From: Methanogenium cariaci JCM 10550
GTDB lineage: Archaea > Halobacteriota > Methanomicrobia > Methanomicrobiales > Methanomicrobiaceae
DNA: 64,000 nt
Assembly: GCF_001315945.1 (NCBI RefSeq)
Contig: NZ_BBBG01000005.1
Span: 1 to 64,000 of the forward strand
Direction: 5' to 3'
Shown here: piece after piece, positions 1 through 64,000 of the stretch
How positions within the stretch are numbered: the first letter of the stretch is position 1
How the letters are laid out: the number at the start of each line of letters is the position of its first letter
Program-made: the position numbers and the translations under genes
The notes under the pieces: generated by a model
The model's database searches: none
What the model was told of the DNA's origin: nothing
Seen by the model: only the letters and a program-made list of their open reading frames with translations

Positions 1-95
1 TTGAGGGCACGGATAGAAGATCCGTTTGATAGGCTCGGGATGTACGCACGAAGGTAACGACGTGTTCAGTCCACGAGTACTAACGCCCAAATCAG
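1..95 (+). rRNA. 23S ribosomal RNA, 3' end (partial)
   Basis: The first bases match the conserved 3' end of archaeal 23S rRNA, including the segment reading GATAGGCTCGGGATGT, the ACGACGTGTTCAGTCC stretch and the CGAGTACTAAC tail. The gene continues off the left edge. The exact 3' end is an estimate. A 5S rRNA follows about 70 bases later on the same strand, as expected for an archaeal rRNA operon. Confidence 0.85.
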
Positions 96-165
96 CTAAT
101 ACTGAAAACGTCCGTTAAAACTCAGACGAAATCCTGTGTGCACACCAAACAATATACCGCTTCAT

Positions 166-290
166 GTATTTGCGGCCATAGCAGCGGGGCAACACCCGGA
201 CCCATACCGAACCCGGAAGTTAAGCCCGTTCACGTAGTATGCTGTACTGAGTTGCGAGAGCGCTCGGGAACCATACTTCGCTGCAAATGC
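166..290 (+). rRNA. rrf: 5S ribosomal RNA
   Basis: The segment has the universal 5S core (CACCCGGACCCATACCGAAC, then GGAAGTTAAGCCC) and a terminal helix I formed by GTATTTGCGGC at 166-176 and GCTGCAAATGC at 280-290. The length of about 125 nt fits an archaeal 5S. Its internal GGGG run has the usual four bases, so it escaped the G-run lengthening seen elsewhere in the window. Confidence 0.92.
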
Positions 291-307
291 TCTGAAAAGA
301 GAAAAAT

Positions 308-412
308 CTGTTCTGTAACTGTTATACAAAAGAGCGAGAGCTCTTGTCCGGGATACTTTGCCTGCAATAAAGAACCATTCTGTTCTGTATATGATATACA
401 AAAGAGCGTGAG
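308..412 (+). repeat. 33-bp direct repeat pair downstream of 5S rRNA
   Basis: A 33-base unit beginning CTGTTCTGTA and ending with TATACAAAAGAGCG plus GAG occurs at 308-340 and again, with a few changes, at 380-412. The offset is 72 bases. In the first copy AAGAGC-GAGA-GCTCTT (330-345) forms a perfect hairpin with a GNRA-type loop; the second copy keeps only part of that stem. A third hairpin with related bases lies at 460-473. The unit could be processing or terminator elements of the rRNA operon, or part of a small RNA. I recognise no family. Confidence 0.6.
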
Positions 413-459
413 TGATTGTATTTGCTGCAGGTGTTTTTGAAAAGAACAGATCTACGGGT

Positions 460-480
460 GAGCGAAAGCGCTCGTTTCTT
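460..480 (+). terminator. Hairpin followed by T-rich stretch, candidate rRNA operon terminator
   Basis: GAGCGAAAGCGCTC can fold into a short hairpin with a GAAA-like loop and is followed directly by GTTTCTTT. In archaea, T-rich tracts end transcription. Position after 5S rRNA and the two repeat copies fits an operon end, but this is inference only. Confidence 0.35.
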
Positions 481-1004
481 TGTCTGTGATTTACTTCTGG
501 AAAAATTGCCTGCTTAACCTTCTCTCTGTTTTTGTGTATACCTGTCTCTCTCACAGACTGCCACTACCATGAAAATATTCCCGCGGTTATTGAAATTCTT
601 TCTTTGGTAAAGCAGTTGTTCTGTTCATATCTTTCATCATCTGATTCTCCTGATCTCCTGTTGTCACATATCCACAATGCAAATTATTTAGTATGCCGAT
701 TGCATTGATACGCACAGGGATTGTGATGCAGAAGCAAGACTCCGTTTCATATGATGGTGCAGGCCGCCGCTACTATTCCCATACCATGAATACCCTGGAT
801 GCCGTTCTCACACCGGGCACTCCTTCAAATCGTTTGGCCACTGTTGCAGTGTCTTTGGCAGCATGGCACTACAGACGTCGCCTGATGGTTCTCTCTCTCG
901 CATATGCCATACTTTCCCGAAAGAGACGATGAATCACCCCCCCGGCGATGAAGTACGTATCCGCAAAACGTTGATGAAAGATAACTTTCAGGTTAAAAAA
1001 AAGA
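481..1004. other. Gene-free stretch between rRNA operon and fdhB
   Basis: No reading frame here resembles a known protein and none has a convincing start signal. The open frames present overlap each other on both strands and have no recognisable domain. Nothing beyond low-complexity pyrimidine-rich DNA was seen. Confidence 0.5.
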
Positions 1005-2250
1005 TTAGAATATGTTGTAGATCTGATCGTCGCCGGTGTCTGAAAGACGCTTGCGCTCAGCAGGTTCTTCAACAAGTGCAAGGATCGGAAGATCCATATT
1101 CACACCCGGTGCAAATCCGAACATCTTCTCCATCTCGACCTGCAGGGAGTGCATGAAGAGTGCATTCGGAATATCCATTGCACAGAGTTCTTCGCACTGT
1201 CCACAGTTTACACAGGAGTCAGATATGTGACTGAACCTGATGAGGTGGAACATGAAGGGCGGTGGCACCTGTCCCGGGGTAACCAGATGGGGTTTCCGGG
1301 TAGAACACTCGACACAGTAGCAGATTGGACAGTTCTCAATGCACTGGTAACACTTGATACAGCGTGAAGTCTCATCCATGATGAACTTCAGGCGATCTTC
1401 GCTCTCACCAAGTGCGCCGAACTGGGCTGCACGGTACTTGTCAGCGAGTTTGAACATTGCATTCTCGATCTTGCCGCGAATCTCAATGCCCTTGGGGGGA
1501 TTGGTGCTGCAGTTTCGATGGCTCCAGCCTTTGCTGCGCCCTCGATAAGTGCTGCTCCTTTGTCGCTACATACTTCAACGAAAGTTGCATTGCCTGCTTT
1601 GGGTCCAATGACTCCCCCCCAGTTACCGCATGCGATATCGCACTGGCGGGAACCTTTGTTTTACAGCGCTGACAGTTTGTACGGCGTCCGTATCCTGCTT
1701 CCTCGAGTTCATCAATGGAGATGCCCTTGTGCTCACCGTTCTCATCAAGAACAATGAACTGGCCTTTGTCGATCTCTTCCTTGACGATTGAGTCTGGGTC
1801 CATCTCGAACTTGTCTGCAATCATTTTCCGTGCAGTAATCGGAGACACCGATCCACCACAGTTGAGACCGATCATCACAACATTGTCAAGGTTGATCTGT
1901 TTCCTCTTTGCAAGCTCGTACATTGCCTTTGCGTCGCATCCCTTAAGGGTGACTGCAAGCTTCTCGTTCTTTGCTCCGTCAAGATATTTCTTGATGAGTT
2001 TTGGAAGAAGAACTGTACCACAGTGGAGTGATCCTGCACAGTCTGCGAGCTCAGCGGGGGGGTCTTTGATGAGGACAGGGGGGGTTGCATCGTAGATGTC
2101 GTATCCCTTCTTCACGGTAAGGACTGCATCGACCATGCCGCTTTCAAGAGCGTACTTGAGAAGTGCTGTGACTGCACCGCCACACTCACCTTTCTCAAGA
2201 ATGCCTGCATCATTTGCGGATGCATATATCATATCGCCTTTAGCTACCAT
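1005..2250 (-). CDS. fdhB: F420-dependent formate dehydrogenase beta subunit
   Basis: FdhB passes electrons from formate oxidation in FdhA to coenzyme F420. The N-terminal two thirds is FrhB/FdhB-like, and the C-terminal part carries ferredoxin-type cysteine clusters ([14 protein letters not shown] and [11 protein letters not shown]). The reading frame breaks near 1640 and at the six-G run at 1494. Joining the three pieces gives a continuous protein of about 415 residues, the usual family length, through CGNWG and the conserved [11 protein letters not shown] stretch. The start at 2250 has AGGAGG seven bases upstream and lies three bases from the fdhA stop, so the two are co-transcribed and translationally coupled. 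The breaks look like sequence errors, not decay. Confidence 0.93.
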
Positions 2251-2252
2251 TT

Positions 2253-4333
2253 TCAGGCCTCCTGGATCTTTTCAATCTTAATTGCACAGGCCTTGAACTC
2301 CGGAATCTTGGCGATTGGGTCAAGCACGTTGTTGGTCAGCATATTTGCTGCACACTCTGCAAAGTGGAACGGCATGAACATGACGCCCTTCATGATTTCA
2401 GAGGTTACCTTTGCAGGCACTTCAATCTCACCACGGCGGGTGATTGCTTTGACCATCTCCTGGTCCTTAATACCAAGTGCTTCTGCATCTTCGGTATTGA
2501 TCTCGATCCATCCGGTCGGGACTTCCTTTGCAAGGGTGTCTGAACGGCGTGTCATCGAACCTGTGTGCCAGTGCCAGAGACAGCGGCCGGTGGTAAACAC
2601 GAATGGATATTCATCGTCAGGTACTTCTGCGGGAGGTTTCCACTCGATTGCGTGCATGACACCCATACCGTCAGGGTGGGAGCACTTTTCGATGTGGAGA
2701 ACAGGCGTACCGGGGGGGTGTTCTTTTGTGGGACATGGCCAGTGAAGTGCCTCAGGTTTGTTGAGACGCTCGTAGGTCATTCCTCCATAGGAAGGTGTCA
2801 GTGATGCCATCTCGTTGAATACATCTTCTGATGTTTCCCATGCAAACTGGTCTGCATAGCCCATTGCTGCTGCAACGTCTGCAATGATCTTCCAGTCGAG
2901 TTTTGCCTGTCCGGGTGGCTCCTGTGCCTTTCTCCACATCTGAACACGGCGTTCGGTGGAGGTCTGGGTGCCGTCCTTCTCTGCGTAGCAGGTAGCGGGA
3001 AGTACCACGTCAGCGTGCTCTGCGGTCTCTGTCAGGAAAATATCCTGAACAACGACGAAATCAAGGTTCTCGAATGCATGCTCAACGTGGTGAATGTCGG
3101 GGGGGTCAGACAGGAATGGGTTCTCTCCCATAATGTACATTGCCTTGAGTTCACCTGGTTTGTCGGTTAAGACATCCATCATTGTTGTGACTTCGTATCC
3201 GTTCTGAGCTGCAGCGATACCATCGGGGGAATGCCCAGGCATCTTCGAATTTCTTGTGTGCAGCGGGGTCAATGACCTTCTGATATGCGGTGAACACAAC
3301 AGGGAGTGCTCCCATATCGCAGGCACCCTGCACATTGTTCTGTCCACGAAGTGCGTTCACACCGCCTCCACGCCTGCCGATGTTACCGGTGAGCATCTGG
3401 AGATTTGCAGTGGACTTTACGTTGTCGACACCAACGGTGTGCTGGGTGATACCCATTGAGTAGAGCAGTGCACTGGATTCAGCGGTTCCGATCCATTCTG
3501 CTGCGGTTCTGAGCTGTTCTGCAGGAATTCCTGAGAGTTTCTCGACATTCTCCGGCAGATAGGCATCTTGTAGAACAGTTGCTTTGAGCTCTTCATAGCC
3601 TTTCGCACGGTTTTCTACCCATGCCTTGTCTTCCCAGCCGTTCCGGATGATCTCTCCCATGATACAGTTCAGGATTGCGACATCGCTGCCTGATTTGAAC
3701 TGCATGAAGAGGTCAGCCTGCTTTCCGGTACAGGTTAAACGGGGGGTCAGCGTAGATGAGTTTTGCACCGTTCATCTTTGCCTGCATTACCCTGCGGCCA
3801 ATGAGTGGGTGCTGCTCAAAGGTGTTGGACCCGATGATAAAGACACACTTTGACTCTGCAATGTCTCCAATGGAGTTGGTCATTGCACCGGAGCCGAATG
3901 ATGCTGCAAGACCTGCAACGGTTGAAGCGTGGCAGAGACGTGCGCAGTGATCAATGTGGCGTGTTTTCAGTGCACCACGGGCAAATTTCATCAGAGCGTA
4001 GTTGTCTTCGTTAGAAGTACGCGCTGATGAGAGTACTGCGCACTCGTCAGGGGGGGTGTAGCTCTTAAATTTCTCTGCGATGAGGGCGTTTGCCTCTTCC
4101 CAGGTTGCCTCCACAAATTTGCCGTCCTTTTTAATGAGCGGCGTGGTGAGGCGGTCCTCTCTGTTCACAAACTCGTGGGCGTAAGTGCCTTTTGGGCAGA
4201 CCTTACCTTCATTGACGGGAGAGCGGTGATACGGGGGGGCGGTATCAACGACCTTGCCGTCTTTGACCACGAGGTTGAATGAACATCCTGTCCCACAGTA
4301 TGGGCAGGTTGTCTGAACGTATTTCATGTCCAT
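2253..4333 (-). CDS. fdhA: Formate dehydrogenase alpha subunit (molybdopterin)
   Basis: This is the catalytic subunit, oxidising formate to CO2 in the cytoplasm. An N-terminal 4Fe-4S motif starts at about residue 10 (CPYCGTGC). The bis-MGD catalytic site lies in CARLCHASTVAG, where the second Cys (about residue 134) stands in the place of selenocysteine in E. coli FdhF, so this is a cysteine enzyme. The start at 4333 is preferred over an upstream ATG because GAGGT lies seven bases before it and a TATA box is 40 bases upstream. The frame breaks near 3230 and at 3731-3736. Joined, the protein is about 690 residues and complete. Several single Pro positions of the family are doubled here by seven-base C runs. 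Confidence 0.94.
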
Positions 4334-4371
4334 TATCATTACCTCGAACACGTTCATTTTTATACTCACAG

Positions 4372-4380
4372 CATATAAAT
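4372..4380 (-). promoter_or_regulatory. TATA box of fdhAB
   Basis: On the minus strand ATTTATATG lies about 40 bases before the chosen fdhA start, which would put the transcription start about 12-15 bases upstream of the ATG. Sequence and spacing fit an archaeal TATA element. No clear BRE was made out. Confidence 0.6.
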
Positions 4381-4455
4381 GTAATCAAAAATCTAGGGAT
4401 TATTGGTGGAATTTAAGATCTGTGCCCTTTGTTATGAAAATGGTCGGTCATTTAT

Positions 4456-4486
4456 TGTTAATTAATTTTTTAGCATGTTAATTAAT
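4456..4486. repeat. Two TGTTAATTAAT repeats 20 bp apart, candidate operator
   Basis: TGTTAATTAAT occurs at 4456-4466 and again at 4476-4486. Each holds the palindrome TTAATTAA, and the copies are exactly 20 bp apart, about two helical turns, so a dimeric regulator could bind both on one face of the DNA. They lie about 120 bp upstream of the fdhA start in the gap to the next formate-block gene. The regulator is unknown. Confidence 0.5.
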
Positions 4487-4637
4487 GGATATTTACTTTT
4501 TCCAATCTCGTCATACAGGAGCGCATATCCCACATGATCTGGGGTTTTGTATCCCCCCCGTATCGACACAAAATAGGTGATGTAATTTGTTGAAAAGATG
4601 TTGTCAAAAATATGTATGAAATATCTCTGTCTTTAGC

Positions 4638-4984
4638 TTAGGTGTAATTCACTTTCTGACTGTATTTTTTTTCAAGACGGATGGCAATAACGGTGATTGT
4701 GGCCGCAAAGAGCGTCTGCATGATTATTCCTGTAGAAAATTCACCCCCCCATGGGTTGAAGATAATAATTGCGAAGAGTGGCACCAGCAGAGACACCAGA
4801 TCTTTTTTGGGTTTCAGGTAGCAATGCCACAGAGGATGAAAGAACTGATTATACATCCCCCCCCTATCCCGACAGAATTTACCTGTGAGAGTATGCCGAT
4901 GGCAATTCCTGCAAAGGCAATGATGGGAACGGATACCCAGGCATGTTTGGGCAGTTCTGGTAACGATGAAGTCTTGTCTGTCAT
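4638..4984 (-). CDS. Unknown small membrane protein of the formate block
   Basis: An ATG at 4984 opens a frame reading MTDKTSSLPELPKHAWVSV and a hydrophobic segment. The frame is broken by an eight-G run at 4857-4864 and resumes as MYNQFFHPLWHCYLKPKKD, ending at 4638. Joined, it is about 115 residues with three hydrophobic segments, a basic stretch in the middle and a charged C-terminus (KKYSQK). I do not recognise the family. Its place between fdhC and fdhA on the same strand suggests a role linked to formate uptake or oxidation, but this is context only. Confidence 0.65.
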
Positions 4985-5126
4985 AGTGATCTCCGATATG
5001 GTTTTTCCTTAGAAGAAATATGTCGTTTCGGTATTAAGAAGAGTGGGTTTACGCTTTACCAGACATTCGTTTTGTCTCTGGTTTATAAAATGTGAAAAAT
5101 TGTCTTAGCTTTAGTTGGGTTTGGAT

Positions 5127-5629
5127 TTATTTTTTGTCCTTCTTGCGGATGAGAACGGCATTTATCACCGGATCACCGACGACAACATATCGTTTGATGA
5201 CCTGGCCAAGGACTTCAACAACGTCATCTTTCTTGATGTCCTCTTTTGGTGTCGTGAACATCTTCACAGACATTAAACCACTTTTGTCAGCGATATGATA
5301 CTGCGGACGGTTCAGTGACTTAAAGAGTACACGTTCAACAACCCCCCCTTCAACCCTGACAATCTTACCAATGTCATTCGGCGGATGGCCGCCATCCTGA
5401 CCGACACTGCTTCCGCTTCGTAATAGGGAATCAGGTCGTCATACTGAGACTGGCTCATGTAGTTCAATGCAGTTGGAATGACAAGAAGCATTACCAGAAC
5501 CGGAACTGCCCAGAGAAGTGTGCGATAATCTTCTGAAAGGAAGACATATGCGAGTAAAATAAGGGTAAGGGCTATTACGAGTCCAATCTGAATGATTGAA
5601 ACCCTTACCGTTGTTCCTTTAATTTTCAT
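5127..5629 (-). CDS. Unknown membrane-anchored protein next to fdhC
   Basis: The frame starts MKIKGTTVRVSIIQ at 5629 with two predicted membrane helices in the first 55 residues. It breaks in the region 5340-5400 and continues in another frame through VFTTPKED-like and VVVGDPVINAV sequence to a stop at 5127. The joined protein is about 165 residues: two N-terminal helices and a soluble beta-rich C-terminal part ending RKKDKK. It begins nine bases after the fdhC stop on the same strand. I do not recognise the family. The soluble part could be a small beta-barrel, which is a guess. Confidence 0.65.
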
Positions 5630-5638
5630 TGTTCAGAA

Positions 5639-6502
5639 TTATGCCTGAATGTCTTTCTTGAATGAGACCCAGTAGATAAGAGCAACAAAGATCAGACCAC
5701 CGACAATGTTGCCGAGGGTGACGACGATGATGTTGTTTGTCCACATGGTGACCCAGGTCAGGTTTGCTAATTTTGCAGCACCGACGACATCTACCTGTTC
5801 AGCGGTAAGTGCTGCCTTTGTCAGCAGGCCTGCAGGGATGAAGTACATGTTTGCGACACAGTGCTCGAATCCGGAGGCAACGAACGCCATGATCGGGAAC
5901 CAGATACCGACAATCTTACCGATTGCATCATCTGCACAGATACCAAGCAGAATTGCAAGGTTAACAAGCCAGTTACAGCAGATAGCTTTACAGAATGCAG
6001 ACCAGAGTCCAAGTCCACCAGCGTAGCCTACCTTTCCTGCTGCAATTTTTACTGCAGTAAGACCGAATGCGGTTGCAGTTGCAGTGCTTCCGGTGATTGA
6101 GACCAGTGTCCAACGGACATCAGATATGCGAATACGAGTGAACCAATCAGGTTACCGACGTATACCCATACCCATAAATTCATGACTGCTGCCCAACTGA
6201 CTTTGTGTTTAAACGCTGCCATGGGGGCAAACATTGCGTCACCAGTGAAGAGTTCTGCACCGGTAAGCACGATGATAATCAGTCCTACAGGGAACACAGA
6301 TCCGAGAACTAATTTTGCGACACCTGCTCCGAGGAACGCTGCAGTGCCTGTTACACAGACGGTTGCGAGTGCTGCGCCCATTGCGATGTATGCGCCTGCC
6401 ATGAAACCACGCAGGAGCATATTCCAGGCCGGAAGCACATTTGCCCTTGCCTGCATCTCCAACCTTGGAGATGATTGTTGCTGGGGGGGGATGGAATACC
6501 AT
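5639..6502 (-). CDS. fdhC: Formate transporter of the FNT family
   Basis: FdhC is a pentameric inner-membrane channel of the formate/nitrite family. The joined sequence has six hydrophobic segments, the FNT signature LLRGFMAGAYIAMG near residue 35, and the second half-repeat with the conserved SGFEHCVANMYFIP stretch. The start at 6502 (MVFHPP) is preferred over the longer frame: it has GAGGTG ten bases upstream and matches FdhC N-termini. The frame breaks near 6445 (one extra G) and near 6115. Corrected length is about 287 residues, typical. It heads the leftward formate block, with a palindromic TATA region 50 bases upstream. Confidence 0.92.
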
Positions 6503-6549
6503 TTTTCTTTCACCTCATTTGGATTAAATTACCAAATAACACACAACTA

Positions 6550-6564
6550 CCTATAATTTATAGG
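6550..6564 (-). promoter_or_regulatory. Palindromic TATA region upstream of fdhC
   Basis: CCTATAA-T-TTATAGG is a perfect inverted repeat with seven-base arms centred on 6557. On the minus strand it contains TATAAATTA, placed about 50 bases before the fdhC start, so it probably serves as the TATA box. A palindrome overlapping the TATA element could also be an operator where a repressor blocks TBP. That second role is inference. Confidence 0.55.
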
Positions 6565-6899
6565 TGATTTAACGTCTGTATGAGTATATTAATAGCTTTC
6601 GATAATTTTTCACTGAAACAGGGAGTTGTTTGGCAATCCCTCTTTAACGTCTATGGGCAGAGTAAATGTAAATATATTGATTGTTAGTCAAATAAATCAG
6701 GGTAGTTTTACTAATGGAAGACATCACGCGGATTTCCCATATGTTTTCCTGTAATTGGAGGAAGATGCCCACGCACGAATGAAAAACAGCAAATAATTCA
6801 AGGTTAATTTAAAATTACGGTTCAGAATCTGACGGTAACTGAAAAATAAAAAAATGATCCATTCTGTTTTTTTACATTTCCGGAGACAATATGCAGATA
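6565..6899. other. A/T-rich gap between carbonic anhydrase and fdhC
   Basis: No convincing gene was found. The stretch is A/T-rich and lies between the stop of the carbonic anhydrase gene and the fdhC promoter. It may hold upstream regulatory sites for fdhC, but I see no repeat or palindrome apart from the one listed next to fdhC. Confidence 0.5.
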
Positions 6900-7485
6900 T
6901 CAGGCAATCTTCTCCAGTTTCCCGGTGTCAAGATCATAGAATAAACCATGGAGTTCTATTCTGCCCTCTTCTTCTGCACCCTTTACCGGGGGAATATGAT
7001 CTGAGGTTTTCCAGCTGAACCCTGATGTTCTCCAGTTCAATCTCCTTTTTCCGTGCGGCAAGGTCGGCACATTCTGCGGGAGTACCATATTCTCCTTCGA
7101 CTGTCTCTTTTACTTCCTGTGAATGTTTTAGCCATGTCGAAATATATTCCTCATCTGACATGTCAGCATCAAGGGCTTTCATGGCACCGCAGTCGGAGTG
7201 ACCACATATGATGATATATTTCACCTTCAGGTGGCCCACTGCATATTCAAGGACACATCCGAGGTTTGGATCGTTCTTTGCGACAATATTGCCGATGTTG
7301 CGGTGCACAAAGATCTCACCCATCTTTGCAGAGACAATGCGTTCCGGGTTTACCCGTGAATCAGAACATGCAATCCAGAGGGATTCCGGACTCTGGCTGG
7401 TTGCCAGTTTCTGATAGTGTTCATTGTCTTTCTGGAAATCGTTTTCAATAAACGCACGGTTCCCTTCTAAAAATTTCTCAACCAT
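6900..7485 (-). CDS. Beta-class carbonic anhydrase
   Basis: The enzyme interconverts CO2 and bicarbonate in the cytoplasm using zinc. The ligands and dyad are visible: CSDSR near residue 40, with Cys as zinc ligand and the Asp-Arg pair, and GHSDCG near residue 95, with His and Cys ligands. HRNIGN is conserved between them. The frame breaks near 6990; joining the pieces restores a C-terminus EEGRIELHGLFYDLD that is typical of the family. Length is about 195 residues. The gene lies upstream of fdhC on the same strand, which fits supply of CO2 or bicarbonate around formate metabolism, though it is about 400 bases from fdhC. Confidence 0.93.
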
Positions 7486-7577
7486 AGTATCACACCTCTG
7501 CGATAATGGGTAGTTGTCCGGCAGGATTATTTCTATATTATGATTTCAGATTCAGGGATGATTTGCACGTAATTTCT

Positions 7578-10164
7578 CTATAAATGATTAGATTGGGGGG
7601 ATATTTGGGAATTTATGAAATATTGTTCGGATCTGCTTTCAGTAACGTTGCAGGGGGGGGTATATCGCTTGAGAAGAAGAGAGAGCGAGATGACAGTGAC
7701 TGAACTGAGTGCCATGGCAAGCCCTGCAAACTCGGGACGGAAGGTGATGCCATACAGGGGGGGATAGAGGATGCCTGCAGCAACGGGAATTAAGGCAGTA
7801 TTGTAGGCAAATGCCCAAAAAAGGTTCAGTTTGATTCTGCCCATCACCTTGCGCCCCAGCTGTATGGCTGCTGCCACATCAAGGGGGGACTGCTCTGGAC
7901 GAGGACGATATCGCCACTTTCAATGGCGATATCCGTGCCACTTCCGATGGCAATGCCGATGTCTGAAGCGGCAAGCGCGGGTGCGTCATTGATGCCGTCA
8001 CCCACAAATGCGATACATTTTCCGTCGCCCTGCATCGCCTGAATGATCCCCGATTTCTCATCGGGCAGCACTTCTGCGTTCTTAAAGTCGATCCCCAGCT
8101 GTTCTGCCACCGCTGTTGCAGTACGTTCATTGTCTCCGGTTACCATGCCGACACGAAGGTCCATCCGGTGAAGTTCTTCTGTAGCCGCCGCAGATGTCTC
8201 CCTGACACTGTCCGATATGCCGATGATGCCGGCAATCGCTCCCCCCCCGGCCGCGACCCCCCCGACAGCGGTTTCCCCCCCGCGAATCTGGATTACTTCA
8301 AACGCATTAATTACCGGAGGAATCAGCCCGATTCCCTGTTGGGAAAGAAATTTCATGTTGCCGATCAGAACAGGTACTCCCCCCCCTGCCTCTGCTTTCA
8401 CTCCTTTGCCACTCACTGCCTGGAATTCGGTGCATTTCACGGGTACGATTTCTTTTTCTTCAGCATACGAGACAACGGATGCGGCGAGCGGATGTTCTGA
8501 GCGTGCTTCAACACCGGATGCAATTTCCAGAAATTCCTGTTCCCCCCCCAACCCGAATAATACTGTCTCTGTTACCACCGGTATGCCCCGTGTCAGGGTG
8601 CCAGTCTTGTCAAATATGACCGTGGAAATCTTTTGTGACAGTTCGAGCACTTCACTGTTTTTGATGAGAATGCCCAGTTCAGCACCCCCCCTTCCAACAC
8701 CGACCGTGATGGCAGTAGGTGTGGCGAGACCAAGGGCACAGGGACAGGCAATGACGAGAATGGAGATGAGCACCGTAAGAGAAAAGAGGCCGGTTGCGTT
8801 CAGTGCGAAGTACCAGACAAGGGCTGCCCCGATGGCGATGGTGAGGACGGTCGGGATAAACCAGGTGACCGCAGTGTCTGCGTATTTCTGGACGGAGGGT
8901 TTCGTGGCCTGCACCGTCTCCACCAGCCGGATTATCTGGGCGAGATAGGTCTCTTTTCCGACACGGGTGGCGCTAAAGGTGATGGCACCGGTGGTGTTAA
9001 TCGTGCCTCCGGTAACGATTGCATTGCGTTCTTTGTAGACTGGCACCGGCTCCCCCCCGCTGATCATCGATTCATCGATGTAGGATTCCCCCCCGGACAG
9101 AATTTCCCCCCCGTCAACGGGAATCTTCCCGCCCGGCCTGACAAGGATCACATCGCCAATCATGAGTTCTTCGACCGGAACCACAACTTCTTCTGTTCCT
9201 TTGAGGACAATGGCCGTCTTTGCCTGGAGTTCTACGAGTTTTTTGATGGCATCGTTTGTCCGCCCTTTTGCCCGTGCCTCCAGGTACCTGCCCAGGGTGA
9301 GGAAGGCCGCGAGCATGACGGCGGTCTCATAAAAGAGGAAATCGCTCGTGAGGACAATGCCAAATGTGCCAAGGACGCTTGCCCCCCCATAGGCGACACC
9401 GATACCCATCGCGTACATCACATCCATCGTAAGTGAGTAATTTCTGAGTGCCCCCCCCATGCCGCCCGGAATATGGGGTATGCAAGATAGATGAAGAAGG
9501 GTGTGGAGACAATAAACATGAAATACGTCATCGGAATGGGCAGCATAATGCCGGAGAACATAATGGCCATCAGGAACGCTGATACGGCAAATCCGATGAG
9601 TGTCCGGTTGCGGAGATTTCGTAGTGCACGGGTGCGCTGTATCTCTTCCTGATTTCCCTCCTCGTCCCCGACAAATCCGAGATACTCATACCCGGCATCA
9701 ATAATGACGGTCTTCATCCGGGAGACGTCGATTGTGTCCGGGTCATAGCCGACAACCGCCCGGTTGGTCGTGAGATTTACTTCTGCAGAGAAAACTCCGT
9801 CAAGTGCCATGAGTGCTTTTTCGACCGTGGCAACACAGGTGGCGCAGTGAATACCTCCGAGACGAATTTGCAGGGTCTCCCGGAGGATACCATAGCCGGC
9901 ACTGGTGACTGCCGCATCCAGCTCCTGAACGGTGCACTTCTCCGGGTCATACCCTACAACTGCCTTCTCGGTGGCAAGGCTGACGGAGACTTCATAGACC
10001 CCCCCGTCCACGGCACGGAGTGCCTTTTCAACCGTGGCAACACAGGTCGCACAGTGCATGCCGGTCACCCGGATGACGGTAGTGGCCCCCCCTCCGGTAT
10101 CTGGTTTGTTTTTGCTCATACCATCCCCCCCCGATGCAATCGTAATGTTTGTTTCTTCAGTCAC
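7578..10164 (-). CDS. copA: Copper-exporting P1B-type ATPase
   Basis: CopA pumps Cu(I) out of the cytoplasm. Two N-terminal heavy-metal domains (GMHCATC and GIHCATC) are followed by eight membrane segments with the ion-binding ACPCALGL, the phosphorylation site DKTGTLT, SEHPLA and GDGINDAPAL. The frame breaks at the eight-C run at 9451 and the six-G run at 7873; corrected length is about 860 residues. The actuator-domain motif normally read as TGE/SGE appears as SGGEP because of a seven-base run. The start shown is a GTG inside the end of the upstream copper chaperone gene. An internal ATG at 10119 (MSKNK) is an alternative. Confidence 0.93.
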
Positions 10165-10387
10165 GAACGTCGTATCCGGCGTTTTTCACTGCCTTTTTTA
10201 GTTTCTCCTTTGTTGCCTGTGCCGGGTCATAGGTGACCTCTGCTTCTTTCTTTTCAAGACTGACGTCGGCCTTTTTCACCCCCCCTGCAACGGATTCCAG
10301 TGCATCTTTAACAGATGTGACACAGCCGTCACATACCATTCCGGTGACGGGAAGGTGAATTTTTTTATCGGATTTTTCTTCTGTCAT
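10157..10387 (-). CDS. copZ: CopZ-like copper chaperone (HMA domain)
   Basis: A 76-residue protein with a single heavy-metal-associated domain. The metal-binding CxxC is in GMVCDGC near residue 18, and the C-terminal KAVKNAGYDV is typical of the fold. It would hand Cu(I) to the ATPase encoded just downstream, whose possible GTG start overlaps its last codons. The start at 10387 (MTEEKSDKK) is chosen because a TATA-like TTTATTTT lies about 40 bases upstream and the longer frame runs into the divergent ycaO gene. Confidence 0.88.
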   Translation of the reverse strand: MTEEKSDKKIHLPVTGMVCDGCVTSVKDALESVAGGVKKADVSLEKKEAEVTYDPAQATKEKLKKAVKNAGYDVRD

Positions 10388-10514
10388 GGTTTCATCCCAA
10401 TTGATCGATGAAAGTCCTCCGGAAAATAAAAAGGTATGGTCACATCCGATGGTCAGGATGGTTGCCATGCTGAAAGAAAAGTGTATATCCGGCCCTGTCA
10501 AATAATTTCTACTC
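10388..10514. promoter_or_regulatory. Divergent promoter region copZ / ycaO
   Basis: This 127-base gap separates two divergent genes. On the plus strand GTGTATATCC at 10481-10490 sits about 30 bases before the ycaO ATG, suggesting a TATA box and a very short leader. On the minus strand TTTATTTT lies about 40 bases before copZ. The word CCGATGGTCAGGATGGT around 10447 contains a short direct repeat of GATGGT. It could be a copper-responsive site, but this is inference. Confidence 0.4.
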
Positions 10515-11747
10515 ATGAAATTGTCATCCTGTGTCAAAGGGTATTCTGTGGAGACGCACCGGACCGTTTCACCGGAGGATACGCTGAAGCGTATTGACTC
10601 ACTGGTGTCTCTGACGGGGGGGGTAACCCAGGTGGAGGACATCACTGATGTCGACCGGCTGGGCATTCCGGTCTTTACCTGTACACGCCGGGGGGGAATA
10701 AACGGAAAAGAATTCGTGCACAACGGCAAAGGAGCGACTCCCGTTGCTGCACGGGTCTCTGCCATGATGGAAACGATTGAACGGTATTCAGCAGAAGCGG
10801 ATGACAGGGAAATGATTGTGGGGGGGTCCTATAGTGAACTCTCCGGTGAATATCTCCTGCTTTCCCCCGGAAGAGATGATCCTGCCGGGATATACGGATC
10901 CAAATGCTGCGATCTCCTGGGTGTGGCACATGACATCATCCGGGACGAAGCTATCCTTGTACCTGCTCATGAGGTGTTCCATCCCCCCCTTGATGCGTCA
11001 TACGGGAATTTTATCCGGACGCATACCAATGGCATTGCGTCTGGCAATACACTAGAGGAGGCAGTTTTTCATGCACTCGCCGAACTCATTGAGCGTGATG
11101 CCTGGTCGCTTGCGGAGGTCACGCGTAATGCCGGGCCGGTTGTCGGGGATATCACCGACGAGCGCTGCCTTCAGGTCATAGAATCGTTCCAAAAAGAGGG
11201 CGTTGAGGTGATTGTCCGTGATATCACCAGTGATATTCGCCTGCCGACGATTGTGGCCATATGTGATGATGTGAAGCTGAAGGACCCTGCGCTGCTGTGT
11301 ACGGGAGCGGGAACCCATGTCTGCCCGGAGATTGCGGTGCTACGTGCCCTGACCGAGGTCGCACAGAGCCGTGCGACACAACTCTTTGTGGACGGGACAA
11401 AGCCGACGGGGGGGGCCGACATGCGGCGGGTGATGGGGGGGTATGACCGCACCAAGCGGATGAACAAACGGTGGTTTGCAAAGGATACTGAGTCTGTCTA
11501 CGGGAATATCGGGGGGGCCTTCCGGAGCGATGATTTCCTTACCGATATCGAATATGTTCTGGATGAACTGAAAAAGGCAGGGCTTGGCCGCTGTATTGTG
11601 GCAGACCTCACCCGCGAGGAGATCGGGGTGCCGGTGGTCCGGGTAATTGTACCCGGTCTGGAGGTACTTACCATGGATACGGACAGAATCGGACAGCGCT
11701 GCCGGGACGCTGCCAAAAACGGCTATCAGCCGGGCGTGTGGAATTAG
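10515..11747 (+). CDS. ycaO: YcaO-type protein, McrA glycine thioamidation
   Basis: In methanogens this YcaO protein uses ATP to activate the backbone amide and install thioglycine in the active site of McrA, together with TfuA and a sulfur source. The 410-residue frame is intact and shows the family landmarks DITDVDRLGIPVF, NGKGATPVAARVSAMMETIERYSAE, TNGIASGNTLEEA, ELIERDAW and RALTEVAQSR. Seven G or C runs of seven to eight bases fall inside it, each adding one Gly or Pro where related proteins have one (for example FHPPLD and MGGYDRTKRMN), and none breaks the frame. No TfuA gene is visible next to it in this window. Confidence 0.9.
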   Translation: MKLSSCVKGYSVETHRTVSPEDTLKRIDSLVSLTGGVTQVEDITDVDRLGIPVFTCTRRGGINGKEFVHNGKGATPVAARVSAMMETIERYSAEADDREMIVGGSYSELSGEYLLLSPGRDDPAGIYGSKCCDLLGVAHDIIRDEAILVPAHEVFHPPLDASYGNFIRTHTNGIASGNTLEEAVFHALAELIERDAWSLAEVTRNAGPVVGDITDERCLQVIESFQKEGVEVIVRDITSDIRLPTIVAICDDVKLKDPALLCTGAGTHVCPEIAVLRALTEVAQSRATQLFVDGTKPTGGADMRRVMGGYDRTKRMNKRWFAKDTESVYGNIGGAFRSDDFLTDIEYVLDELKKAGLGRCIVADLTREEIGVPVVRVIVPGLEVLTMDTDRIGQRCRDAAKNGYQPGVWN

Positions 11748-11761
11748 GTTTCCTCTCTTCC

Positions 11762-12373
11762 TCATGATGAGGGGAGCAGAATTCCGATACCGCGGAATAC
11801 GACATATTTATTCCAGAAGTCACGGGTTCCTGACAGTTTTGCATAGATGGATACGTGGATGACATCCTGATGAGTGTTCTTCTGGAATGGGCGCATCAGG
11901 AAATCAAATCTGACCGTTCCTTTTCCCTGCACACCCATATTGGGAATGTCCAGAACACTAACACTTTTCCCGGATTCAGTATTGGTATGGAAGGATAGCG
12001 GGGGGGGATCAGGATTCCATTCCGGTGTCTTCAGGTAAATATCGCCATACGAGAATGCCGAGTTGGTTCCTGGCGGGTGAATACTTATTTTCAGGCTGTC
12101 AATTTTCGTATGTTCCGGATGGGCCAGTTCAACCATCAGAGGTATGGTGCTGTTATCCGAATATGCCCCCCCCGGTGTTGCACGGACAGAGAGGGTCACT
12201 ATGTCCTCGCCCTTGTGTGAGAAGGTGAGGTGTTTCTCATGATCCTGGGTATCTTCCCGGTAATCCTTCAGCGTTGTCCGCGACAGGCCGGTGGTGGCGG
12301 CAAACGCGATGAAAAAGAGGATCACTGCGCATATGAATACCACCTCCAGTATCGTTTTGTTTTTTCCATCCAC
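11762..12373 (-). CDS. Unknown membrane-anchored extracellular protein
   Basis: A 203-residue frame with one N-terminal membrane helix (about residues 9-30, TILEVVFICAVILFFIAF) and a soluble beta-rich domain that would face outside. The domain contains repeated short hydrophobic-polar stretches and no catalytic motif that I recognise. It converges with ycaO, ending 15 bases from its stop. Family unknown. A role in surface structure or secretion would be a guess. Confidence 0.75.
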   Translation of the reverse strand: MDGKNKTILEVVFICAVILFFIAFAATTGLSRTTLKDYREDTQDHEKHLTFSHKGEDIVTLSVRATPGGAYSDNSTIPLMVELAHPEHTKIDSLKISIHPPGTNSAFSYGDIYLKTPEWNPDPPPLSFHTNTESGKSVSVLDIPNMGVQGKGTVRFDFLMRPFQKNTHQDVIHVSIYAKLSGTRDFWNKYVVFRGIGILLPSS

Positions 12374-12797
12374 ATTTTTGTATTTAATCCGGGTTTATTT
12401 AAACCAATCCTCTGTTGATTTTGGGGGTGTCGTATCTGTGGACAAAGGTCTGATCGGACAGTTCCTGCGGGCATCGTGGGGGGGCGGATTTTCTGCCATA
12501 TGCAGCCAAATTATGCTTATATTATGCCTTCTCCGAATATTTCCCCCGGAAAAATGCATCCACACAGCGGCGCGGTGTGGGCGGATCTCGGTTGAGACAG
12601 TCCATATACACCCTCCCGGAATATCCGGGAGTGACGACCCCCCCTTAATAGTCTGCAATCCGCCGTTTTTTTAGCAAATATGTGGCCATTCATCCGTATT
12701 TTCCGGCAGTAATGATTTATGGGAAAATACGCTCGGTTTATCCCTGAATTCCCCTGTATGGGGGGGTCAAAGAGGGTGGAAAAAGGCGTAAAAAAAG
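12374..12797. other. Gene-free stretch with a perfect inverted repeat
   Basis: No convincing gene. CTCCCGGA-ATA-TCCGGGAG at 12613-12631 is a perfect eight-base inverted repeat with a three-base loop, able to form a strong hairpin. It lies between a leftward gene start at 12373 and the stop of the next leftward gene at 12798, so it could be the terminator of that upstream gene or an operator. Confidence 0.5.
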
Positions 12798-13658
12798 TTA
12801 GGCGGGAGATTCATCCATCTCCAGGAACGTCGTCACAATGGTTCCGTATTCCACCGGTGCATAGCATGAACCTGCATGGGGGGGGATACCCTTATACCGG
12901 ACAAGCCAGGACCCGTCAATCTGGTCTGCGATATCGACTGCGACTGTCTGTGGGGTGATGTCATCCGCGGTGCCGGTGATGAGCATGACATCGTTGGTGA
13001 TGCCTGGGAGACTGTCATAGACACCATCCCATTCAAGGATTGCAACCGCTTCCTTTCTGACTCCTTCAGAGGTCTCCAGATCTTCTACACTTTCTATCAA
13101 TTGGGTATGAAGTTTTTCCATTTCAGGAATATTGACAGTGTATGAGGCAGATGAGAGGATGACCTTTTGTGCCGTTTTTGGATGGGAGATTAGGAGTTGT
13201 TGCGAGACTGCTGTTCCCATGGACATACCGTAGATATTCATGCTGTCATGCCCGAGTGCGGTGATGAGTCCTGCAGCGTCATCCGCCAGTATGGGTATGG
13301 TCAGTGGTGCGTCAGTCTCAGTGCTCTGTCCCATATCCCGGTGGTCATAGACATAGACATGGTAGTTCTCTGCAAGAATGCCTATAAATGTGATATTCCA
13401 TGATTCCATTGTCCCACCGAAACCGATGATCATGAGAAGCGGTTCGGTGTTTTCTGTGCCAAATTCCCGGTATGCAAGGGTGACACCGTTTACATCACTG
13501 TACTGTACGGGTGTGTCCTCGTAGTTGATTGGCTGGATGGCGGTTTCTGTCGGTTCTCCGGCGGTTTCCGGTGTGGTGGGAGGTGCTGTGCAGCCGCATG
13601 CGAAGAGGATGCAGAGCGCAAGCACGAGAGTCATTGCGGTAATCGCTGTTTTTTTCAT
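12798..13658 (-). CDS. Secreted alpha/beta-hydrolase lipoprotein
   Basis: The 286-residue protein begins with a signal peptide and lipobox (LFACGC, Cys near residue 23), so it should be lipid-anchored outside the membrane. The alpha/beta-hydrolase fold is clear: oxyanion region IGFGG, DHRDMGQS, nucleophile elbow GMSMG near residue 145, acidic residue in GTADDITP, and a C-terminal His in PPHAGSC. The overall pattern resembles small esterases or epoxide-hydrolase-like enzymes. The substrate cannot be told. The frame is intact, and a seven- or eight-base C run lies near the catalytic His. Confidence 0.85.
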   Translation of the reverse strand: MKKTAITAMTLVLALCILFACGCTAPPTTPETAGEPTETAIQPINYEDTPVQYSDVNGVTLAYREFGTENTEPLLMIIGFGGTMESWNITFIGILAENYHVYVYDHRDMGQSTETDAPLTIPILADDAAGLITALGHDSMNIYGMSMGTAVSQQLLISHPKTAQKVILSSASYTVNIPEMEKLHTQLIESVEDLETSEGVRKEAVAILEWDGVYDSLPGITNDVMLITGTADDITPQTVAVDIADQIDGSWLVRYKGIPPHAGSCYAPVEYGTIVTTFLEMDESPA

Positions 13659-13746
13659 AGGGCGTGTCTCCTGTATTTGAAATTTGGTATGAGAAAATAT
13701 CTCTGCTTCTTTTTGGGCAGTTGTTTGTCGGCAAATCGTTCTGAAT

Positions 13747-13989
13747 TTATGAAGTGTCCTTTATCAAAACAAATACAATTCCTGCGATAATGAAACCGGA
13801 GAGTATGAGAATTGGCATGATATCATCCAGAACGAGGGAGACGGTGTGGGCATAGCCATGGGAAGTAAAGGCATACTCGTCAGCCGGTGATGCGAAGGAT
13901 GCATGGGCGACCAGATCGCCGACTACGAACAACACAATGATGGCAAGAATCGTCAGCAGCCATGCATTCCGGTCTTTCTTACTGATCAT
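13747..13989 (-). CDS. Small membrane protein, unknown
   Basis: An 80-residue protein starting MISKKDRNAWLL, chosen over an upstream ATG because the shorter N-terminus has a basic stretch directly before the first helix. Two membrane helices are visible (about residues 9-30 and 56-76) with a short polar loop rich in Ser, Ala and His. No family recognised. It lies 89 bases upstream of the hydrolase lipoprotein gene on the same strand and may be co-transcribed with it. Confidence 0.6.
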   Translation of the reverse strand: MISKKDRNAWLLTILAIIVLFVVGDLVAHASFASPADEYAFTSHGYAHTVSLVLDDIMPILILSGFIIAGIVFVLIKDTS

Positions 13990-14211
13990 TTGTCCGTCTC
14001 CCGGCAAACGGTGTCGCCTGCGGCAGTGTCTATACTGTTGAGCGGGTATATGTTTTGTGGGGTGACTGCCAGATGCTCAGGTGCAGTCTGTTGTGATGTG
14101 GGTTTGGTATGGTGAGGGATTTGCACGAACTCTTTTAATGGATGACTGTGGAGTATCATCATCCGTCACCGGGATAGTTTCCGAAGGGGACGGACAGGGG
14201 GGAAAAACGGT

Positions 14212-14621
14212 ATGGAAGACCTGCAGATAAGAAGAGAGTTGACAGAGGATCTTCTCAGTCGCCTCGTCCATCCGGAAGAGGGCGTGAGGGAAGCTGCAGT
14301 GGAGGCCCTTGCGGTGAGCACAGAGGACGAGGACTGGCGGGCAAACGAACTCATCCGGCAGGGGGGGGCATTGAGGTGATTGCCGACCTCCTTGATGACC
14401 CCCCCAATCCGCATATCAGCGGTGCGGCCCTTGATGTCATCATCGCGATTGCTGCGACCGGTGATGAGGAGGCGCTTATCGGCGATGGCGTGATTGCCCG
14501 GCTCGACCCGATGCTTGACACCGATGATCCGGTGATCCGGAATAAGGTGGTAAAGGCCCTCTGGCTGCTGGTGCCGGAGGTTGAGGACGTGGTGATGTCC
14601 AAGCCGCAGGATGAGTACTGA
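14212..14621 (+). CDS. HEAT-repeat protein (frameshifted)
   Basis: From the ATG at 14212 the frame reads MEDLQIRRELTEDLLSRL and runs into an eight-G run at 14361, after which the protein continues in another frame as IEVIADLLDDP to a stop at 14621. Joined, it is about 136 residues of paired amphipathic helices with HEAT/armadillo-type spacing (HPEEGVREAAVEAL; NPHISGAALDVI; DDPVIRNKVVKAL). Such proteins usually mediate protein-protein contacts. No partner is indicated by the neighbours. Confidence 0.7.
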
Positions 14622-15437
14622 GGTCTACAACTGGCCAACTCTTCTTTACCCTGCAGAAACAGATGGTTGGGAATAGGTTGTCAGGGAAGAAATAGTGGAG
14701 AAGAAATGAATGAGAGGAAGAGACAGGGGGGGAGAGGTATGAAATGAGGGGGGGAGTGTCCCGTACTCTTGTTGTGCCCAACCGTGGGAGCACGGCCATC
14801 ACGTTCCGAGTGTATGTTTCCGTTTTTTCCGATTGTTCTCATTTTCACCCAATTTTCACCCAGAAAAAATCATAAATATCGCCCAAATCTGCAATCCAGC
14901 AATAATTCGTGAAATTAATACATTGTTTTCACTTTTACCTGGATCACATAGACATGTGTAGACACACAGAGAGGGAGATGGGGGGGATTGCTGTATGTTG
15001 CCAGGAATGTGTGAAAACAGCCTATACTATCTGTACATATATTATTATATTAACTACCTTTTCAGGAATGATAGTCATTTCTGCCTTTTTTTTGTTTTCA
15101 CTTTTTCCGGTTTTTTGGTGAAAATGAGGTGAAAAAGTGAAATATAAATATCTCTCTTTCTTTCAGGAACCTGGTGGCCTGCTAAAGCTGGCGGGTGATC
15201 AACGTAGCTGGGTGTGATATCTTTGACTGGATCATGACTCAGGAAAAGTCCGAATTTTCCGAAGGCGGGAAGCTGAGAAACCTGAATCTCCTGTTGGGGG
15301 CAAGACTCCCACGGACTACTGCCATATTGTCTTCCCGGACAGGAACTTCTTTGAATGGTTTGGTATATGTGTGGATAGTAAAACGAACTGTAACAGAATA
15401 ATTCAGAAAAAAAGGCATTGCACCCTGGATAAAACCA
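14622..15437. other. 816-bp gene-free stretch with ATTTTCACCCA repeats
   Basis: No protein-coding frame here is convincing. ATTTTCACCCA occurs twice in tandem at 14841-14862 and its reverse complement core GGTGAAAAT occurs at 15117-15125. Both spots are followed by ATAAATATC-like TATA-type sequence at about 14871 and 15143. The stretch is A/T-rich in the middle and may hold promoters or an unrecognised RNA. Confidence 0.45.
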
Positions 15438-15509
15438 AGCCTCAGGAGGGAGTTGAACCCCCGACCTGCTGATTACAAATCAGCCGCTATACCACTAAGC
15501 CACTGAGGC
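15438..15509 (-). tRNA. tRNA-Thr (anticodon TGT)
   Basis: The reverse complement folds as a cloverleaf: acceptor GCCTCAG/CTGAGGC, a D-arm with AGTGGTATAGC, anticodon stem GCTGA/TCAGC around loop TTTGTAA (anticodon TGT), and a T-arm with GGTTCAACTCC. No intron is present and CCA is not encoded. It is the downstream member, in transcription order, of a tandem pair of the same isoacceptor. Confidence 0.95.
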
Positions 15510-15723
15510 GCTCTACCCTATTTGTGCTCAGGGGGTAAAAAAGATGGCGATATGATCTGGTTACCCGTATGAGTCTGAGATAAAAAGAATCCAAAAAGAA
15601 CCGAAGCCTCAGGAAGGAGTCGAACCTTCGACCTGCTGATTACAAATCAACCGCTATTCCACTAAGCCACTGAGGCGCCCATTTCAATCGGCTCTCAGGG
15701 GGTAAAGAATGTGGCGATATGAT
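15439..15723 (-). repeat. 167-bp tandem duplication carrying tRNA-Thr and its promoter region
   Basis: The tRNA bodies (from 15439 and 15606) and the sequence upstream of each in the direction of transcription repeat at the same 167-base offset. The upstream block, CTCAGGGGGTAAA followed by TGGCGATATGAT, is at 15527-15556 and 15694-15723. Conservation of this block, against divergence of the sequence between, suggests it contains promoter elements. Confidence 0.75.
15605..15676 (-). tRNA. tRNA-Thr (anticodon TGT), second copy
   Basis: A second threonine tRNA with the same anticodon loop TTTGTAA and the same acceptor stem. It differs at several positions (GTTGA/TCAGC anticodon stem with one G-U pair, GGTTCGACTCC T-arm). 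It lies exactly 167 bases from the first copy and shares its flanking sequence, so one arose by tandem duplication. Confidence 0.95.
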
Positions 15724-15807
15724 ATCGCAGAATTCCATCCGGTGCCCCCCCTCTCCTTACCCATTCCAAATCCCTTTATGCCGTCAGAATCAGAATACTA
15801 CATAATT

Positions 15808-17064
15808 ATGGCACATCTGACTGTAGATATCGGAGGCAGACCCGGTCTGGACTGCCGGGGGGGCTTCTGTAAATACTGTTACTTCAAGGGGGGGTTCGCG
15901 AAGAAGAGGAACCCGAACCCCTGGCTGTAAATACTGCCTGCCGTTCGCTGTTGGGTGTGATTATTGCACCAATTTTGTCCGCGAACGCTACACCGGGTTC
16001 ATGGATCTCCGGGATGTGGCAAATGATGTACTCGGCAACCTGCAGCTGATGGACGGCAACCTGGACCGGATCACAATATCCGGCGGCGGCGACCCGTCCT
16101 GTTACCCGGAATTCGAAGATCTGATGGATCTCCTAGGCAGCATGGGGGGGGTGCCCATCCATATCGGATACACCAGTGGGAAAGGGTTTGATGACCCTGC
16201 CCTTGCCGACCGGATGGTGGAACAGGGCCTCTCTGAAGTCTCATTCACCATCTTCTCGGTAAACCCGGAACTCCGCCGCGAATGGATGGGAGACCAGACA
16301 CCGGAGGCGTCCCTTGCGGTACTGGGAAAACTTTGCCAGAAAATTGATGTCTATGCCGCAGCGCTCGTCATCCCCCCCGGTGTCAATGACGGCGAGGAAC
16401 TGGAACGCACCTGTAAATGGCTGGAGGACAGGGGGGGTGCAAAAGGCCTCATCCTCATGCGGTTTGCGAACCGGGAGGAACAGGGACTGATTCTCAAAAA
16501 CGGCCCCGTCGTCAAAGGCCAGCGGGTGCAGACCGTATCGGCGTTCCGTGACATGGTCACCGACATCAATGAACGCTACAATCTGCGCATCAATGGCACT
16601 CCCCCCCTCTGGGATCCGACCCTTGGGTCACCGTTTGCCATCCTCAACGAACCCGACCTTCTGGAAAAACTCCCGCGGGTAAAAAAACGGGCAAGCCTCA
16701 TCTCCGGCGCCATCGCTGCCCGCTATGTGCAGGAAGTGCTTGATGCCTGTGGCAACCAGTCCTGGGTGGCCAGCCCGAAAAAAGAGATTGCGTGTCTCAT
16801 CACCCGTGACGACCTGAAAGAGATTGACCTCTCCACTCTGGAAAAGGTCGTCATCATACCGGGCCGCTCATTCGTCCATGAAAAGGAGGCGGCAGATATA
16901 CTCTCGGCAGACGGGGGGGTGAGACGGACGATCATCCGGGGGGGCCTGACACCCTCACCGCCGATGCGGAGACCTCCATGGGCATGACCCGCGATGAGGT
17001 GCTCCAGATGGAGATCGACGGGTTCTCCTCCCTCATCCACCTCATCAACCTGAACGGAATCTGA
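15808..17064 (+). CDS. mmp10: Methanogenesis marker 10, McrA arginine C-methylating radical SAM protein
   Basis: Mmp10 is the B12-dependent radical SAM enzyme that methylates an arginine carbon in McrA. Recognised by the N-terminus [15 protein letters not shown], the Cys-rich CKYCYFKG and [11 protein letters not shown], and [15 protein letters not shown]. The frame breaks near 15920 and again at 16936-16975; joined, it has about 418 residues and ends with [15 protein letters not shown]. The expected radical SAM spacing CX3CX2C reads CX4CX2C because a seven-G run inserts a glycine in CRGGFCKYC. With ycaO 4 kb away, this is the second McrA modification gene of the window. Confidence 0.92.
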
Positions 17065-17111
17065 AAATAGATCTCGTTTGGATATTGCCTTTAACGGGGG
17101 GGCATACGTTT

Positions 17112-17345
17112 TTACCTGCACTTCTGGTTGAAGAGTTCTGCACAGTGCTCAATCTCGGATAAAATCTCTTCGCCGATGAGACCTTTCACCGTCTGTGCAA
17201 AGGGCTTCAGTTCTATGGGGCCGTTTTGCAATGTGCAGGAAACGCCCCCCCCGTCCCTACTCGGGTGGACATCGTAGACGCGGCCGTTTTCAAAGGTCAC
17301 AAGCAGACCTTCATTCGTATATGTTATCTTTGCAGATCCTGTCAT
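17112..17345 (-). CDS. Small conserved-looking hypothetical protein
   Basis: A 77-residue soluble protein, MTGSAKITYTNEGLLVTF to FNQKCR, with a beta-rich N-terminal half and an alpha-helical C-terminal half. It converges with mmp10, its stop lying about 50 bases from that of mmp10. An eight-base C run adds an extra Gly in SRDGGGVSC. I do not recognise the family. Confidence 0.65.
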   Translation of the reverse strand: MTGSAKITYTNEGLLVTFENGRVYDVHPSRDGGGVSCTLQNGPIELKPFAQTVKGLIGEEILSEIEHCAELFNQKCR

Positions 17346-17544
17346 CTCTTCTTCACCTTGTATGAACCAGAGATTGTACCCCCCCGGATGGCTTCAATCT
17401 CTCTTTTCTGATACGGGGGGGTCAGTGGTTCCCTCCATGGAGGTGCTGGAGGTGTCGGATATGTGGGAAACCGCGATTGCGGGCAATCCATTTATTTTAT
17501 CAAAATGAACACGGTTTTCTTTCTCACCGGTACATACTATTCTA

Positions 17545-18746
17545 ATGAATCACCGGTACTCAGAGAGGATCTGTTCCACACAGAAATCCTTTATCCGTGA
17601 GATACTGAAGGTCACCGCAGATCCGGAGATCATCTCCTTTGCAGGCGGCCTTCCCAATCCCAATCTCATCGACGATGAGGGAATACAGAAAGCTGCAGCA
17701 GCACTACTGAAAGAGGACGGCAAGACCGCACTCCAGTACTCGACCACCGAAGGACACCCTCCCCCCCTGCGGGAATGGATTGCAGAACGCTACCGCACCC
17801 GCTACGGACTCTCCGTAAGCGCGGATCAAATTCTGATCACAAACGGCTCCCAGCAGTGTCTGGACCTCATCGGCAAGGTCTACCTTGATACCGGCGATTC
17901 GGTCATTGTTGAAGACCCCCCCGGATATCTGGGTGCCATCCAGTCGTTCTCTATGTTTCAGCCGGAATTCCTTTCGGTTCCCCTGAATGAGGAAGGGCCT
18001 GACCTGGCGTGCCTCACGAATGTCCTTGAGACGTCATCCGCCAAGTTCATGTACGGCATTCCGAACTCGCAGAACCCCCCTCCGGTATCACCTACTCGGA
18101 GAACCGGCGACGTGATCTCGCGGCCATCCTCTGTGAAAACGACATGCCGTTTGTGGAGGACGATGCATATGGGGAGCTTCAGTTTGACGGCGTCACAAGA
18201 AAACCGGTCAGTGCGTATATGGAAGGCGAAGGTATTCTGACGGGATCGTTTTCCAAGATCTTCTCGCCCGGCATGCGGATGGGATGGGTCTGTGCCCCCC
18301 CCAAAGAGGTGATGGAAAAGACCCTCATCGCAAAGCAGGCATCTGACCTGCACTCAAACTACCTGTGCCAGCGTATCCTGTCAAAATATCTGGAAACGAA
18401 TGACATTGACGCCCATATCGCAGTTATAAACGAAGAGTACCGGAAACGTGCCGAGTGGATGGTCTCACAGATGGAGAAGTGCTTCCCGGACGATGTGCAC
18501 TTCACCCGGCCGACCGGCGGGATGTTTATCTGGCTGACGCTTCCGGAAGGTGTCTCCTCAGGTGCACTCTTTGAAGCCGCCCTGAAACGCAAGGTGGCCA
18601 TCCTGCCGGGCACGCCGTTCTATGCAGATGGCGGCGGTGACTCGACAGCGAGGATTAATTTCTCCAATGCGGACAAAGAGGATATTCTGGCAGGCATTGA
18701 GATTGTTGCCGAAGTGCTCGAAGAAATCCGCAGCACTCCTCAATAA
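17545..18746 (+). CDS. PLP-dependent aminotransferase, class I/II
   Basis: A fold-type I aminotransferase of the 2-aminoadipate/aromatic aminotransferase (LysN/AroH-like) group. Visible landmarks are FAGGLPNP near residue 32, TNGSQQCLDL for cofactor binding, the conserved PNSQNPSG segment, and the Schiff-base lysine in GSFSKIFSPGMRMGW. The frame breaks at the six-C run at 18074, where NPSG requires four C's; joined length is about 400 residues. The substrate cannot be deduced, and branched-chain, aromatic or aminoadipate activity are all possible. It is a single gene with no operon partner. Confidence 0.88.
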
Positions 18747-18841
18747 ATTTTTTTGGTCAGTGCCGGTTGCCTTTTTTCGGCCCGGACAAAGACCGTCAAT
18801 TCTTACCATTTAATAATACCTGATGCACTACTTTTCCGGTA

Positions 18842-20550
18842 ATGGTTAACCGAATCGGTATTATTGTTCTTGTGGGACTCTGCCTCTGTTTACTATCGGC
18901 AGGCTGCACCACTTCTGATGAACCTGCAGGCATGCCGGAAGACGCAAAGATGACAGCACTTCTGGAAAATGCAACAGCGGAAGTCTCTGTCGGCCTCTCT
19001 CAGTTGCAGGAGTGCAATGCAGAGAGTGCAGAGAAATTATCAAAAACTGGTATCACGGGCGATGCGGCAAACACACTCCTGCAGGAGAAACTTGTGGGGG
19101 GGACATCACCCTATCTCATCTCTTCACTGGTGATTGACCCTGAGGGCATCGTCACGGCGGCAGCACCGGCGCACTACGAAACCATTGTTGGCACCGACCT
19201 TGGCTACCAGCCTGAGGTGCAGTATGCACACGCGGTGAAAAAACCGGTGTTAAGCGGGATATTCATGCTTGAGGAAGGGTTTCCCGGTATCTCTATGAGT
19301 TATCCGGTATTTTCCGGTGACATCTATCTGGGATACACTGACCTCACCTTCGGCCGGAAGTTTTTTGCGCCAGTATTTCCGTCCCCCCCTCACGGAAGAA
19401 ACCGGGTATGAGTTCATGGTGATGCAGACAGACGGCATGATACTCTATGAGACCAATGAAGAGGAAGTCGGAAAGAATGCACTCACTGACCCATCTACCA
19501 GTCAACAGAGATCCCGAAACTGGCAGAGACGATCGTTGCAGATCAATCCGGCCGGGGAGAATATACCTTCTGGGATATGGACTGGAAGGGGGAAGTTCAA
19601 CGTGAACTTTACTGGTCAACGGTTCCATTCGGAGAAACCGAATGGAGAGTGGCAGTCATTCGCGACATCAGCACCAGTTCATCCCCCCCGACACCTGTGC
19701 CCACTCCGCGATCTGACGAGGTGCTGGATGCGGATATTTCCTCCATGACTGCCTTTGTCGGGGATGCAGCAGCCTTTGCGCAGCAGAACGAAAAATCCGT
19801 GGTCCTTGCAACCTTTAACGACCCGGAAGGGGGGGACTTCATTGACGGGGAATGCTACATCTTTGCCTACGATATGAACGGCACGACGCTTGCCCATCCC
19901 TACCAGCCGGGCGTTGTCGGTGAAGACCGGACGGCTTTGAAGGATGCAAACGGCCTTGAGATTCATCCGGGTTGCAGGGATATTGCGGCCCGTGGCGGCG
20001 GATACCTCTACTTTACCTTCCCGAATCCCTCGGAGAACTACCGGAATGAACTCAAGTTGGTCGCCATCCGACCGGTTGACGATACCTGGTATGTGGGTTC
20101 CGGCATCTATATTCCGGAGATGGATGTCGTGCTGAATCAGACAGCGATTGATTCCCTCGTTGCACGGGTGAAAGAGGCACAGACCTTTGCCCTCAATTCA
20201 TCGGGATATGCGAACGATGGTGAACTCTTTGCAGCGATGAATGAGAAATTTGGAACCGGTGCAGACTACATATTCGCCTACGATATGAACGGCACCTGTC
20301 TCTCCCTCCCGTTCCAGCCGGAGATGGCGGGGGGGACGGATCGTCTGAACTTTACCGACGCCTATGGAGTAGAGGCAGTGAGACTGGAGATTGACGCTGC
20401 ACAGCGGGGGGGGTGGCGGGTATGTGTATGTGGTTTGTGAGAATCCTGATACCGGGGGGGGATGAGGAGCTTAAGTTCTGTTATGTGCTGCCGGTGATGG
20501 ATGAGTATTTTGTTGGGTCAGGGGGGGTGTACGCGGGTAAGGTTGTCTGA
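18842..20550 (+). CDS. Lipoprotein with tandem Cache domains
   Basis: The N-terminus has a signal peptide and lipobox (LLSAGC, Cys near residue 22), so the protein is anchored outside the cell. Behind an N-terminal sensor region are at least two Cache-type modules with the repeated core YIFAYDMNGT, HPYQP or LPFQP, and VGSGIY or VGSGGVY at each end. Such domains bind small ligands and are known from chemoreceptors and kinases, but this protein has no cytoplasmic output domain. The frame breaks near 19380, 19500, 20405 and 20453; joined length is about 565 residues. It may work with a separate sensor kinase. Confidence 0.8.
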
Positions 20551-20726
20551 TCCTCTTTTTCTTTTTCTGTTGCCCGTTAAGGATGTCTGCCTCCTGGATG
20601 ATAATGGCCTGTCAGAATCATATACCTGGAAATAGTTGGGTGCAGAAAAGTGCAATTGTTGGAAAAATGACTGTCTTGTATGCAGGGGGGGGCCTAATTC
20701 CAATTTACCGGTGACTAAAAAACCCT

Positions 20727-21113
20727 TCAGACCTCGTATATCTCAGCAATTCGGTTCACAACCGAGAGCATATACCCTTTTTTAATAATACCCGCAATCT
20801 CTCCGGGCATCAGCCGGTCGATGCGCACATGGACTGTGAGAATACGGCGGATGGTCTCGGTCTCTGCCGCACAGAGGCGGGCCGGCTTTTCAAAATACCC
20901 GGTCACCTCATCCGTCCAACCCTGCCAGCGCGTGTTAATGAGCCAGTTATTGTCATAGAGCATCCGGACAAATTCGTTCACCGGCGGGCAGGTCCCGGTT
21001 TCCTGAACCTCATCCTCATGGCCCTCCAGGATTGCTGCTCCGTCTAAAAGCCCCCGGTAGGCAAGCACTGCCTCAAAATTCTCAGGAGTGGGTGTTTCTG
21101 ATTCACGGTGCAT
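20727..21113 (-). CDS. DUF6508-like hypothetical protein
   Basis: An intact 128-residue soluble protein. The arrangement FEAVLAYRGLLDG, VNEFVRMLYDNNWL and the C-terminal RRILTVHVRIDRLMPGEI resembles DUF6508 proteins, a family without known function. It is one of the few genes here without a long G/C run. There is no operon partner, and the next gene upstream is a tRNA. Confidence 0.7.
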   Translation of the reverse strand: MHRESETPTPENFEAVLAYRGLLDGAAILEGHEDEVQETGTCPPVNEFVRMLYDNNWLINTRWQGWTDEVTGYFEKPARLCAAETETIRRILTVHVRIDRLMPGEIAGIIKKGYMLSVVNRIAEIYEV

Positions 21114-21202
21114 TCAGGAATGTTGTGCACTGACCCGTGATAAATGGATTGAAAGTCTCCTCTCAATTAGAAATGTAAAGACAAACGATCCGTAAAAATG
21201 TA

Positions 21203-21311
21203 TGCTGTCGATGGGATCCGAACCCACGACCTCCAGATGTCTCAGATAAAGCGCTCCGAAATTGCTCAAACCCTATGAGTCTGGCGCCCTAACCAACTAG
21301 GCCACGACAGC
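21203..21311 (-). tRNA. Elongator tRNA-Met (CAT) with 35-nt intron
   Basis: Acceptor GCTGTCG/CGACAGC, T-arm GTGGGTTCGGATCCCA and anticodon stem CCAGA/TCTGG are clear. The anticodon loop reads CTCATA and is then interrupted by 35 bases (21239-21273 on the plus strand) before its last base. The insertion point after position 37 is the standard archaeal tRNA intron site, and an intron here in tRNA-Met is common in Euryarchaeota. tRNA-Ile2 also has a CAT gene anticodon, but the placement favours Met. Confidence 0.9.
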
Positions 21312-21588
21312 ATGTGATTACGCACACAATGTGCACAATAAGGACGTCGCGTGGCGTATTAAATCTTCTGATATTGATTTGACGTCTTGGGGGGGACATT
21401 CATTATCCGAAAAGATATTTGCACTTCTTTTGTGTCGTCACTCTGGGTACATTCATGTTCTGTCACCTGGTTTCAGCCAATATCCATGATGGATAATTTG
21501 GTTTCCTTCCCGTTTGAAAGGCATGGCCCGGCCTCCGTATGGTGATTGAGTATCTGAATAGTGCAAAAAAATAGTGATTAAGACAGAA

Positions 21589-23088
21589 TTACTCTGCTTT
21601 GTTCTGGGTCTGTGAGATATACACACTGACTGCGGCGGATATTGCCGCCGCTTCCTTGCCGTGGCGCAAGGAGTCTGCCAGGGTCTGCATACGAGTCTCT
21701 TCCTCCCGGAGGTAGCGGCTGAGATTCTCCTTCATATGCTCTTCCTGCAGGAAATGGGTGTGTGTGTCCCCTGCGATAAAGTGGCGGTTATTCATGATGG
21801 CGTGATGAAGCGGCAGAGTGGTCTGTACCCCAAGAATGACATACTCAAATATCGCCCTTCGCATGCGCTCGATGGATTCTGTTCTCGTACTCCCCCCCAT
21901 CCACAGAGTTTTGATATCATCGAGTCATACATCGGCGGAATCGAGTAACCCATATGAATACCGGAATCCACCCGGATGCCCGGCCCTCCCGGAGAACGGT
22001 AGCGCACAATCTTGCCGGGGGGGTCCGCCTGGAAGTTATTCAGCGGGTCCTCCGCGTTGATCCGGCACTCGATCGCATGACCGTTCAGTTTCACATCATC
22101 CTGTTCAAACGGAATATCTTCCCCTGCAGCGATGGCAAGCTGCTGGCGTACCAGGTCAATGCCGGTCACCATCTCGGTGACCGTGTGTTCGACCTGCAGA
22201 CGGGTGTTCATCTCCATGAAGTAATAGTCCCCCCCGTCTGCGTAGAGGAACTCCACCGTGCCTGCATTATAGTAGCCGGTGGCTTTCGTCACCTTCAGGG
22301 CCGACTCTGCCATCCGTTCACGGAGCTCATCGGTCATGATGGGGGGGCAGGGTGCCTCCTCGACCAGTTTCTGGTGGCGCCGCTGGATGGAACATTCACG
22401 GTCAAAGAGGTGAACCTGATTGCCGGACTGGTCTGCGAGCACCTGAAACTCGATGTGGCGCGGCTTGACCAGATATTTCTCGATAAAGACCGTGGGATCC
22501 CCCGAATGCGGACGCCGCGATACGCATACCCTTCTCGATTGCTTCCTCGAGGCCTGCCTCGTTCTCCACAATCTGCATGCCGATACCACCCCCCACCCGC
22601 TGATGCCTTGACAATAACCGGGTAGCCAATATTGGCAGAAATTTTCTTTGCATCGTCAAGGGTGGTGATCCCGTCCGGGGGGGTATAGGGCAGCACCGGG
22701 ACTCCTGCCTCCTCCATCATATGCTTGGAGCCCAGTTTTGACCCCATCGCCTCGATGGAGCGCCAGGACGGGCCGATAAACGTCAGGTCTTCCTCTTCAC
22801 ACCGGCGGGCAAAGCCACTGTTTTCCGCAAGGAACCGTATCCGGGATGAATTGCCTCGGCACCGCTCTTCTTTGCGATATCGACGATGCGATCCTGATTA
22901 AGGTAACTCTTTGACGGATGTGCCTCTCCGACGAGAAACGATTCGTCAGCATACTTGACATGGAGGGAATGTTTGTCCGGTTCTGAGTAGATGGCAACCG
23001 TCTCAATCCCCATCTCACGGCAGGCACGCATCACGCGGATTGCAATCTCTCCGCGGTTTGCAACAAGCACTCTCTCGAAATACGTCAT
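21589..23088 (-). CDS. pycA: Pyruvate carboxylase subunit A (biotin carboxylase)
   Basis: The ATP-dependent biotin carboxylase half of archaeal pyruvate carboxylase, which makes oxaloacetate for the incomplete TCA pathway. The start [21 protein letters not shown], the glycine-rich ATP loop near [31 protein letters not shown] and RINAEDP are all present. The frame is broken around 22820, 22590, 22500 and 21930; joined length is about 500 residues. Its ATG overlaps the stop of pycB by the ATGA arrangement, so it is translationally coupled to the upstream pycB. Confidence 0.94.
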
Positions 23089-24842
23089 TCGATCACCAGC
23101 AGGACATCCCCGTTCTGGACCGCATCACCCACATCCACAAAGATGCTAGTGACCTTCCCATCTGCTGTTGAGACGATGGGGGGGTTCTCCATCTTCATTG
23201 CCTCAAGGACGACAAGAGTCTCTCCCTTCTTTACCTCGCGCGATTCGGGTTTCTATCTTCAGGACCATGCCCTGGATATTTGATTTGACTCCCCCCCCTT
23301 TGATTGCGGTCCGGGGGGGGATCTGTTTTGCCCCCCCAGTGGATGTGGCATCCCTGACCTCGCCGCCATCTACCGAGAGAATGCGGACTGCGAAAATCTC
23401 GCCGTCAACCTCAACGTCCATTGACGTGGGAATCGTACCTGGCTGTGCAGCCCCGGCATCCACCTTCCGTGGAATTATTTCAGCGTCCCGTTCGCCACGC
23501 AAAAACGATGGTGCAATCGCCGGATAGAGGATATAGGTGAGGATGTCCTCGTCCTTTGTGACAATACCCTCTTCTCTGGCCTCTGCTGCCATCTTCTCGT
23601 AGGCAGGTTCAAGGAGGTCTCCGGGCCTTCCGGTGAATGGCTCCTCATCGCCGATGATACGTGCCCGAATCTCAGTTGATATGGTGCCCGGTGGTTTTCC
23701 ATAGAGGCCAAGCACATAATCCTTGACTTCCTTGGTCACATTCGAGTAGCGTTCACCGCCCATCAACACATTGAGAACCGCCTGGGTGCCCACAATCTGG
23801 CTGGTGGGCGTGACAAGCGGCGGATACCCGAGGTCTTTTCGTACCCGTGGTATCTCCTGGTGAACCTCTTCAATCCGGTCAAGCGCATCCTGTTCTTTCA
23901 GTTGCGAGACCAGATTTGATATCATACCGCCTGGCAGCTGATAGATCAGTACATCGCTGTCAATCCGTTCAGATATCGGATCCACCAGTGTCCCGTACTT
24001 GTCCTTGACTGAGAGGCAGATGTCTCTGACCGGACGGAGTTTCATCAGGTCAATGCCGGTGTCACGCGGTGTCCCGGTGAGGCTTGCCACAATACTCTCG
24101 GTCGGGGGGGCTGGGGACGTGCCCATTGAAAACGGGGACATCGCGGTATCCAGGATATCAACGCCTGCTTCGATTGCAGCCTGATAACTCATCGGTGATA
24201 TGCCGCTGGTTGAATGGCTGTGGAGATCTACGGGTATGTCAATCTCCCGTTTAATCCCGGTGATGAGCCGGCGTGTCTCCTCCGGCATAATGAGGCCCGC
24301 CATGTCCTTGATGCAGATGGAATCACATTCGTGAGCATAGAGGTCCCGGGCCAGTTCAATGAAACCCTCGGTGGAGTGCACCGGCTGGTGGTATATGATA
24401 TTGTGCCCTGCAGGTGTGCACCGATATTTTTCACCGCTTCCATTGATTTTTCCATATTGCGGATATCGTTGAGGGCGTCAAAAATACGGAAGACATCAAC
24501 ACCATTTCTGCCGGCGGCCTCCACGAACTTCTCCACTACATCGTCCGGATAATGTCGGTATCCGACAAGATTCTGTCCGCGCAGGAGCATCTGTATCGGG
24601 GTATTCGGAAGTACTTCCTTTAATGTGCGCAGGCGCTGCCACGGGTCATCGTTGAGGAACCGTATCGCGCTGTCAAATGTTGCCCCCCCTCCCCCCCAGG
24701 CTTCCACAGAGAAAAATCCGACAGAATCCATGGCATGCGCCAGTTCTGTCATGTCCTCTGTTTTGAGGCGGGTTGCAATCAAAGACTGGTGTGCATCCCT
24801 GAGGGTCGTGTCAGTAATTTTTACAGGATTGGCAGTAGTCAT
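23085..24842 (-). CDS. pycB: Pyruvate carboxylase subunit B (carboxyltransferase and biotin carrier)
   Basis: The N-terminal carboxyltransferase TIM barrel shows [36 protein letters not shown] and the metal-binding DLHSHSTSG. The C-terminal 70 residues are the biotin carrier domain with the biotinylated lysine in EAMKMEN. The frame breaks near 24400 and 23240; corrected length is about 580 residues. AGAGGTG lies six bases before the start. The gene order pycB-pycA next to the biotin transporter and birA puts a biotin enzyme and its cofactor supply together. Confidence 0.94.
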
Positions 24843-24906
24843 AAAACACCTCTATGGGGGGGCAGGATATTGATATTGTCGAGCCTTTACTAACTTGAGT
24901 TTAAAT

Positions 24907-25553
24907 CTATAAATACCCAACGAATGATACGAAAACGGCAGCAATAATGAGGATTGAACTAAAAAAGGCGAAAATGTCGGTTTTTGAACAATGAAATGAG
25001 GGAGTGAATGTACCTCCTCCCTGGTATCCCCCCCGTGTCGCAAGTACCCGTCCCTGTTCCCGTGCCCGGTGGATTTGCATTAGGGTGAGAGTGAAGCCAA
25101 GGGGTATCAGGTCATAAACCGGCCCTCTGCTCCCTTTCAGCTTCAGGGCATTTCTGATGTCGCGGACGTCTTTTTCGATACGCCTGAGAGAGGAGACGGC
25201 CATCTCTGCCGTCAGCCCGAGGTCAAACCCGATGCGGTCACCGAAGGCCCAGACCGCGGTGTTCATCAGATCTCCTTCCCGTCCGCGCCCGAAGGCCCAG
25301 AATGCAATGAGGGTGACAACCGTCATCCGGAATCCATAGGATATGCCGTCACCGCCGAATGCTTCGGTGAACCCTGCGAAGAGCATGATCGCACCGAAAA
25401 TAACTGTCGCGGCTACTCTCCCGGGAAGGTTGCGTTCATTGCGTGCCACGACCCCCCCCACCAGAGCGCCGCCAGTGCAGCACCGAGGACTGAACTGAAG
25501 GCAGCGCAGGAGAGGAGCAGGGTCGCTCCGATTCTCAGGCGTGCATCCTGCAT
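24907..25553 (-). CDS. ecfT: ECF transporter transmembrane subunit (biotin)
   Basis: The T component of an energy-coupling factor transporter. The start at 25553 (MQDARLRIGATLL) overlaps the end of the ATPase gene. Four to five membrane helices are followed by the coupling region with the Arg-rich signature ARG-type motif (REQGRVLATRGGY). The frame breaks at the eight-C run at 25451. Corrected length is about 215 residues, slightly short for the family, which fits BioN-type proteins. It is the last gene of bioY-A-A'-T. Confidence 0.82.
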
Positions 25554-26257
25554 AGGGCCTCCTTTGCATCCTGTAACCGGATATTCTCCGGGCGTGCGCC
25601 CTCTTCAAGGGCACGGGTGAGATACCGCGGGGGGGCTCCCTTCCATGCGGGAATCGCTTCGGGGGGGACTCTGCCCCCCCGACAGATCAACGTCCCCCCC
25701 ACCTCGATTTCCCAGATGACGTCTGCTGCCGGAAGCACTGCCTGTTCATGCGTGAAGATGATCGTGACCGGGTGTCTCTTTTCTTCGATTGTGGCACAGA
25801 CCCGTCTCTTCTCTTTGCAGTCCAGTCCCGCAAAGGGTTCGTCCAGTATCACTGCATCCCATGGGGGGGATCCGAGAAGGCAGGCCAGGTGCAGACGCTT
25901 GAGTTCCCCTCGTGACAGGGTGAGAGTCTTTCTGTCCTGCCTCCCCCCCTCAAGCCCGGACTTCCGGAGCGTCTCAGTGACCGGAAGGTGCCATGACCGG
26001 ATCTCGTCCTTGACCAGAAATCCGGTCACATGATATTCAGGGAACTGCATGGAGAGGCTGAGGCGCGATACGCCTTCGCGGACGATTCGTCCGGATGCCG
26101 GTTCAAATATACCGGCCAGGGCGGATGCAAGGGTTGTCTTTCCGCTTCCCACGGGCCCGGTGACCAGGTGCACACCCTCCCCCCCGAAGATGCCGTTGGC
26201 ACTGAGCGTCCACTCCCCCCCATGCGAAAGGGAGAGTTTGTCTGCGTTCAGATGCAT
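25535..26257 (-). CDS. ecfA: ECF transporter ATPase, second copy
   Basis: An ABC ATPase of about 240 residues: Walker A GPVGSGKTT near residue 35, Q-loop QFPEY, signature LSRGELKRL, Walker B AVILDEPFAGLD and a switch His in FTHEQ. The start at 26257 (MHLNADKLS) overlaps the end of the preceding ATPase gene. It would pair with that ATPase to drive the S component BioY. The signature LSRGE departs from the canonical LSGGQ, as in other asymmetric ECF ATPase pairs. Confidence 0.85.
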   Translation of the reverse strand: MHLNADKLSLSHGGEWTLSANGIFGGEGVHLVTGPVGSGKTTLASALAGIFEPASGRIVREGVSRLSLSMQFPEYHVTGFLVKDEIRSWHLPVTETLRKSGLEGGRQDRKTLTLSRGELKRLHLACLLGSPPWDAVILDEPFAGLDCKEKRRVCATIEEKRHPVTIIFTHEQAVLPAADVIWEIEVGGTLICRGGRVPPEAIPAWKGAPPRYLTRALEEGARPENIRLQDAKEALCRMHA

Positions 26258-26924
26258 TCCGCAATCCTCCATAACGACGGGTACATCTCCGTCTCAGACA
26301 AATGTTCGAATACCTCGTCAGGGTGCCGGAATAACGGGGGCGACCGTGGGCGAAGTATACTACCCGGTCAGCGCGGGCTGCGGTATCCATGTTTTGTGTG
26401 CACTGGAGAATGCAGGGTGCCGGCCTCCTGCGTATGATCGTTTCCAGAGTGTCTGCTGCGTTCCGGTCCAGGTGGGTATCGGTCTCGTCAAGTATGAGCA
26501 ATTCAGGAGAGAGGACAAGGGCTGCGGCACAGGCAACCATGACCTTCTCTCCGCCGGAGAGTGTGTGACTGGTGCGGGAGCACAGATGTCCGATTCCCAT
26601 CTCCGAGAGCACCGCACGGACCGCCGGTCCGATGGCATCTGCTGGCGTTCTCTGGAACCGGAGTCCGGATGCGACTTCGTCAGCGACGCTCCGGAATACG
26701 AGATTATTGTCCGGAACCTCGCCGACCCATCCGGTATGCACCGCACGCGGCTCTTTTCCTGATATGGTGAGCGTTCCCTGGTGTGGGAGTTCAATGCCTG
26801 CACAGAGTTTTAAGAATGTGGTCTTTCCACTGCCGTTCTGGCCGATGATGGCGGTATGTCCCGGTTCAATATGGAGGGACTCAATCTTTAGTAACCGGTG
26901 GTGTAGGTTTTGTGCATGAATCAT
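26248..26924 (-). CDS. ecfA: ECF transporter ATPase, first copy
   Basis: An ABC ATPase of about 225 residues: Walker A GQNGSGKTT near residue 30, signature TLSGGEKVMV, and Walker B LLILDETDTHLD, where the last Asp is followed by an atypical TD instead of PT or PF. The frame breaks near 26332; after it the sequence continues FRHPDEVFEHLSETEMYPSLW to a stop at 26248 that overlaps the next ATPase. Its ATG overlaps the bioY stop by one base. All four ECF genes are therefore packed with overlaps, a tight operon. Confidence 0.85.
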
Positions 26925-27442
26925 CAGATGCGTTCTCCGATAATAAACGCGGCAATCCCCCCCTTAAGTACATCTCCTGCAACGAACGGCACCACGCCAA
27001 GCAGCACCGCCTGTGCCAGCGCCATGCCTGTAGAGTATGACATCCAGGTGATGCCGAAGAGGTAGATGATGAGGGTGGCTGCAGCAATTCCCCCCCCGGC
27101 ACGTATGATTCGGTTTTCCTGTTCATAGGCAAGGCCCGCCACCAAGACTGCGGGGATAAATCCGATCAGGTAGCCACCGGTTGGACCCATGAGTACCCCC
27201 CCGATGCCCGCAAGGCCATTGTGAAAGACTGGCATATTCAGGATTCCCAAAAGCAGGTATACGCCAACAGGCAGGAGGGCATACCGCCCCCCCATCACAA
27301 CTGCCGCCAACAGAACAAAAAAGGTCTGCAGGGTAACGGGTATCGGAGGGATGGGCAGAGATACCCATCCGCCCACGGCGATCAGGGCGACAAATGCCGC
27401 CGTCAGGGATACCTGATAACTTCGTTTTTCATCACCGTACAT
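26924..27442 (-). CDS. bioY: Biotin transporter substrate-binding subunit BioY
   Basis: The S component that binds biotin in the membrane. The intact 172-residue frame has six hydrophobic segments and the BioY signatures PIPPIPVTLQTFFVLLA, GILNMPVF, GPTGGYLIGF and YLFGITWMSY. The start at 27442 lies inside the left arm of a BirA-type operator, so repression would block this operon directly. The neighbours ecfA, ecfA and ecfT make a complete transporter; birA lies immediately upstream and pycBA downstream on the same strand. Confidence 0.94.
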   Translation of the reverse strand: MYGDEKRSYQVSLTAAFVALIAVGGWVSLPIPPIPVTLQTFFVLLAAVVMGGRYALLPVGVYLLLGILNMPVFHNGLAGIGGVLMGPTGGYLIGFIPAVLVAGLAYEQENRIIRAGGGIAAATLIIYLFGITWMSYSTGMALAQAVLLGVVPFVAGDVLKGGIAAFIIGERI

Positions 27443-27471
27443 GTCAACCAGACATTATTTGCAGGTTGACA
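27442..27471. promoter_or_regulatory. BirA-type biotin operator
   Basis: TGTCAACC (27442-27449) and GGTTGACA (27464-27471) form a perfect eight-base inverted repeat with a 14-base spacer. This matches the arrangement known for prokaryotic BirA sites (a GTnAACC-type arm, N14-15, and its complement). It overlaps the bioY start codon and sits in the 40-base gap behind birA, whose product has the N-terminal DNA-binding domain needed to use it. Confidence 0.8.
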
Positions 27472-27481
27472 AGAAAAAGGT

Positions 27482-28478
27482 TCAGGCCGGGGTGCAGTCC
27501 CCCCCGGAGAATATACGCTCAACCTTGCCGTTATCGCGCCGCACAATCAGTGCGCCGTATTCGTCGATGTCAATTGCGATGCCTTCAAAGGATTTGCGGG
27601 GGGTTTTGATCTTCACCCGTTTGTCCAGTGTCAGTGACAGGCTCTTCCACTCACGCACAATGGATTCATATTCCCCCCCTGTTTCAATCAGCCGTAACCG
27701 CCGTTCAAACTCACGCAGCAGGTATGCAAGGAACGCGGCCCGGTCAATGGGTTCGCCATATTCGGTCTGGAGCGATGTGATGGGAGTCCCCCCCAGGTCT
27801 CCTGGAAGGGACTGGGAGGGACGTTTGCGTCGATGCCTATCCCCCCCAGAATGCAGTGTTTGACGTCCTCTGCTTCTGCGGATATTTCAAGCAGTATCCC
27901 TGCCACTTTCCGGTCACCGATGTAGATGTCATTGGGCCACTTGATGAGGGCACCTATCCCGTAGAGTTTCCGTATCGTCCGGACAAGCGCGATGGAACCG
28001 GCCATTGTTACCATAAAAACATGGTCAATGGGAATCTCCGGTTTCAGGATGATGGTTGTCCAGATCCCTCCGGGAGGGGAGACCCAGTGTCGTCCGAGAC
28101 GCCCGATGCCGCCCGACTGCTCTTCTGCGACGATCACGGTTCCGTTCAGTTCTGTGGCAGGGGGGGTCTTTGCACAGAGTTCCTTTGCAATCAGGATGGT
28201 GGAAGGAACGGATGAGTAATATTCAATTCTCTGTCCAATGATATCTGTCTTCAGGTGCCGCTTTATTTCGTATGGGACAAGCCTGTCTGTGCGCCTGATC
28301 AGGCGATACCCTGCAGGCCGGGATGCATCAATTTCATACCCCCCCGTTCACGCAGTTCTTTGATATTTTTCCAGACTGCTGACCGTGTCACACCGGTCTT
28401 TTTACTGATCTCTTCACCGGAGATGGCTTCTCCGGATTCTTCAAGAATGCTGAGTATCTGGTTTGCGGTCGTATTCAT
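27482..28478 (-). CDS. birA: Biotin protein ligase and biotin repressor
   Basis: A two-function BirA. The N-terminal 60 residues form a winged helix (LEESGEAISGEEISKKTGVT, then SAVWKNIKELRERG); the rest is the ligase domain with GRLGRHWVSPPGGIW, KWPNDIYIGDRKVAGIL and IGIDANV. The C-terminal domain ends with IFSGG and DCTPA. The frame breaks near 27800. Corrected length is about 330 residues. It biotinylates the lysine of PycB and probably represses bioY through the operator just downstream. Confidence 0.92.
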
Positions 28479-28499
28479 AGTGTCATCACTTCTTTGCTG

Positions 28500-28919
28500 C
28501 TACGGCTTCAGTGGGGGGGAGGGGGGGCAGGGGGGGTCTTTGCCGCAGACCTGTTTGAGAATTGTCGACTGGTGTTCCATAAGGGTCGCAAGGTCAAAGA
28601 TGCCGGTGATGTCCACCAGCCCGATGGCAGCGATCACCTCCCTGTCATGATTATGGATCGGGGGGGCCACCACAACCGGTACGTTTGCATACGCACCGGT
28701 CTTCGGAACAGTTTTTATCAGATGGTTCTTCCTCATTGCCAGTTCAAGAACCGGTCCGGTATATGCATCATCAACTACCACGCCCTCCTCAATCCTCACT
28801 CCGGGATTGTTCAGGGACCGTGCGGTAACAGGCAGGCGGTTAATGATTTCATGGATTGCAAGGGCAACCCCGACAAGGTCGCCTGCTTCTGAATCTGCGG
28901 AGATGATATAGTCACTCAT
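28500..28919 (-). CDS. DUF2111 methanogen protein
   Basis: The start at 28919 (MSDYIISADSEAGDLVG) has GGTG nine bases upstream. It is a conserved methanogen protein with DUF2111 features: ALAIHEIINRLPVTARS, GVRIEEG, a central TGPVLELA and the C-terminal VDITGIFDLATLMEHQ. The pattern resembles a PAS/GAF-like ligand-binding fold, which is inference. Three consecutive seven-C runs double Pro residues near the C-terminus (DPPCPPSPP). The function is unknown. It lies 22 bases upstream of birA on the same strand. Confidence 0.8.
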   Translation of the reverse strand: MSDYIISADSEAGDLVGVALAIHEIINRLPVTARSLNNPGVRIEEGVVVDDAYTGPVLELAMRKNHLIKTVPKTGAYANVPVVVAPPIHNHDREVIAAIGLVDITGIFDLATLMEHQSTILKQVCGKDPPCPPSPPLKP

Positions 28920-28966
28920 GGAAAACACCTGGAAGTTCGGTACCAAAAAGATAGAATGACAGAATG

Positions 28967-29562
28967 TTAAAATAAGGTTTCGCTTTCAGAGGTGCAAAAA
29001 TGGCGCAAAAACCCACGTGAGGGATACTCATGTATGGTTGTTACAACAACGGTCCCCCCCTCTCCCACCGGGTAGGAGACCATGATCGCCTTGCCGTCAT
29101 CCGTCTGTGCCAGAACATCTCCTTCGGGGGTTTTTGATGTAGCCGTCACAGTCGACGTCACTGGTATCAAAATCTTCAAGAATGGTGGAGAGAGGGCCCG
29201 CCCCCCCGTCAACGGTCACCGGGCTCGCGAAGTATTCGCTCACATACGTAACCGGGACCGGCAGCCAGTCATAGCGATCGGTTTCCGTCGACATGGCCCC
29301 CCCAAAGACAATGACACGACCGCCTTTTTTCAGGAATTTGTTGATTCTTCCGGAAGATGCCCTGAGTGCCGGAAGAAGGCCGGAATATGCCGAGTTTCCG
29401 AACCCCCCCGTCGATGATGAGGGAAACCAGGTTTCCCCCCCGAAAATAGGGTGCCCCCCCCATCATCTGTGGCGTGATCAGTTCACAGTTGATGCCGGTG
29501 TCTTCGATATATCTGATAAATGGCACGGAACATTCCCATGCCAGTCCTGTTTTCTGTATCAT
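28967..29562 (-). CDS. Glutamine-amidotransferase-like hypothetical protein
   Basis: Joined from three frames (breaks near 29135 and 29395), the protein has about 198 residues starting [19 protein letters not shown]. It has an alternating beta/alpha layout with VSLIIDGG, SSGRINKFLKKGGRVIVFGG and a long acidic C-terminal part. The layout resembles class I glutamine amidotransferase-like (biotin protein ligase N-terminal, BPL_N) proteins, but I see no clear catalytic Cys nucleophile. Its ATG overlaps the rtcB stop in an ATGA arrangement, so it is coupled to rtcB. Confidence 0.6.
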
Positions 29563-31009
29563 CCTTTGATTACTCCGATGGGATTCAGGCGGGCAACCCG
29601 TGCGATATACCTGCTTCATGGACCACTTTTACCACTTCTCCTGATGGTTTGTAGGCATTTGGGGCTTCTTCTGCGATAGATCCGGCGGATGGTGCGAGAA
29701 CGGTGATGCCGTTTCTTCCGAGAGTTTCCTGGATGCTCTCTCCGGTGGCCTGTTTCTTTGCCTGTGACCGTGAAAGAACCCGGCCTGCACCGTGGCAGGT
29801 GCTGCCGAATGTCTTCTCCATGGCGCCCGTGGTTCCTTTCAACAGATATGATGAACTCCCCCCCATGCTTCCGGGGGGGATAATGACCGGCTGACCAATT
29901 GTATCACAGCCCGGCGGCAGGTCATGGGTGCCCGGCCCGAATGCCCGGGTCGCGCCCTTCCGGTGCACGCAGAGTGTCGTGCGCTTTCCGTCCACCATAT
30001 GTTCCTCAATCTTTGCGACATTGTGGGTCACATCATAGACCAGCGGCATCTCCTCGGCCGACAGGGAAAATGCCCGGGAGAATACCTCACGTGTCAGATG
30101 CATGATCATCTGGCGGTTGGCCCATGCATAGTTTGCAGCGCATGCCATTGCCGAAAGATATGCCTCTCCTTCGGGGCTGGTCAGAGGCGCACATGCGAGC
30201 TGTTTGTCGGCAAGAGGAATGTGATATTTCTTTGATGCATCCTCCAGCGTCTTCAGGTGGTCGGTGCAGATCTGATGCCCCAGCCCCCCCGCGACCCGCA
30301 GTGATCATGATGCATATCTGCCCGGCCTCAATACCGAATGCCTGCGCTGCCTCCGGGTCAAAGATCTCCTCCACACACTGAATTTCAAGAAAGTGATTGC
30401 CTGAACCAAGCGTGCCGCACTGTGGCCTACCGCGTTTGCGCGCCTTCTGGCTGACGTGTGATATGTCGGCACCTTCGATGTGGCCCTGCTCCTCGCACCA
30501 GAGGAGGTCACGTTCGGTGCCATAGCCTTCCTCGACCGTCCACCGGGCACCTTCGGTCATGATTCTGTTGAGGTCACGGTCTGATGCGGTGATGCAGCTT
30601 TTTGTCCCGACACCCGTCGGCACGGTTGTATAGAGTTCCTGCAGCACTTTTTTTACCTGCTTCAGGTCACTGCGATGCAGCGGGGGGGTTGCCATAAGGC
30701 GCACGCCGCAGTTGATATCAAATCCAACCCCTCCGGGGGGGGAGATGATCCCTTCGTCCATGGTGAAGGCTCCCACACCCCCCCGATGGGAAACCCGTAG
30801 CCCCCCCAGTGGATATCCGGCATTGCAAGGGAATGTTTACAGATCCCAGGCAGTGTTGCGATATTTGCAAGCTGCGTTACTGCTCCCTCTTCTAGGGTGC
30901 CCATTAGCTGTTGTGAGAGATAAAACCGGCCCGGTACCCGCATGTCCGGAACGGTGCCAATGGGAAGCTCCCATTCGTATTCTCCTTTCCGTATTATTTT
31001 TTCCATCAT
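29559..31009 (-). CDS. rtcB: RtcB RNA-splicing ligase
   Basis: RtcB joins the halves of spliced tRNAs, such as the intron-bearing tRNA-Met of this window, using GTP and Mn2+. Signatures: [31 protein letters not shown] with the metal-ligand Cys, [26 protein letters not shown] and the C-terminal GSCHGAGR-like [14 protein letters not shown] holding the guanylylated region's His. The frame breaks at about 30750, 30310, 30280 and 29590; corrected length is about 482 residues, which is complete. Two ATGs (31009 and 31006) are possible starts. Confidence 0.94.
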
Positions 31010-31029
31010 TTTCTGCCACTCTCTTTTAT

Positions 31030-31442
31030 TTATACATCAAAGAGAACCAACGTAGACCATCCTTCGTCAGTCCTCGTTATATCCATTCCTGAAAGGGATA
31101 TTCCCTTTACTTCGGTCCCTCCCGCATGCGCTTCCCTGCGGAAGGCTCCCCCCCGAAGAGCTCTGCGGAAAGACCGGAGGAAGTGAAGGTAACTTCTGCC
31201 CGGCAGAGTGCCACACATTCAACCTCTGCGTAAAAAAGGATTTCTGAGAGGAATTCATGAAGCAGGCGTTCCCCCCCGTCATCTTCATTGAGAGTAAAAT
31301 GAATCGTGACCTCTTCATTTGCGCAGGAAGGAAACATCACCGAAAAAAGAGCGTGTGCTGCTTCTTCAAAGAGTTCTTTCCTGGTTGCACCGCAGACATG
31401 CATCAGGACGTCTGCGGTGTGTTCGCGTTCAGAAAATGGCAT
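31030..31442 (-). CDS. Archease, RtcB activator
   Basis: Archease speeds RtcB guanylylation. The start [16 protein letters not shown] at 31442, with GGAGAAGGAC upstream, matches archease N-termini including the metal-binding HTADV. The frame breaks near 31110; the second frame ends with [13 protein letters not shown], the conserved archease C-terminus. Length is about 137 residues. It lies 21 bases upstream of rtcB on the same strand, a common archaeal pairing. Confidence 0.9.
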
Positions 31443-31461
31443 TGTCCTTCTCCCTGAGTTC

Positions 31462-31734
31462 TTAGAGATAATCACAGTATGCAGGAATCATATCCATATC
31501 GATTCTGTCAAGGTACCTGGCCTGGTATATGGAGACGTAAATGATGTTGTCCCCCCCGATATATATCTCATAATCGGATGGTTTCGGGGGTTTTACAGAG
31601 GTGGAAAGGAGAATGGGTCCTCCGCAGGATGTACATACCCTGAAATCAATATTTCTCTGAAGAATATAGGATTTAACGTCATCAGAGACAACAATATCGT
31701 GCCCGGCGGCGCAATTGTCATCAGAATTTTCCAT
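31462..31734 (-). CDS. Small zinc-ribbon-like protein, unknown
   Basis: A 90-residue protein with one CxxC pair (VCTSCGG near residue 35) and the segments DFRV, DYEIYIGGDNIIYVS and YLDRIDMDMIPAYCDYL. The stop lies 20 bases before archease on the same strand, so it may be in the rtcB operon. A single CxxC pair plus a further Cys could bind zinc. Function unknown. Confidence 0.65.
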   Translation of the reverse strand: MENSDDNCAAGHDIVVSDDVKSYILQRNIDFRVCTSCGGPILLSTSVKPPKPSDYEIYIGGDNIIYVSIYQARYLDRIDMDMIPAYCDYL

Positions 31735-31788
31735 TATCTTAACAGGTTGAATACCGGGGTAAAAATAGGTTTTGTTGAGGCAGCAAGG

Positions 31789-32103
31789 TCATACTGCCAG
31801 TATCAGTGTGCTGACCATGTCCGTATACTTGTCCCTGAGCGTATAGACACTGGTGGAATTGTCATTTCTCTTCTGCACACTGAGAATTCCAATACGTGAC
31901 GCAACAGTCCCGATCATTGACGCAATGGACTGAAGGCTGACGGTAAATTTTGTTTTCAGCTGTTCAAATGCCTCCGGGATGGTAACGGATCTGGTTTTTA
32001 TAAAGAGACTCAGGAGTTCATGTCGAATACCTGACGTGTCCCGTTTAAGATATCCTTTTAAACGGCGTTCTATCTCGTGCTTCAGATCAGCCGCAGATCG
32101 CAT
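31789..32103 (-). CDS. DUF2551 helix-turn-helix protein
   Basis: A protein of about 105 residues beginning MRSAADLKHEIERRLKGYL, with a predicted winged helix around TIPEAFEQLKTKFTVSLQSIASMIG. The pattern matches DUF2551 proteins of methanogens. A longer frame to 32226 exists but the added segment is not typical of the family, so the ATG at 32103 is preferred. It may be a transcription regulator; its targets are unknown. Confidence 0.75.
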   Translation of the reverse strand: MRSAADLKHEIERRLKGYLKRDTSGIRHELLSLFIKTRSVTIPEAFEQLKTKFTVSLQSIASMIGTVASRIGILSVQKRNDNSTSVYTLRDKYTDMVSTLILAV

Positions 32104-32308
32104 ACACGGTCTTTTGAACGAATGGTATTTAGTTTTATCGAATTGATAGTGATTAATCGTGATCAATTGTTCGGTAACGGAGTTTAACAAAAATGTATCT
32201 GAAATCTGCGTCATCCTTCGAATCATATCACCAAAAGTAGGGAATCCGGTTGACTTCAGCTACGTGAAGCATCATATTTAATCTCTTTATTTCCCAATAT
32301 TTCTCTGT

Positions 32309-33164
32309 ATGAAATTTCCAGACTATGATATCAGTAAGTATACGGTCCGGCAGCTGGTTGCCCTGCCGATCGCATTACTGGTAATCTCGCTTCTTTTCCT
32401 TGGGTTCAATACCTCATGACAGGTATGCCTGTCGACCCGGGAATTGATTTTGCAGGAGGTGTTGCGGTGACGATACCGCCGACAACAGATTCTCAGGCAG
32501 TTGTTGAAGGATATTTCTCTGAATACCCTCTGAAAAGTGTTGGAGACGGGGGGGTAAACGGAGGATATTATGTGGTATTTGAGTATATGCCTGATGATGA
32601 GTTTCTCTCATTGTCCAAAGTGATTAATGAACATTATCCTGATGCAAAGGTCGATCAGATTGGAGAGACGTTTGGAAAGACCCTGCAGGCACAGGCACTC
32701 TGGCACTCCTCTTCTCGTTTATCGGGATGGCCATTGTGGTATTCATTGTCTTTAAAAACTTTGTACCGTCCATCGCTGTGGTAATCTCAGCATTCTCTGA
32801 TATTGTCATCACCGCGGCACTCATGGATATGGTCGGCATTACCCTTACGCTTGGAACAACAGCCGCCCTTTTGATGTTGATCGGTTACTCGGTAGACAGT
32901 GACATTCTCTTAACGACCCGTGTCCTGAAACGGAAAGGAAAGTTTTCCGATAAGATGCAGGGCGCATTTCGTACCGGGTTTACCATGACATCCACCACCA
33001 TCAGTGCGGTTGCACTCATGTTCATTGTCTCATGGATTGGGCAGATCGATGTGATTCGCGACATTTCCGCGGTCCTTTTACTTGGACTGTTCGTTGATCT
33101 GATGAATACCTGGATGCTGAATGCCGGAATTTTAACCGGATATGCAGGAGGTGACAAACGATGA
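32309..33164 (+). CDS. secF: Protein-export membrane protein SecF
   Basis: SecF, with SecD, assists protein translocation through SecYEG. The start at 32309 (MKFPDYDISKYTVRQLV) is followed by the first helix, the conserved GIDFAGG motif, an extracytoplasmic domain, and helices holding GYSVDSDILLTTR and FRTGFTMTSTTI. Single-base losses near 32417 (CCC to CC) and 32705 (CC to C) break the frame; corrected length is about 285 residues. The stop overlaps the secD start by ATGA. Confidence 0.92.
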
Positions 33165-34650
33165 GTGACGATACCACCAGTGGTCTGATTACCACCCTGA
33201 AAGACTGGCGTGTTGCTGTGATGCTTCTCTTAGTGGTATTCTCGGTTGTGAGCATCTATGTGATTCCGCCGGGTATATCCAACGGGATGACCGGAAACCT
33301 TCAGCTCGGACTTGACCTTGAAGGCGGTTCGTGGATTCAGCTTTCATTCCAGTCAGAAGTAGTTCGGTTTGATACCGATGAAAATCCGGAAGCCTTTGCG
33401 GCACGCATCGGAGAGGCACTGGATGCAGAAGTATTCCTCTTTGAAGAGGACCGGCTGGAGATACGTGCGCCGTTTACCCGTGAAGAACTGGAACCGGTCT
33501 TTGCAGAGAACGGCGGATCCATTGTCACCTATGAAAATGGTGTATCAAAGGATACTGCTGACCAGATTAAGCTGATCTTAGAGAATAAGGTCAATAATCT
33601 CGGAACAAAGGACGCACGCATCAATACGATCACCGGCCTGAACGGGGGGGTGACCCAGTATATCAGGCTTGAACTTGCGGGTGTTGACATCGCAACCGCC
33701 CAGGAGATTGTGGGTGCGCAGGGTAAGTTTGAGATACGGATTCAGACTATCGGGAATGAGACAGAACACGTGCTCTACGGTGACTCCATCAAGAGTGTCT
33801 CCACACCGACACAGAGTCCGCCGGGCAGTGACGTATGGGGAGTCGGGTTTACTCTCAGTCAGGAGGGTGCCGTTGCATTCCGTGAGGCTGCAAATACCCA
33901 CGGTGCCACAAGCAATCCGGATGCTCATGAGATCATGATGCTTCTCGACGATGAGATCGTCTACAGCGCAAGCCTGAATCCCCCCCAGCTGGCAGCAGAA
34001 CTGAAGACCGCTCCGGTCCGTGAACTGCGTGCAACGACCGGTGCCGGTGAGGAAGGGCTTGAAGACGCAAAGAAGCTTGAAATTCACCTGCGTGCCGGTG
34101 CACTTCCGGTCGATGTACAGATTGCCGGATCCGGTACCGTCTCTGCAAGTCTGGGTGAGCACTTTAAGGTAATGTCGGTTATTGCAGGCATTCTTGCCTC
34201 ATGGCTGTTGCTGCCACGGTATACTACTGGTATCGTGAACCGGCGATTGTGCTTCCGATGATCGGGACCAACATTGCAGAAATCATTATTCTGCTGGGTA
34301 TTGCGACCTATCTGCAGCAGCTGGACCTTGCCAGTATCGCCGGTCTTATTGCGGTGCTGGGAACCGGTATTGACCAGCTGGTGGTTATTACCGATGAGGT
34401 CATCTATGAGGGCCGTGTCCCGTCACAGAATCTCTACCTGAAACGGTTTAACCGTGCACTGGGTATTATCATGGTGGCGGCCTGCACGACGGTCATCGCG
34501 ATGCTGCCTTTAGCAGTAATGGACCTTGCAAACCTGCGTGGATTTGCCATTATCACCATTCTGGGTGTGCTGATTGGTGTGCTGATCACCCGGCCTGCCT
34601 ATGGTAAGATCATTATGGCAATTATGTCAAAAAAACCAAGTGACCGCTGA
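33161..34650 (+). CDS. secD: Protein-export membrane protein SecD
   Basis: The N-terminal helix is followed by LQLGLDLEGGSWIQL, a large extracytoplasmic region, and C-terminal helices with IGTNIAEIIILLGIATYL, GTGIDQLVVITDEV and FNRALGIIMVAACTT. The frame breaks near 34195, where the joined reading should give a helix running into MAVAATVYYWY. Corrected length is about 497 residues, typical for archaeal SecD. It is co-transcribed with secF. Confidence 0.92.
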
Positions 34651-34715
34651 TATCTGCGGTCACCCATCACAATATTTATATTTCTCTTATCCTCACAAGT
34701 GCATGAGGAATTTTT

Positions 34716-34989
34716 ATGGCAAAACCAGTGTTGATGGATTTTTTGCAGTATGGTGCGGACCCTGCAAACTTCAGACTCCCGAACTTGAGAAACTCAAAGA
34801 GATGATGGGAGATGCAGTTGAGATAAAGAAAATTGATGTGGACGATAACCACGATCTTGCACAGAAGTACGGGATTATGGTTGTGCCGACGCTGATTATC
34901 GAGAAGGACGGGTGGTAAAGGAGCGTCTGGAAGGCGTGACTCCGGCGGATTCGCTCAGGCGTATGCTTGAACCCCCCCTGACTGAATAG
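34716..34989 (+). CDS. trx: Thioredoxin
   Basis: A small thioredoxin with the redox motif WCGPC near residue 13 and the cis-proline in VVPTLII. The start at 34716 has AGGAA seven bases upstream, and a TATA-like TATTTATATT lies about 35-45 bases before it. The frame is broken by one missing T near 34743 (FF codons) and again near 34912; corrected length is about 91 residues, short but normal for archaeal glutaredoxin-like thioredoxins. The partner reductase is not in the window. Confidence 0.85.
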
Positions 34990-34994
34990 GTCGT

Positions 34995-35621
34995 ATGATT
35001 CCGGAGGAAGAGAGGGCAGAACAGATGATCATCCATTTTCAGGGATTATATGGTGATATTACGTGGTGGCCGGGCGACCCTGAAGAAGTGATGATCGGTG
35101 CTGTTTTGACCCAGCAGACCCGCTGGGAGAATGTTGAGACTGCACTCAAACGTCTGCGCGAGGCAGGCATCTGTTCTCTGTCAGGAATAGAAGGTTCTTC
35201 TGACCAAAGCCTTGAGGAAGCGATCTTTCCTACCGGATTTTACCGGATAAAGCGTGAGCGACTGCAATGTCTGGCATCAGCGGTTCTCTCCTGCGGCGGG
35301 ACGAAATCCCTGAAGGAGTACCCGACGCCCCCCCGCCTGCGCGCCTTTTTTCTTGCGATAAAGGGCGTGGGCCCGGAGACGGCGGACAGTATTCTCTGTT
35401 ACGGATTTAGCCGTCCGGTCTTTGTTATGGATGCCTATACCCGCCGGGTCTGTGCCTGTGCGGGCATCTCCCGGACCGGTCGCGATCTGCAGGCACTCTT
35501 CCAGTGCCTGCTGCCGGAAGAACACCGGGCCCACCAGCAGTGCCATGCCTGGTTTGTTGAATATGCGAAACATTACTGTGGAAAAAAGAGGTGTGAAGAA
35601 TGCATGATACCGAATTTCTGA
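34995..35621 (+). CDS. Endonuclease III family DNA glycosylase
   Basis: A HhH-GPD DNA base-excision enzyme of 208 residues, intact. The hairpin is at IKGVGPETADSILCYG with the catalytic lysine region nearby and the conserved Asp in FVMDAYTRR. Four C-terminal cysteines (YCGKKRCEEC with an upstream Cys) could hold a 4Fe-4S cluster. Which damaged base it removes cannot be told. Its stop lies inside the start of the next gene. Confidence 0.85.
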   Translation: MIPEEERAEQMIIHFQGLYGDITWWPGDPEEVMIGAVLTQQTRWENVETALKRLREAGICSLSGIEGSSDQSLEEAIFPTGFYRIKRERLQCLASAVLSCGGTKSLKEYPTPPRLRAFFLAIKGVGPETADSILCYGFSRPVFVMDAYTRRVCACAGISRTGRDLQALFQCLLPEEHRAHQQCHAWFVEYAKHYCGKKRCEECMIPNF

Positions 35622-36141
35622 ATATTGGGACGCGGCTTCATCAGGAAGGACTGGTGACGTCGGTCTTTGGGAATATGAGCCGCCGCGGGGAAGGCGGATT
35701 TGAAATCACCCCCCCGACCGGTTCGTTTCTGGATGCTCCTGCCCGGCTGGTTTTTGTCTCGGATGAGGGTGTTGCAGAGGCAGGTGCATCCAGTGAATAC
35801 CGTGTCCACCTGCAGGCCTACCAAAAAACAGATGCAGCGGCCATCGTCCATGCCCATCCTCCGTATGCAGTGGCCCTCTCGCTCTCCTGTGATGCCATTG
35901 TCCCTGCCGACAGCGAGGGGGGGAAGATGCTTTTGCCAAGGATTCCGGTCGTTGACGGAGAACCGGGAACAGATGAGCTTGCGGAAAATATTGGCACGGC
36001 ACTGGTCTCTTCCCCCCCCTTGTCATTGCACGGGGGGGACATGGGACCTTTGCACGGGCAGAGACACTCGTGGATGCTTATATCCTGACGGCCGTTGCCG
36101 AACATGCCGCCCGGATACTCATCTATTCCGGCGGCCTCTGA
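35600..36141 (+). CDS. Class II aldolase (fuculose-phosphate aldolase type)
   Basis: A class II aldolase/adducin-family protein of about 180 residues. Metal ligands are visible in HAHPPYAVAL and in the GHGTFAR segment after the frame break at the seven-C run at 36011. The catalytic Glu is probably in ASSEYRVHLQAY. Members in methanogens make or cleave phosphorylated C6/C3 sugars and can supply lactaldehyde for F420. It overlaps the preceding gene by 22 bases and converges with the glycosyltransferase gene by 19 bases. Confidence 0.85.
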
Positions 36142-37054
36142 TGTTTGAGGCTCTGAATCTCCCGCCTGAGTTCCTGCTGGTTTGAAAGCATAATATCGCT
36201 CAGGATGCCGAACATAAAGACCTGTAGTCCCCCCATGACGAGAAGGGCCGTGAGGATGGTTAAGGGCAGGTGTTCGGTACCGTTCAGCCATTCATAGAGG
36301 ACGTAGAGGCCGGTCAGTCCTCCCAGAATGCTGATGACCCCGCCGATCATCCGAAATAAAACATCGGGTTGCTGCGTTTTGCAAGGCGGTAGAGGGTGGT
36401 GATGATTTTTGCCCCGTCATGGAATGGCCGAAGTTTTGTGGCAGTCCCCCCCGGCCGTTTCACATAATGAACAGGGACTACTTTGATCTTCTGCTGGTTG
36501 CGGATGGACTCGGATGCTATCTCTGTCTCGATGCCGAATCCCTCTTCCCGGAGGTGCATCTGCCGGATGCTTTCAAGCGTGAATGCCCGGTATCCGGAGA
36601 GGATGTCGGCCAGATAACGGCCATGAGCCATCCGGAAGAGATCATTGATTATTTTATTGCCAAAGAGATTGAGGCGTGAGAGTGCATCTTTATCCGGAAA
36701 CTCCAGCCGGTTTCCGATGACATGGTCACATCCTGCAAAGAGGGGGGGTTCGAGCATCAGTTCCGCATCCTCCGGGAGATAGGTCATGTCCCCCCCGTCC
36801 AGCATCAGGATGTAGGGAAACCGGAAATGTTCAATGCTCTCGATGATCGCATTTCCCTTGCCGCGTGACTGCTGGAGCACCACCTCGGCACCGGCTTTTT
36901 CTGCAATCTCCGCAGTCCGGTCACTACTGTTCCCGTCTATGACAAAAATATGGGAGTAGCCCAGTTCTCTGAACCGGGATATGAGTTCTCCGATCGTCGG
37001 CTCCTCGTTAAGGGTCGGAATAAAAATACAGACCTGACTGCGGTCGATAATCAT
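36123..37054 (-). CDS. GT2 glycosyltransferase with C-terminal membrane helices
   Basis: The N-terminal 230 residues are a family 2 transferase with VCIFIPTLNEEPTIGELI, VIDGNSSDRTAEIA, ILMLDGGDMTYLPEDA and GNRL; the frame then breaks at 36352 by a lost G (GGG to GG) and continues MIGGVISILGGLTGLYVLYEWL, two more membrane helices. Joined, the protein has about 310 residues, the layout of dolichyl-phosphate hexose transferases of the AglJ/AglD type used in archaeal N-glycosylation. The precise sugar is unknown. The GtrA-like neighbour upstream supports a surface-glycan role. Confidence 0.82.
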
Positions 37055-37121
37055 CGTATATAGGCTTTGTCGTCACTCAGATATAGCCTTGAAGGTTCCT
37101 GCGGTGCAGATCTGCACACGA

Positions 37122-37490
37122 TCAGTGGTTATGTCCCTGACGTTTCAGTTCCTCTGATTTTTTTATGGAACACTCTTCGCACCGGAACTCCGGTTCCGGA
37201 TCATTCGAGCGGTCATAAGATTCTGCCCTGACCAGCCGGTATCCCCGTGTCACTTTTCCGCAGTCAACACAGCAGATATTCTCCTTTACTTCCCATTGCG
37301 CATCCAGCGTCTCTGAGGTGAAGATGAATCGGTCGACCCAGAAGAACATGAGGCCGCCAATCAGGTTCGCCACAATTGCTGCCACAAGGGCGCCCATTGA
37401 TGCCAGTACGATGCCCACTCCTGCAAGAATTGGCGTGGACAACTGCCATCTGACAAGATAAAGCCCATACCGTTTGAGGTTTACCTTCAT
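37122..37490 (-). CDS. GtrA-like membrane protein with Cys pairs
   Basis: A 122-residue protein: two or three membrane helices near residues 12-55 (including GALVAAIVANLIGG and a FWVDRFIF segment as in GtrA proteins), then a soluble C-terminal region with two CxxC pairs (CCVDCGK, FRCEEC) that could bind zinc. GtrA-like proteins are thought to move lipid-linked sugars across the membrane. It lies upstream of the GT2 gene on the same strand. Confidence 0.75.
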   Translation of the reverse strand: MKVNLKRYGLYLVRWQLSTPILAGVGIVLASMGALVAAIVANLIGGLMFFWVDRFIFTSETLDAQWEVKENICCVDCGKVTRGYRLVRAESYDRSNDPEPEFRCEECSIKKSEELKRQGHNH

Positions 37491-37544
37491 TGCGCAACAT
37501 TTGTTGCTGAATGTATATGAACCCCCCCGTTTTTGCGGAAAGGT

Positions 37545-38048
37545 TTATGCCTGCATAGAATCTCGTGAAATCACCGTATCGGTTGCCGTTTCGATAATGT
37601 CGACCCTGATGATATCTCCCGGATGAATAAACCCGTTTGAAAGATCCATTATCAACATCTGGTTATAGTTCCATATGCCACTACGCCCGCCCTGTCCCTT
37701 GAGTTTCTCTACCCCGTTGTGGACAGTATTGATGAAGTCCGTGATAGAGAGGGTCTCAATGGTACAGGGGGGGAGTAGTTCCCCGTTGCAGTATATCTTT
37801 GCGGAGAGTTCCCTGTTCTGAAAATCTTTTTTGACAATATTTCTCAGGTAGATCCCGCTTTCAAAGGTTGGTGGTATACTCTTGATGGAGGTGATGCTGA
37901 AGATGACCGGGGGGGGTTCGGGATATTCCCAGTCCAGTTCAGGCAGATGAATGGACTGCAGGATAAAAATGGCGGCGATGACCATGATGATCACCATCAG
38001 CAGGTGTCCTATCATATGCGATGCTGCATGCTCACTCTCATCGGGCAT
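37545..38048 (-). CDS. Unknown membrane-anchored protein, pilin-like N-terminus
   Basis: A 167-residue intact frame with one N-terminal helix (ASHMIGHLLMVIIMVIAAIFIL, about residues 9-30) preceded by a charged head (MPDESEH), then a beta-rich extracellular domain. The layout resembles archaeal type IV pilin-like proteins, but the class III signal-peptidase site is not obvious, so the call is weak. Function unknown. Confidence 0.6.
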   Translation of the reverse strand: MPDESEHAASHMIGHLLMVIIMVIAAIFILQSIHLPELDWEYPEPPPVIFSITSIKSIPPTFESGIYLRNIVKKDFQNRELSAKIYCNGELLPPCTIETLSITDFINTVHNGVEKLKGQGGRSGIWNYNQMLIMDLSNGFIHPGDIIRVDIIETATDTVISRDSMQA

Positions 38049-38086
38049 ACATGATGATCAAAGAAAAAATGAGTGATAAATGTTTC

Positions 38087-38432
38087 TATTTATCTTCGTA
38101 CTCCTCGAGAGCGAGCTGGTACATCCAGTCGAGGAGCAGGGGGCAGACAAGCACTTCGCACTCTTCTTCACAGCAGATGCAGGAAGAAGTTCTCCGCCTG
38201 CAATCAGAAGCGCCGGGTCAACTGCAGGTCTTTTTGCTTTCAGGAGGTAGGTCCTCTGACCCTCTCTCCGGTATTCAATCCGTTCAACTTTCCCATCGTC
38301 AAGGAGTCCTTTCAGGACACGCGAGCATTTCCTGCTGTCGATTTCGAGCAGTTTCCAGAGTTCACTCTGGAGTACCCCCCCTTCCGGGTGCAACTGAATT
38401 TCTTTGAGTGCTTTTTCTGCAAGGTCTGTCAT
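38087..38432 (-). CDS. Winged-helix regulator with C-terminal cysteine cluster
   Basis: The first 70 residues form a winged helix (SELWKLLEIDSRKCSRVLKGL, then DDGKVERIEYRREGQRTYLL). After a frame break near 38165 the protein continues CICCEEECEVLVCP and ends with LEEYEDK, about 115 residues in total. Four or five closely spaced cysteines suggest a metal or Fe-S site, so it may sense metal or redox state. It lies 13 bases before the Lsm gene on the same strand. Confidence 0.72.
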
Positions 38433-38445
38433 ATTACTAAGCCTT

Positions 38446-38689
38446 TCAGAGGACTGGTGCAATTGTCAGAATGTTGCTTCCCCCTGATAACAACAGTTCC
38501 CAGTGTCCTTCCTCTCTGGCCGTTTGTATATTCACTTGTCTGGTCCATCTGTATATTCAGGTGCTCGTCCACTGCGACGAGCCGCCCATGAAGCATCCGC
38601 TGATCGTCTTTAATTTCAACAGTAATCTGAGAATCCACGAGAGCGAATACTTTCTTGATCGGGAGGACAATACTGTTTACCATCTTCAT
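38446..38689 (-). CDS. lsm: Sm-like archaeal protein (Lsm/SmAP)
   Basis: A small RNA-binding Sm-fold protein of about 80 residues that forms heptamers. Sm1 is seen in ALVDSQITVEIKDDQRMLHGRLVAVDEHLNI and Sm2 in LGTVVIRGSNI after correction of one extra G near 38482; the uncorrected frame loses the Sm2 motif. Two ATGs (38689 and 38683) are six bases apart. A TATA-like ACTATAGTATAA is directly upstream, so a very short leader is likely. Confidence 0.88.
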
Positions 38690-38789
38690 TTAAGTGGGGT
38701 TATACTATAGTTAAACTTTTCTTTGGACCCATGTTCGTGGCAGGATGAGAGGTGGCTCTTCCTGCCGTGTGTGGGTGTTGGAGATGGAT

Positions 38790-39695
38790 TTAATTATGCT
38801 CTTTCATGCAGGATTCTGCTGCATCAATGAGACTTTTACTGCCCACGTAAATCGGTGTGCGGTGGTCAGGTTTTTCTGGCAGAACCGTAAGGAGATCCTG
38901 TGTGCCGTCGCTGATTGCTCCGCCTGCCTGTTTTGCAATGAATCCGATGGGGTTGGCCTCAAAGACCAGCCGGAGTTTTCCTTCGGGTTTTCCCCCCCGG
39001 GCTGCCGGGTAGCAGTAGATTCCGCCGTATGTCAGAATCTGGTGGAAATCGGCGACAAACGATCCGGAATATCTGAGTTTCCCGCCCTTTTGCTCACAGA
39101 GGCTGATGAAATCGTGGTGCCCCGGAAGCCATTCGTTCCGGATGCCACCGCTTCCGAAGAGCGTTCCTTCGGGTATTCGGACATTCTCTTTCAGGAGCAC
39201 AAAGATGCCGTCTGAATCGAGGGCAAAGGTGTATACCCCCGCCTCCCACCGTGATGGTAAGGACGGTCATCGGTCCGTAGAGCATATACATGGCAACGGC
39301 GAGATCCTCTCCTTTCTGCAGGGCATCCCCTCCCCGGTAGATGCCGACGATCGTGCCGACGGCGAGGTTGACCTGAATCAGGGACGATCCGTCAAGAGGA
39401 TCCATCACCACTGCATAATCGCCAAATGCATCGGGAAACCGGACGATGTCCGCCTGTTCCTCTGATGCGATTGCCTTTACAAATCCGGATTTCCCAGAAC
39501 GGATATGATATGATCGTCTGCCCATTTGTCAAGGGCTGCCTGTTCTTCTCCGTAGGTGTTCTCGGTTCCTGCATACGACTGGTTGTCAATGAATGCATCC
39601 CGAATGGGAATGGACTGGTAGGCGATGAGCTCAATGAGGTCTTTGAGCGGTTCCTCACATGCAGTCTCATCGAGGTATTGCCGCAGGGTCTTCAT
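38790..39695 (-). CDS. fbp: Fructose-1,6-bisphosphatase class I
   Basis: A gluconeogenic sugar phosphatase. The signature DPLDGSSLIQVNLAVG gives the metal and phosphate sites, and the N-terminal KTLRQYLDETACEE and C-terminal YPAARGGKPEGKLRLVFEANP match class I enzymes. The frame breaks near 39500 and near 39225; joined length is about 302 residues. Most methanogens use a bifunctional FBP aldolase/phosphatase, so a class I enzyme is of some note. It runs leftward with no close partner. Confidence 0.9.
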
Positions 39696-39736
39696 GCATC
39701 GTGATATATCTGCAGTGGTAATTATCCGTTCCCCCC

Positions 39737-40219
39737 CTATTTTCCGTGATCAGGCCTCATCTCTGCTGTCGGAATCAGCAGTCCCTTCTTTGGTATAATC
39801 TTGTTTTTTTTGTATGTGAGCTCGATTACGCCGTTTTTGAATGTGTGGGCGAGGGATTTTTGCATGGCTCCTTCTGCCGGGTATGCCGCGCGGTAGGTGA
39901 TGTCCCCCCCTGCACGCGCCGAGAGAGTGATCACTTCCCCGTCAAGGGTGTAGCTGATCTCTTCCGAAACCGTGCCCGGAAGTTCTGTGGTGATGGTCAC
40001 GCAGTCCTGGTGTTCATGGCGTTCAAAGACCGGTTCGCGTATATTCGGATCCCTTCTCTCCGTCCGGGTCTCCGTTTCCATGCTTTTCGGCAGACACGCT
40101 GCAGCGATGATAATATTGATCTCTCCGGTCAGCATCTCGCTGGTATTCATCGTTTCTTCAAAGAGTCTGCGCATCAGTTCGGTGAACTGGTTGACCCGTT
40201 CGTCCTGTTCTTTTGTCAT
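39737..40219 (-). CDS. Small heat-shock protein Hsp20-like
   Basis: An alpha-crystallin-type chaperone of about 160 residues. The central beta-sandwich has DCVTITTELPGTVSEEI, and the expected C-terminal IxI-type motif is GLLIP, followed by a basic tail KIIPKKG just before it. It lies 25 bases downstream of the cdc48 gene on the same strand, so chaperone and unfoldase are probably co-expressed. The frame is intact. Confidence 0.8.
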   Translation of the reverse strand: MTKEQDERVNQFTELMRRLFEETMNTSEMLTGEINIIIAAACLPKSMETETRTERRDPNIREPVFERHEHQDCVTITTELPGTVSEEISYTLDGEVITLSARAGGDITYRAAYPAEGAMQKSLAHTFKNGVIELTYKKNKIIPKKGLLIPTAEMRPDHGK

Positions 40220-40243
40220 GATATTCACCTATTTTGTTTTTGT

Positions 40244-42735
40244 TCAGGATTCCAAAAGCTGTTCCAGAGCGTTCGTCTGTTCCTTTATTGCGGAGAAATT
40301 CTTCTTCATCTTTCCAAATGTGGCACTTCTGAGTTTCTTTCGGGCTTCCTGAACGGCTGCATTGTCCTGGTGGCCGAATCCTGCACGGGTGAGTGTCGAG
40401 CCTGCCTTTTCCAGGACCGAACGTTCCTCCTCATGATAGATGATGCCCCATGCAAGCCGTTCGTTCTTTTCGATGGCCTCTTGGTCCAGGGTTGCCTTCA
40501 CGTTCTTCATCGCAGTTTCAAAGTGCTTCTTTGTCACCCGCACGTTGGCCAGTGCGTCGCTGCGTTCAGTCTCATTCTTTTTTGCCATTGCCGTGATGAA
40601 TTCCCGCATTGCATTGAGTTTTGCCTCCCTGATGAGTGCCTCGATATCAGCACCGACATACCCTTCCGTTGCGTCCACCAGTGCCCCGGTATTGACGTCG
40701 CCTGCAAGGACGGATTCATCCCTGCCCATGTAAACGGCAAAGATTTTTTTGCGTGAATCTTTGTCGGGCGGGGGGGGCACATAGACCGCCCGGTCAAACC
40801 GTCCGGGGCGCATCATCGCATCGTCAAGCATATCCGGACGGTTCGTCGCACCGAGGATGGTGACATTGTTTAACTCTTCGAGCCCGTCGAGTTCGGTCAG
40901 GATCTGGCTGACCACGCTCTCGGTGACGTGGGACGAACCCTCGTAACTACCCCCCCGCCTCGGAAGCAGTGCGTCAATCTCGTCAAAGAAGATGATGGAA
41001 GGTGCTGCCTGACGTGCCTTCCGGAAGATGTCACGGATGCCTTTCTCAGATTCTCCGACCCACTTTGAGAGGAGTTCCGGGCCCTTTATGGAGATGAAAT
41101 TACATTCACTCTCGTTGGCGACTGCCTTTGCAAGCATGGTTTTGCCAGTACCCGGCGGGCCGAAGAGCAGGATGCCGGACGGTGGGCGGGTGCCAAGCCG
41201 CTCGAAGACCTCCGGGTACTTCAGCGGCCATTCAACCGCTTCCGTGAGTTCAGCCTTGATATCCTCAAGACCGCCCACATCATCCCAGGTGACCTCCGGG
41301 ATCTCAACAAGCACCTCGCGCATCGCAGAGGGCTCGACATTGCTGAGGGCCGCCTCAAAGTCATCGCGGGTTACCCGCAGGGTGTCGAGAATCGCAAGCG
41401 GTATCTCCTCATCCATCCGGATGCCCACCATGCTCTTGCGCAGGGCATGCATCGCGGCTTCCTTCACCAGAAGCGCGATGTCGGCACCGACAAACCCGTG
41501 AGTGGCTGCGGCGTAGGGCTTTAGGAACTTCTTCCGGCGGCGTTCCTCATCGCTGCTTCCTTCCCCCCCTTCCCCCCCTACATGATCCTCTTCGGTCAGG
41601 GTGACGGCTCAAGGTCCAGCGGGACGCCGCGGCTGTGGACCTGGAAGATTTCAAGCCGCCCTTTTTTGTCAGGGATGCCAATCTCAATCTCCCGGTCAAA
41701 CCGGCCTCCGCGCCTGAGTGCGGGGGGGTCGATATTATCCGGCAGGTTTGTCGCGGCAATGACAATGACCTGGCCCCGGCCCTTCAGACCGTCCATGAGG
41801 GAGAGGAGCTGCGCCACCACCCGCTGTTCGACCTCTCCTTTGGTATCTGCACGCTTGGGGGGGGCAATCGAATCAATCTCATCAATGAAGATGATCGTCG
41901 GTGCATTCTCCTGTGCCTCCTCAAAGACCTCCCTGAGTTTGCCTTCGGACTCGCCGTAGTACTTGCTCATGATTTCCGGGCCCGAGAGACTGATAAAGTG
42001 CGCATCTACCTCGTTTGCGACCGCCTTTGTAATCAGGGTCTTGCCGGTACCCGGCGGGCCGTAGAGGAGCACACCCTTGGGCGGTTCAATGCCCAGACGC
42101 TCAAATATCTCCGGGTGGCGCAGCGGGAGTTCGATCATCTCGCGGACCTGATCGAGTTCACGCCCGAGGCCGCCGATGTCCTCATAGTGAATGTCAGGTA
42201 CATCGTATGTCTTCTTTCCTTCTTTGGGACTGTATGGCTCTTCTTTCAGTAGCAGTTCGGTGTTCTGGGTCACAATCCCCACACCCTTTGGAGAGAGCTT
42301 TGTGATCACAAACGTGAGTGTGGTGCCCAGAAGGGCGACGCGGAACTGCTGGCCTTCGACAACCGGGCGGCCAGCGATTATTCGTGCAAACGACTGTTCT
42401 AATCCGCTGAGACGAATCGGGTGTGTCGGCTGAATTACCACTTTTGTTGCCTCGTGCACCTCGGCCTTCCGGATCCTGACCTTTTCATCAATGCCTGCAT
42501 GGGCATTGCCCCCCCGGATATTTCCGTCAATGCGGATGATGGCCCTCCCGCGGTCCTCCGGGAATCCCGGCCATATGATGGCTGCGGCCTTTTCACGGCC
42601 GGATATTTCAATCACATCACCGCTTCGCAGTCCGAGAGCGCTCATTACCTCCGTACTGATGCGTGCAATACCTCGTCCGGCGTCTTCATGTGCTGCTTCT
42701 TTTACGGTAACTTCTACTGGTGATGATGATGTCAT
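40244..42735 (-). CDS. cdc48: CDC48/VCP AAA+ ATPase
   Basis: A hexameric unfoldase of about 830 residues. An N-terminal double-psi barrel domain (residues 1-180) is followed by D1 and D2, each with Walker A GPPGTGKT and Walker B (FIDEID, FFDEID), and a C-terminal extension. The start at 42735 has GAGGAAA about ten bases upstream. One break near 41605 (between SPVTLTEE and the linker) splits D1 from D2. The linker between the domains contains two C7 runs, making GGEGGEG. It feeds substrates to the proteasome. Confidence 0.94.
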
Positions 42736-42870
42736 ATGAATAATTTCCTCAGAGTTATTTACCAATAGTAAAGGTTTGTTACTATATCAAATTTTCCTAG
42801 GGGGGGCGGCGACCTCAGGCGTGAATTAAATAAAAGGAGGAGGATGAGTTTTTTAAGAGATGGTATCCGA

Positions 42871-43466
42871 TCAGTGGTGCAATTCGCTTTTTTTGGATAG
42901 GATGGATATTCCAGACTCTGTCACGACTGCGTCAAGCGTCTGGTCGGTTGGTTCAGAGGGAATTTTGTTGCATTCCTGCACGGCGAATGCGACACCCACC
43001 GTTGAAAAATGGTTGTGTTGTGCAAGAAACCGGTCATAGTATCCGGCACCATATCCGATGCGGTTGCCGTCCGTGTCAAACCCGAGGAGGGGGATCAGTG
43101 CCACCTCTATTTCTGCCGGGTCTGCCGGGATTTCATTCCCGAGTGGTTCGGGCACATGGAACGTGCCCGGCACCAGCACATCAGGGTTCTGATGTACGAG
43201 AACCTGAGGCTGCAGTCCTCGCGCTGGATGATGGGCACCATGACATGCTTTCCTTCCTCAAGCAATGCGGTGATGAGCGGCCGGGTATCAACCTCCGGGG
43301 GTTTGGATGCGTAGACAAGGATGGTATCAAAGGGCGCTAAGAACTTCAGGAGGTGGGAGGCGATCTCTACACTGCGTGCGGCATACTGTTCCGGTGTGAT
43401 CTCTTCTCTGCGCAGACGCAGTGCCTGACGCAGGGTTTCTTTGGTGGATACGATGGGGGGGTTCAT
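42871..43466 (-). CDS. 5-formyltetrahydrofolate cyclo-ligase family protein
   Basis: ATP-dependent enzyme of the 5-FCL (FAU1) fold, with the conserved IGYGAGYYDRFL substrate and ATP loop and the N-terminal ETLRQALRLRREEIT. The frame breaks near 43180; joined length is about 197 residues. The start at 43466 gives MNPPIVSTKETLR. It lies downstream of aroD on the same strand. In methanogens the true pterin substrate is not certain. Confidence 0.87.
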
Positions 43467-43540
43467 GGTCTGTCGGTGTCCTGTGTGTGATCTCTGATTG
43501 GTATCCGGAATGGTTCCGGAAAAAGGGTATTTTATGTCGT

Positions 43541-44165
43541 TCACTCAAGCAGGCGAAGGATCTCCTGCATTTCGTTGATATGGTACTGACCCTCTGCGGT
43601 GGGTGTGCCAAAGTGGCAGTATACCATCTCGGATCCAAAGAGACCGGTAAGGACCCTGCCAAATCTCAGATCCGTTCCCATGGTCCCGGTGCATATGGGT
43701 CCGGCAGCGGCAGCTGTGAGAGTCAAAAGGTGCAGCAGGTCTTCTTTCGAGTGGGGTGTCGTGATCATTTTCGGGATGTTACCATATGCCCGGAGTCTCT
43801 TTTCACAGGCATGCAGCGTATCGGCATCCGGGGGGGTGTCGGGCAGGTGGAGGGATGCGATGACACCCGGCCCACGCGTTCTGACCTCATCGGCATACGC
43901 TGAAAACCGCTGTTCGATATCAATGTATGCTGCGTAGGGGGCACCACGGCTCAACAATTTTCCACCACTCAGCCGGGCTGCCGGAAAATTCTCCTCCCTC
44001 GGCACTGCTCCTGAGTGTTACAATAAAGGGCACGTCACATCTCTGGCAGACAGTCTTCGGTTTTGCATGGAAGAGGTCGATGCGCAGTTCAATATAATCC
44101 GCCCCCCCGGAACCGGCAGCCGCATCAATATCTGCCGGACGTGTCAGGGCCACAACCGTCTTCAT
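43541..44165 (-). CDS. aroD: 3-dehydroquinate dehydratase type I
   Basis: Type I (Schiff-base) dehydroquinase of the shikimate pathway, about 210 residues. Signatures are YIELRIDLF near residue 25 and TLRSSAEGG; the catalytic Lys is in IPKMITTP, followed by a C-terminal SEMVYCHFG. The frame breaks near 43945. A following gene for 5-FCL-like protein is co-directional. TATA-like sequence is not obvious. Confidence 0.88.
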
Positions 44166-44268
44166 AACTGTATTTCCTGTCTGTAGCGTTTTGCGTCCGG
44201 GTGGTAAAAGTATGTCTGGTGTACTTCCGGCAGGTGAGTATCTACATTGAGAGAATTGAAACCTTCAA

Positions 44269-45077
44269 ATGACTTCCGCCCGTACATATATGCTACTTGG
44301 TGGTCTGTTGAACGTAAATTATGGAGGATTTGTCCCGATAAGTACTGTTGACTGGAGAGGGCGATCGGTATGCACGGTTTTTCTGCGTGGATGTCCGGTT
44401 CACTGTCATTACTGCCATAACACCGCACTTCAGGGAGGGTCAGACTCCCGCAGCGTTGAGGAGATTCTTGACATGATTCACTCATCCCAGATGCTCATAT
44501 CAGGAGTGATCTTCTCCGGCGGTGAACCGACAATGCAGAAAGATGCCCTGATAGCGCTTGCCGAAGGCTGTCGTGCGATGGATGTAAAGGTCGGTGTCCA
44601 GACGAATGGGGTGTTTCCGGAAACCCTCGAGGCGCTCATCGAACATTCTCTCATCGACCTGGTCCATCTGGATATCAAAACACGGTGGGAGCATTATCCC
44701 AAACTGCTGAAGGTGAAACCTGAGGTGACGGCAAAGGTGCAGCGTTCCCTTTCCCTCTGCCGGGAGGCATACCTGACCGGGGGGGCTCTCCCGGAGTTTC
44801 AGGTGGTGGTCACGCTCTTTCCGGGCCGCGAGGATGATGTGGCATATATATCCCGTGAGGTTCCGGCGGATATTGACTTTGTCTTAAATCAGGGCGTTTC
44901 CGGTGGCCTCACCCCCCCCTGTCATTTAATGAACTGAAGGGACTTGCAGACAAGATACAGCGTCCGGTCCGGATTCGCACGCGTGATGACGGAGAAGTCA
45001 CCTATAAAAACGGTCAAATCATCATCGCTGACTCTATTGTCTTAACCGACATTCTGCAGGCCCGGCGTAATTACTGA
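44269..45077 (+). CDS. Anaerobic ribonucleotide reductase activating radical SAM protein (NrdG-like)
   Basis: A glycyl-radical-enzyme activase type radical SAM protein. The SAM cluster motif is CPVHCHYC (CX3CX2C, about residue 42), preceded by NYGGFVPISTVDWRGR; GVIFSGGEPTMQ and DLVHLDIK follow. The frame breaks at the seven-C run at 44913; joined length is about 269 residues. A TTG at 44308, just before NVNYGGF, could be the true start and the 13 extra residues artefactual. No NrdD gene is in the window. Confidence 0.82.
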
Positions 45078-45097
45078 AATAAGGATAAGAGACAGAT

Positions 45098-45652
45098 ATG
45101 AGAGTTATTGGAGTTGTCGGCCTTCCCGGAAGTGGCAAAGGTGAGTTTTCGCGTATTGCAGGAGTTCTTGATATCCCGGTTGTGGTGATGGGAGATTCCA
45201 TTCGTGAATATGTGCGGACATCAGGGCAGACCCTGTCCGATCTCTCGATGGGGGGGGAAGCATCCGCACAACTGCGTGAAAAGCTGGGACGTGATGCGAT
45301 TGCACAGCTCACTGTTCCGCGCGTGGAGGCCTGCGGAACCGAGGTCGTCATCATTGACGGCATTCGCAGTGAAGCGGAAGTGGTGCTCTTCCGAAGTCAT
45401 TTTCCTGATTTTTACCTCGTAGGTGTGGCATGTCCCGATGCGGTGCGGCTGGAACGGATATTCTGCCGTGGCAGAGAGGACGACGTCAGCTCAGCCGCAG
45501 AGCTGATGGCCCGTGACGAGAGGGAACGCGGCTGGGGACTGGATGCGGCGCTTGCGATGGCAGACGTGACGGTCACCAATGACGGGAGTCTGGAGGCATA
45601 CGAGACAGCAGTACGGGCATTGCTCCGCGAGTGTCTGGAGGGCAGTGCATGA
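45098..45652 (+). CDS. UPF0200 P-loop kinase-like protein
   Basis: A 184-residue nucleotide-binding protein with Walker A GLPGSGKGEF near residue 8, VVMGDSIREYV, and an Arg-rich LERIFCRGRE LID-like segment, as in adenylate and dephospho-CoA kinases. It matches the archaeal UPF0200 family. The start at 45098 has AAGGATAAGAGA upstream. Its stop overlaps the next ATG, so the two are coupled. Confidence 0.8.
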   Translation: MRVIGVVGLPGSGKGEFSRIAGVLDIPVVVMGDSIREYVRTSGQTLSDLSMGGEASAQLREKLGRDAIAQLTVPRVEACGTEVVIIDGIRSEAEVVLFRSHFPDFYLVGVACPDAVRLERIFCRGREDDVSSAAELMARDERERGWGLDAALAMADVTVTNDGSLEAYETAVRALLRECLEGSA

Positions 45653-46436
45653 AACTTCCGCTCTATTTTGCCTCTTCTTCCAAGGTGTGGTCATCGCCGG
45701 AGTGGGTATACGGCATCGAAGAGTGCGGATATGATGGCTGGGAGATTTCAGCCGATGGCAATTACCGGCTGGACAACCCGGAGGCGTTTGCAAAAATCAA
45801 AGAGATCATGGAGACCACACACCTTGCCATCAGCGTCCATGCACCGTTTACCGATCTCAATATCGGCTCCCTGAACGATCCCATCTACCGGGAGTCTATC
45901 CGTCAGATGCAGCTCTGTGTGACAAAGGCTGCGGATATCACCGATGTGGTGACGATTCACCCCCCCGGCTATGTCTCGCCCCCCCACGGGCGCCTGGTGC
46001 CGCAGAAGGTCTGGAACCTACACAAGGAGGCGCTCCGGGAAATTGGAGCGACGGGTATTGATACCGGGGGGGTGCGTGTCTGTCTGGAGAATATGCCAAA
46101 GATTCCTGATTTCCTCTGTATGGAAGCGGATGAACACTATGGCATGATTGAAGGAGTGGACGGCATTCATGCCACCGTGGACCTGGGGGGGCATGCGAAC
46201 ACCACCGGTCAGGTTAAGTCCTACCTGGACTGTATCGGAACCGCGACCCATATGCATATTCATGACAATCGCGGCCGTTCGGATGAACACCTCGCCCTGG
46301 GGGGGCAGGCAGCATTGACTGGGATGCTGCCGGTGCCCGTATCTGTGCCGCATACCACGGCATCTGTGTCGTGGAAGGACGCAATCTGGACGAGGCCGCC
46401 ATAAGCAGAGACGTTTTCCGGAGGTGTTTCCGATAG
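45649..46436 (+). CDS. TIM-barrel sugar isomerase/AP endonuclease-like protein
   Basis: A xylose-isomerase-like TIM barrel of about 260 residues. Visible metal-site segments are HAPFTDLNIGS, VTIHPPGYVS, CLENMP and HMHIHDNRG with the conserved His and Asp residues. The frame breaks near 46310; the correct frame continues SIDWDAAGARICAAYHG and ends at 46436. The start codon overlaps the stop of the P-loop gene. The substrate is unknown. Confidence 0.82.
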
Positions 46437-47385
46437 CCGGAGAGACGCTTCAGGTGTATTTCCTCGGAACGGCAGGCGCTCTCCCGACGCCGAACCGGAA
46501 TCCGGCATGCATCATGATCCGGCGGGGGGGTGCGGATTCCCTGCTCTTTGACTGTGGTGAGGGAGCCCAGCAGCAGATGATGCGGGCAAAAACTGGTTTT
46601 ACGGTCGATGCCCTCTTTATCTCCCATTGGCATGCAGATCATTATCTCGGAGTCCCCCGGCCTGATTCATACGCTCTCGTTTATGGGCAGAACAGAGCCA
46701 CTTACCATATACGGGCCCCCCCGCTGGGTGGACGAGTTTGTAGAAGGCATTCTCGCACTCGCAAAGAAGCCGCCGGGATTCAGGCTGGAGGGCCGGGCTC
46801 TGAACCATGGTGATGTGGTGCCGTTTCACGGATATCAGGTTCGTGCGTTCTCTGCTCAGCACGGCATTCCGGGGCTGGGATATATCCTTGAAGAGGATGC
46901 ACGCCCCCCCGGCCGGTTTAATCGCGAGGAAGCAATCCGGCTGGGTGTGCCGGAGGGGGCGTCTCTTTGGAAAACTCCAGCGGGGAGAGGCAGTCACGGT
47001 CGAAATCGACGGTAAAGAGATGGTGGTGGCCGCAGACCAGGTGGTCGGCCCCCCCTCACGGCCCGGCCGGAAAGTTGTCTACACCGGTGACACCCGCCCG
47101 AATGTGCGCTCTTGGCTGGGATGGGGAATGGATGCCAATCTCCTGATTCATGATGCCACCTTTGATGAGAGTGAGGCGGAGCGTGCGCCGGAGGTCTATC
47201 ACTCCACTGCAGCGGAGGCGGGGATGGTTGCAGCCCAGATCGATGCCGCCCGCCTTGCTCTTGTCCATACCAGTTCCCGATATACTAATACAATAACGCA
47301 TATACAGGATGCAGGGAAACACTATTCAGGACAGGTGTTCGCACCTGATGATCTCGATATCATCGAGATTCCCTACCGGAGCTGA
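46424..47385 (+). CDS. rnz: Ribonuclease Z
   Basis: Matures tRNA 3' ends. The metallo-beta-lactamase core is clear: YFLGTAGALPTPNRNP, the zinc motif SHWHADHYLG near residue 67, VYTGDTRP and the C-terminal HTSSRY. The frame breaks near 46660 and 46965; joined length is about 320 residues. The GTG at 46424 overlaps the end of the TIM-barrel gene, so a downstream GTG is an alternative start. It acts with RtcB and archease, also in this window, in tRNA maturation. Confidence 0.9.
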
Positions 47386-47407
47386 ATAAAAATGACAGGG
47401 GAAGGTG

Positions 47408-48619
47408 ATGAAACTGGAGCTACCGATCTCCACCCGAACCCGTCTGTTTCTGACCGGGTTTGTTGCTCTCCTGATCTGTGCATTCGCCGCAAGTGCCGCC
47501 GGCATCTATCTCGGTTCAGCACGTGATGTGCTCTCTCTCCTGCCGGGACTGATGGTCATGGTACCCCCCCGTCCATTAATATGCGGGGGAGTATATCCGG
47601 CGTGCTGGCATCCCGCCTCTCCTCATCGATGCATTTGGGGGGGCATTTGAAGTAGAGTTTTCCCGTGAGTCTGTGCTGGGATCCAATCTCCGTGCCTCTT
47701 TTTTGTCAACGGTAATCATCGGGTTCTGGCTGGGCCTCATCGTCTCCGGCATCTGCGCGGTCTTTGGTATTGAGGGTCTGGGTGTTATCGATTATGTGGT
47801 CATTTCCGTTGTGTCAGGCATTGTTTCCGGACTCATTGTCATGGGTATCACGCTCATTGTGGTGCTGATCAGTTACCGCTTCGGCCTGGATCTGGATATG
47901 ATCGCAGCACCCTCCGTTACAACGGCAGGAGACATTGTCACCCTGCCGGTGCTTGTTGTGACAACCCTCTTCTTTGTTACGCTGGCACCCTTGGTGCTCC
48001 ATATCCTCTTTGGTATCGTGCTCATTCTGAGTGCTGCCTGTCTCATCTATTCTGTCTATCTCAATGAACCGGTCTTCGAGATAAACCGCGAAATTCTGCC
48101 GCTGCTGTTGATTTTGTCCGTTGTCGGAACGCTTGCCGGGCTGACCTACACCCTTGATCTGGAACAGCTCATCGAGTTTGCCGTGTTTCTGATTATCATC
48201 CCTCCATTTACCGGACTGTGCGGGTCGATTGCGGGGATTCTCTGTTCCCGGCTTGCAACGGGCATGCATATGGGTGAAATTGATGTGAAGGCATATCCGG
48301 AACGACCGGTGCTGGAACAGTTTGGGGGATCATATATCTATGCACTGTTTGTATTCCCCCCCTTATTGGCCTGATTGCCCAAGGGGCGTCAGGGCTGATG
48401 GGCATTACCTCCCCCCCCGGCCTTTTTGAGCTCATCGGTATCTGTACCATATCCGGGATGATCGTCATTACGATTGTAAACATCATCGCTTATGCAACCG
48501 CGGGGTTATCCTTCCGCTACGGGCTTGACCCGGACAATTTTGGTATACCGGTGATCACAAGTACAATAGATCTGGTTGGTGCGGGTATCCTTGTGGCCGT
48601 TATTAATATACTCATATAA
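47408..48619 (+). CDS. MgtE-like divalent cation transporter, membrane part
   Basis: A polytopic membrane protein of about 400 residues with two MgtE-type repeats: LLPGLMVMVPP in the first and EFAVFLIIIPPFTGLCGSIAG in the second, each followed by a conserved LASRLS- or CSRLATGMHMG-like segment. It lacks the cytoplasmic N- and CBS domains of bacterial MgtE. The frame breaks near 47570, 47640 and 48355. The start at 47408 is preferred over the upstream GTG. The following gene encodes a matching regulator. Confidence 0.78.
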
Positions 48620-48674
48620 GGATATACCATAATATCAGATACGACAAAGTGTATCATGAAAGGACTATACGCCC

Positions 48675-49862
48675 ATGAGTGATTTAGAGTACCAGCCGGT
48701 CAGTTTTAAAGATGTACTGATTGAAATGAAGGACATCTCAGAACTGATGGTTGATCTTGCTTATTCTGCGATTCTTTTTGAAAGCCGTGAAATTGCCCAG
48801 GAAGTTATTACCCTTGAAGAACGGATGAACCAACTGGTTTACCAGGCCCGGATACAGAGTATCCTCGGGGCGCGGAGGGTTGAGGAAGCCGAGTCAATGA
48901 GCGGGATGTTGCAGGTCAGTGAAGCGGCGGAAAAAATTTCCAATTCTGCGTCTGAGATTGCAACCATTATCCTGAAAGATGTAAAGTTTCCTGCAAAACT
49001 CCGTCTCGCGATGCCGGATGCCGAAGAGGTTACGGAACGGGTGGTTGTTGACAAAGAGAGCATCATTGACGGGGGGGTGACTCTGGGTCAACAGAAACTC
49101 CAGAGCAGCACCGGGATGCGTGTCATTGCCATCCGGCGTGGTGTCTCGTGGATTTACGATCCCGAGCGTGAAACCCGAATTCTTGACGGAGATATCCTCA
49201 TTGCAAAAGGCCCGGAGAGTGGAATTATCCCGTTGTATGAACTCTGCGGGAGAGAGGTTCCGGTAACCGATGAGTCTCCGGAAGGGAGTGTGGTGACCGA
49301 CCTCGACCGGGCGGTCCGTCTGATCGTCAAGATGAAGGATACCTCTGAGCTTGCCGTCGGCCTTGCGTATACATCATTGCTCTTTAACAACAGAGAGGTC
49401 GCAGATGAAGTGGTATCCCTTGGCACCCGGATGGATGACATGCGGTATAAACTGGACCTCTGGATTCTTGAAGCTGCAAAACGCATCTCTAATGTGGAGT
49501 ACCTGCGTGGGTTACTCTACATGTCATCATTTGCGGATAGTATTACCAATGCCGCAGGTTCTATTATTGATGTCATTTTACGGGACATCGAGATCCCGCC
49601 GGTTTTTAAGAAGATTGTACGGGAGTCCGATGAAATTATTTCTCGGATTGAAGTGCAGGAAGGCTCAGAACTTTCCGGGAAAAGCCTGAAAGAAGCTTCA
49701 CTGACAACGGTGGCCGGTATGGTTGTCCTTGCGGTCAGACACAAGAATAAATGGAAATATCGTCCGAGAAAGGATGAAATATTACGTTCCGGAGATATTA
49801 TCATCGCCAAAGGGCGGCGGGACGGAGAATGCCGTCTGTATGATCTCTCCCGCGGAACCTGA
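48675..49862 (+). CDS. Tandem PhoU / TrkA-C regulatory protein
   Basis: A 395-residue soluble protein with two copies of a unit: a helical PhoU-like domain (about residues 1-115 and 205-310) followed by a TrkA-C (RCK_C) domain (about residues 120-195 and 315-395). The repeat shows in MKDISELMVDLAYSAILFESRE versus MKDTSELAVGLAYTSLLFNNRE. The C-terminal TrkA-C parts hold AKGPESG and AKGRRDG. It follows the MgtE-like gene by 55 bases, so it is probably its cytoplasmic gate or sensor. One seven-G run does not break the frame. Confidence 0.82.
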   Translation: MSDLEYQPVSFKDVLIEMKDISELMVDLAYSAILFESREIAQEVITLEERMNQLVYQARIQSILGARRVEEAESMSGMLQVSEAAEKISNSASEIATIILKDVKFPAKLRLAMPDAEEVTERVVVDKESIIDGGVTLGQQKLQSSTGMRVIAIRRGVSWIYDPERETRILDGDILIAKGPESGIIPLYELCGREVPVTDESPEGSVVTDLDRAVRLIVKMKDTSELAVGLAYTSLLFNNREVADEVVSLGTRMDDMRYKLDLWILEAAKRISNVEYLRGLLYMSSFADSITNAAGSIIDVILRDIEIPPVFKKIVRESDEIISRIEVQEGSELSGKSLKEASLTTVAGMVVLAVRHKNKWKYRPRKDEILRSGDIIIAKGRRDGECRLYDLSRGT

Positions 49863-49941
49863 TCTCCTGATAGTAACGTGATTATATTGATCATAACGTG
49901 ATATATTGATAGTAAAATGAATTCGATGAGTGTGAAATAAC

Positions 49942-51794
49942 ATGAGTAATGGAGAAATGACTGTTTACCGCCTCGCCCCCCCTGCATGTGATCTGGGTGA
50001 TGTGGAAGAAGGCAAAGTGTATGTCGTGCGTGTACAGGGATTTGCCGACTTTGGTACCTTTGTGTATCTCAATGACCGGATCAAAGGTCTGATACACAAA
50101 TCGAATGTAAAGACCCACCATCAGGAAGGGGGGGAAACCCTGTTTGTTCGTGTACGGGAAGTGCGCAAAAACGGCAACATCGATCTTGAGGAAATCGTCC
50201 CGACCCGCTACCGGACGGAGACGGTGGCAAAGAAACTCTCGACCATCAGGCTGGGTGACCTTCCGGACAAAGTTGGCAGGCATGTCACTATTGAAGCAGA
50301 AGTTGCACAGATAAAACAGACCTCGGGGCCTACGATATTCACCGTTATTGATGAGACCTCGGCGGAGGATGCCGCAGCTTCATTGAGGCAGGGGGGGTAC
50401 GTGCCTACCCGGAGGTCGAACTGGGGGGGGACATGGTATCCGTTTCGGGTGAGGTAATGCTCAGGAACAACCGCCTTCAGATTGAGGTTTCAAACATGCG
50501 GGTTCTCTCCGGTGAGGAACAGGAGAGTGTGAATCTGCGTATTGCAGAGGCACTGGATCAGCGCGCAGAACCGGAAGATATCCCGTTCATGGTGGAAAGT
50601 GAGGTGCTGGATCGTCTCAAACCGGAGATGCAGAAGGTAGCAAAGATCATTCGGAAAGCGATCTTCACCGCCCAGCCGATCGTGCTGCGTCACCATGCGG
50701 ATGCGGATGGCATTACCGCCGCAGTGGCGGTTGAACGTGCGGTCACCCACCTGATTCGTGAGAATGGCGGAGACCTTGACACCGAGGGCCATATGTTCAA
50801 GCGGGCTCCGTCAAAGGCGCCATTCTATGAGATTGAGGATATCACCCGTGACCTTGACTTTGCCCTGAAGGACTTTGTCCGGTTTGGCCAGAAACTGCCG
50901 CTCATTGTCATGATGGACAATGGCTCCACCGAAGAGGACGAGCCGTCATACCGGATGGCAAAGATATACAATATCCCGATTGTGGTCGTTGACCACCACC
51001 ACCCCGATGAGAGCACCGATGCCTATCTCGATGCACATGTGAACCCATACCACGTCGGCGGAGACTTTGGGGTGACCGCAGGGGATGCTCGGCGCCGAAC
51101 TGGCTCGCATGATCTTCCCCCCCGGTGTAGAGAGTGAGGTCCGCCACTTCCCGGCAGTTGCGGCAGTGGGTGACCGGAGTGAAGCACCGGAACGCCAGCA
51201 GTATCTGGACCTTATCAGCGACGAATGGACGGAGGAACACTGCAAGGATGTCGCTCTTGCCCTTGATTATGAACAGTTCTGGCTCCGGTTTAACGACGGA
51301 CGGGAAATTGTAAAAGACATTCTTGACGTTAATGGAGAACACGACCGCCATGAACGCCTCGTTGCCCTTCTCGTACAGGAAGCAAATCTTGCCATCAAAG
51401 AACAGCTGAGTGCGTCAATGCCGCATGTCGTCGAGAAAGACCTTGGAAACACGGCGAAACTCTTCATGCTGGATGTGGAAATATATGCCCACCGGTTCAC
51501 CTTCCCCCCCCACCCGGCAAGACCTCCGGCGAGGTGCATGACATCCTCTGCAGACGCAATGCCGGTGCACCGGTAGTGACGCTGGGTATCGGGCCTGACT
51601 TTGTGGTCATCCGGTCGCGTGGTGTTCTGATGAACATCCCGAAGATGGTACGTGAACTCAGAGAAGAGGTCATTGGCGGCGGAGTGAACGGCGGAGGCCA
51701 CCTTGTCGTTGGAAGCATAAAATTTGTGGAAGGTATGCGGAAAACGGTAATTGAAAGCCTCATTGCGAAGATTGAAGAATATCCTGTCGAATAA
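49942..51794 (+). CDS. Archaeal RecJ-like DHH phosphoesterase with S1/OB domains
   Basis: An N-terminal S1-type RNA-binding domain (VYVVRVQGFADFGTFVYL) and an OB region are followed by a DHH catalytic core (LRHHADADGIT, then VDHHHPDE) and a DHHA1-like C-terminal part ending VNGGGHLVVGSIKF. Archaeal members act as single-strand exonucleases or nanoRNases linked to the replisome. The frame breaks near 50390, 51080 and 51515; joined length is about 615 residues, which is complete. Confidence 0.87.
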
Positions 51795-51998
51795 TACCTG
51801 ACAGGTTATTTGAGAAAATCACCCTTTGATTTTTGACTCGTCTGTAGATCAGATCGGGTAATGCATTCAGATTAATTGGCACAGATAGAATCTGAATAAA
51901 TCGTGTATTGTGTCTGAATTGATAAAAAACGGGCACATTTTCCAGAAACCTTTATCGTATAGTAATCTCTAAATGGAAATTACTTCCGGAGTGTAACA

Positions 51999-52250
51999 AT
52001 GAACCGTAAACACCGTATTTCTGACCGGTATTCGGCAACACAGGACCGCATTCTGTCGTACCTGGTGCTGGGGCTCGAAACGGGAAAACATTACTTTAAA
52101 TCCAAGTACATTGCAAAAGATCTGGGTCTGTCATCGAAAGAAGTTGGTACAAATCTGGCAATTCTCTCGGAAATATGTGACGAACTGGATATCTCCCGCT
52201 GGAGTTATTCGAACAGCACCACATGGCATGTTCTCCCACGTTCTGCTTGA
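51999..52250 (+). CDS. DUF7123-like winged-helix protein
   Basis: An intact 83-residue protein, MNRKHRISDRYSATQDRIL to VLPRSA, with a winged helix around YIAKDLGLSSKEVGTNLAIL. The pattern fits small archaeal helix-turn-helix proteins of the DUF7123 type. It may bind DNA. Its targets are unknown. GGAG lies about eight bases upstream. Confidence 0.75.
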   Translation: MNRKHRISDRYSATQDRILSYLVLGLETGKHYFKSKYIAKDLGLSSKEVGTNLAILSEICDELDISRWSYSNSTTWHVLPRSA

Positions 52251-52380
52251 TTTTTTCGTAATATTCTGATTCCAGTCCTGTGCTGGAATGGATCCGCCCC
52301 CCCGTATGTCCGGTATGTTTTCTCCCGGATCCCGGTCATTAAACCAAAGCATTAACATGATTACGGGAAATTTCTTTTAC

Positions 52381-52592
52381 ATGGCTAATAAAATCGTGGA
52401 ATTTGTATCTGATATTGAATTCATCGCAAATATTGATGAAAAAAAAGACTGTCTCATGAACCAGGCACCCAGTCTGACGATGTCTCTGTCACCGAGGGCA
52501 ACCCACTTGGCCTCTGGTATAACATCGATGTGCCCAATGGACATGGATTAAAGGCCGGTGACAAAATCCGGATCAGTATCGAGAAGGTATAA
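52381..52592 (+). CDS. Small hypothetical protein (frameshifted in an A run)
   Basis: The frame from the ATG at 52381 (MANKIVEFVSDIEFIANIDE) reaches an A-rich stretch at 52439-52447 and then continues better in another frame as RLSHEPGTQSDDVSVTEGN and KAGDKIRISIEKV to a stop at 52592. The joined protein is about 70 residues and beta-rich, with a VPNGHGLKAGDKI turn like the edge of a small beta-barrel. An ATG at 52357 is an alternative start. Function unknown. Next is a lipoprotein gene on the same strand. Confidence 0.5.
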
Positions 52593-52675
52593 TATATGAT
52601 ACCATTACCCGGAGGAGACCATTCCCTGGTATCTTCCTGTCTGAACAAAGAACTCCACAGGGGTATTATACACCG

Positions 52676-53278
52676 ATGAACAGATCCTGGATCTTATCCG
52701 GTGCTCTCGTATTTCTTTTTGCAGGTATCTGTATCTGTGGATGTGTGAATGAGGAGGAGGCCTACTCCTCGTCGTTCGATCTGTATGAACAGGCAGGGAC
52801 GAAAATCAGTGGAATAGACTGGGAGAGTGATCCGCCTGAACTGATTGATGCGAGACTTCAGGAGGCAGAGGCGGACTTAAACGAGGCATATGAGATTGTG
52901 AACACCATTCAGCCGAAACCTGAATCTGCTAAACCCAGTGCTCCCTATGCACTGCGTGAACTGATCCTCGGAAAAACGGTCTATGTCTCTGCTGCCCGTG
53001 AAGTGGCAACGGCCCAGGTGCACATCCTGAATGCGGGCGACGCAGCAGCAATCTACCAGTATGCCGACTGGTCTCTTGAGATGCATGCCGCTCAGGAAAA
53101 TCTCGAACTCGCCCGCACCCGGTTATCGGTCTCCGATACCCACATGGATGGAATCAATATGACTCTGGTCCCAATGGATATGCGGTCGGATATTACTGAG
53201 GCAAAGGCCCTGAATGCCATATTTGCCGAGCACATAACTTCACTGGAACGGTCTGTTGAACTGGCCCTTGAATCCTGA
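52676..53278 (+). CDS. Unknown lipoprotein, helical
   Basis: A 200-residue protein with a signal peptide and lipobox (CICGC, Cys near residue 23), then a helix-rich extracellular domain with heptad-like spacing (LQEAEADLNEAYEIVNTI, HITSLERSVELALES). The family is not recognised. The frame is intact and free of long G/C runs. It converges with the next gene, which ends at 53289. Confidence 0.75.
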   Translation: MNRSWILSGALVFLFAGICICGCVNEEEAYSSSFDLYEQAGTKISGIDWESDPPELIDARLQEAEADLNEAYEIVNTIQPKPESAKPSAPYALRELILGKTVYVSAAREVATAQVHILNAGDAAAIYQYADWSLEMHAAQENLELARTRLSVSDTHMDGINMTLVPMDMRSDITEAKALNAIFAEHITSLERSVELALES

Positions 53279-53288
53279 TCATCCTTTT

Positions 53289-53964
53289 TTATGCCGCGTT
53301 GAGAAATCCGGTGAGCCTCCTGACTGCCGGCTGTATCAGGGCATCACCATACTGCGCTTTTGTTGTTTCCAGGCTGAAGGTATACTGGTTGACGTCCTGT
53401 GCACTCACGATAAAGTAAAACTTTTCACCGGATCTCTGGATGGTCTTTTTCACCGGTTCTCCATACCGCTGCTGGTTGCCGGTGAGAATGTCACCGGTCT
53501 CGCCGTCCACAAGCACCCAGGTCAGCTGGGAGCTTTCCGGTTTGGTGACCGCGGTCATGCTGACATTTATCCGCCAGAATCCAAACGGAATCTGAAACAT
53601 CTTTGAAAATCCATTGCCCGGACCCGTATATGTTGCAAACTCTACAATCTCTCCCGGCATCCAGATTTCCGTATACTCAGGGTCCGATGCACCAAAATGC
53701 GTCATATCATCCGGAAAATTGGTGACCGGATACCCCCCCCTGCCCACTCACATAGACGGTGTTCAGGTCAGTATTTTTGGGAATATTCCATATCTCTGGT
53801 TTTGTCTGAAGTCCGTCTGCAGGTTTTTCATATGATGGGGGGGCAGGCTGGAAAAACGTGGAAATGCTGTCGAGTCCCTGTGAGGCCACCGCGATGATGA
53901 CTACAATGATGATTGCACCAGCAAAGGTGAGAATATCCGCCCGTTTCACATCATTATCTTGCAC
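53289..53964 (-). CDS. Unknown membrane-anchored protein
   Basis: From MQDNDVKRADILTFAGAIIIVV at 53964 the frame breaks near the eight-C run at 53733 and continues YPVTNFPDD to a stop at 53289; joined length is about 225 residues. One N-terminal membrane helix is followed by an extracellular domain with a beta-rich pattern (WVLVDGETGDILTG and FYFIVSAQDVNQYTF). No family recognised. Confidence 0.68.
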
Positions 53965-54066
53965 AGCCTTTCTGATAATTGTTATTCTCGGCCTTCAGGT
54001 GTATGAAAGAGTTTTCACACACATACGCACACATAAATAATATCGGGCTGCAATTTTTGAGTATCT

Positions 54067-54315
54067 ATGGACCTGCAGGAATCACGCACCTGGATACTCT
54101 TTTACCTGATCTCATTTGTGGTGCTGCTGGTCTCTATGTTTCTGACATCAGAAGGCATCCTGGTGGGAGTTGGGCTCACGATGCTCATAGTGGTGATTGG
54201 AATAAATCTTATTTTTATGCTCAGTCAGGTGAAAGAGGCCTCGAAAAAGAAGGAAATGATGGATAAAATTTCTCATATCGATAGGAAAAATTTGGGTGAT
54301 ACCAGAAAGCGCTGA
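54067..54315 (+). CDS. Small two-helix membrane protein
   Basis: An 82-residue protein with two membrane helices (about residues 8-26 and 33-52) and a charged cytoplasmic tail, KKKEMMDKISHIDRKN. It converges with cheR, its stop being 25 bases from the cheR stop. Unknown family. Confidence 0.62.
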   Translation: MDLQESRTWILFYLISFVVLLVSMFLTSEGILVGVGLTMLIVVIGINLIFMLSQVKEASKKKEMMDKISHIDRKNLGDTRKR

Positions 54316-54340
54316 AGACCTTTTGGTATAATGACGGTGT

Positions 54341-55186
54341 TCAGGCGACCTTCTTCTTCTGGTATATCTTCTGAATCGGATTATACGGGTCGTAGAGTTG
54401 CTCCACGTCTCTGCCCATATACTCTGTCTTGCCCATGACATAGTATCCACCTTCGGTGAGGGCCGGTGCAAACATTCGTGCGAGTTCATCCTTCTGTTTT
54501 TCGGTGAAGTAGATGGTCACATTTCTGCAGAGGATGACATCCAGATACTGGGTCACCGCCCGCCCGCTCATCAGGTCATGGCGCGAGAACTTCACGAGAT
54601 CCCTGAGATGCTGTTTTACCTGGTACGATCCGTCCTGCTGTTTGTCAAAATGTCTGCGAATCTGGGACTCAGAGAGGTTTTCCAGTGCTTTTCTGTGATA
54701 AATACCCGTCTCTGCCTTTTTCAGGGCTTCTCTGTCGATGTCTGATGCAAATATTGTCACCTGCACATCCGGGAACAGCACTCTGGCCTCATGGCACATC
54801 AGGGCCAGGGTATATGGCTCTTCACCGGTGGCACATCCGGCACTCCATATTCGGATTTTTTGTTTCCTGCGTCGGATTTCGGGGGGGAGCACGTCACTTT
54901 TTATCAGGTCAAATACCTCCCGGTCCCGCCAGAATTTCGTCACATTGATGGTGAGGGCATTCCGGAGTGCTTCCTGTTCTTTCGTGCTTGAGATGACGAG
55001 GGAATTATACTCCGCATAGGAATCAATTTTGTTCATCCGCATTCTGGACTGTATTCTCCGCTGGAGATAGTCTGCTTTGTAGTTTGCACACTGTATGCCC
55101 ATTTTTGATTCTATCGTGCGCAGAACCGACTGGAATTCTCTGGTGTCCATGGTGATATCAACTAATCCTGTAATTTGTCTGTTCAT
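54341..55186 (-). CDS. cheR: CheR-family protein-glutamate methyltransferase
   Basis: An intact 281-residue SAM-dependent methyltransferase of the CheR type. An N-terminal helical domain (SRMRMNKIDSYAEY, LRNALTINVTKFWRD) is followed by the SAM-binding core IWSAGCATGEEPYTLAL, FASDIDREAL and a C-terminal VILCRNVTIYF. It would methylate chemoreceptors. No other chemotaxis genes are in view. The start at 55186 (MNRQITGLVDI) could be followed by an internal ATG at MDTREF. Confidence 0.92.
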   Translation of the reverse strand: MNRQITGLVDITMDTREFQSVLRTIESKMGIQCANYKADYLQRRIQSRMRMNKIDSYAEYNSLVISSTKEQEALRNALTINVTKFWRDREVFDLIKSDVLPPEIRRRKQKIRIWSAGCATGEEPYTLALMCHEARVLFPDVQVTIFASDIDREALKKAETGIYHRKALENLSESQIRRHFDKQQDGSYQVKQHLRDLVKFSRHDLMSGRAVTQYLDVILCRNVTIYFTEKQKDELARMFAPALTEGGYYVMGKTEYMGRDVEQLYDPYNPIQKIYQKKKVA

Positions 55187-55590
55187 GCATTCCTATCTTC
55201 CGGGATGATCTCTCTCCGGGTGCGATGAAAACCCTGCCTACACCGTTTTTCTCGGGATATCGGTGATAATCCTGTTGATGGCAAACTGCCCATGCCAGGG
55301 AGTGTTGGCCGGAATGTAGCTGTATGATTACTGCCGTCGTCTTCGTTGTATTAAGAACAAGAAGCTCTCTTCCCGTCCCTGTTGATATGGGGGGGACAGA
55401 TGGTGTCTGAGTCTGTTGAGACTATAGGTACTCTTTTTGAAGTGCACAGGATAAAATCCTTCAGTGTCTGACACATGAAGACATCAGACAGATTCTTTGG
55501 AGATTTCATGTGTCTGCGGGTTGTAATCGATAATCAACCCCTGTTTTACTGAAAATCTTATATGACCCGTAAATTAAACAGATAATATTA
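55187..55590. promoter_or_regulatory. Intergenic region with a 10-base inverted repeat upstream of the small GTPase
   Basis: GACACATGAA at 55470-55479 and TTCATGTGTC at 55505-55514 form a perfect ten-base inverted repeat with a 25-base loop. It lies about 80-120 bases upstream of the GTPase start. It could be an operator or a long-range hairpin. No gene was found in the gap. Confidence 0.45.
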
Positions 55591-56073
55591 ATGGACCGTT
55601 CCAGACTTAAGATTGTGATCTTCGGTGCGTATAATGCCGGAAAATCATCATTCATTCAGGCAATTGATCCGGAATCCCACCATGTCGAAGCACATAACGG
55701 TGACACCCCCCCGACAACCGTCGGACTTGATTTTGGCCGGACCGTGATCAATAACCGGAAAATATACCTCTTTGGTACACCGGGACAGGAACGGTTTGAG
55801 TTTGTCCGTGGCATTCTCACCCGGGGTATGGACGGGGCCATTGTCGTGGCCGATACCACGCATGAACTGGATGGGCTGACGGAGGAAACTTGCCACGCCC
55901 TCAGCACCTCGGGGTATCCCTACGCTGTTTTTCTGAACAAATGCGACCATCCTGATTCACGCCCCGAACGCTATCATATGGTGACGAAGTCTGTCTTTTC
56001 CCCGGAGATTTCCGCGGTTACCGGGAGCAATACGACGGAAGCGCTGCACAAATTTCTGGATATGTACTTCTGA
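55591..56073 (+). CDS. Small Ras/Arf-like GTPase
   Basis: A 160-residue GTPase, intact. P-loop GAYNAGKSSF near residue 12, switch I Thr in TTVGLDFG, switch II with TPGQERFEF and the guanine-binding NKCD near residue 112. A single seven-C run adds a Pro (GDTPPTTV) without breaking the frame. Such proteins occur in many archaea with unclear roles. No Roadblock partner is visible nearby. Confidence 0.88.
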   Translation: MDRSRLKIVIFGAYNAGKSSFIQAIDPESHHVEAHNGDTPPTTVGLDFGRTVINNRKIYLFGTPGQERFEFVRGILTRGMDGAIVVADTTHELDGLTEETCHALSTSGYPYAVFLNKCDHPDSRPERYHMVTKSVFSPEISAVTGSNTTEALHKFLDMYF

Positions 56074-56134
56074 ACGGGTGCCCCCGGGCCAAAGCAAATA
56101 GTATAATGCGTTCCGGGTTTTACTTACATCAGGT

Positions 56135-56494
56135 ATGTCCAGGATTGGTGTTGTAACCGGCCTTCTCATTCTTCTGGCTGTGATCGCCGTCTCTGCCGGG
56201 TGCCTCTCATATTCGATCGCTATGGTATCGTATGATGGGGATGGCGTGCATGTCGGTGTGGATAATAAAGGGGGGGACGCGAGGGATGCCGTGATGCAGG
56301 TAACGGTCTTTGATCTCTCTGACTTCAAACAGGTGGAGGTGGATAAAATCGTCCGTTCCGTGCATCTTGATGCAGGAACAAATGAGATCACATTTGACAC
56401 AGACCTGCAACCCGGTCCCTATCGCCTCTATATCTATATGATGGAAGGCGGGGGGGAACGACTTGGCTGTGTAATAAAAAACCTTGAGGTCTGA
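56135..56494 (+). CDS. Small lipoprotein
   Basis: A 119-residue protein with a signal peptide and lipobox (SAGC near residue 23) and a single extracellular immunoglobulin-like beta domain (VHVGVDNKGGDARDAVMQ, then YRLYIYMMEGGG). It ends three bases before the ade start codon, a short spacing that suggests one transcript. Function unknown. Confidence 0.72.
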   Translation: MSRIGVVTGLLILLAVIAVSAGCLSYSIAMVSYDGDGVHVGVDNKGGDARDAVMQVTVFDLSDFKQVEVDKIVRSVHLDAGTNEITFDTDLQPGPYRLYIYMMEGGGERLGCVIKNLEV

Positions 56495-56496
56495 AG

Positions 56497-58199
56497 ATGA
56501 CTTCGTTTATTCAGGCCGCCGCAGGTAAAGAACCCTGTGATATATTTTTTGTCAATGCCCGGGTATTCTGTCCGTTTACTGGAGAATGGGAAGATAATAC
56601 CTCATTCGGGGGGGTAAAAGACGGACGTGTGGCAGGGTTTGGAACCTACGCTGCTGAACAGACTGTTGATCTGCGGGGGGGAAACGCGTCATCCCCCGGT
56701 CTGATTGATGCCCATGTGCATATTGAAAGTTCTCTTCTGACCCCCTCCGAGTATGCCCGGGCCGTTATTCCGCATGGAACCACCACAGTCTTTGCTGACC
56801 CGCATGAGATTGCCAATGTCGCAGGCACGGCGGGGGGGGCTGAGGTATATGTTGCGGGAGCGTTCCCGAATTCCGCTGGATATCCGGCTGATGCTTCCGT
56901 CCTGTGTGCCGCCACCCCCCCGCTGGACCGGGGGGGTGGGGCGGTTCTCTCCTGCCGGGATCTCTCAGCCTTTGTCGGTGAAGAGGGAATTGCCGGTATT
57001 GGTGAAGTGATGAACGTGCCCGGGGTTCTCGCAGAAGACCCGGATCTGCTCTGCAAGATTGGCCTCTCTGCAGTTGTGGACGGCCATGCCCCCCCGCTGC
57101 TTTCCGGGGAAAACCTCTGTGCATATATCGCGGCAGGCATACAGAGCGACCATGAATGCACAACTGCGGCGGAGGCTGCAGAAAAACTCCAGCGCGGGAT
57201 GTATATTATGCTGCGTGAGGGGTCAACGGAGAAGAACCTCGGTGCACTGGCTGCTGTGGTGACGCCTGCCACCGCACCCCCCCGGTGTTGTTTTGCCACC
57301 GATGACCGGCATGCGGATATGCTGGCAGCAGACGGGCATATCGATGACTGCATCCGCAGGGCTGTTGCCGCGGGCATTGAACCGGAGACGGCCTACCGGA
57401 TGGCCACACTCTCTGCCGCAGGACGCTTCGGCCTGAACGACCGTGGTGCACTCTCACCCGGCAGGCGGGCCGACTTCTGTGTGATGGACGATCACGGCCC
57501 CCCCTGCACCGTAACGGATACGTACATCCAGGGAGTCCGGTGGACTGACCCCGGATACCGACGTCCTGAGATCCTGTCAGTGCCCTTTTCATGTGCCCCC
57601 CTGACAGAGGAGTCCATCGCCATCCACGGAGCAGGGAAGGCCCGTGTGGTGGGTCTGGTGCCGGGCCAGATTCTGACCCGCGAATTATCAGAAGAGGTGG
57701 ACGGGGGGGTCATTCTTCCCGATCCGTCGCGGGATCTCCTGAAGTTAGTTGTCTGTGATCGCTACCGCAGGGGGGGTGGTTGTGGTGTCGGTATTGTGAA
57801 CGGGTTTGGCATCCGGGACGGTGCCATCGCGGCGAGTGTGGCCCATGACTCCCATAACCTCATTGCCGTCGGGAGTGATGACGCCTCAATCATCCGTGCA
57901 GCAGAGCGGGTCATTGCCGCCGACGGCGGCATGGCGGCAGTCGCAGGGAACACCTCCGCCTTTCTGCCGCTGGAGTGCGGCGGCTGATGTCATCCCTCCC
58001 GTATGATAAGGTGGCAGCGTCTCTCCAATCCCTTGAGGCATGCATCCGGACAACCGGGTGTATTGAAAATCCGTTTATGTATCTCTCCTTCTGTGCACTC
58101 ACGGTCATTCCTGAAATCCGGGTGACCGAACGTGGGGGGGTGTTTGAAGTGGACGCCTTTGCCGATGTGCCGCTCTTTTCTTCCCCCCCCAAAAAATAA
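56497..58199 (+). CDS. ade: Adenine deaminase
   Basis: Converts adenine to hypoxanthine. The amidohydrolase core has SPGLIDAHVHIES near residue 69, HEIANV, GEVMNVPGVL, DGHAP, ATDDRH and AHDSHNLIAVG. The main frame is 496 residues and holds about thirteen G or C runs of seven or so bases, all in frame and each adding one Gly or Pro (DGHAPPLL, ATAPPRCC, HGPPC). One lost C near 57987 (GGCC to GGC) shifts the frame; the C-terminus continues MSSLPYDKVAASLQ to 58199, giving about 567 residues. Confidence 0.92.
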
Positions 58200-58202
58200 T
58201 AT

Positions 58203-58995
58203 TTAGAATATGCCCAAGGCGCCGGGGGGGGAATGATTCCCGCCACTACCATTCCCAGTATCAGGATGGGCTGGTGGATGAGGTATATCAGCAGGGAGTG
58301 CCTGCCGGCCGCTGCCAAAAGGTTGGTGATGGGGGGAGACAGGGCTGGCGAATCTGCCGCAGCGGATGCCCTTTGGGTAGAGGTAGGCCCCCGTTCCCAG
58401 CCCCCCCAGGAGCACCAGGCCGAACCAGGGTATGAGCGGTTCATAGTCAACAGAATAAAATCCTGCTGGATGAATGCCCAGCCACGCCAGCCAGATAGGG
58501 CCCGCCGTCCCGGTCACCACAAGACCCAGTGCCAGCACGATCACACCGGCGACGAGGTTATTTTTCTGCAGAGAAAAAAGAGCGGTGCCAGGCAGATGGA
58601 GAGGCCGATCAGGTGCAGGATACCGAAGAGGATGTATCCTTCCCCGATCACCTGCCAGGTGACAAGCTGATGCCGCCGCCGAGAGCGAGAATGAACAGAC
58701 CCCCCCTCATGAGAAACTTCTGCACGAGGGCCCGCCCCCCCTCCATGCCTCTTTGCATGGCACGTTCCCGGCTGATATGCAGGGACAGCCCGACCAGAAA
58801 GACAAAGGTGCAGGCGCAGGTCAGCGCAAACGCCCGCCAGAACCCACTGGTAACCGCCATGTCTGCCACGCCGAAGTAGACGAGGTCATACATGAGATGG
58901 TAGACGACCATCATCAGGATGGCAATACCGCGGACCGCATCAATCTCCCAGAATCTTGTTCCGGGTCTCTCCGGTATTTCTTCTGCCTGCTCCAT
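58203..58995 (-). CDS. DUF1624-type membrane acyltransferase-like protein
   Basis: A multi-helix membrane protein whose N-terminus, TRFWEIDAVRGIAILMMVVYHLMYDL, matches the heparan-alpha-glucosaminide N-acetyltransferase-like (DUF1624) family. The conserved RG and the His in YHLMYDL are present. The frame breaks near 58690 and 58335, and the stop at 58203 is one option that ends four bases from ade; frames near the C-terminus are ambiguous because of two C-rich runs. The substrate is unknown. Confidence 0.75.
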
Positions 58996-59040
58996 TCGTC
59001 TTCATTATTATACGGGGGGGGTGCAATACGCATTAGTGTG

Positions 59041-59929
59041 ATGACTCAGGGTGATGAGCATATAATTGAGGCAGCCGGTCGTGCACGGGTCGTTGTCAGA
59101 AACGGACAGGTGGTATCGGTCGGCCCGGCCCGTATTACATCCTGCCCGCTTGCGGCACGGTTCAGTGAGCCGGTGCGAACCTTTAGCGAAGAGGAAATTC
59201 AACGCAATATTGAAGGGCGCATTGCAACATTCGGCATGTGCACTCCTGAACGTGTCGTGGTTTCCGATGACGATTTCGTGCTCTTCGGGGCATCTGAACT
59301 GCTCTCATCCGCTCTCCGGTGTGGTATCATTGGCGCAGCGGTTATTGCCTGCGACGGGGGGGCAGGGACGGTTATTGCGACGTCTCCCCGTCTGATTCAG
59401 GGTATCGGGGGGGAAAGATGTCCGGGCTGGTATCGACGACGCCGATTCCTGCGGTGATTGACCGTATCGGTGAACACGGGGGGGGTATTGTGGTCTCCCC
59501 CCCTCATGATGCCGCACTCAGCGCCGAATCCGGGATGCGGATGGCTCTGGAAAAAGGTTTTCATGCACCGGCGGTGACCACCGCCTCTGCAGATGAGGCC
59601 ACCCTTCTCCGCGGACTCTGCCCTGCCGCCTTCATCGTGGCAGTGCATACCACCGGCACAACAGCGGAGGAGGCAGAGATGTTTGCCGCATCCTGTGATC
59701 TGATATTCCCGTGTGCGTCCCGTGCAATGTATGAGATTGCCGGGAAAAAGGCACTTTTGCAGGGCGCAAAGCCGTCCCGGTGTTTGCCATGACTGCAGCC
59801 GGAAAAGAGGTGGTGCTGGCAAAGATTGCCTCTGCAGAGGCACCGGTGGTGATCACCGGGCGTGCCCTGCCCTATTCGGAAGGGAAGGAACCGTCCCCCC
59901 CTCCAATGATTATTTTTTCAGGTGCATGA
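59041..59929 (+). CDS. Methanogenesis marker protein 8 (DUF2099)
   Basis: A conserved methanogen protein with DUF2099 features: VVVRNGQVVSVGPARITSCPLA, the CTPERVVVSDD stretch, GIIGAAVIACDG, KMSGLVSTTPIPAVID and GTTAEEAEM. The frame breaks near 59410 and 59772; joined length is about 295 residues. The exact function is not known. It converges with the HAD gene by 20 bases. Third methanogenesis-linked gene in the window after ycaO and mmp10. Confidence 0.85.
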
Positions 59930-60602
59930 TCTCCTGCAGATCCCCCCCGAAGGACTGCAGGGTGTAGTCCGGTCGTATTTTTGGATAGGGAATGCCGATC
60001 CAGTCGCCGTATTTCGCATAGACGGTTGTCATGCCTAAGAGATTGCCGGGTTCAATCTCCCGCTTCGGGCTGTCACCCACAATCCATGCCTCATGGACAT
60101 TACACTTCAGCATCCCTGCGGCCGCATGAAATATTTCCGGTTTGGGTTTTCTGACCCCTGACCGGTCAGGAGTCATTACGCCGTCAAAGTAGTCTCTGAC
60201 TCCTGTGGTGGCGAGACGTTTTTCCGCCTGACTGCTCTCAGCATCGGTGATGATTGCCATGGGCACACCGGCATCTGCAAGCATTTTGAGAGTTTCTTTC
60301 ACGCCGGGATATAGTTTGAGTGATGCCAGCTTCACCTCTTCGTAGACCGCGCATGCATCTTCATACAGGCGGGGGGGTTCAAAGATGCCTTTGTCTTCCA
60401 GAAAATCATGGATATTGTTGTGGTCTTCAAACCCGTGGGTGCCACTCATAAAATACCGGAAGAGTTCCATGCCGTCTCCACTGCCCGCAAAGTTTACGAC
60501 CGCCTCGCATGACTGTGTTTTGGCAAAATAAAAGTCATAGAGGGTGTTGTCCATATCAAAGAGGACATATTCCGGTATTGGTTCTGTCATTGTATCAGCC
60601 AT
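59910..60602 (-). CDS. HAD-superfamily phosphatase, pyrimidine 5'-nucleotidase type
   Basis: A HAD phosphatase of about 231 residues: motif I DMDNTLYDF near residue 17, motif II Thr/Ser in IITDAESS, motif III lysine in RKPKPEIF, and motif IV GDSPKREIEPGN. The long cap region between motifs I and II fits the pyrimidine-nucleotidase/SDT1 subgroup. Two possible starts (60602 and 60590). The frame is intact. Confidence 0.86.
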   Translation of the reverse strand: MADTMTEPIPEYVLFDMDNTLYDFYFAKTQSCEAVVNFAGSGDGMELFRYFMSGTHGFEDHNNIHDFLEDKGIFEPPRLYEDACAVYEEVKLASLKLYPGVKETLKMLADAGVPMAIITDAESSQAEKRLATTGVRDYFDGVMTPDRSGVRKPKPEIFHAAAGMLKCNVHEAWIVGDSPKREIEPGNLLGMTTVYAKYGDWIGIPYPKIRPDYTLQSFGGDLQEIMHLKK

Positions 60603-60715
60603 GTTCAAACGATCCCCTGTCAGTGTATAATAATTTGCGGAGTGGAGATAACTGGTTTGGTATTGCGGTAATACCGGGAAAAAGTTTATTGGTATTTTGT
60701 TCCCTTTCGTATACG

Positions 60716-61228
60716 ATGACTTACGGTACGAAAGACGGGGGGGCATTTTCTATTCGCAATCCGGTGCTCCTTATTGCCTGTGTGATTCTGACAAATCTCG
60801 CAGGCGTTGCCGGATCGTTTTTCACGGACACCGGGACGGGGGGGTCATGGTACGCAGATGAACTCATCAAACCATGGTTTGTTCCGCCGGATGAAGTCTT
60901 TCCTATCGCATGGACAACCATTTTTATTCTGATGGGGATTGCCCTGTATCTCGTTCTCGGGGAAGGTACCGGGAGAACGGACGTTCAGATTGCCGTATTT
61001 CTCTTCTTTTGCCAGCTCGGTCTCAATATTCTCTGGTCATATCTGTTTTTCACGTTGAAAAGTCCACTGTTCGGGTTTATTGAAATCATCATCCTCTGGA
61101 TTTTCATCCTTGCTGTGACCGTGAGTTTTTACCGGATCAACAAACGGGCAGGATATCTGTTTCTCCCGTATCTTGCCTGGGTATCGTTTGCCACGGTATT
61201 GACAGGCACAATATATCTGCTGAATTAG
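60716..61228 (+). CDS. tspO: TspO/MBR family protein
   Basis: A five-helix membrane protein of 170 residues. Typical TspO points are KPWFVPPDEVFPIAWTTIF near residue 52 and WSYLFFTLKSPLFGFIEIIILW. Members bind tetrapyrroles or cholesterol-like ligands; in a methanogen a tetrapyrrole role is plausible because of cofactor F430 and corrinoids, but this is inference. The frame is intact. Confidence 0.9.
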   Translation: MTYGTKDGGAFSIRNPVLLIACVILTNLAGVAGSFFTDTGTGGSWYADELIKPWFVPPDEVFPIAWTTIFILMGIALYLVLGEGTGRTDVQIAVFLFFCQLGLNILWSYLFFTLKSPLFGFIEIIILWIFILAVTVSFYRINKRAGYLFLPYLAWVSFATVLTGTIYLLN

Positions 61229-61316
61229 ATACCGGAATGTATATATATATACAAACTATCAATTGCTCTGAAAGGTAAACGTTACCTGTTACGCCTGAAC
61301 ACGGGTGCTGCCATCC

Positions 61317-63360
61317 ATGCCGAATAATTCAGCAGAGAATGAACTCCCCCCCCACCATTCCAAACGGAACTGATTGATACCGATATTTGTGAGTATTATG
61401 AATGTATGCGTCATTCTGATATTCCGGTCCTTTTTTCGGGGGAACCGGGAGGGTAATCTTTGCAAACAAGGCCTTCCACCGCACATATCAGTATCCTGAG
61501 GATTTTATGCAGGCGTCACCGGAGGTCAGTTCGATCATCTATCCCTGTGACCGGCAGGATGATGAGTCTGATGCGGCAGGCAGTGTTTGTGAGGTGTTCC
61601 GGCCGGGTGCTTCATCCGTGCGCATGTGGTTGACTCTGAGGGGAGTGGCGTCCCCCCCTCGCTGGTCTCGGTTTCAGAAATCCCCCCCGGTTCTCCCCCC
61701 CTTGCTGCCGCAACCATTTATCCCGGTTCTCCTGTCAGTTCTCAACCGGCGGGTCTGCATGAGGAAAAGACCGTTCGCACTCCCGCTGAAGGCCGGACAA
61801 TTCCGTATGAAATATTTGATACCTACCCTCATGCCGTCATTGTCCTTTCCGACACCGCATGCCGGTATTATAATACGGCAGCGCGGAAATTGCTGGGAAA
61901 AAATGCCTTTTTAAAGGATCGCCCACCAAAGTTCCGCCTTGCAGACAACGATTTTTCCGAACTGGTGAATTCCCTGAGAAGTCATACCGGGTCATCGGCT
62001 CCCGACTCCCGGATGATTGAAGATCAGCTTCGCATCAGCAGAACGCGCAGTATTGATGTGGAAATTCTGCTGGTTCTCTTACCCGATGATTTCCGGAATA
62101 TTCTGGCAGTATTCCGTGACATTACCTGCAAGAAACATGCAGAGTCTGAGCTTTTGAAACGCAACAACCAGCTCTTAATGATCAATGAAGTCATGAAAGT
62201 GGCAAACTCAGTCTACACGCTGGACGAGATGCTTGAAGAGATTCTTCAGACGGTTATCCGTGAGATGGATTTTGATCTCGGCTGGATCTACCTGCGGGAT
62301 ACCGATGCGAAATGGGCAACCATCGTTGCATCATCCGGTGTCCCCGAACGATTTGTCGAGGCCAGAATGCGGCAGAATGTGCTGGATTATCCGTTTAATC
62401 TGGTCTTTTTTGCGATGCAGCAGCACTACGTGGAGAACCTGCCGAATCATCCGCCCGGACCGATTGATTCAAAGGTGTTAGAAGAGGTGGATGCGCTCTC
62501 ATATGCCGGCATCCCCCCCTGATATCCGACTCCGTTGTTGTCGGTGCCCTCTACATCGGCAGACGGTCCTGCTACTCGTTCTCTCCCTTTGAGAAGAAGA
62601 CGCTGGAGATGATCGGTTCTGAAATCGGGAGTACGATTCTCCGGGGGGGTATCCTGCAGGACCGGCTGGAGGATGCCTATAGTGACGCAAGTCTTTATCT
62701 GGATATCATGCTCCATGACATCAAGAACGCAAATGCTGCGGTTCGGGGGGGATATTCCCAACGCCTGATGGACTATACCAGAGAGGGGGGGGCGACAGGT
62801 ACGCCACCAAAGTCCGGTGGCATACCCATCATATCACGGATATTCTCGACAATGTGACCACGATCCGGAGAATCACCGATGAGTCAACCGAGATGACCCC
62901 CCCCATCAATCTTGATGCCCTCATCAGTGCTGAAATTTCCCAGCATCCGGAGGGGGCGATCGCTTTTATGCGAACTGGATGTACGGTCTGGGCGGACGGT
63001 CTGCTCTCCGTGGTCTTTACCAATCTTATCCGAAACAGCATCAAATACGGCGGTTCGGGGGTGCATATCTGGATCAGCAGTGAGGAGGCGGACCATGAAG
63101 TGACCATCACGGTTGAGGATGACGGGCCTGGCCTGTCTGACGATAAGAAACTGCAGCTCTTTTCGCTCTTTCAGGAATCCACCACCGAACGGGGGGGACG
63201 CGGCCTTGGTCTGCATATCACCCGCCTTTTGATCCGGAGGTACGGGGGGAAGATCAGACCGGGCGACCGGATACCCGGCCGCCCTGAGAGTGGGCTTTCC
63301 ATCCGGTTTACGCTTCGCCTGGTGGAAGGGACAGAAGACGATGCGGAGATCCTGTATTAG
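61317..63360 (+). CDS. PAS/PAS/GAF sensor histidine kinase
   Basis: A soluble sensor kinase of about 680 residues joined from several frames. The start at 61317 (MPNNSAEN) is inferred because a PAS-like segment (VLFSGEPGRVIFANKAFHRTYQ) reads through two frame breaks before the internal Met at 61507. A second PAS domain is at about 61800-62150, a GAF domain at 62190-62640, a phosphoacceptor-like HDIKN at about 62717, and an HATPase with N box NLIRNSIKYGG, DDGPGL and GRGLGLHI. No membrane segment is seen. The response regulator is not in the window. Confidence 0.8.
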
Positions 63361-63395
63361 CTAAAGAGATAAAATTGGAAATCGTATCCGATTGG

Positions 63396-64000
63396 TTATT
63401 CAGACACGATCTTCTGCATTAAATCCATGATGCCCGCCTTTTCGTTCCGCTGCCTTCTCCGGGAACCGCCCATTCCCATTGGGGGGGCTGACCCGTAGAG
63501 TTCTTTGTTGAGCCGGTCATTGAGTTCGTCAAAGATCTGTTTGTAGGCGGGACAGTGCGGGTCGACTGCCTTTACCTCTCCTCCGGTTGGGTGATGGCAT
63601 TGTAGGGGGGGCAGCCGCCACGGCAGTACTTGATATGCGGGCATTCCTTGCAGTGCTCATCCACAAAGTCGCTGAAGGCGTGCATCAGTTTCCATGCTCG
63701 TGATTCGGCAAGGTCTGCTTTTGTCGGGCGGTCAGAGACATGGCCCATCACCCATTCCGGCATGCCCACAAACCGGTAACAGGGATAGATGCTGCCGTCC
63801 GGGCCGATGGCAAAGGTGTTGCCCATGCAGTTGTTGAAGGTGCAGACTGTCCCCCCCGTTCGGGTGAATACGCACTTGAAGAGGTCGTTGATGTTCATGA
63901 TCTCCGCGAGTCCAGGTTTTCCATGTATTTGTCGAGGAGGAAGATCAGGAGGTCTCCGTATTTCTCCGGTGCCAGCGCCCATTTTTCCGGCTCGTCGCCC
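63396..64000 (-). CDS. Radical SAM/SPASM protein, C-terminal part
   Basis: Runs off the right edge, so only the C-terminal part is seen. A SPASM-type Cys arrangement is visible: FNNCMGNTFAIGPDGSIYPCYR, then CPHIKYCRGGCPYNA, and a late DPHCPAYK. The pattern resembles anaerobic sulfatase-maturating and peptide-modifying radical SAM proteins with auxiliary Fe-S clusters. The frame breaks near 63900 and 63610. Its substrate would depend on the N-terminal part outside the window. Confidence 0.8.

What the first reader, a model, noticed from the sequence alone, without database searches (positions are those of the whole stretch)
1491..63860. Excess of exactly 7- and 8-base G/C runs across the whole window
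By hand count about 130 runs of six or more G or C occur in the first 30 kb, against roughly 14 expected for random sequence of about 52% GC. Most have exactly seven bases, some eight, few six, and I saw none longer than eight. A/T runs look normal. Runs of four and five still occur (5S rRNA at 183-186, fdhA near 3259), so it is not a simple rewriting of all runs. The runs fall on both strands and in both gene and intergenic DNA. The simplest reading is a systematic sequencing or consensus artefact, but the narrow length peak is odd for random error. A lineage-specific mutational bias that lengthens G tracts is the biological alternative.
Basis: partly seen in the sequence, partly recalled or inferred. 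Interest (0 to 1): 0.9.

Follow-up and report, generated by a model that had tools for sequence, protein, structure and literature searches.

The report
G/C-run length error in an assembly
Runs of four to six Gs or Cs in this methanogen's genome record are mostly written as seven or eight, even inside ribosomal and transfer RNA genes, so this is almost certainly a sequencing or consensus error and not biology.

Summary
The window has 183 G/C runs of exactly 7 and 44 of exactly 8, none longer, and too few of 4 and 5. The pattern is genome-wide in this Methanogenium draft: 8110 isolated 7-runs against 87-186 in six congeners; the next highest of 392 genomes in a phylum sample has 905. At aligned sites own 7-runs are +3 in 135 of 162, 8-runs +3 in 26 of 42, while own 4-runs agree in 93 of 96. 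A/T runs barely move. The same +3 sits in the assembly's only 16S gene (seven times), in 23S, and in both arms of the T-stem of the spacer tRNA-Ala; a working cell could hardly carry these. Of runs reading 4 or 7, 64% read 7, almost regardless of context or contig. Other one-base differences and fewer long frames fit an error-prone assembly. Best explanation: a consensus that misjudges G/C homopolymer length, probably long-read with a miscalibrated run-length caller. Platform and tool are inferred, not seen.

The parts
937..943 (.).
168..289 (+).
10506..11747 (+). YcaO-family open frame, 413 aa, holding seven runs of 7 or 8 (10616, 10690, 10820, 10983, 11408, 11435, 11511). The matches in three relatives span 1218 bases (406 codons) for the same 413 residues, so the own frame is longer by 7 residues, as many as it has runs
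40244..42786 (-). CDC48-type AAA ATPase gene, split into two overlapping frames; six runs of 7 or 8 could be aligned (40770, 40950, 41572, 41722, 41857, 42509)
41605..41605 (.). One-base deletion against all five relatives compared, at the junction of the two CDC48 frames
63191..63197 (+). G7 that is probably genuine: two relatives (G002, G006) also have seven; the third has an interrupted run of the same total length
1491..63860 (.). The whole window (1-64000) holds 183 runs of 7 and 44 of 8; the other contigs sampled show the same

Best explanation
The 7- and 8-base G/C runs are errors in the assembly. True runs of 4, 5 and 6 G or C were written longer, mostly as 7 or 8, at about two thirds of sites (4 to 7, 5 to 7 or 8, 6 to 8); most runs of 3 and A/T runs were left alone. 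Shown: the length shift at orthologous sites, its presence in RNA genes that could hardly tolerate it, its restriction to this assembly among those searched, and its near-independence from context. Inferred: that the source is a long-read consensus, most likely nanopore, in which a base-specific run-length caller or polisher misjudges G/C homopolymers (for example a decoder choosing the length of highest likelihood from a table trained on other data). Confidence: artefact of some kind 0.97; base-specific run-length caller on long reads about 0.5. The second and third rivals are other sources of the same artefact and share the 0.97.
For: (1) Orthologous sites: own 7-runs +3 in 135 and +2 in 16 of 162 aligned sites; 8-runs +3 in 26 and +2 in 9 of 42; own 4-runs offset 0 in 93 of 96. 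Uninterrupted runs only, by modal relative length: of 130 runs of 4-6 in relatives, 82 are longer in the own genome, 45 equal, 3 shorter. (2) A/T control: own A/T 4-runs equal in 151 of 152 sites, 5-runs 51 of 52, 6-runs 18 of 18. (3) RNA genes: the single 16S is 1488 bases against 1467-1468 in all 12 congener copies found; against G003 it has seven +3 insertions, each in a G/C run of 4 or 5. Over the operon locus L060 (end of 16S, spacer, 23S) against G002, 4-runs read 4 in 9 cases and 7 in 14. The spacer tRNA-Ala has GGGGGGG opposite CCCCCCC around its T-loop; its Rfam score is 38 against 72 for the G003 gene. RNA genes have no frame, so frame selection does not explain the +3. (4) Only this assembly: 8110 isolated 7-runs against 87-186 in six congeners; next highest of 392 in a phylum sample 905, in a genome with an ordinary spectrum. 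(5) Runs of 4 or more are not in excess: 626 per 100 kb against 591 in G006 of similar GC (495 and 453 in two relatives of lower GC). (6) Near-random choice: of 2167 runs reading 4 or 7, 64% read 7; context AUC 0.53-0.61; neighbour concordance 0.551 against 0.542 expected; 0.57-0.72 on every piece. (7) Other likely errors: 39 one-base deletions and 24 one-base insertions away from own G/C runs of 5 or more, each seen against two or more relatives; fewer long frames than relatives; completeness 59%. (8) A published nanopore run-length decoder works base by base and takes the length of highest likelihood; the authors call such a model sensitive to calibration errors (PMC7483855, passages and section 60).
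Against: No reads or second assembly of this strain were available, so true lengths are inferred from relatives with 77-87% mean identity and from RNA genes. Only one 16S is assembled; relatives have three or four, so normal copies could exist that are not in the assembly. The platform is not known. A/T runs look right, which is cleaner than I recall for long-read homopolymers. A jump from 4 to 7 that nearly skips 5 and 6 has no match that I saw in the listings of my searches. The shift is not always +3: +1, +2, +4 and a few others occur, and own 5-runs are +1 in 11 of 25 sites. Three own 7-runs face runs of 1 or 2 in relatives. Some of the one-base differences may be true evolution outside genes.
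Confidence: 0.97

Rival explanations
1. Real lineage-specific lengthening of G/C tracts by replication slippage or a repair defect.
For: Genome-wide, on both bases, and most shifts are +3, so many frames survive, e.g. YcaO with seven tracts and seven extra residues.
Against: Present in the only assembled 16S, in 23S and in both arms of a tRNA T-stem. Slippage should give graded lengths, but of 99 relative 4-runs 50 are 7 and only 5 are 5 and 1 is 6, and only one 9 was seen in 464 kb. The +3 occurs in RNA genes, which have no frame. Six congeners lack the excess. A/T runs are nearly untouched.
Confidence: 0.01
2. Flow-based sequencing error (454 or Ion Torrent) as the source of the artefact.
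For: Errors centre on homopolymers, and the assembly is a draft of 52 contigs. Of 17 strictly filtered one-base deletions 8 lie in G/C runs of three.
Against: Such errors are mostly plus or minus one and touch A/T too (recalled); here A/T runs agree with relatives in 151 of 152, 51 of 52 and 18 of 18 sites, the shift is mostly +3, and 8 of the 17 deletions lie in runs of one or two bases.
Confidence: 0.07
3. A post-assembly editing fault (a script or polisher that rewrote G/C runs), whatever the platform.
For: Sharp threshold at 4, saturation at 7-8, A/T spared.
Against: A fixed rule would not leave over a third of 4-runs unchanged with little context dependence, nor turn 5 into both 7 and 8. 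One-base differences elsewhere would need a second cause.
Confidence: 0.2

Closest known systems
Homopolymer length error in nanopore consensus assemblies
   Same: Errors sit in homopolymers and can break frames; PMC7483855 (passages seen) calls homopolymer run-length error the dominant error mode of Oxford Nanopore reads.
   Different: Here the shift is a jump to 7-8, mostly at G/C runs of 4 or more, with A/T runs nearly unchanged.
Run-length (repeat-count) consensus decoding as in Shasta, MarginPolish and HELEN
   Same: Length is called per base from a trained table by highest likelihood; the paper reports calibration sensitivity and streaks at preferred lengths.
   Different: That paper's streaks are at long runs, and its model was trained on human data. 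Nothing here shows that these tools made this assembly.
Phase-variable poly-G/poly-C tracts (Campylobacter, Helicobacter, Neisseria; recalled)
   Same: G/C tracts of about 7-10 bases.
   Different: Those are few and tied to particular genes (recalled); here they are everywhere, RNA genes included.

Membership tests
Systematic homopolymer consensus artefact | Run lengths differ from orthologues at otherwise matching sites, in one assembly only | tested here: met
Systematic homopolymer consensus artefact | Occurs regardless of function, including conserved RNA genes | tested here: met
Systematic homopolymer consensus artefact | Absent from independent reads of the same DNA | not testable with these tools
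   no reads available
Nanopore run-length decoding error | Platform and software of the assembly | not testable with these tools
Nanopore run-length decoding error | Base-specific length bias with low dependence on flanking sequence | tested here: met
Lineage-specific G-tract mutational bias | Graded length spectrum (steps of one) | tested here: not met
   two peaks at 4 and 7 with few 5 and 6
Lineage-specific G-tract mutational bias | Spares essential conserved RNA sites | tested here: not met
Phase-variable tracts | Few and tied to particular genes | tested here: not met
   genome-wide
Phase-variable tracts | Length varies within a population | not testable with these tools
   no reads available

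The most novel reading that the evidence does not exclude
A Methanogenium lineage in which a mutational process really adds about three bases to G/C runs of four or five, with ribosomes and tRNA that tolerate the insertions.
Probability: 0.01. Interest if true: 0.9.

Novelty: not a real feature. Interest (0 to 1): 0.1.

Why it matters
The genome stands for a species in a public collection. Its low completeness (59%, against 81-99 in six congeners), split genes, extra residues (glycine or proline where a G or C run lies in frame on the coding strand; inference) and odd 16S/23S could mislead work on gene loss, G-quadruplexes or rRNA trees. A simple test, a second peak in the G/C run-length spectrum, flags such an assembly.

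Tried and rejected
Rejected: slippage or a repair defect, phase variation, a fixed rewriting rule, and frame selection as the cause of +3 (reasons under rivals).

Led nowhere: a plasmid search with a P-type ATPase stretch gave only remote hits. A first rRNA alignment mixed the orientations of the loci and was replaced (then). Repeats inside the own sample are few and 88-95% identical: of 13 run pairs, nine have 4 or more on both sides (two 7 against 4, three 7 against 7, four 4 against 4) and four face a run of 1-3; too few to use. The two next highest genomes by 7-run count (G253, G236) and four others have an ordinary falling run-length spectrum in the pieces taken. Searches for a paper on this genome or on this exact G/C error found none that settles it; I saw listings only (in the listing was shorter than the number of papers found), plus passages of PMC9834061 and passages and section 60 of PMC7483855. 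PMC9834061 describes two Methanogenium bins of 98.7% completeness, which do not fit this genome.

Rows dropped before counts: alignments under 200 columns or under 75% identity or 72% (whose alignments reuse), alignments overlapping a longer one, and sites with poor flanks. Searches used five of the six relatives. Sites without a usable homologue: 21 of 183 (7-runs), 2 of 44 (8-runs), 9 of 105 (4-runs), 8 of 33 (5-runs), 3 of 12 (6-runs). In one search runs interrupted by a substitution in the relative were set apart as 'None'.

Full report
What was checked. In the 64,000-base window, G/C runs of 4, 5, 6, 7 and 8 number 105, 33, 12, 183 and 44, with none longer; composition predicts about 326, 85, 22, 6 and 1.5. 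A and T runs fall off steadily with no second peak. The first 30 kb hold 127 runs of six or more. Runs of 4 and 5 are depleted, which already suggests conversion rather than addition.

Where else. The window is the start of contig 5 of a 2.69-Mb, 52-contig genome with 59% completeness; the 7-base pattern is found 11,628 times in it, counting overlapping hits. Isolated 7-runs number 8110, against 87-186 in the six other genomes of the genus. The congener G002 has a contig of the same length as the Methanogenium marinum record found, so the genus is taken to be Methanogenium; the species is not known to me. In each of twenty 20-kb pieces from 20 other contigs, runs of 7-8 outnumber runs of 4-5. 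In a sample of 392 genomes from the phylum, own included, no other count comes near; the next is 905 (G253), and 35 kb of that genome have an ordinary falling spectrum.

What the relatives have. Pieces of three relatives (80-83% mean identity, covering 43-59 kb of the window) and shorter pieces of three others (77-87%) were aligned. At aligned sites the own 7-runs are 3 bases longer in 135 of 162 and 2 longer in 16; the rest are 0 (2), +1 (4), +5 (1), +6 (3) and -9 (1). Own 8-runs are 3 longer in 26 of 42, 2 longer in 9, +1 in 3, +4 in 3 and -2 in 1. Own 4-runs match in 93 of 96. Own 5-runs match in 13 of 25 and are 1 longer in 11. Counting uninterrupted runs only, by modal relative length: the relatives' 4 becomes 3 (3 sites), 4 (39), 5 (5), 6 (1), 7 (50) or 8 (1); 5 becomes 5 (5), 7 (15) or 8 (7); 6 becomes 6 (1) or 8 (3). 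Three own 7-runs face runs of 1 or 2. A/T runs barely move: own 4, 5 and 6 are equal in 151 of 152, 51 of 52 and 18 of 18 sites; the one own 7 is equal and the one own 8 faces 6. One G7, at 63191, is 7 in two relatives as well and is probably genuine. The density of runs of 4 or more is near that of a relative of similar GC (626 against 591 per 100 kb; 495 and 453 in two of lower GC). So old runs have been lengthened rather than new ones made.

RNA genes. The assembly has one 16S gene, on contig 40. It is 1488 bases long, against 1467-1468 in the 12 other copies found in the genus. Against G003 it has seven +3 insertions, each in a G/C run of 4 or 5. The 23S gene has the same, including ACCCCGGGG written as ACCCCGGGGGGG in what I recall to be near the peptidyl-transferase centre. 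Not every run is hit: over the locus L060 against G002, nine 4-runs stay 4 and 14 read 7. The tRNA-Ala between the genes has seven Gs facing seven Cs around its T-loop; its Rfam score is 38, against 72 for the relative's gene. I judge that these are not the sequences of working genes. Unassembled normal copies cannot be excluded, as three relatives hold three or four 16S genes. As RNA genes have no reading frame, the +3 there also cannot be explained by selection for frame.

How the choice is made. Among 2167 runs reading 4 or 7, 64% read 7. Ten bases on either side predict this barely (AUC 0.53-0.61), neighbours are nearly independent (0.551 against 0.542), and every piece shows 0.57-0.72. 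That is close to a coin toss per site, as expected where a caller has two competing length estimates.

Frames. One extra codon per run leaves many genes open: the YcaO frame at 10506-11747 holds seven runs and is seven residues longer than its matches of 1218 bases in three relatives. Shifts that are not a multiple of three, and one-base differences elsewhere (39 deletions and 24 insertions away from own G/C runs of 5 or more, each seen against two or more relatives; some may be true evolution), break frames. CDC48 at 40244-42786 is split at a one-base deletion at 41605. Frames of 500 aa or more number 1.7 and 5.2 per 100 kb in the two own samples, against 12.5-16.2 in three relatives; frames of 200 aa or more are not reduced. 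Of 17 strictly filtered one-base deletions, 8 are G/C runs of 3 in the relative, that is 3 written as 2, and 8 are runs of one or two.

Mechanism. The facts fit a base-specific run-length call that reads some 3-runs short and most 4-6 as 7-8, for G and C only. One published nanopore decoder tabulates observed against true lengths for each base and takes the true length of highest likelihood; its authors say that such a model appears sensitive to calibration errors (PMC7483855, passages and section 60). I infer a fault of this kind; neither platform nor software of this assembly was seen. A polisher fault and a flow-based platform remain possible.

Verdict. A real pattern in the record, not a feature of the organism. 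No paper on this exact error turned up in the listings, which cover open-licence papers only and were partly truncated.

Noticed in passing
window 15438-15509 and 15605-15676, minus strand: Two tRNA-Thr genes with the same anticodon (TGT) 95 bases apart.
   Followed up: no
window 21203-21311, minus strand: A 109-base tRNA match in Rfam that ARAGORN does not call; possibly an intron-bearing or inflated tRNA.
   Followed up: no
window 1-102 and contig C40 (L048, L060): The contig starts inside a 23S gene, and the assembly holds one 16S while three congeners of one or two contigs hold three or four: the rRNA operons are probably collapsed or broken at contig ends.
   Followed up: partly
L048 1737-1740: The spacer tRNA-Ala also lacks one G near its 5' end, against relatives G003 and G002.
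   Followed up: partly
G253 (phylum sample, L069-L073): 905 isolated 7-runs in about 1.5 Mb (57% GC in 35 kb taken) with an ordinary falling spectrum: rich in G/C runs, not the same artefact.
   Followed up: partly

Follow-up and report, generated by a model that had tools for sequence, protein, structure and literature searches.

The CX4CX2C spacing encoded by the deposited mmp10 gene of Methanogenium cariaci JCM 10550 is almost certainly absent from the organism, and is best explained as a homopolymer over-call made during genome sequencing or assembly. The extra glycine that creates it is not a real feature of Mmp10; it is the mildest damage in a gene whose frame is broken by like errors, and the defect extends beyond the motif. 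Runs of G or C longer than those of congeners were found in mmp10, in the rest of the window (the whole stretch of 64,000 nucleotides that was analysed) and in ribosomal RNA, and the error presumably lies in base calling or consensus, not in the DNA. The gene and its motif are placed as follows:

15808 to 17064, forward strand: mmp10 (TIGR03278), predicted to encode the methyl-coenzyme M reductase arginine methyltransferase; single copy, with the deposited gene interrupted by indels at G/C runs.
15853 to 15879, forward strand: radical SAM cysteine motif, C-R-G-G-F-C-K-Y-C (CX4CX2C), written C-R/Q-G-F-C-x-Y-C in all relatives examined.

In a genome search, the TIGR03278 profile (NCBIfam) covered the whole of mmp10, which starts at the ATG at 15808 and has its stop, in the last frame, at 17062-17064, as three out-of-register pieces. 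The largest piece scored 436.5 bits against a curated cut-off of 350, and the gene's 328-aa piece, which scores above the cut-off, is 88-92% identical to congeners. The same search found no second, intact mmp10 elsewhere in the genome, leaving the window copy as the only Mmp10. Rather than one open frame of about 411 residues, the gene consists of three pieces in two frames: the frame first breaks at the second seven-G run (15888-15894), followed by a stop at 15928-15930, and breaks again near 16938-16944. It is lost soon after the radical SAM motif and upstream of the iron-loop cysteines, all four of which (CX2CX6CX2C) are present downstream of 15921, in a frame that differs from that of the motif.

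The first-pass annotation had read C-R-G-G-F-C-K-Y-C at this place, with four residues between the first two cysteines, and the codons confirm it: TGC (15853-55), CGG (15856-58), GGG (15859-61), GGC (15862-64), TTC, TGT (15868-70), AAA, TAC and TGT (15877-79), with the local frame open across the motif. It had also assigned the extra residue to a seven-G run, and exactly seven Gs stand at 15857-15863; the frame breaks farther downstream had gone unmentioned there. As deposited, the protein departs from the CX3CX2C motif of Mmp10, in which C15, C19 and C22 of the solved structure are the cluster ligands, described by the authors as strictly conserved in 258 homologues (PMC8828468). That CX3CX2C is the normal spacing, as had been proposed, holds for the solved Methanosarcina enzyme and for 23 of the 23 distinct Mmp10 genes read, all with C-(R/Q)-G-F-C-x-Y-C (21 distinct genes from 22 loci, one gene being represented twice, plus two more, ranging from the same genus to the same order); the named relatives compared were Methanogenium species and MAGs. 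The solved M. acetivorans Mmp10 aligns gap-free over the radical SAM motif, and the comparison with relatives' Mmp10 that had been suggested as a check yielded CX4CX2C in no relative read. A TIGR03278 match was found in 39 of the 40 genomes searched, source genome included, and 38 exceed the family cut-off; none of the relatives' above-cut-off matches in this search contains an internal stop.

Aligned against six congeners and two representatives of a second genus within the family, mmp10 shows nine indels, namely insertions at 8/8 G/C runs of 7-8 bases and one missing base, and the rest of the gene aligns gap-free with congeners. Relative to congeners, the insertions are of three bases at six runs and of two bases at two; the three-base events add glycine or proline, and the remaining indels break the frame:

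15857 to 15863, forward strand: seven-G run, +3 bases relative to congeners; gives the extra motif glycine.
15888 to 15894, forward strand: seven-G run, +2 bases relative to congeners; frame shift.
15918 to 15924, forward strand: site after CCCC at 15918, one base shorter than in all relatives, with GG against GGG in most congeners.
16144 to 16151, forward strand: eight-G run, +3 bases relative to congeners; extra residue (SMGGVP).
16372 to 16378, forward strand: seven-C run, +3 bases relative to congeners; extra proline (IPPGVND).
16431 to 16437, forward strand: seven-G run, +3 bases relative to congeners; extra glycine.
16601 to 16607, forward strand: seven-C run, +3 bases relative to congeners; extra proline (GTPPLWD).
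16913 to 16919, forward strand: seven-G run, +3 bases relative to congeners; extra glycine.
16938 to 16944, forward strand: seven-G run, +2 bases relative to congeners; frame shift that puts the last ~40 residues in another frame.

The one-base loss at 15918-15924 is the second frame shift in the gene, and the iron-loop cysteines are read after it. Compared with Mmp10 of M. acetivorans (MA4551; PDB 7QBS-7QBV), the deposited gene shares family, motif order (radical SAM cysteines, four-cysteine iron loop, GYTSGKGF region) and single copy, but only this assembly has the extra glycine in the radical SAM motif, the other extra glycines and prolines, and the frame breaks. All of these differences fall at over-long G/C runs, save the single-base loss in GGG. 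CX4CX2C is read as a data error, its extra residue coinciding with an over-called run.

The window holds 227 G/C runs of at least 7 bases where about 15 are expected under a first-order Markov model trained on its sequence, so the seven-G run in mmp10 is typical of the assembly and not special to that gene. G/C run lengths are bimodal (105 runs of 4 bases, 33 of 5, 12 of 6, 183 of 7 and 44 of 8, none longer): G/C counts drop from length 3 to 6 and then jump at 7, whereas A/T counts fall smoothly. Other contigs of the assembly repeat this pattern, whereas one congener gave a smooth curve. Pattern searches over the whole genome counted 8,110 exact (isolated) 7-base G/C runs. Six congeners have 87-186 each, and none of the phylum's 393 other genomes has more than 905, making this genome the extreme outlier among 394. 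The two next-highest genomes (G254 and G237) were considered as cases of the same error and rejected, the short stretches sampled having ordinary falling run-length curves.

When window runs were paired with those of relatives, seven-base runs corresponded to 4 bases in the relative in 14 of 15 cases and eight-base runs to five bases in three of four. GGG and CCC agreed with relatives in 210/212 cases and A/T runs in 280/282, and both classes are essentially unaffected. About 40% of the 4-5 base G/C runs keep their normal length, and no clear flanking-base rule separating lengthened from normal runs emerged from the comparison of window runs with relatives. Most true G/C runs of at least 4 bases (more than half) would have been written as seven or eight letters, amounting to thousands of over-calls. 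A 4-run written as 7 would gain three bases, and the protein a glycine (G run) or a proline (C run); a 5-run written as 7 would gain two bases, and the frame would be lost. The real gene would encode an ordinary CX3CX2C Mmp10. Completeness is 59% for the 2.69 Mb assembly against 99% for two single-contig congeners, as expected with many genes frameshifted.

The same insertions were found in ribosomal RNA:

182 to 1669 of L041, contig C40: 16S rRNA gene, with 7 spurious G/C-run insertions.
1501 to 4345 of L042, contig C40: 23S rRNA gene, with 15 spurious G/C-run insertions.

In the single 16S gene all seven insertions are of three bases, at GGGG, CCCC or GGGGG, and there are 0 substitutions at the 1,424 columns conserved in four relatives. 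In the 23S gene, each of the 15 lengthens a G/C run by 1-3 bases, and one lies in CTACCCCGGGGATAA, a segment next to the peptidyl-transferase centre. The insertions sit at positions identical across all relatives compared, and since a cell could hardly live with them in 16S and 23S, it is the sequence and not the organism that appears to be wrong. Additions are very often exactly three bases, rRNA included, which is unusual for ordinary homopolymer noise. Because exact three-base additions are also common in rRNA, and additions of one, two and three bases are mixed there, their frequency in genes does not reflect codon-level selection or selection for reading frame; the called run length simply piles up near seven. 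The artefact reading adopted in the first-pass annotation is therefore borne out by CX3CX2C in relatives, by the genome-wide over-call and by the insertions in rRNA.

Errors of homopolymer length in sequencing or assembly are known from flow- and pore-based platforms. The present case resembles them in that indels are confined to homopolymers, rRNA and coding sequence are affected alike, and completeness is low through frameshifts. However, only G/C runs are involved here, the effect sets in sharply at four bases, and the lengths as called pile up at 7-8, whereas the known errors scatter by one base.

The same signature has been published. A 2021 survey of archaeal G-quadruplexes puts the GnNiGn repeats of M. 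cariaci JCM 10550 at about 100 and describes repeats of this kind in two unrelated archaea, both JCM strains, with counts of up to several hundred among the three (PMC8044849). In the genome analysed here, G7-N(1-2)-G7 matched 118 times, against 0 in six congeners; the published repeats have genus and signature in common with it. The survey's authors left these repeats out for having only two G runs, and its accessible sections do not describe them as an artefact (PMC8044849). The GnNiGn patterns of three distant JCM archaea are probably the same assembly error and not biology, and we infer that a shared pipeline is the likely cause across JCM assemblies; no paper connecting homopolymer error in JCM assemblies with a platform turned up in a literature search.

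A real seven-G run, with mmp10 as a true pseudogene or as a gene under phase variation through slippage of its G runs, is very improbable; G runs do drive such variation in some bacteria. Loss would be tolerable, given that strains of Methanosarcina acetivorans and Methanococcus maripaludis from which mmp10 has been deleted are viable but show defects in growth or under stress (PMC7581889), and these strains also weaken the earlier point that an inactive Mmp10 would hardly persist in a methanogen. However, run lengthening is genome-wide, the same insertions are observed in both of the assembly's rRNAs, and mmp10, indels aside, looks conserved, as the identity and family score of the 328-aa piece attest. 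Even less credence is due to a working Mmp10 whose cluster loop is CX4CX2C: the motif does lie in a locally open frame, but the spacing occurs in no relative read, the three ligands are strictly conserved (PMC8828468), and the frame is lost ahead of the iron-loop cysteines. Equally negligible is the chance of a real Mmp10 with such a loop in an organism with truly expanded G/C runs, and the suggestion of an unusual cluster-binding loop, made earlier in case the residue were real, does not survive. Least credible of all is a biological expansion of G/C runs across the genome, such as a mutator state that inserts GGG/CCC triplets might produce; it would suit a commonest change of exactly three bases but not the additions of one and two, the presumably lethal insertions at rRNA positions identical in all compared relatives, or the same signature in two unrelated archaea from the same culture collection's assemblies (PMC8044849).

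With homopolymer over-calling as the preferred reading, Mmp10 biology is unchanged by the extra glycine, and the assembly is unfit for claims about motifs, indels, frameshifts, pseudogenes or G-quadruplexes. The published survey was obliged to discard hundreds of G-run repeats matching the same error in three JCM assemblies (PMC8044849). Run-length histograms together with rRNA offer a quick test for genomes with such errors. For this record, 16S identity to relatives is understated by 21 gap positions.

Elsewhere in the assembly, about 16 consecutive Gs stand near 253499 of one contig (G000:C1), well above the 7-8 typical of it. Within the window, a PLP aminotransferase (MocR/PdxR-like domain) at 17545-18746 is divided between two overlapping ORFs; C runs encode extra prolines in the first of them (EGHPPPLREW, NSQNPPPVS), which suggests that the same run error split the gene. 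Upstream of mmp10, two tandem tRNA-Thr(TGT) genes lie on the reverse strand at 15438-15509 and 15605-15676, and a similar sequence occurs twice at the matching place in a congener (locus L038).
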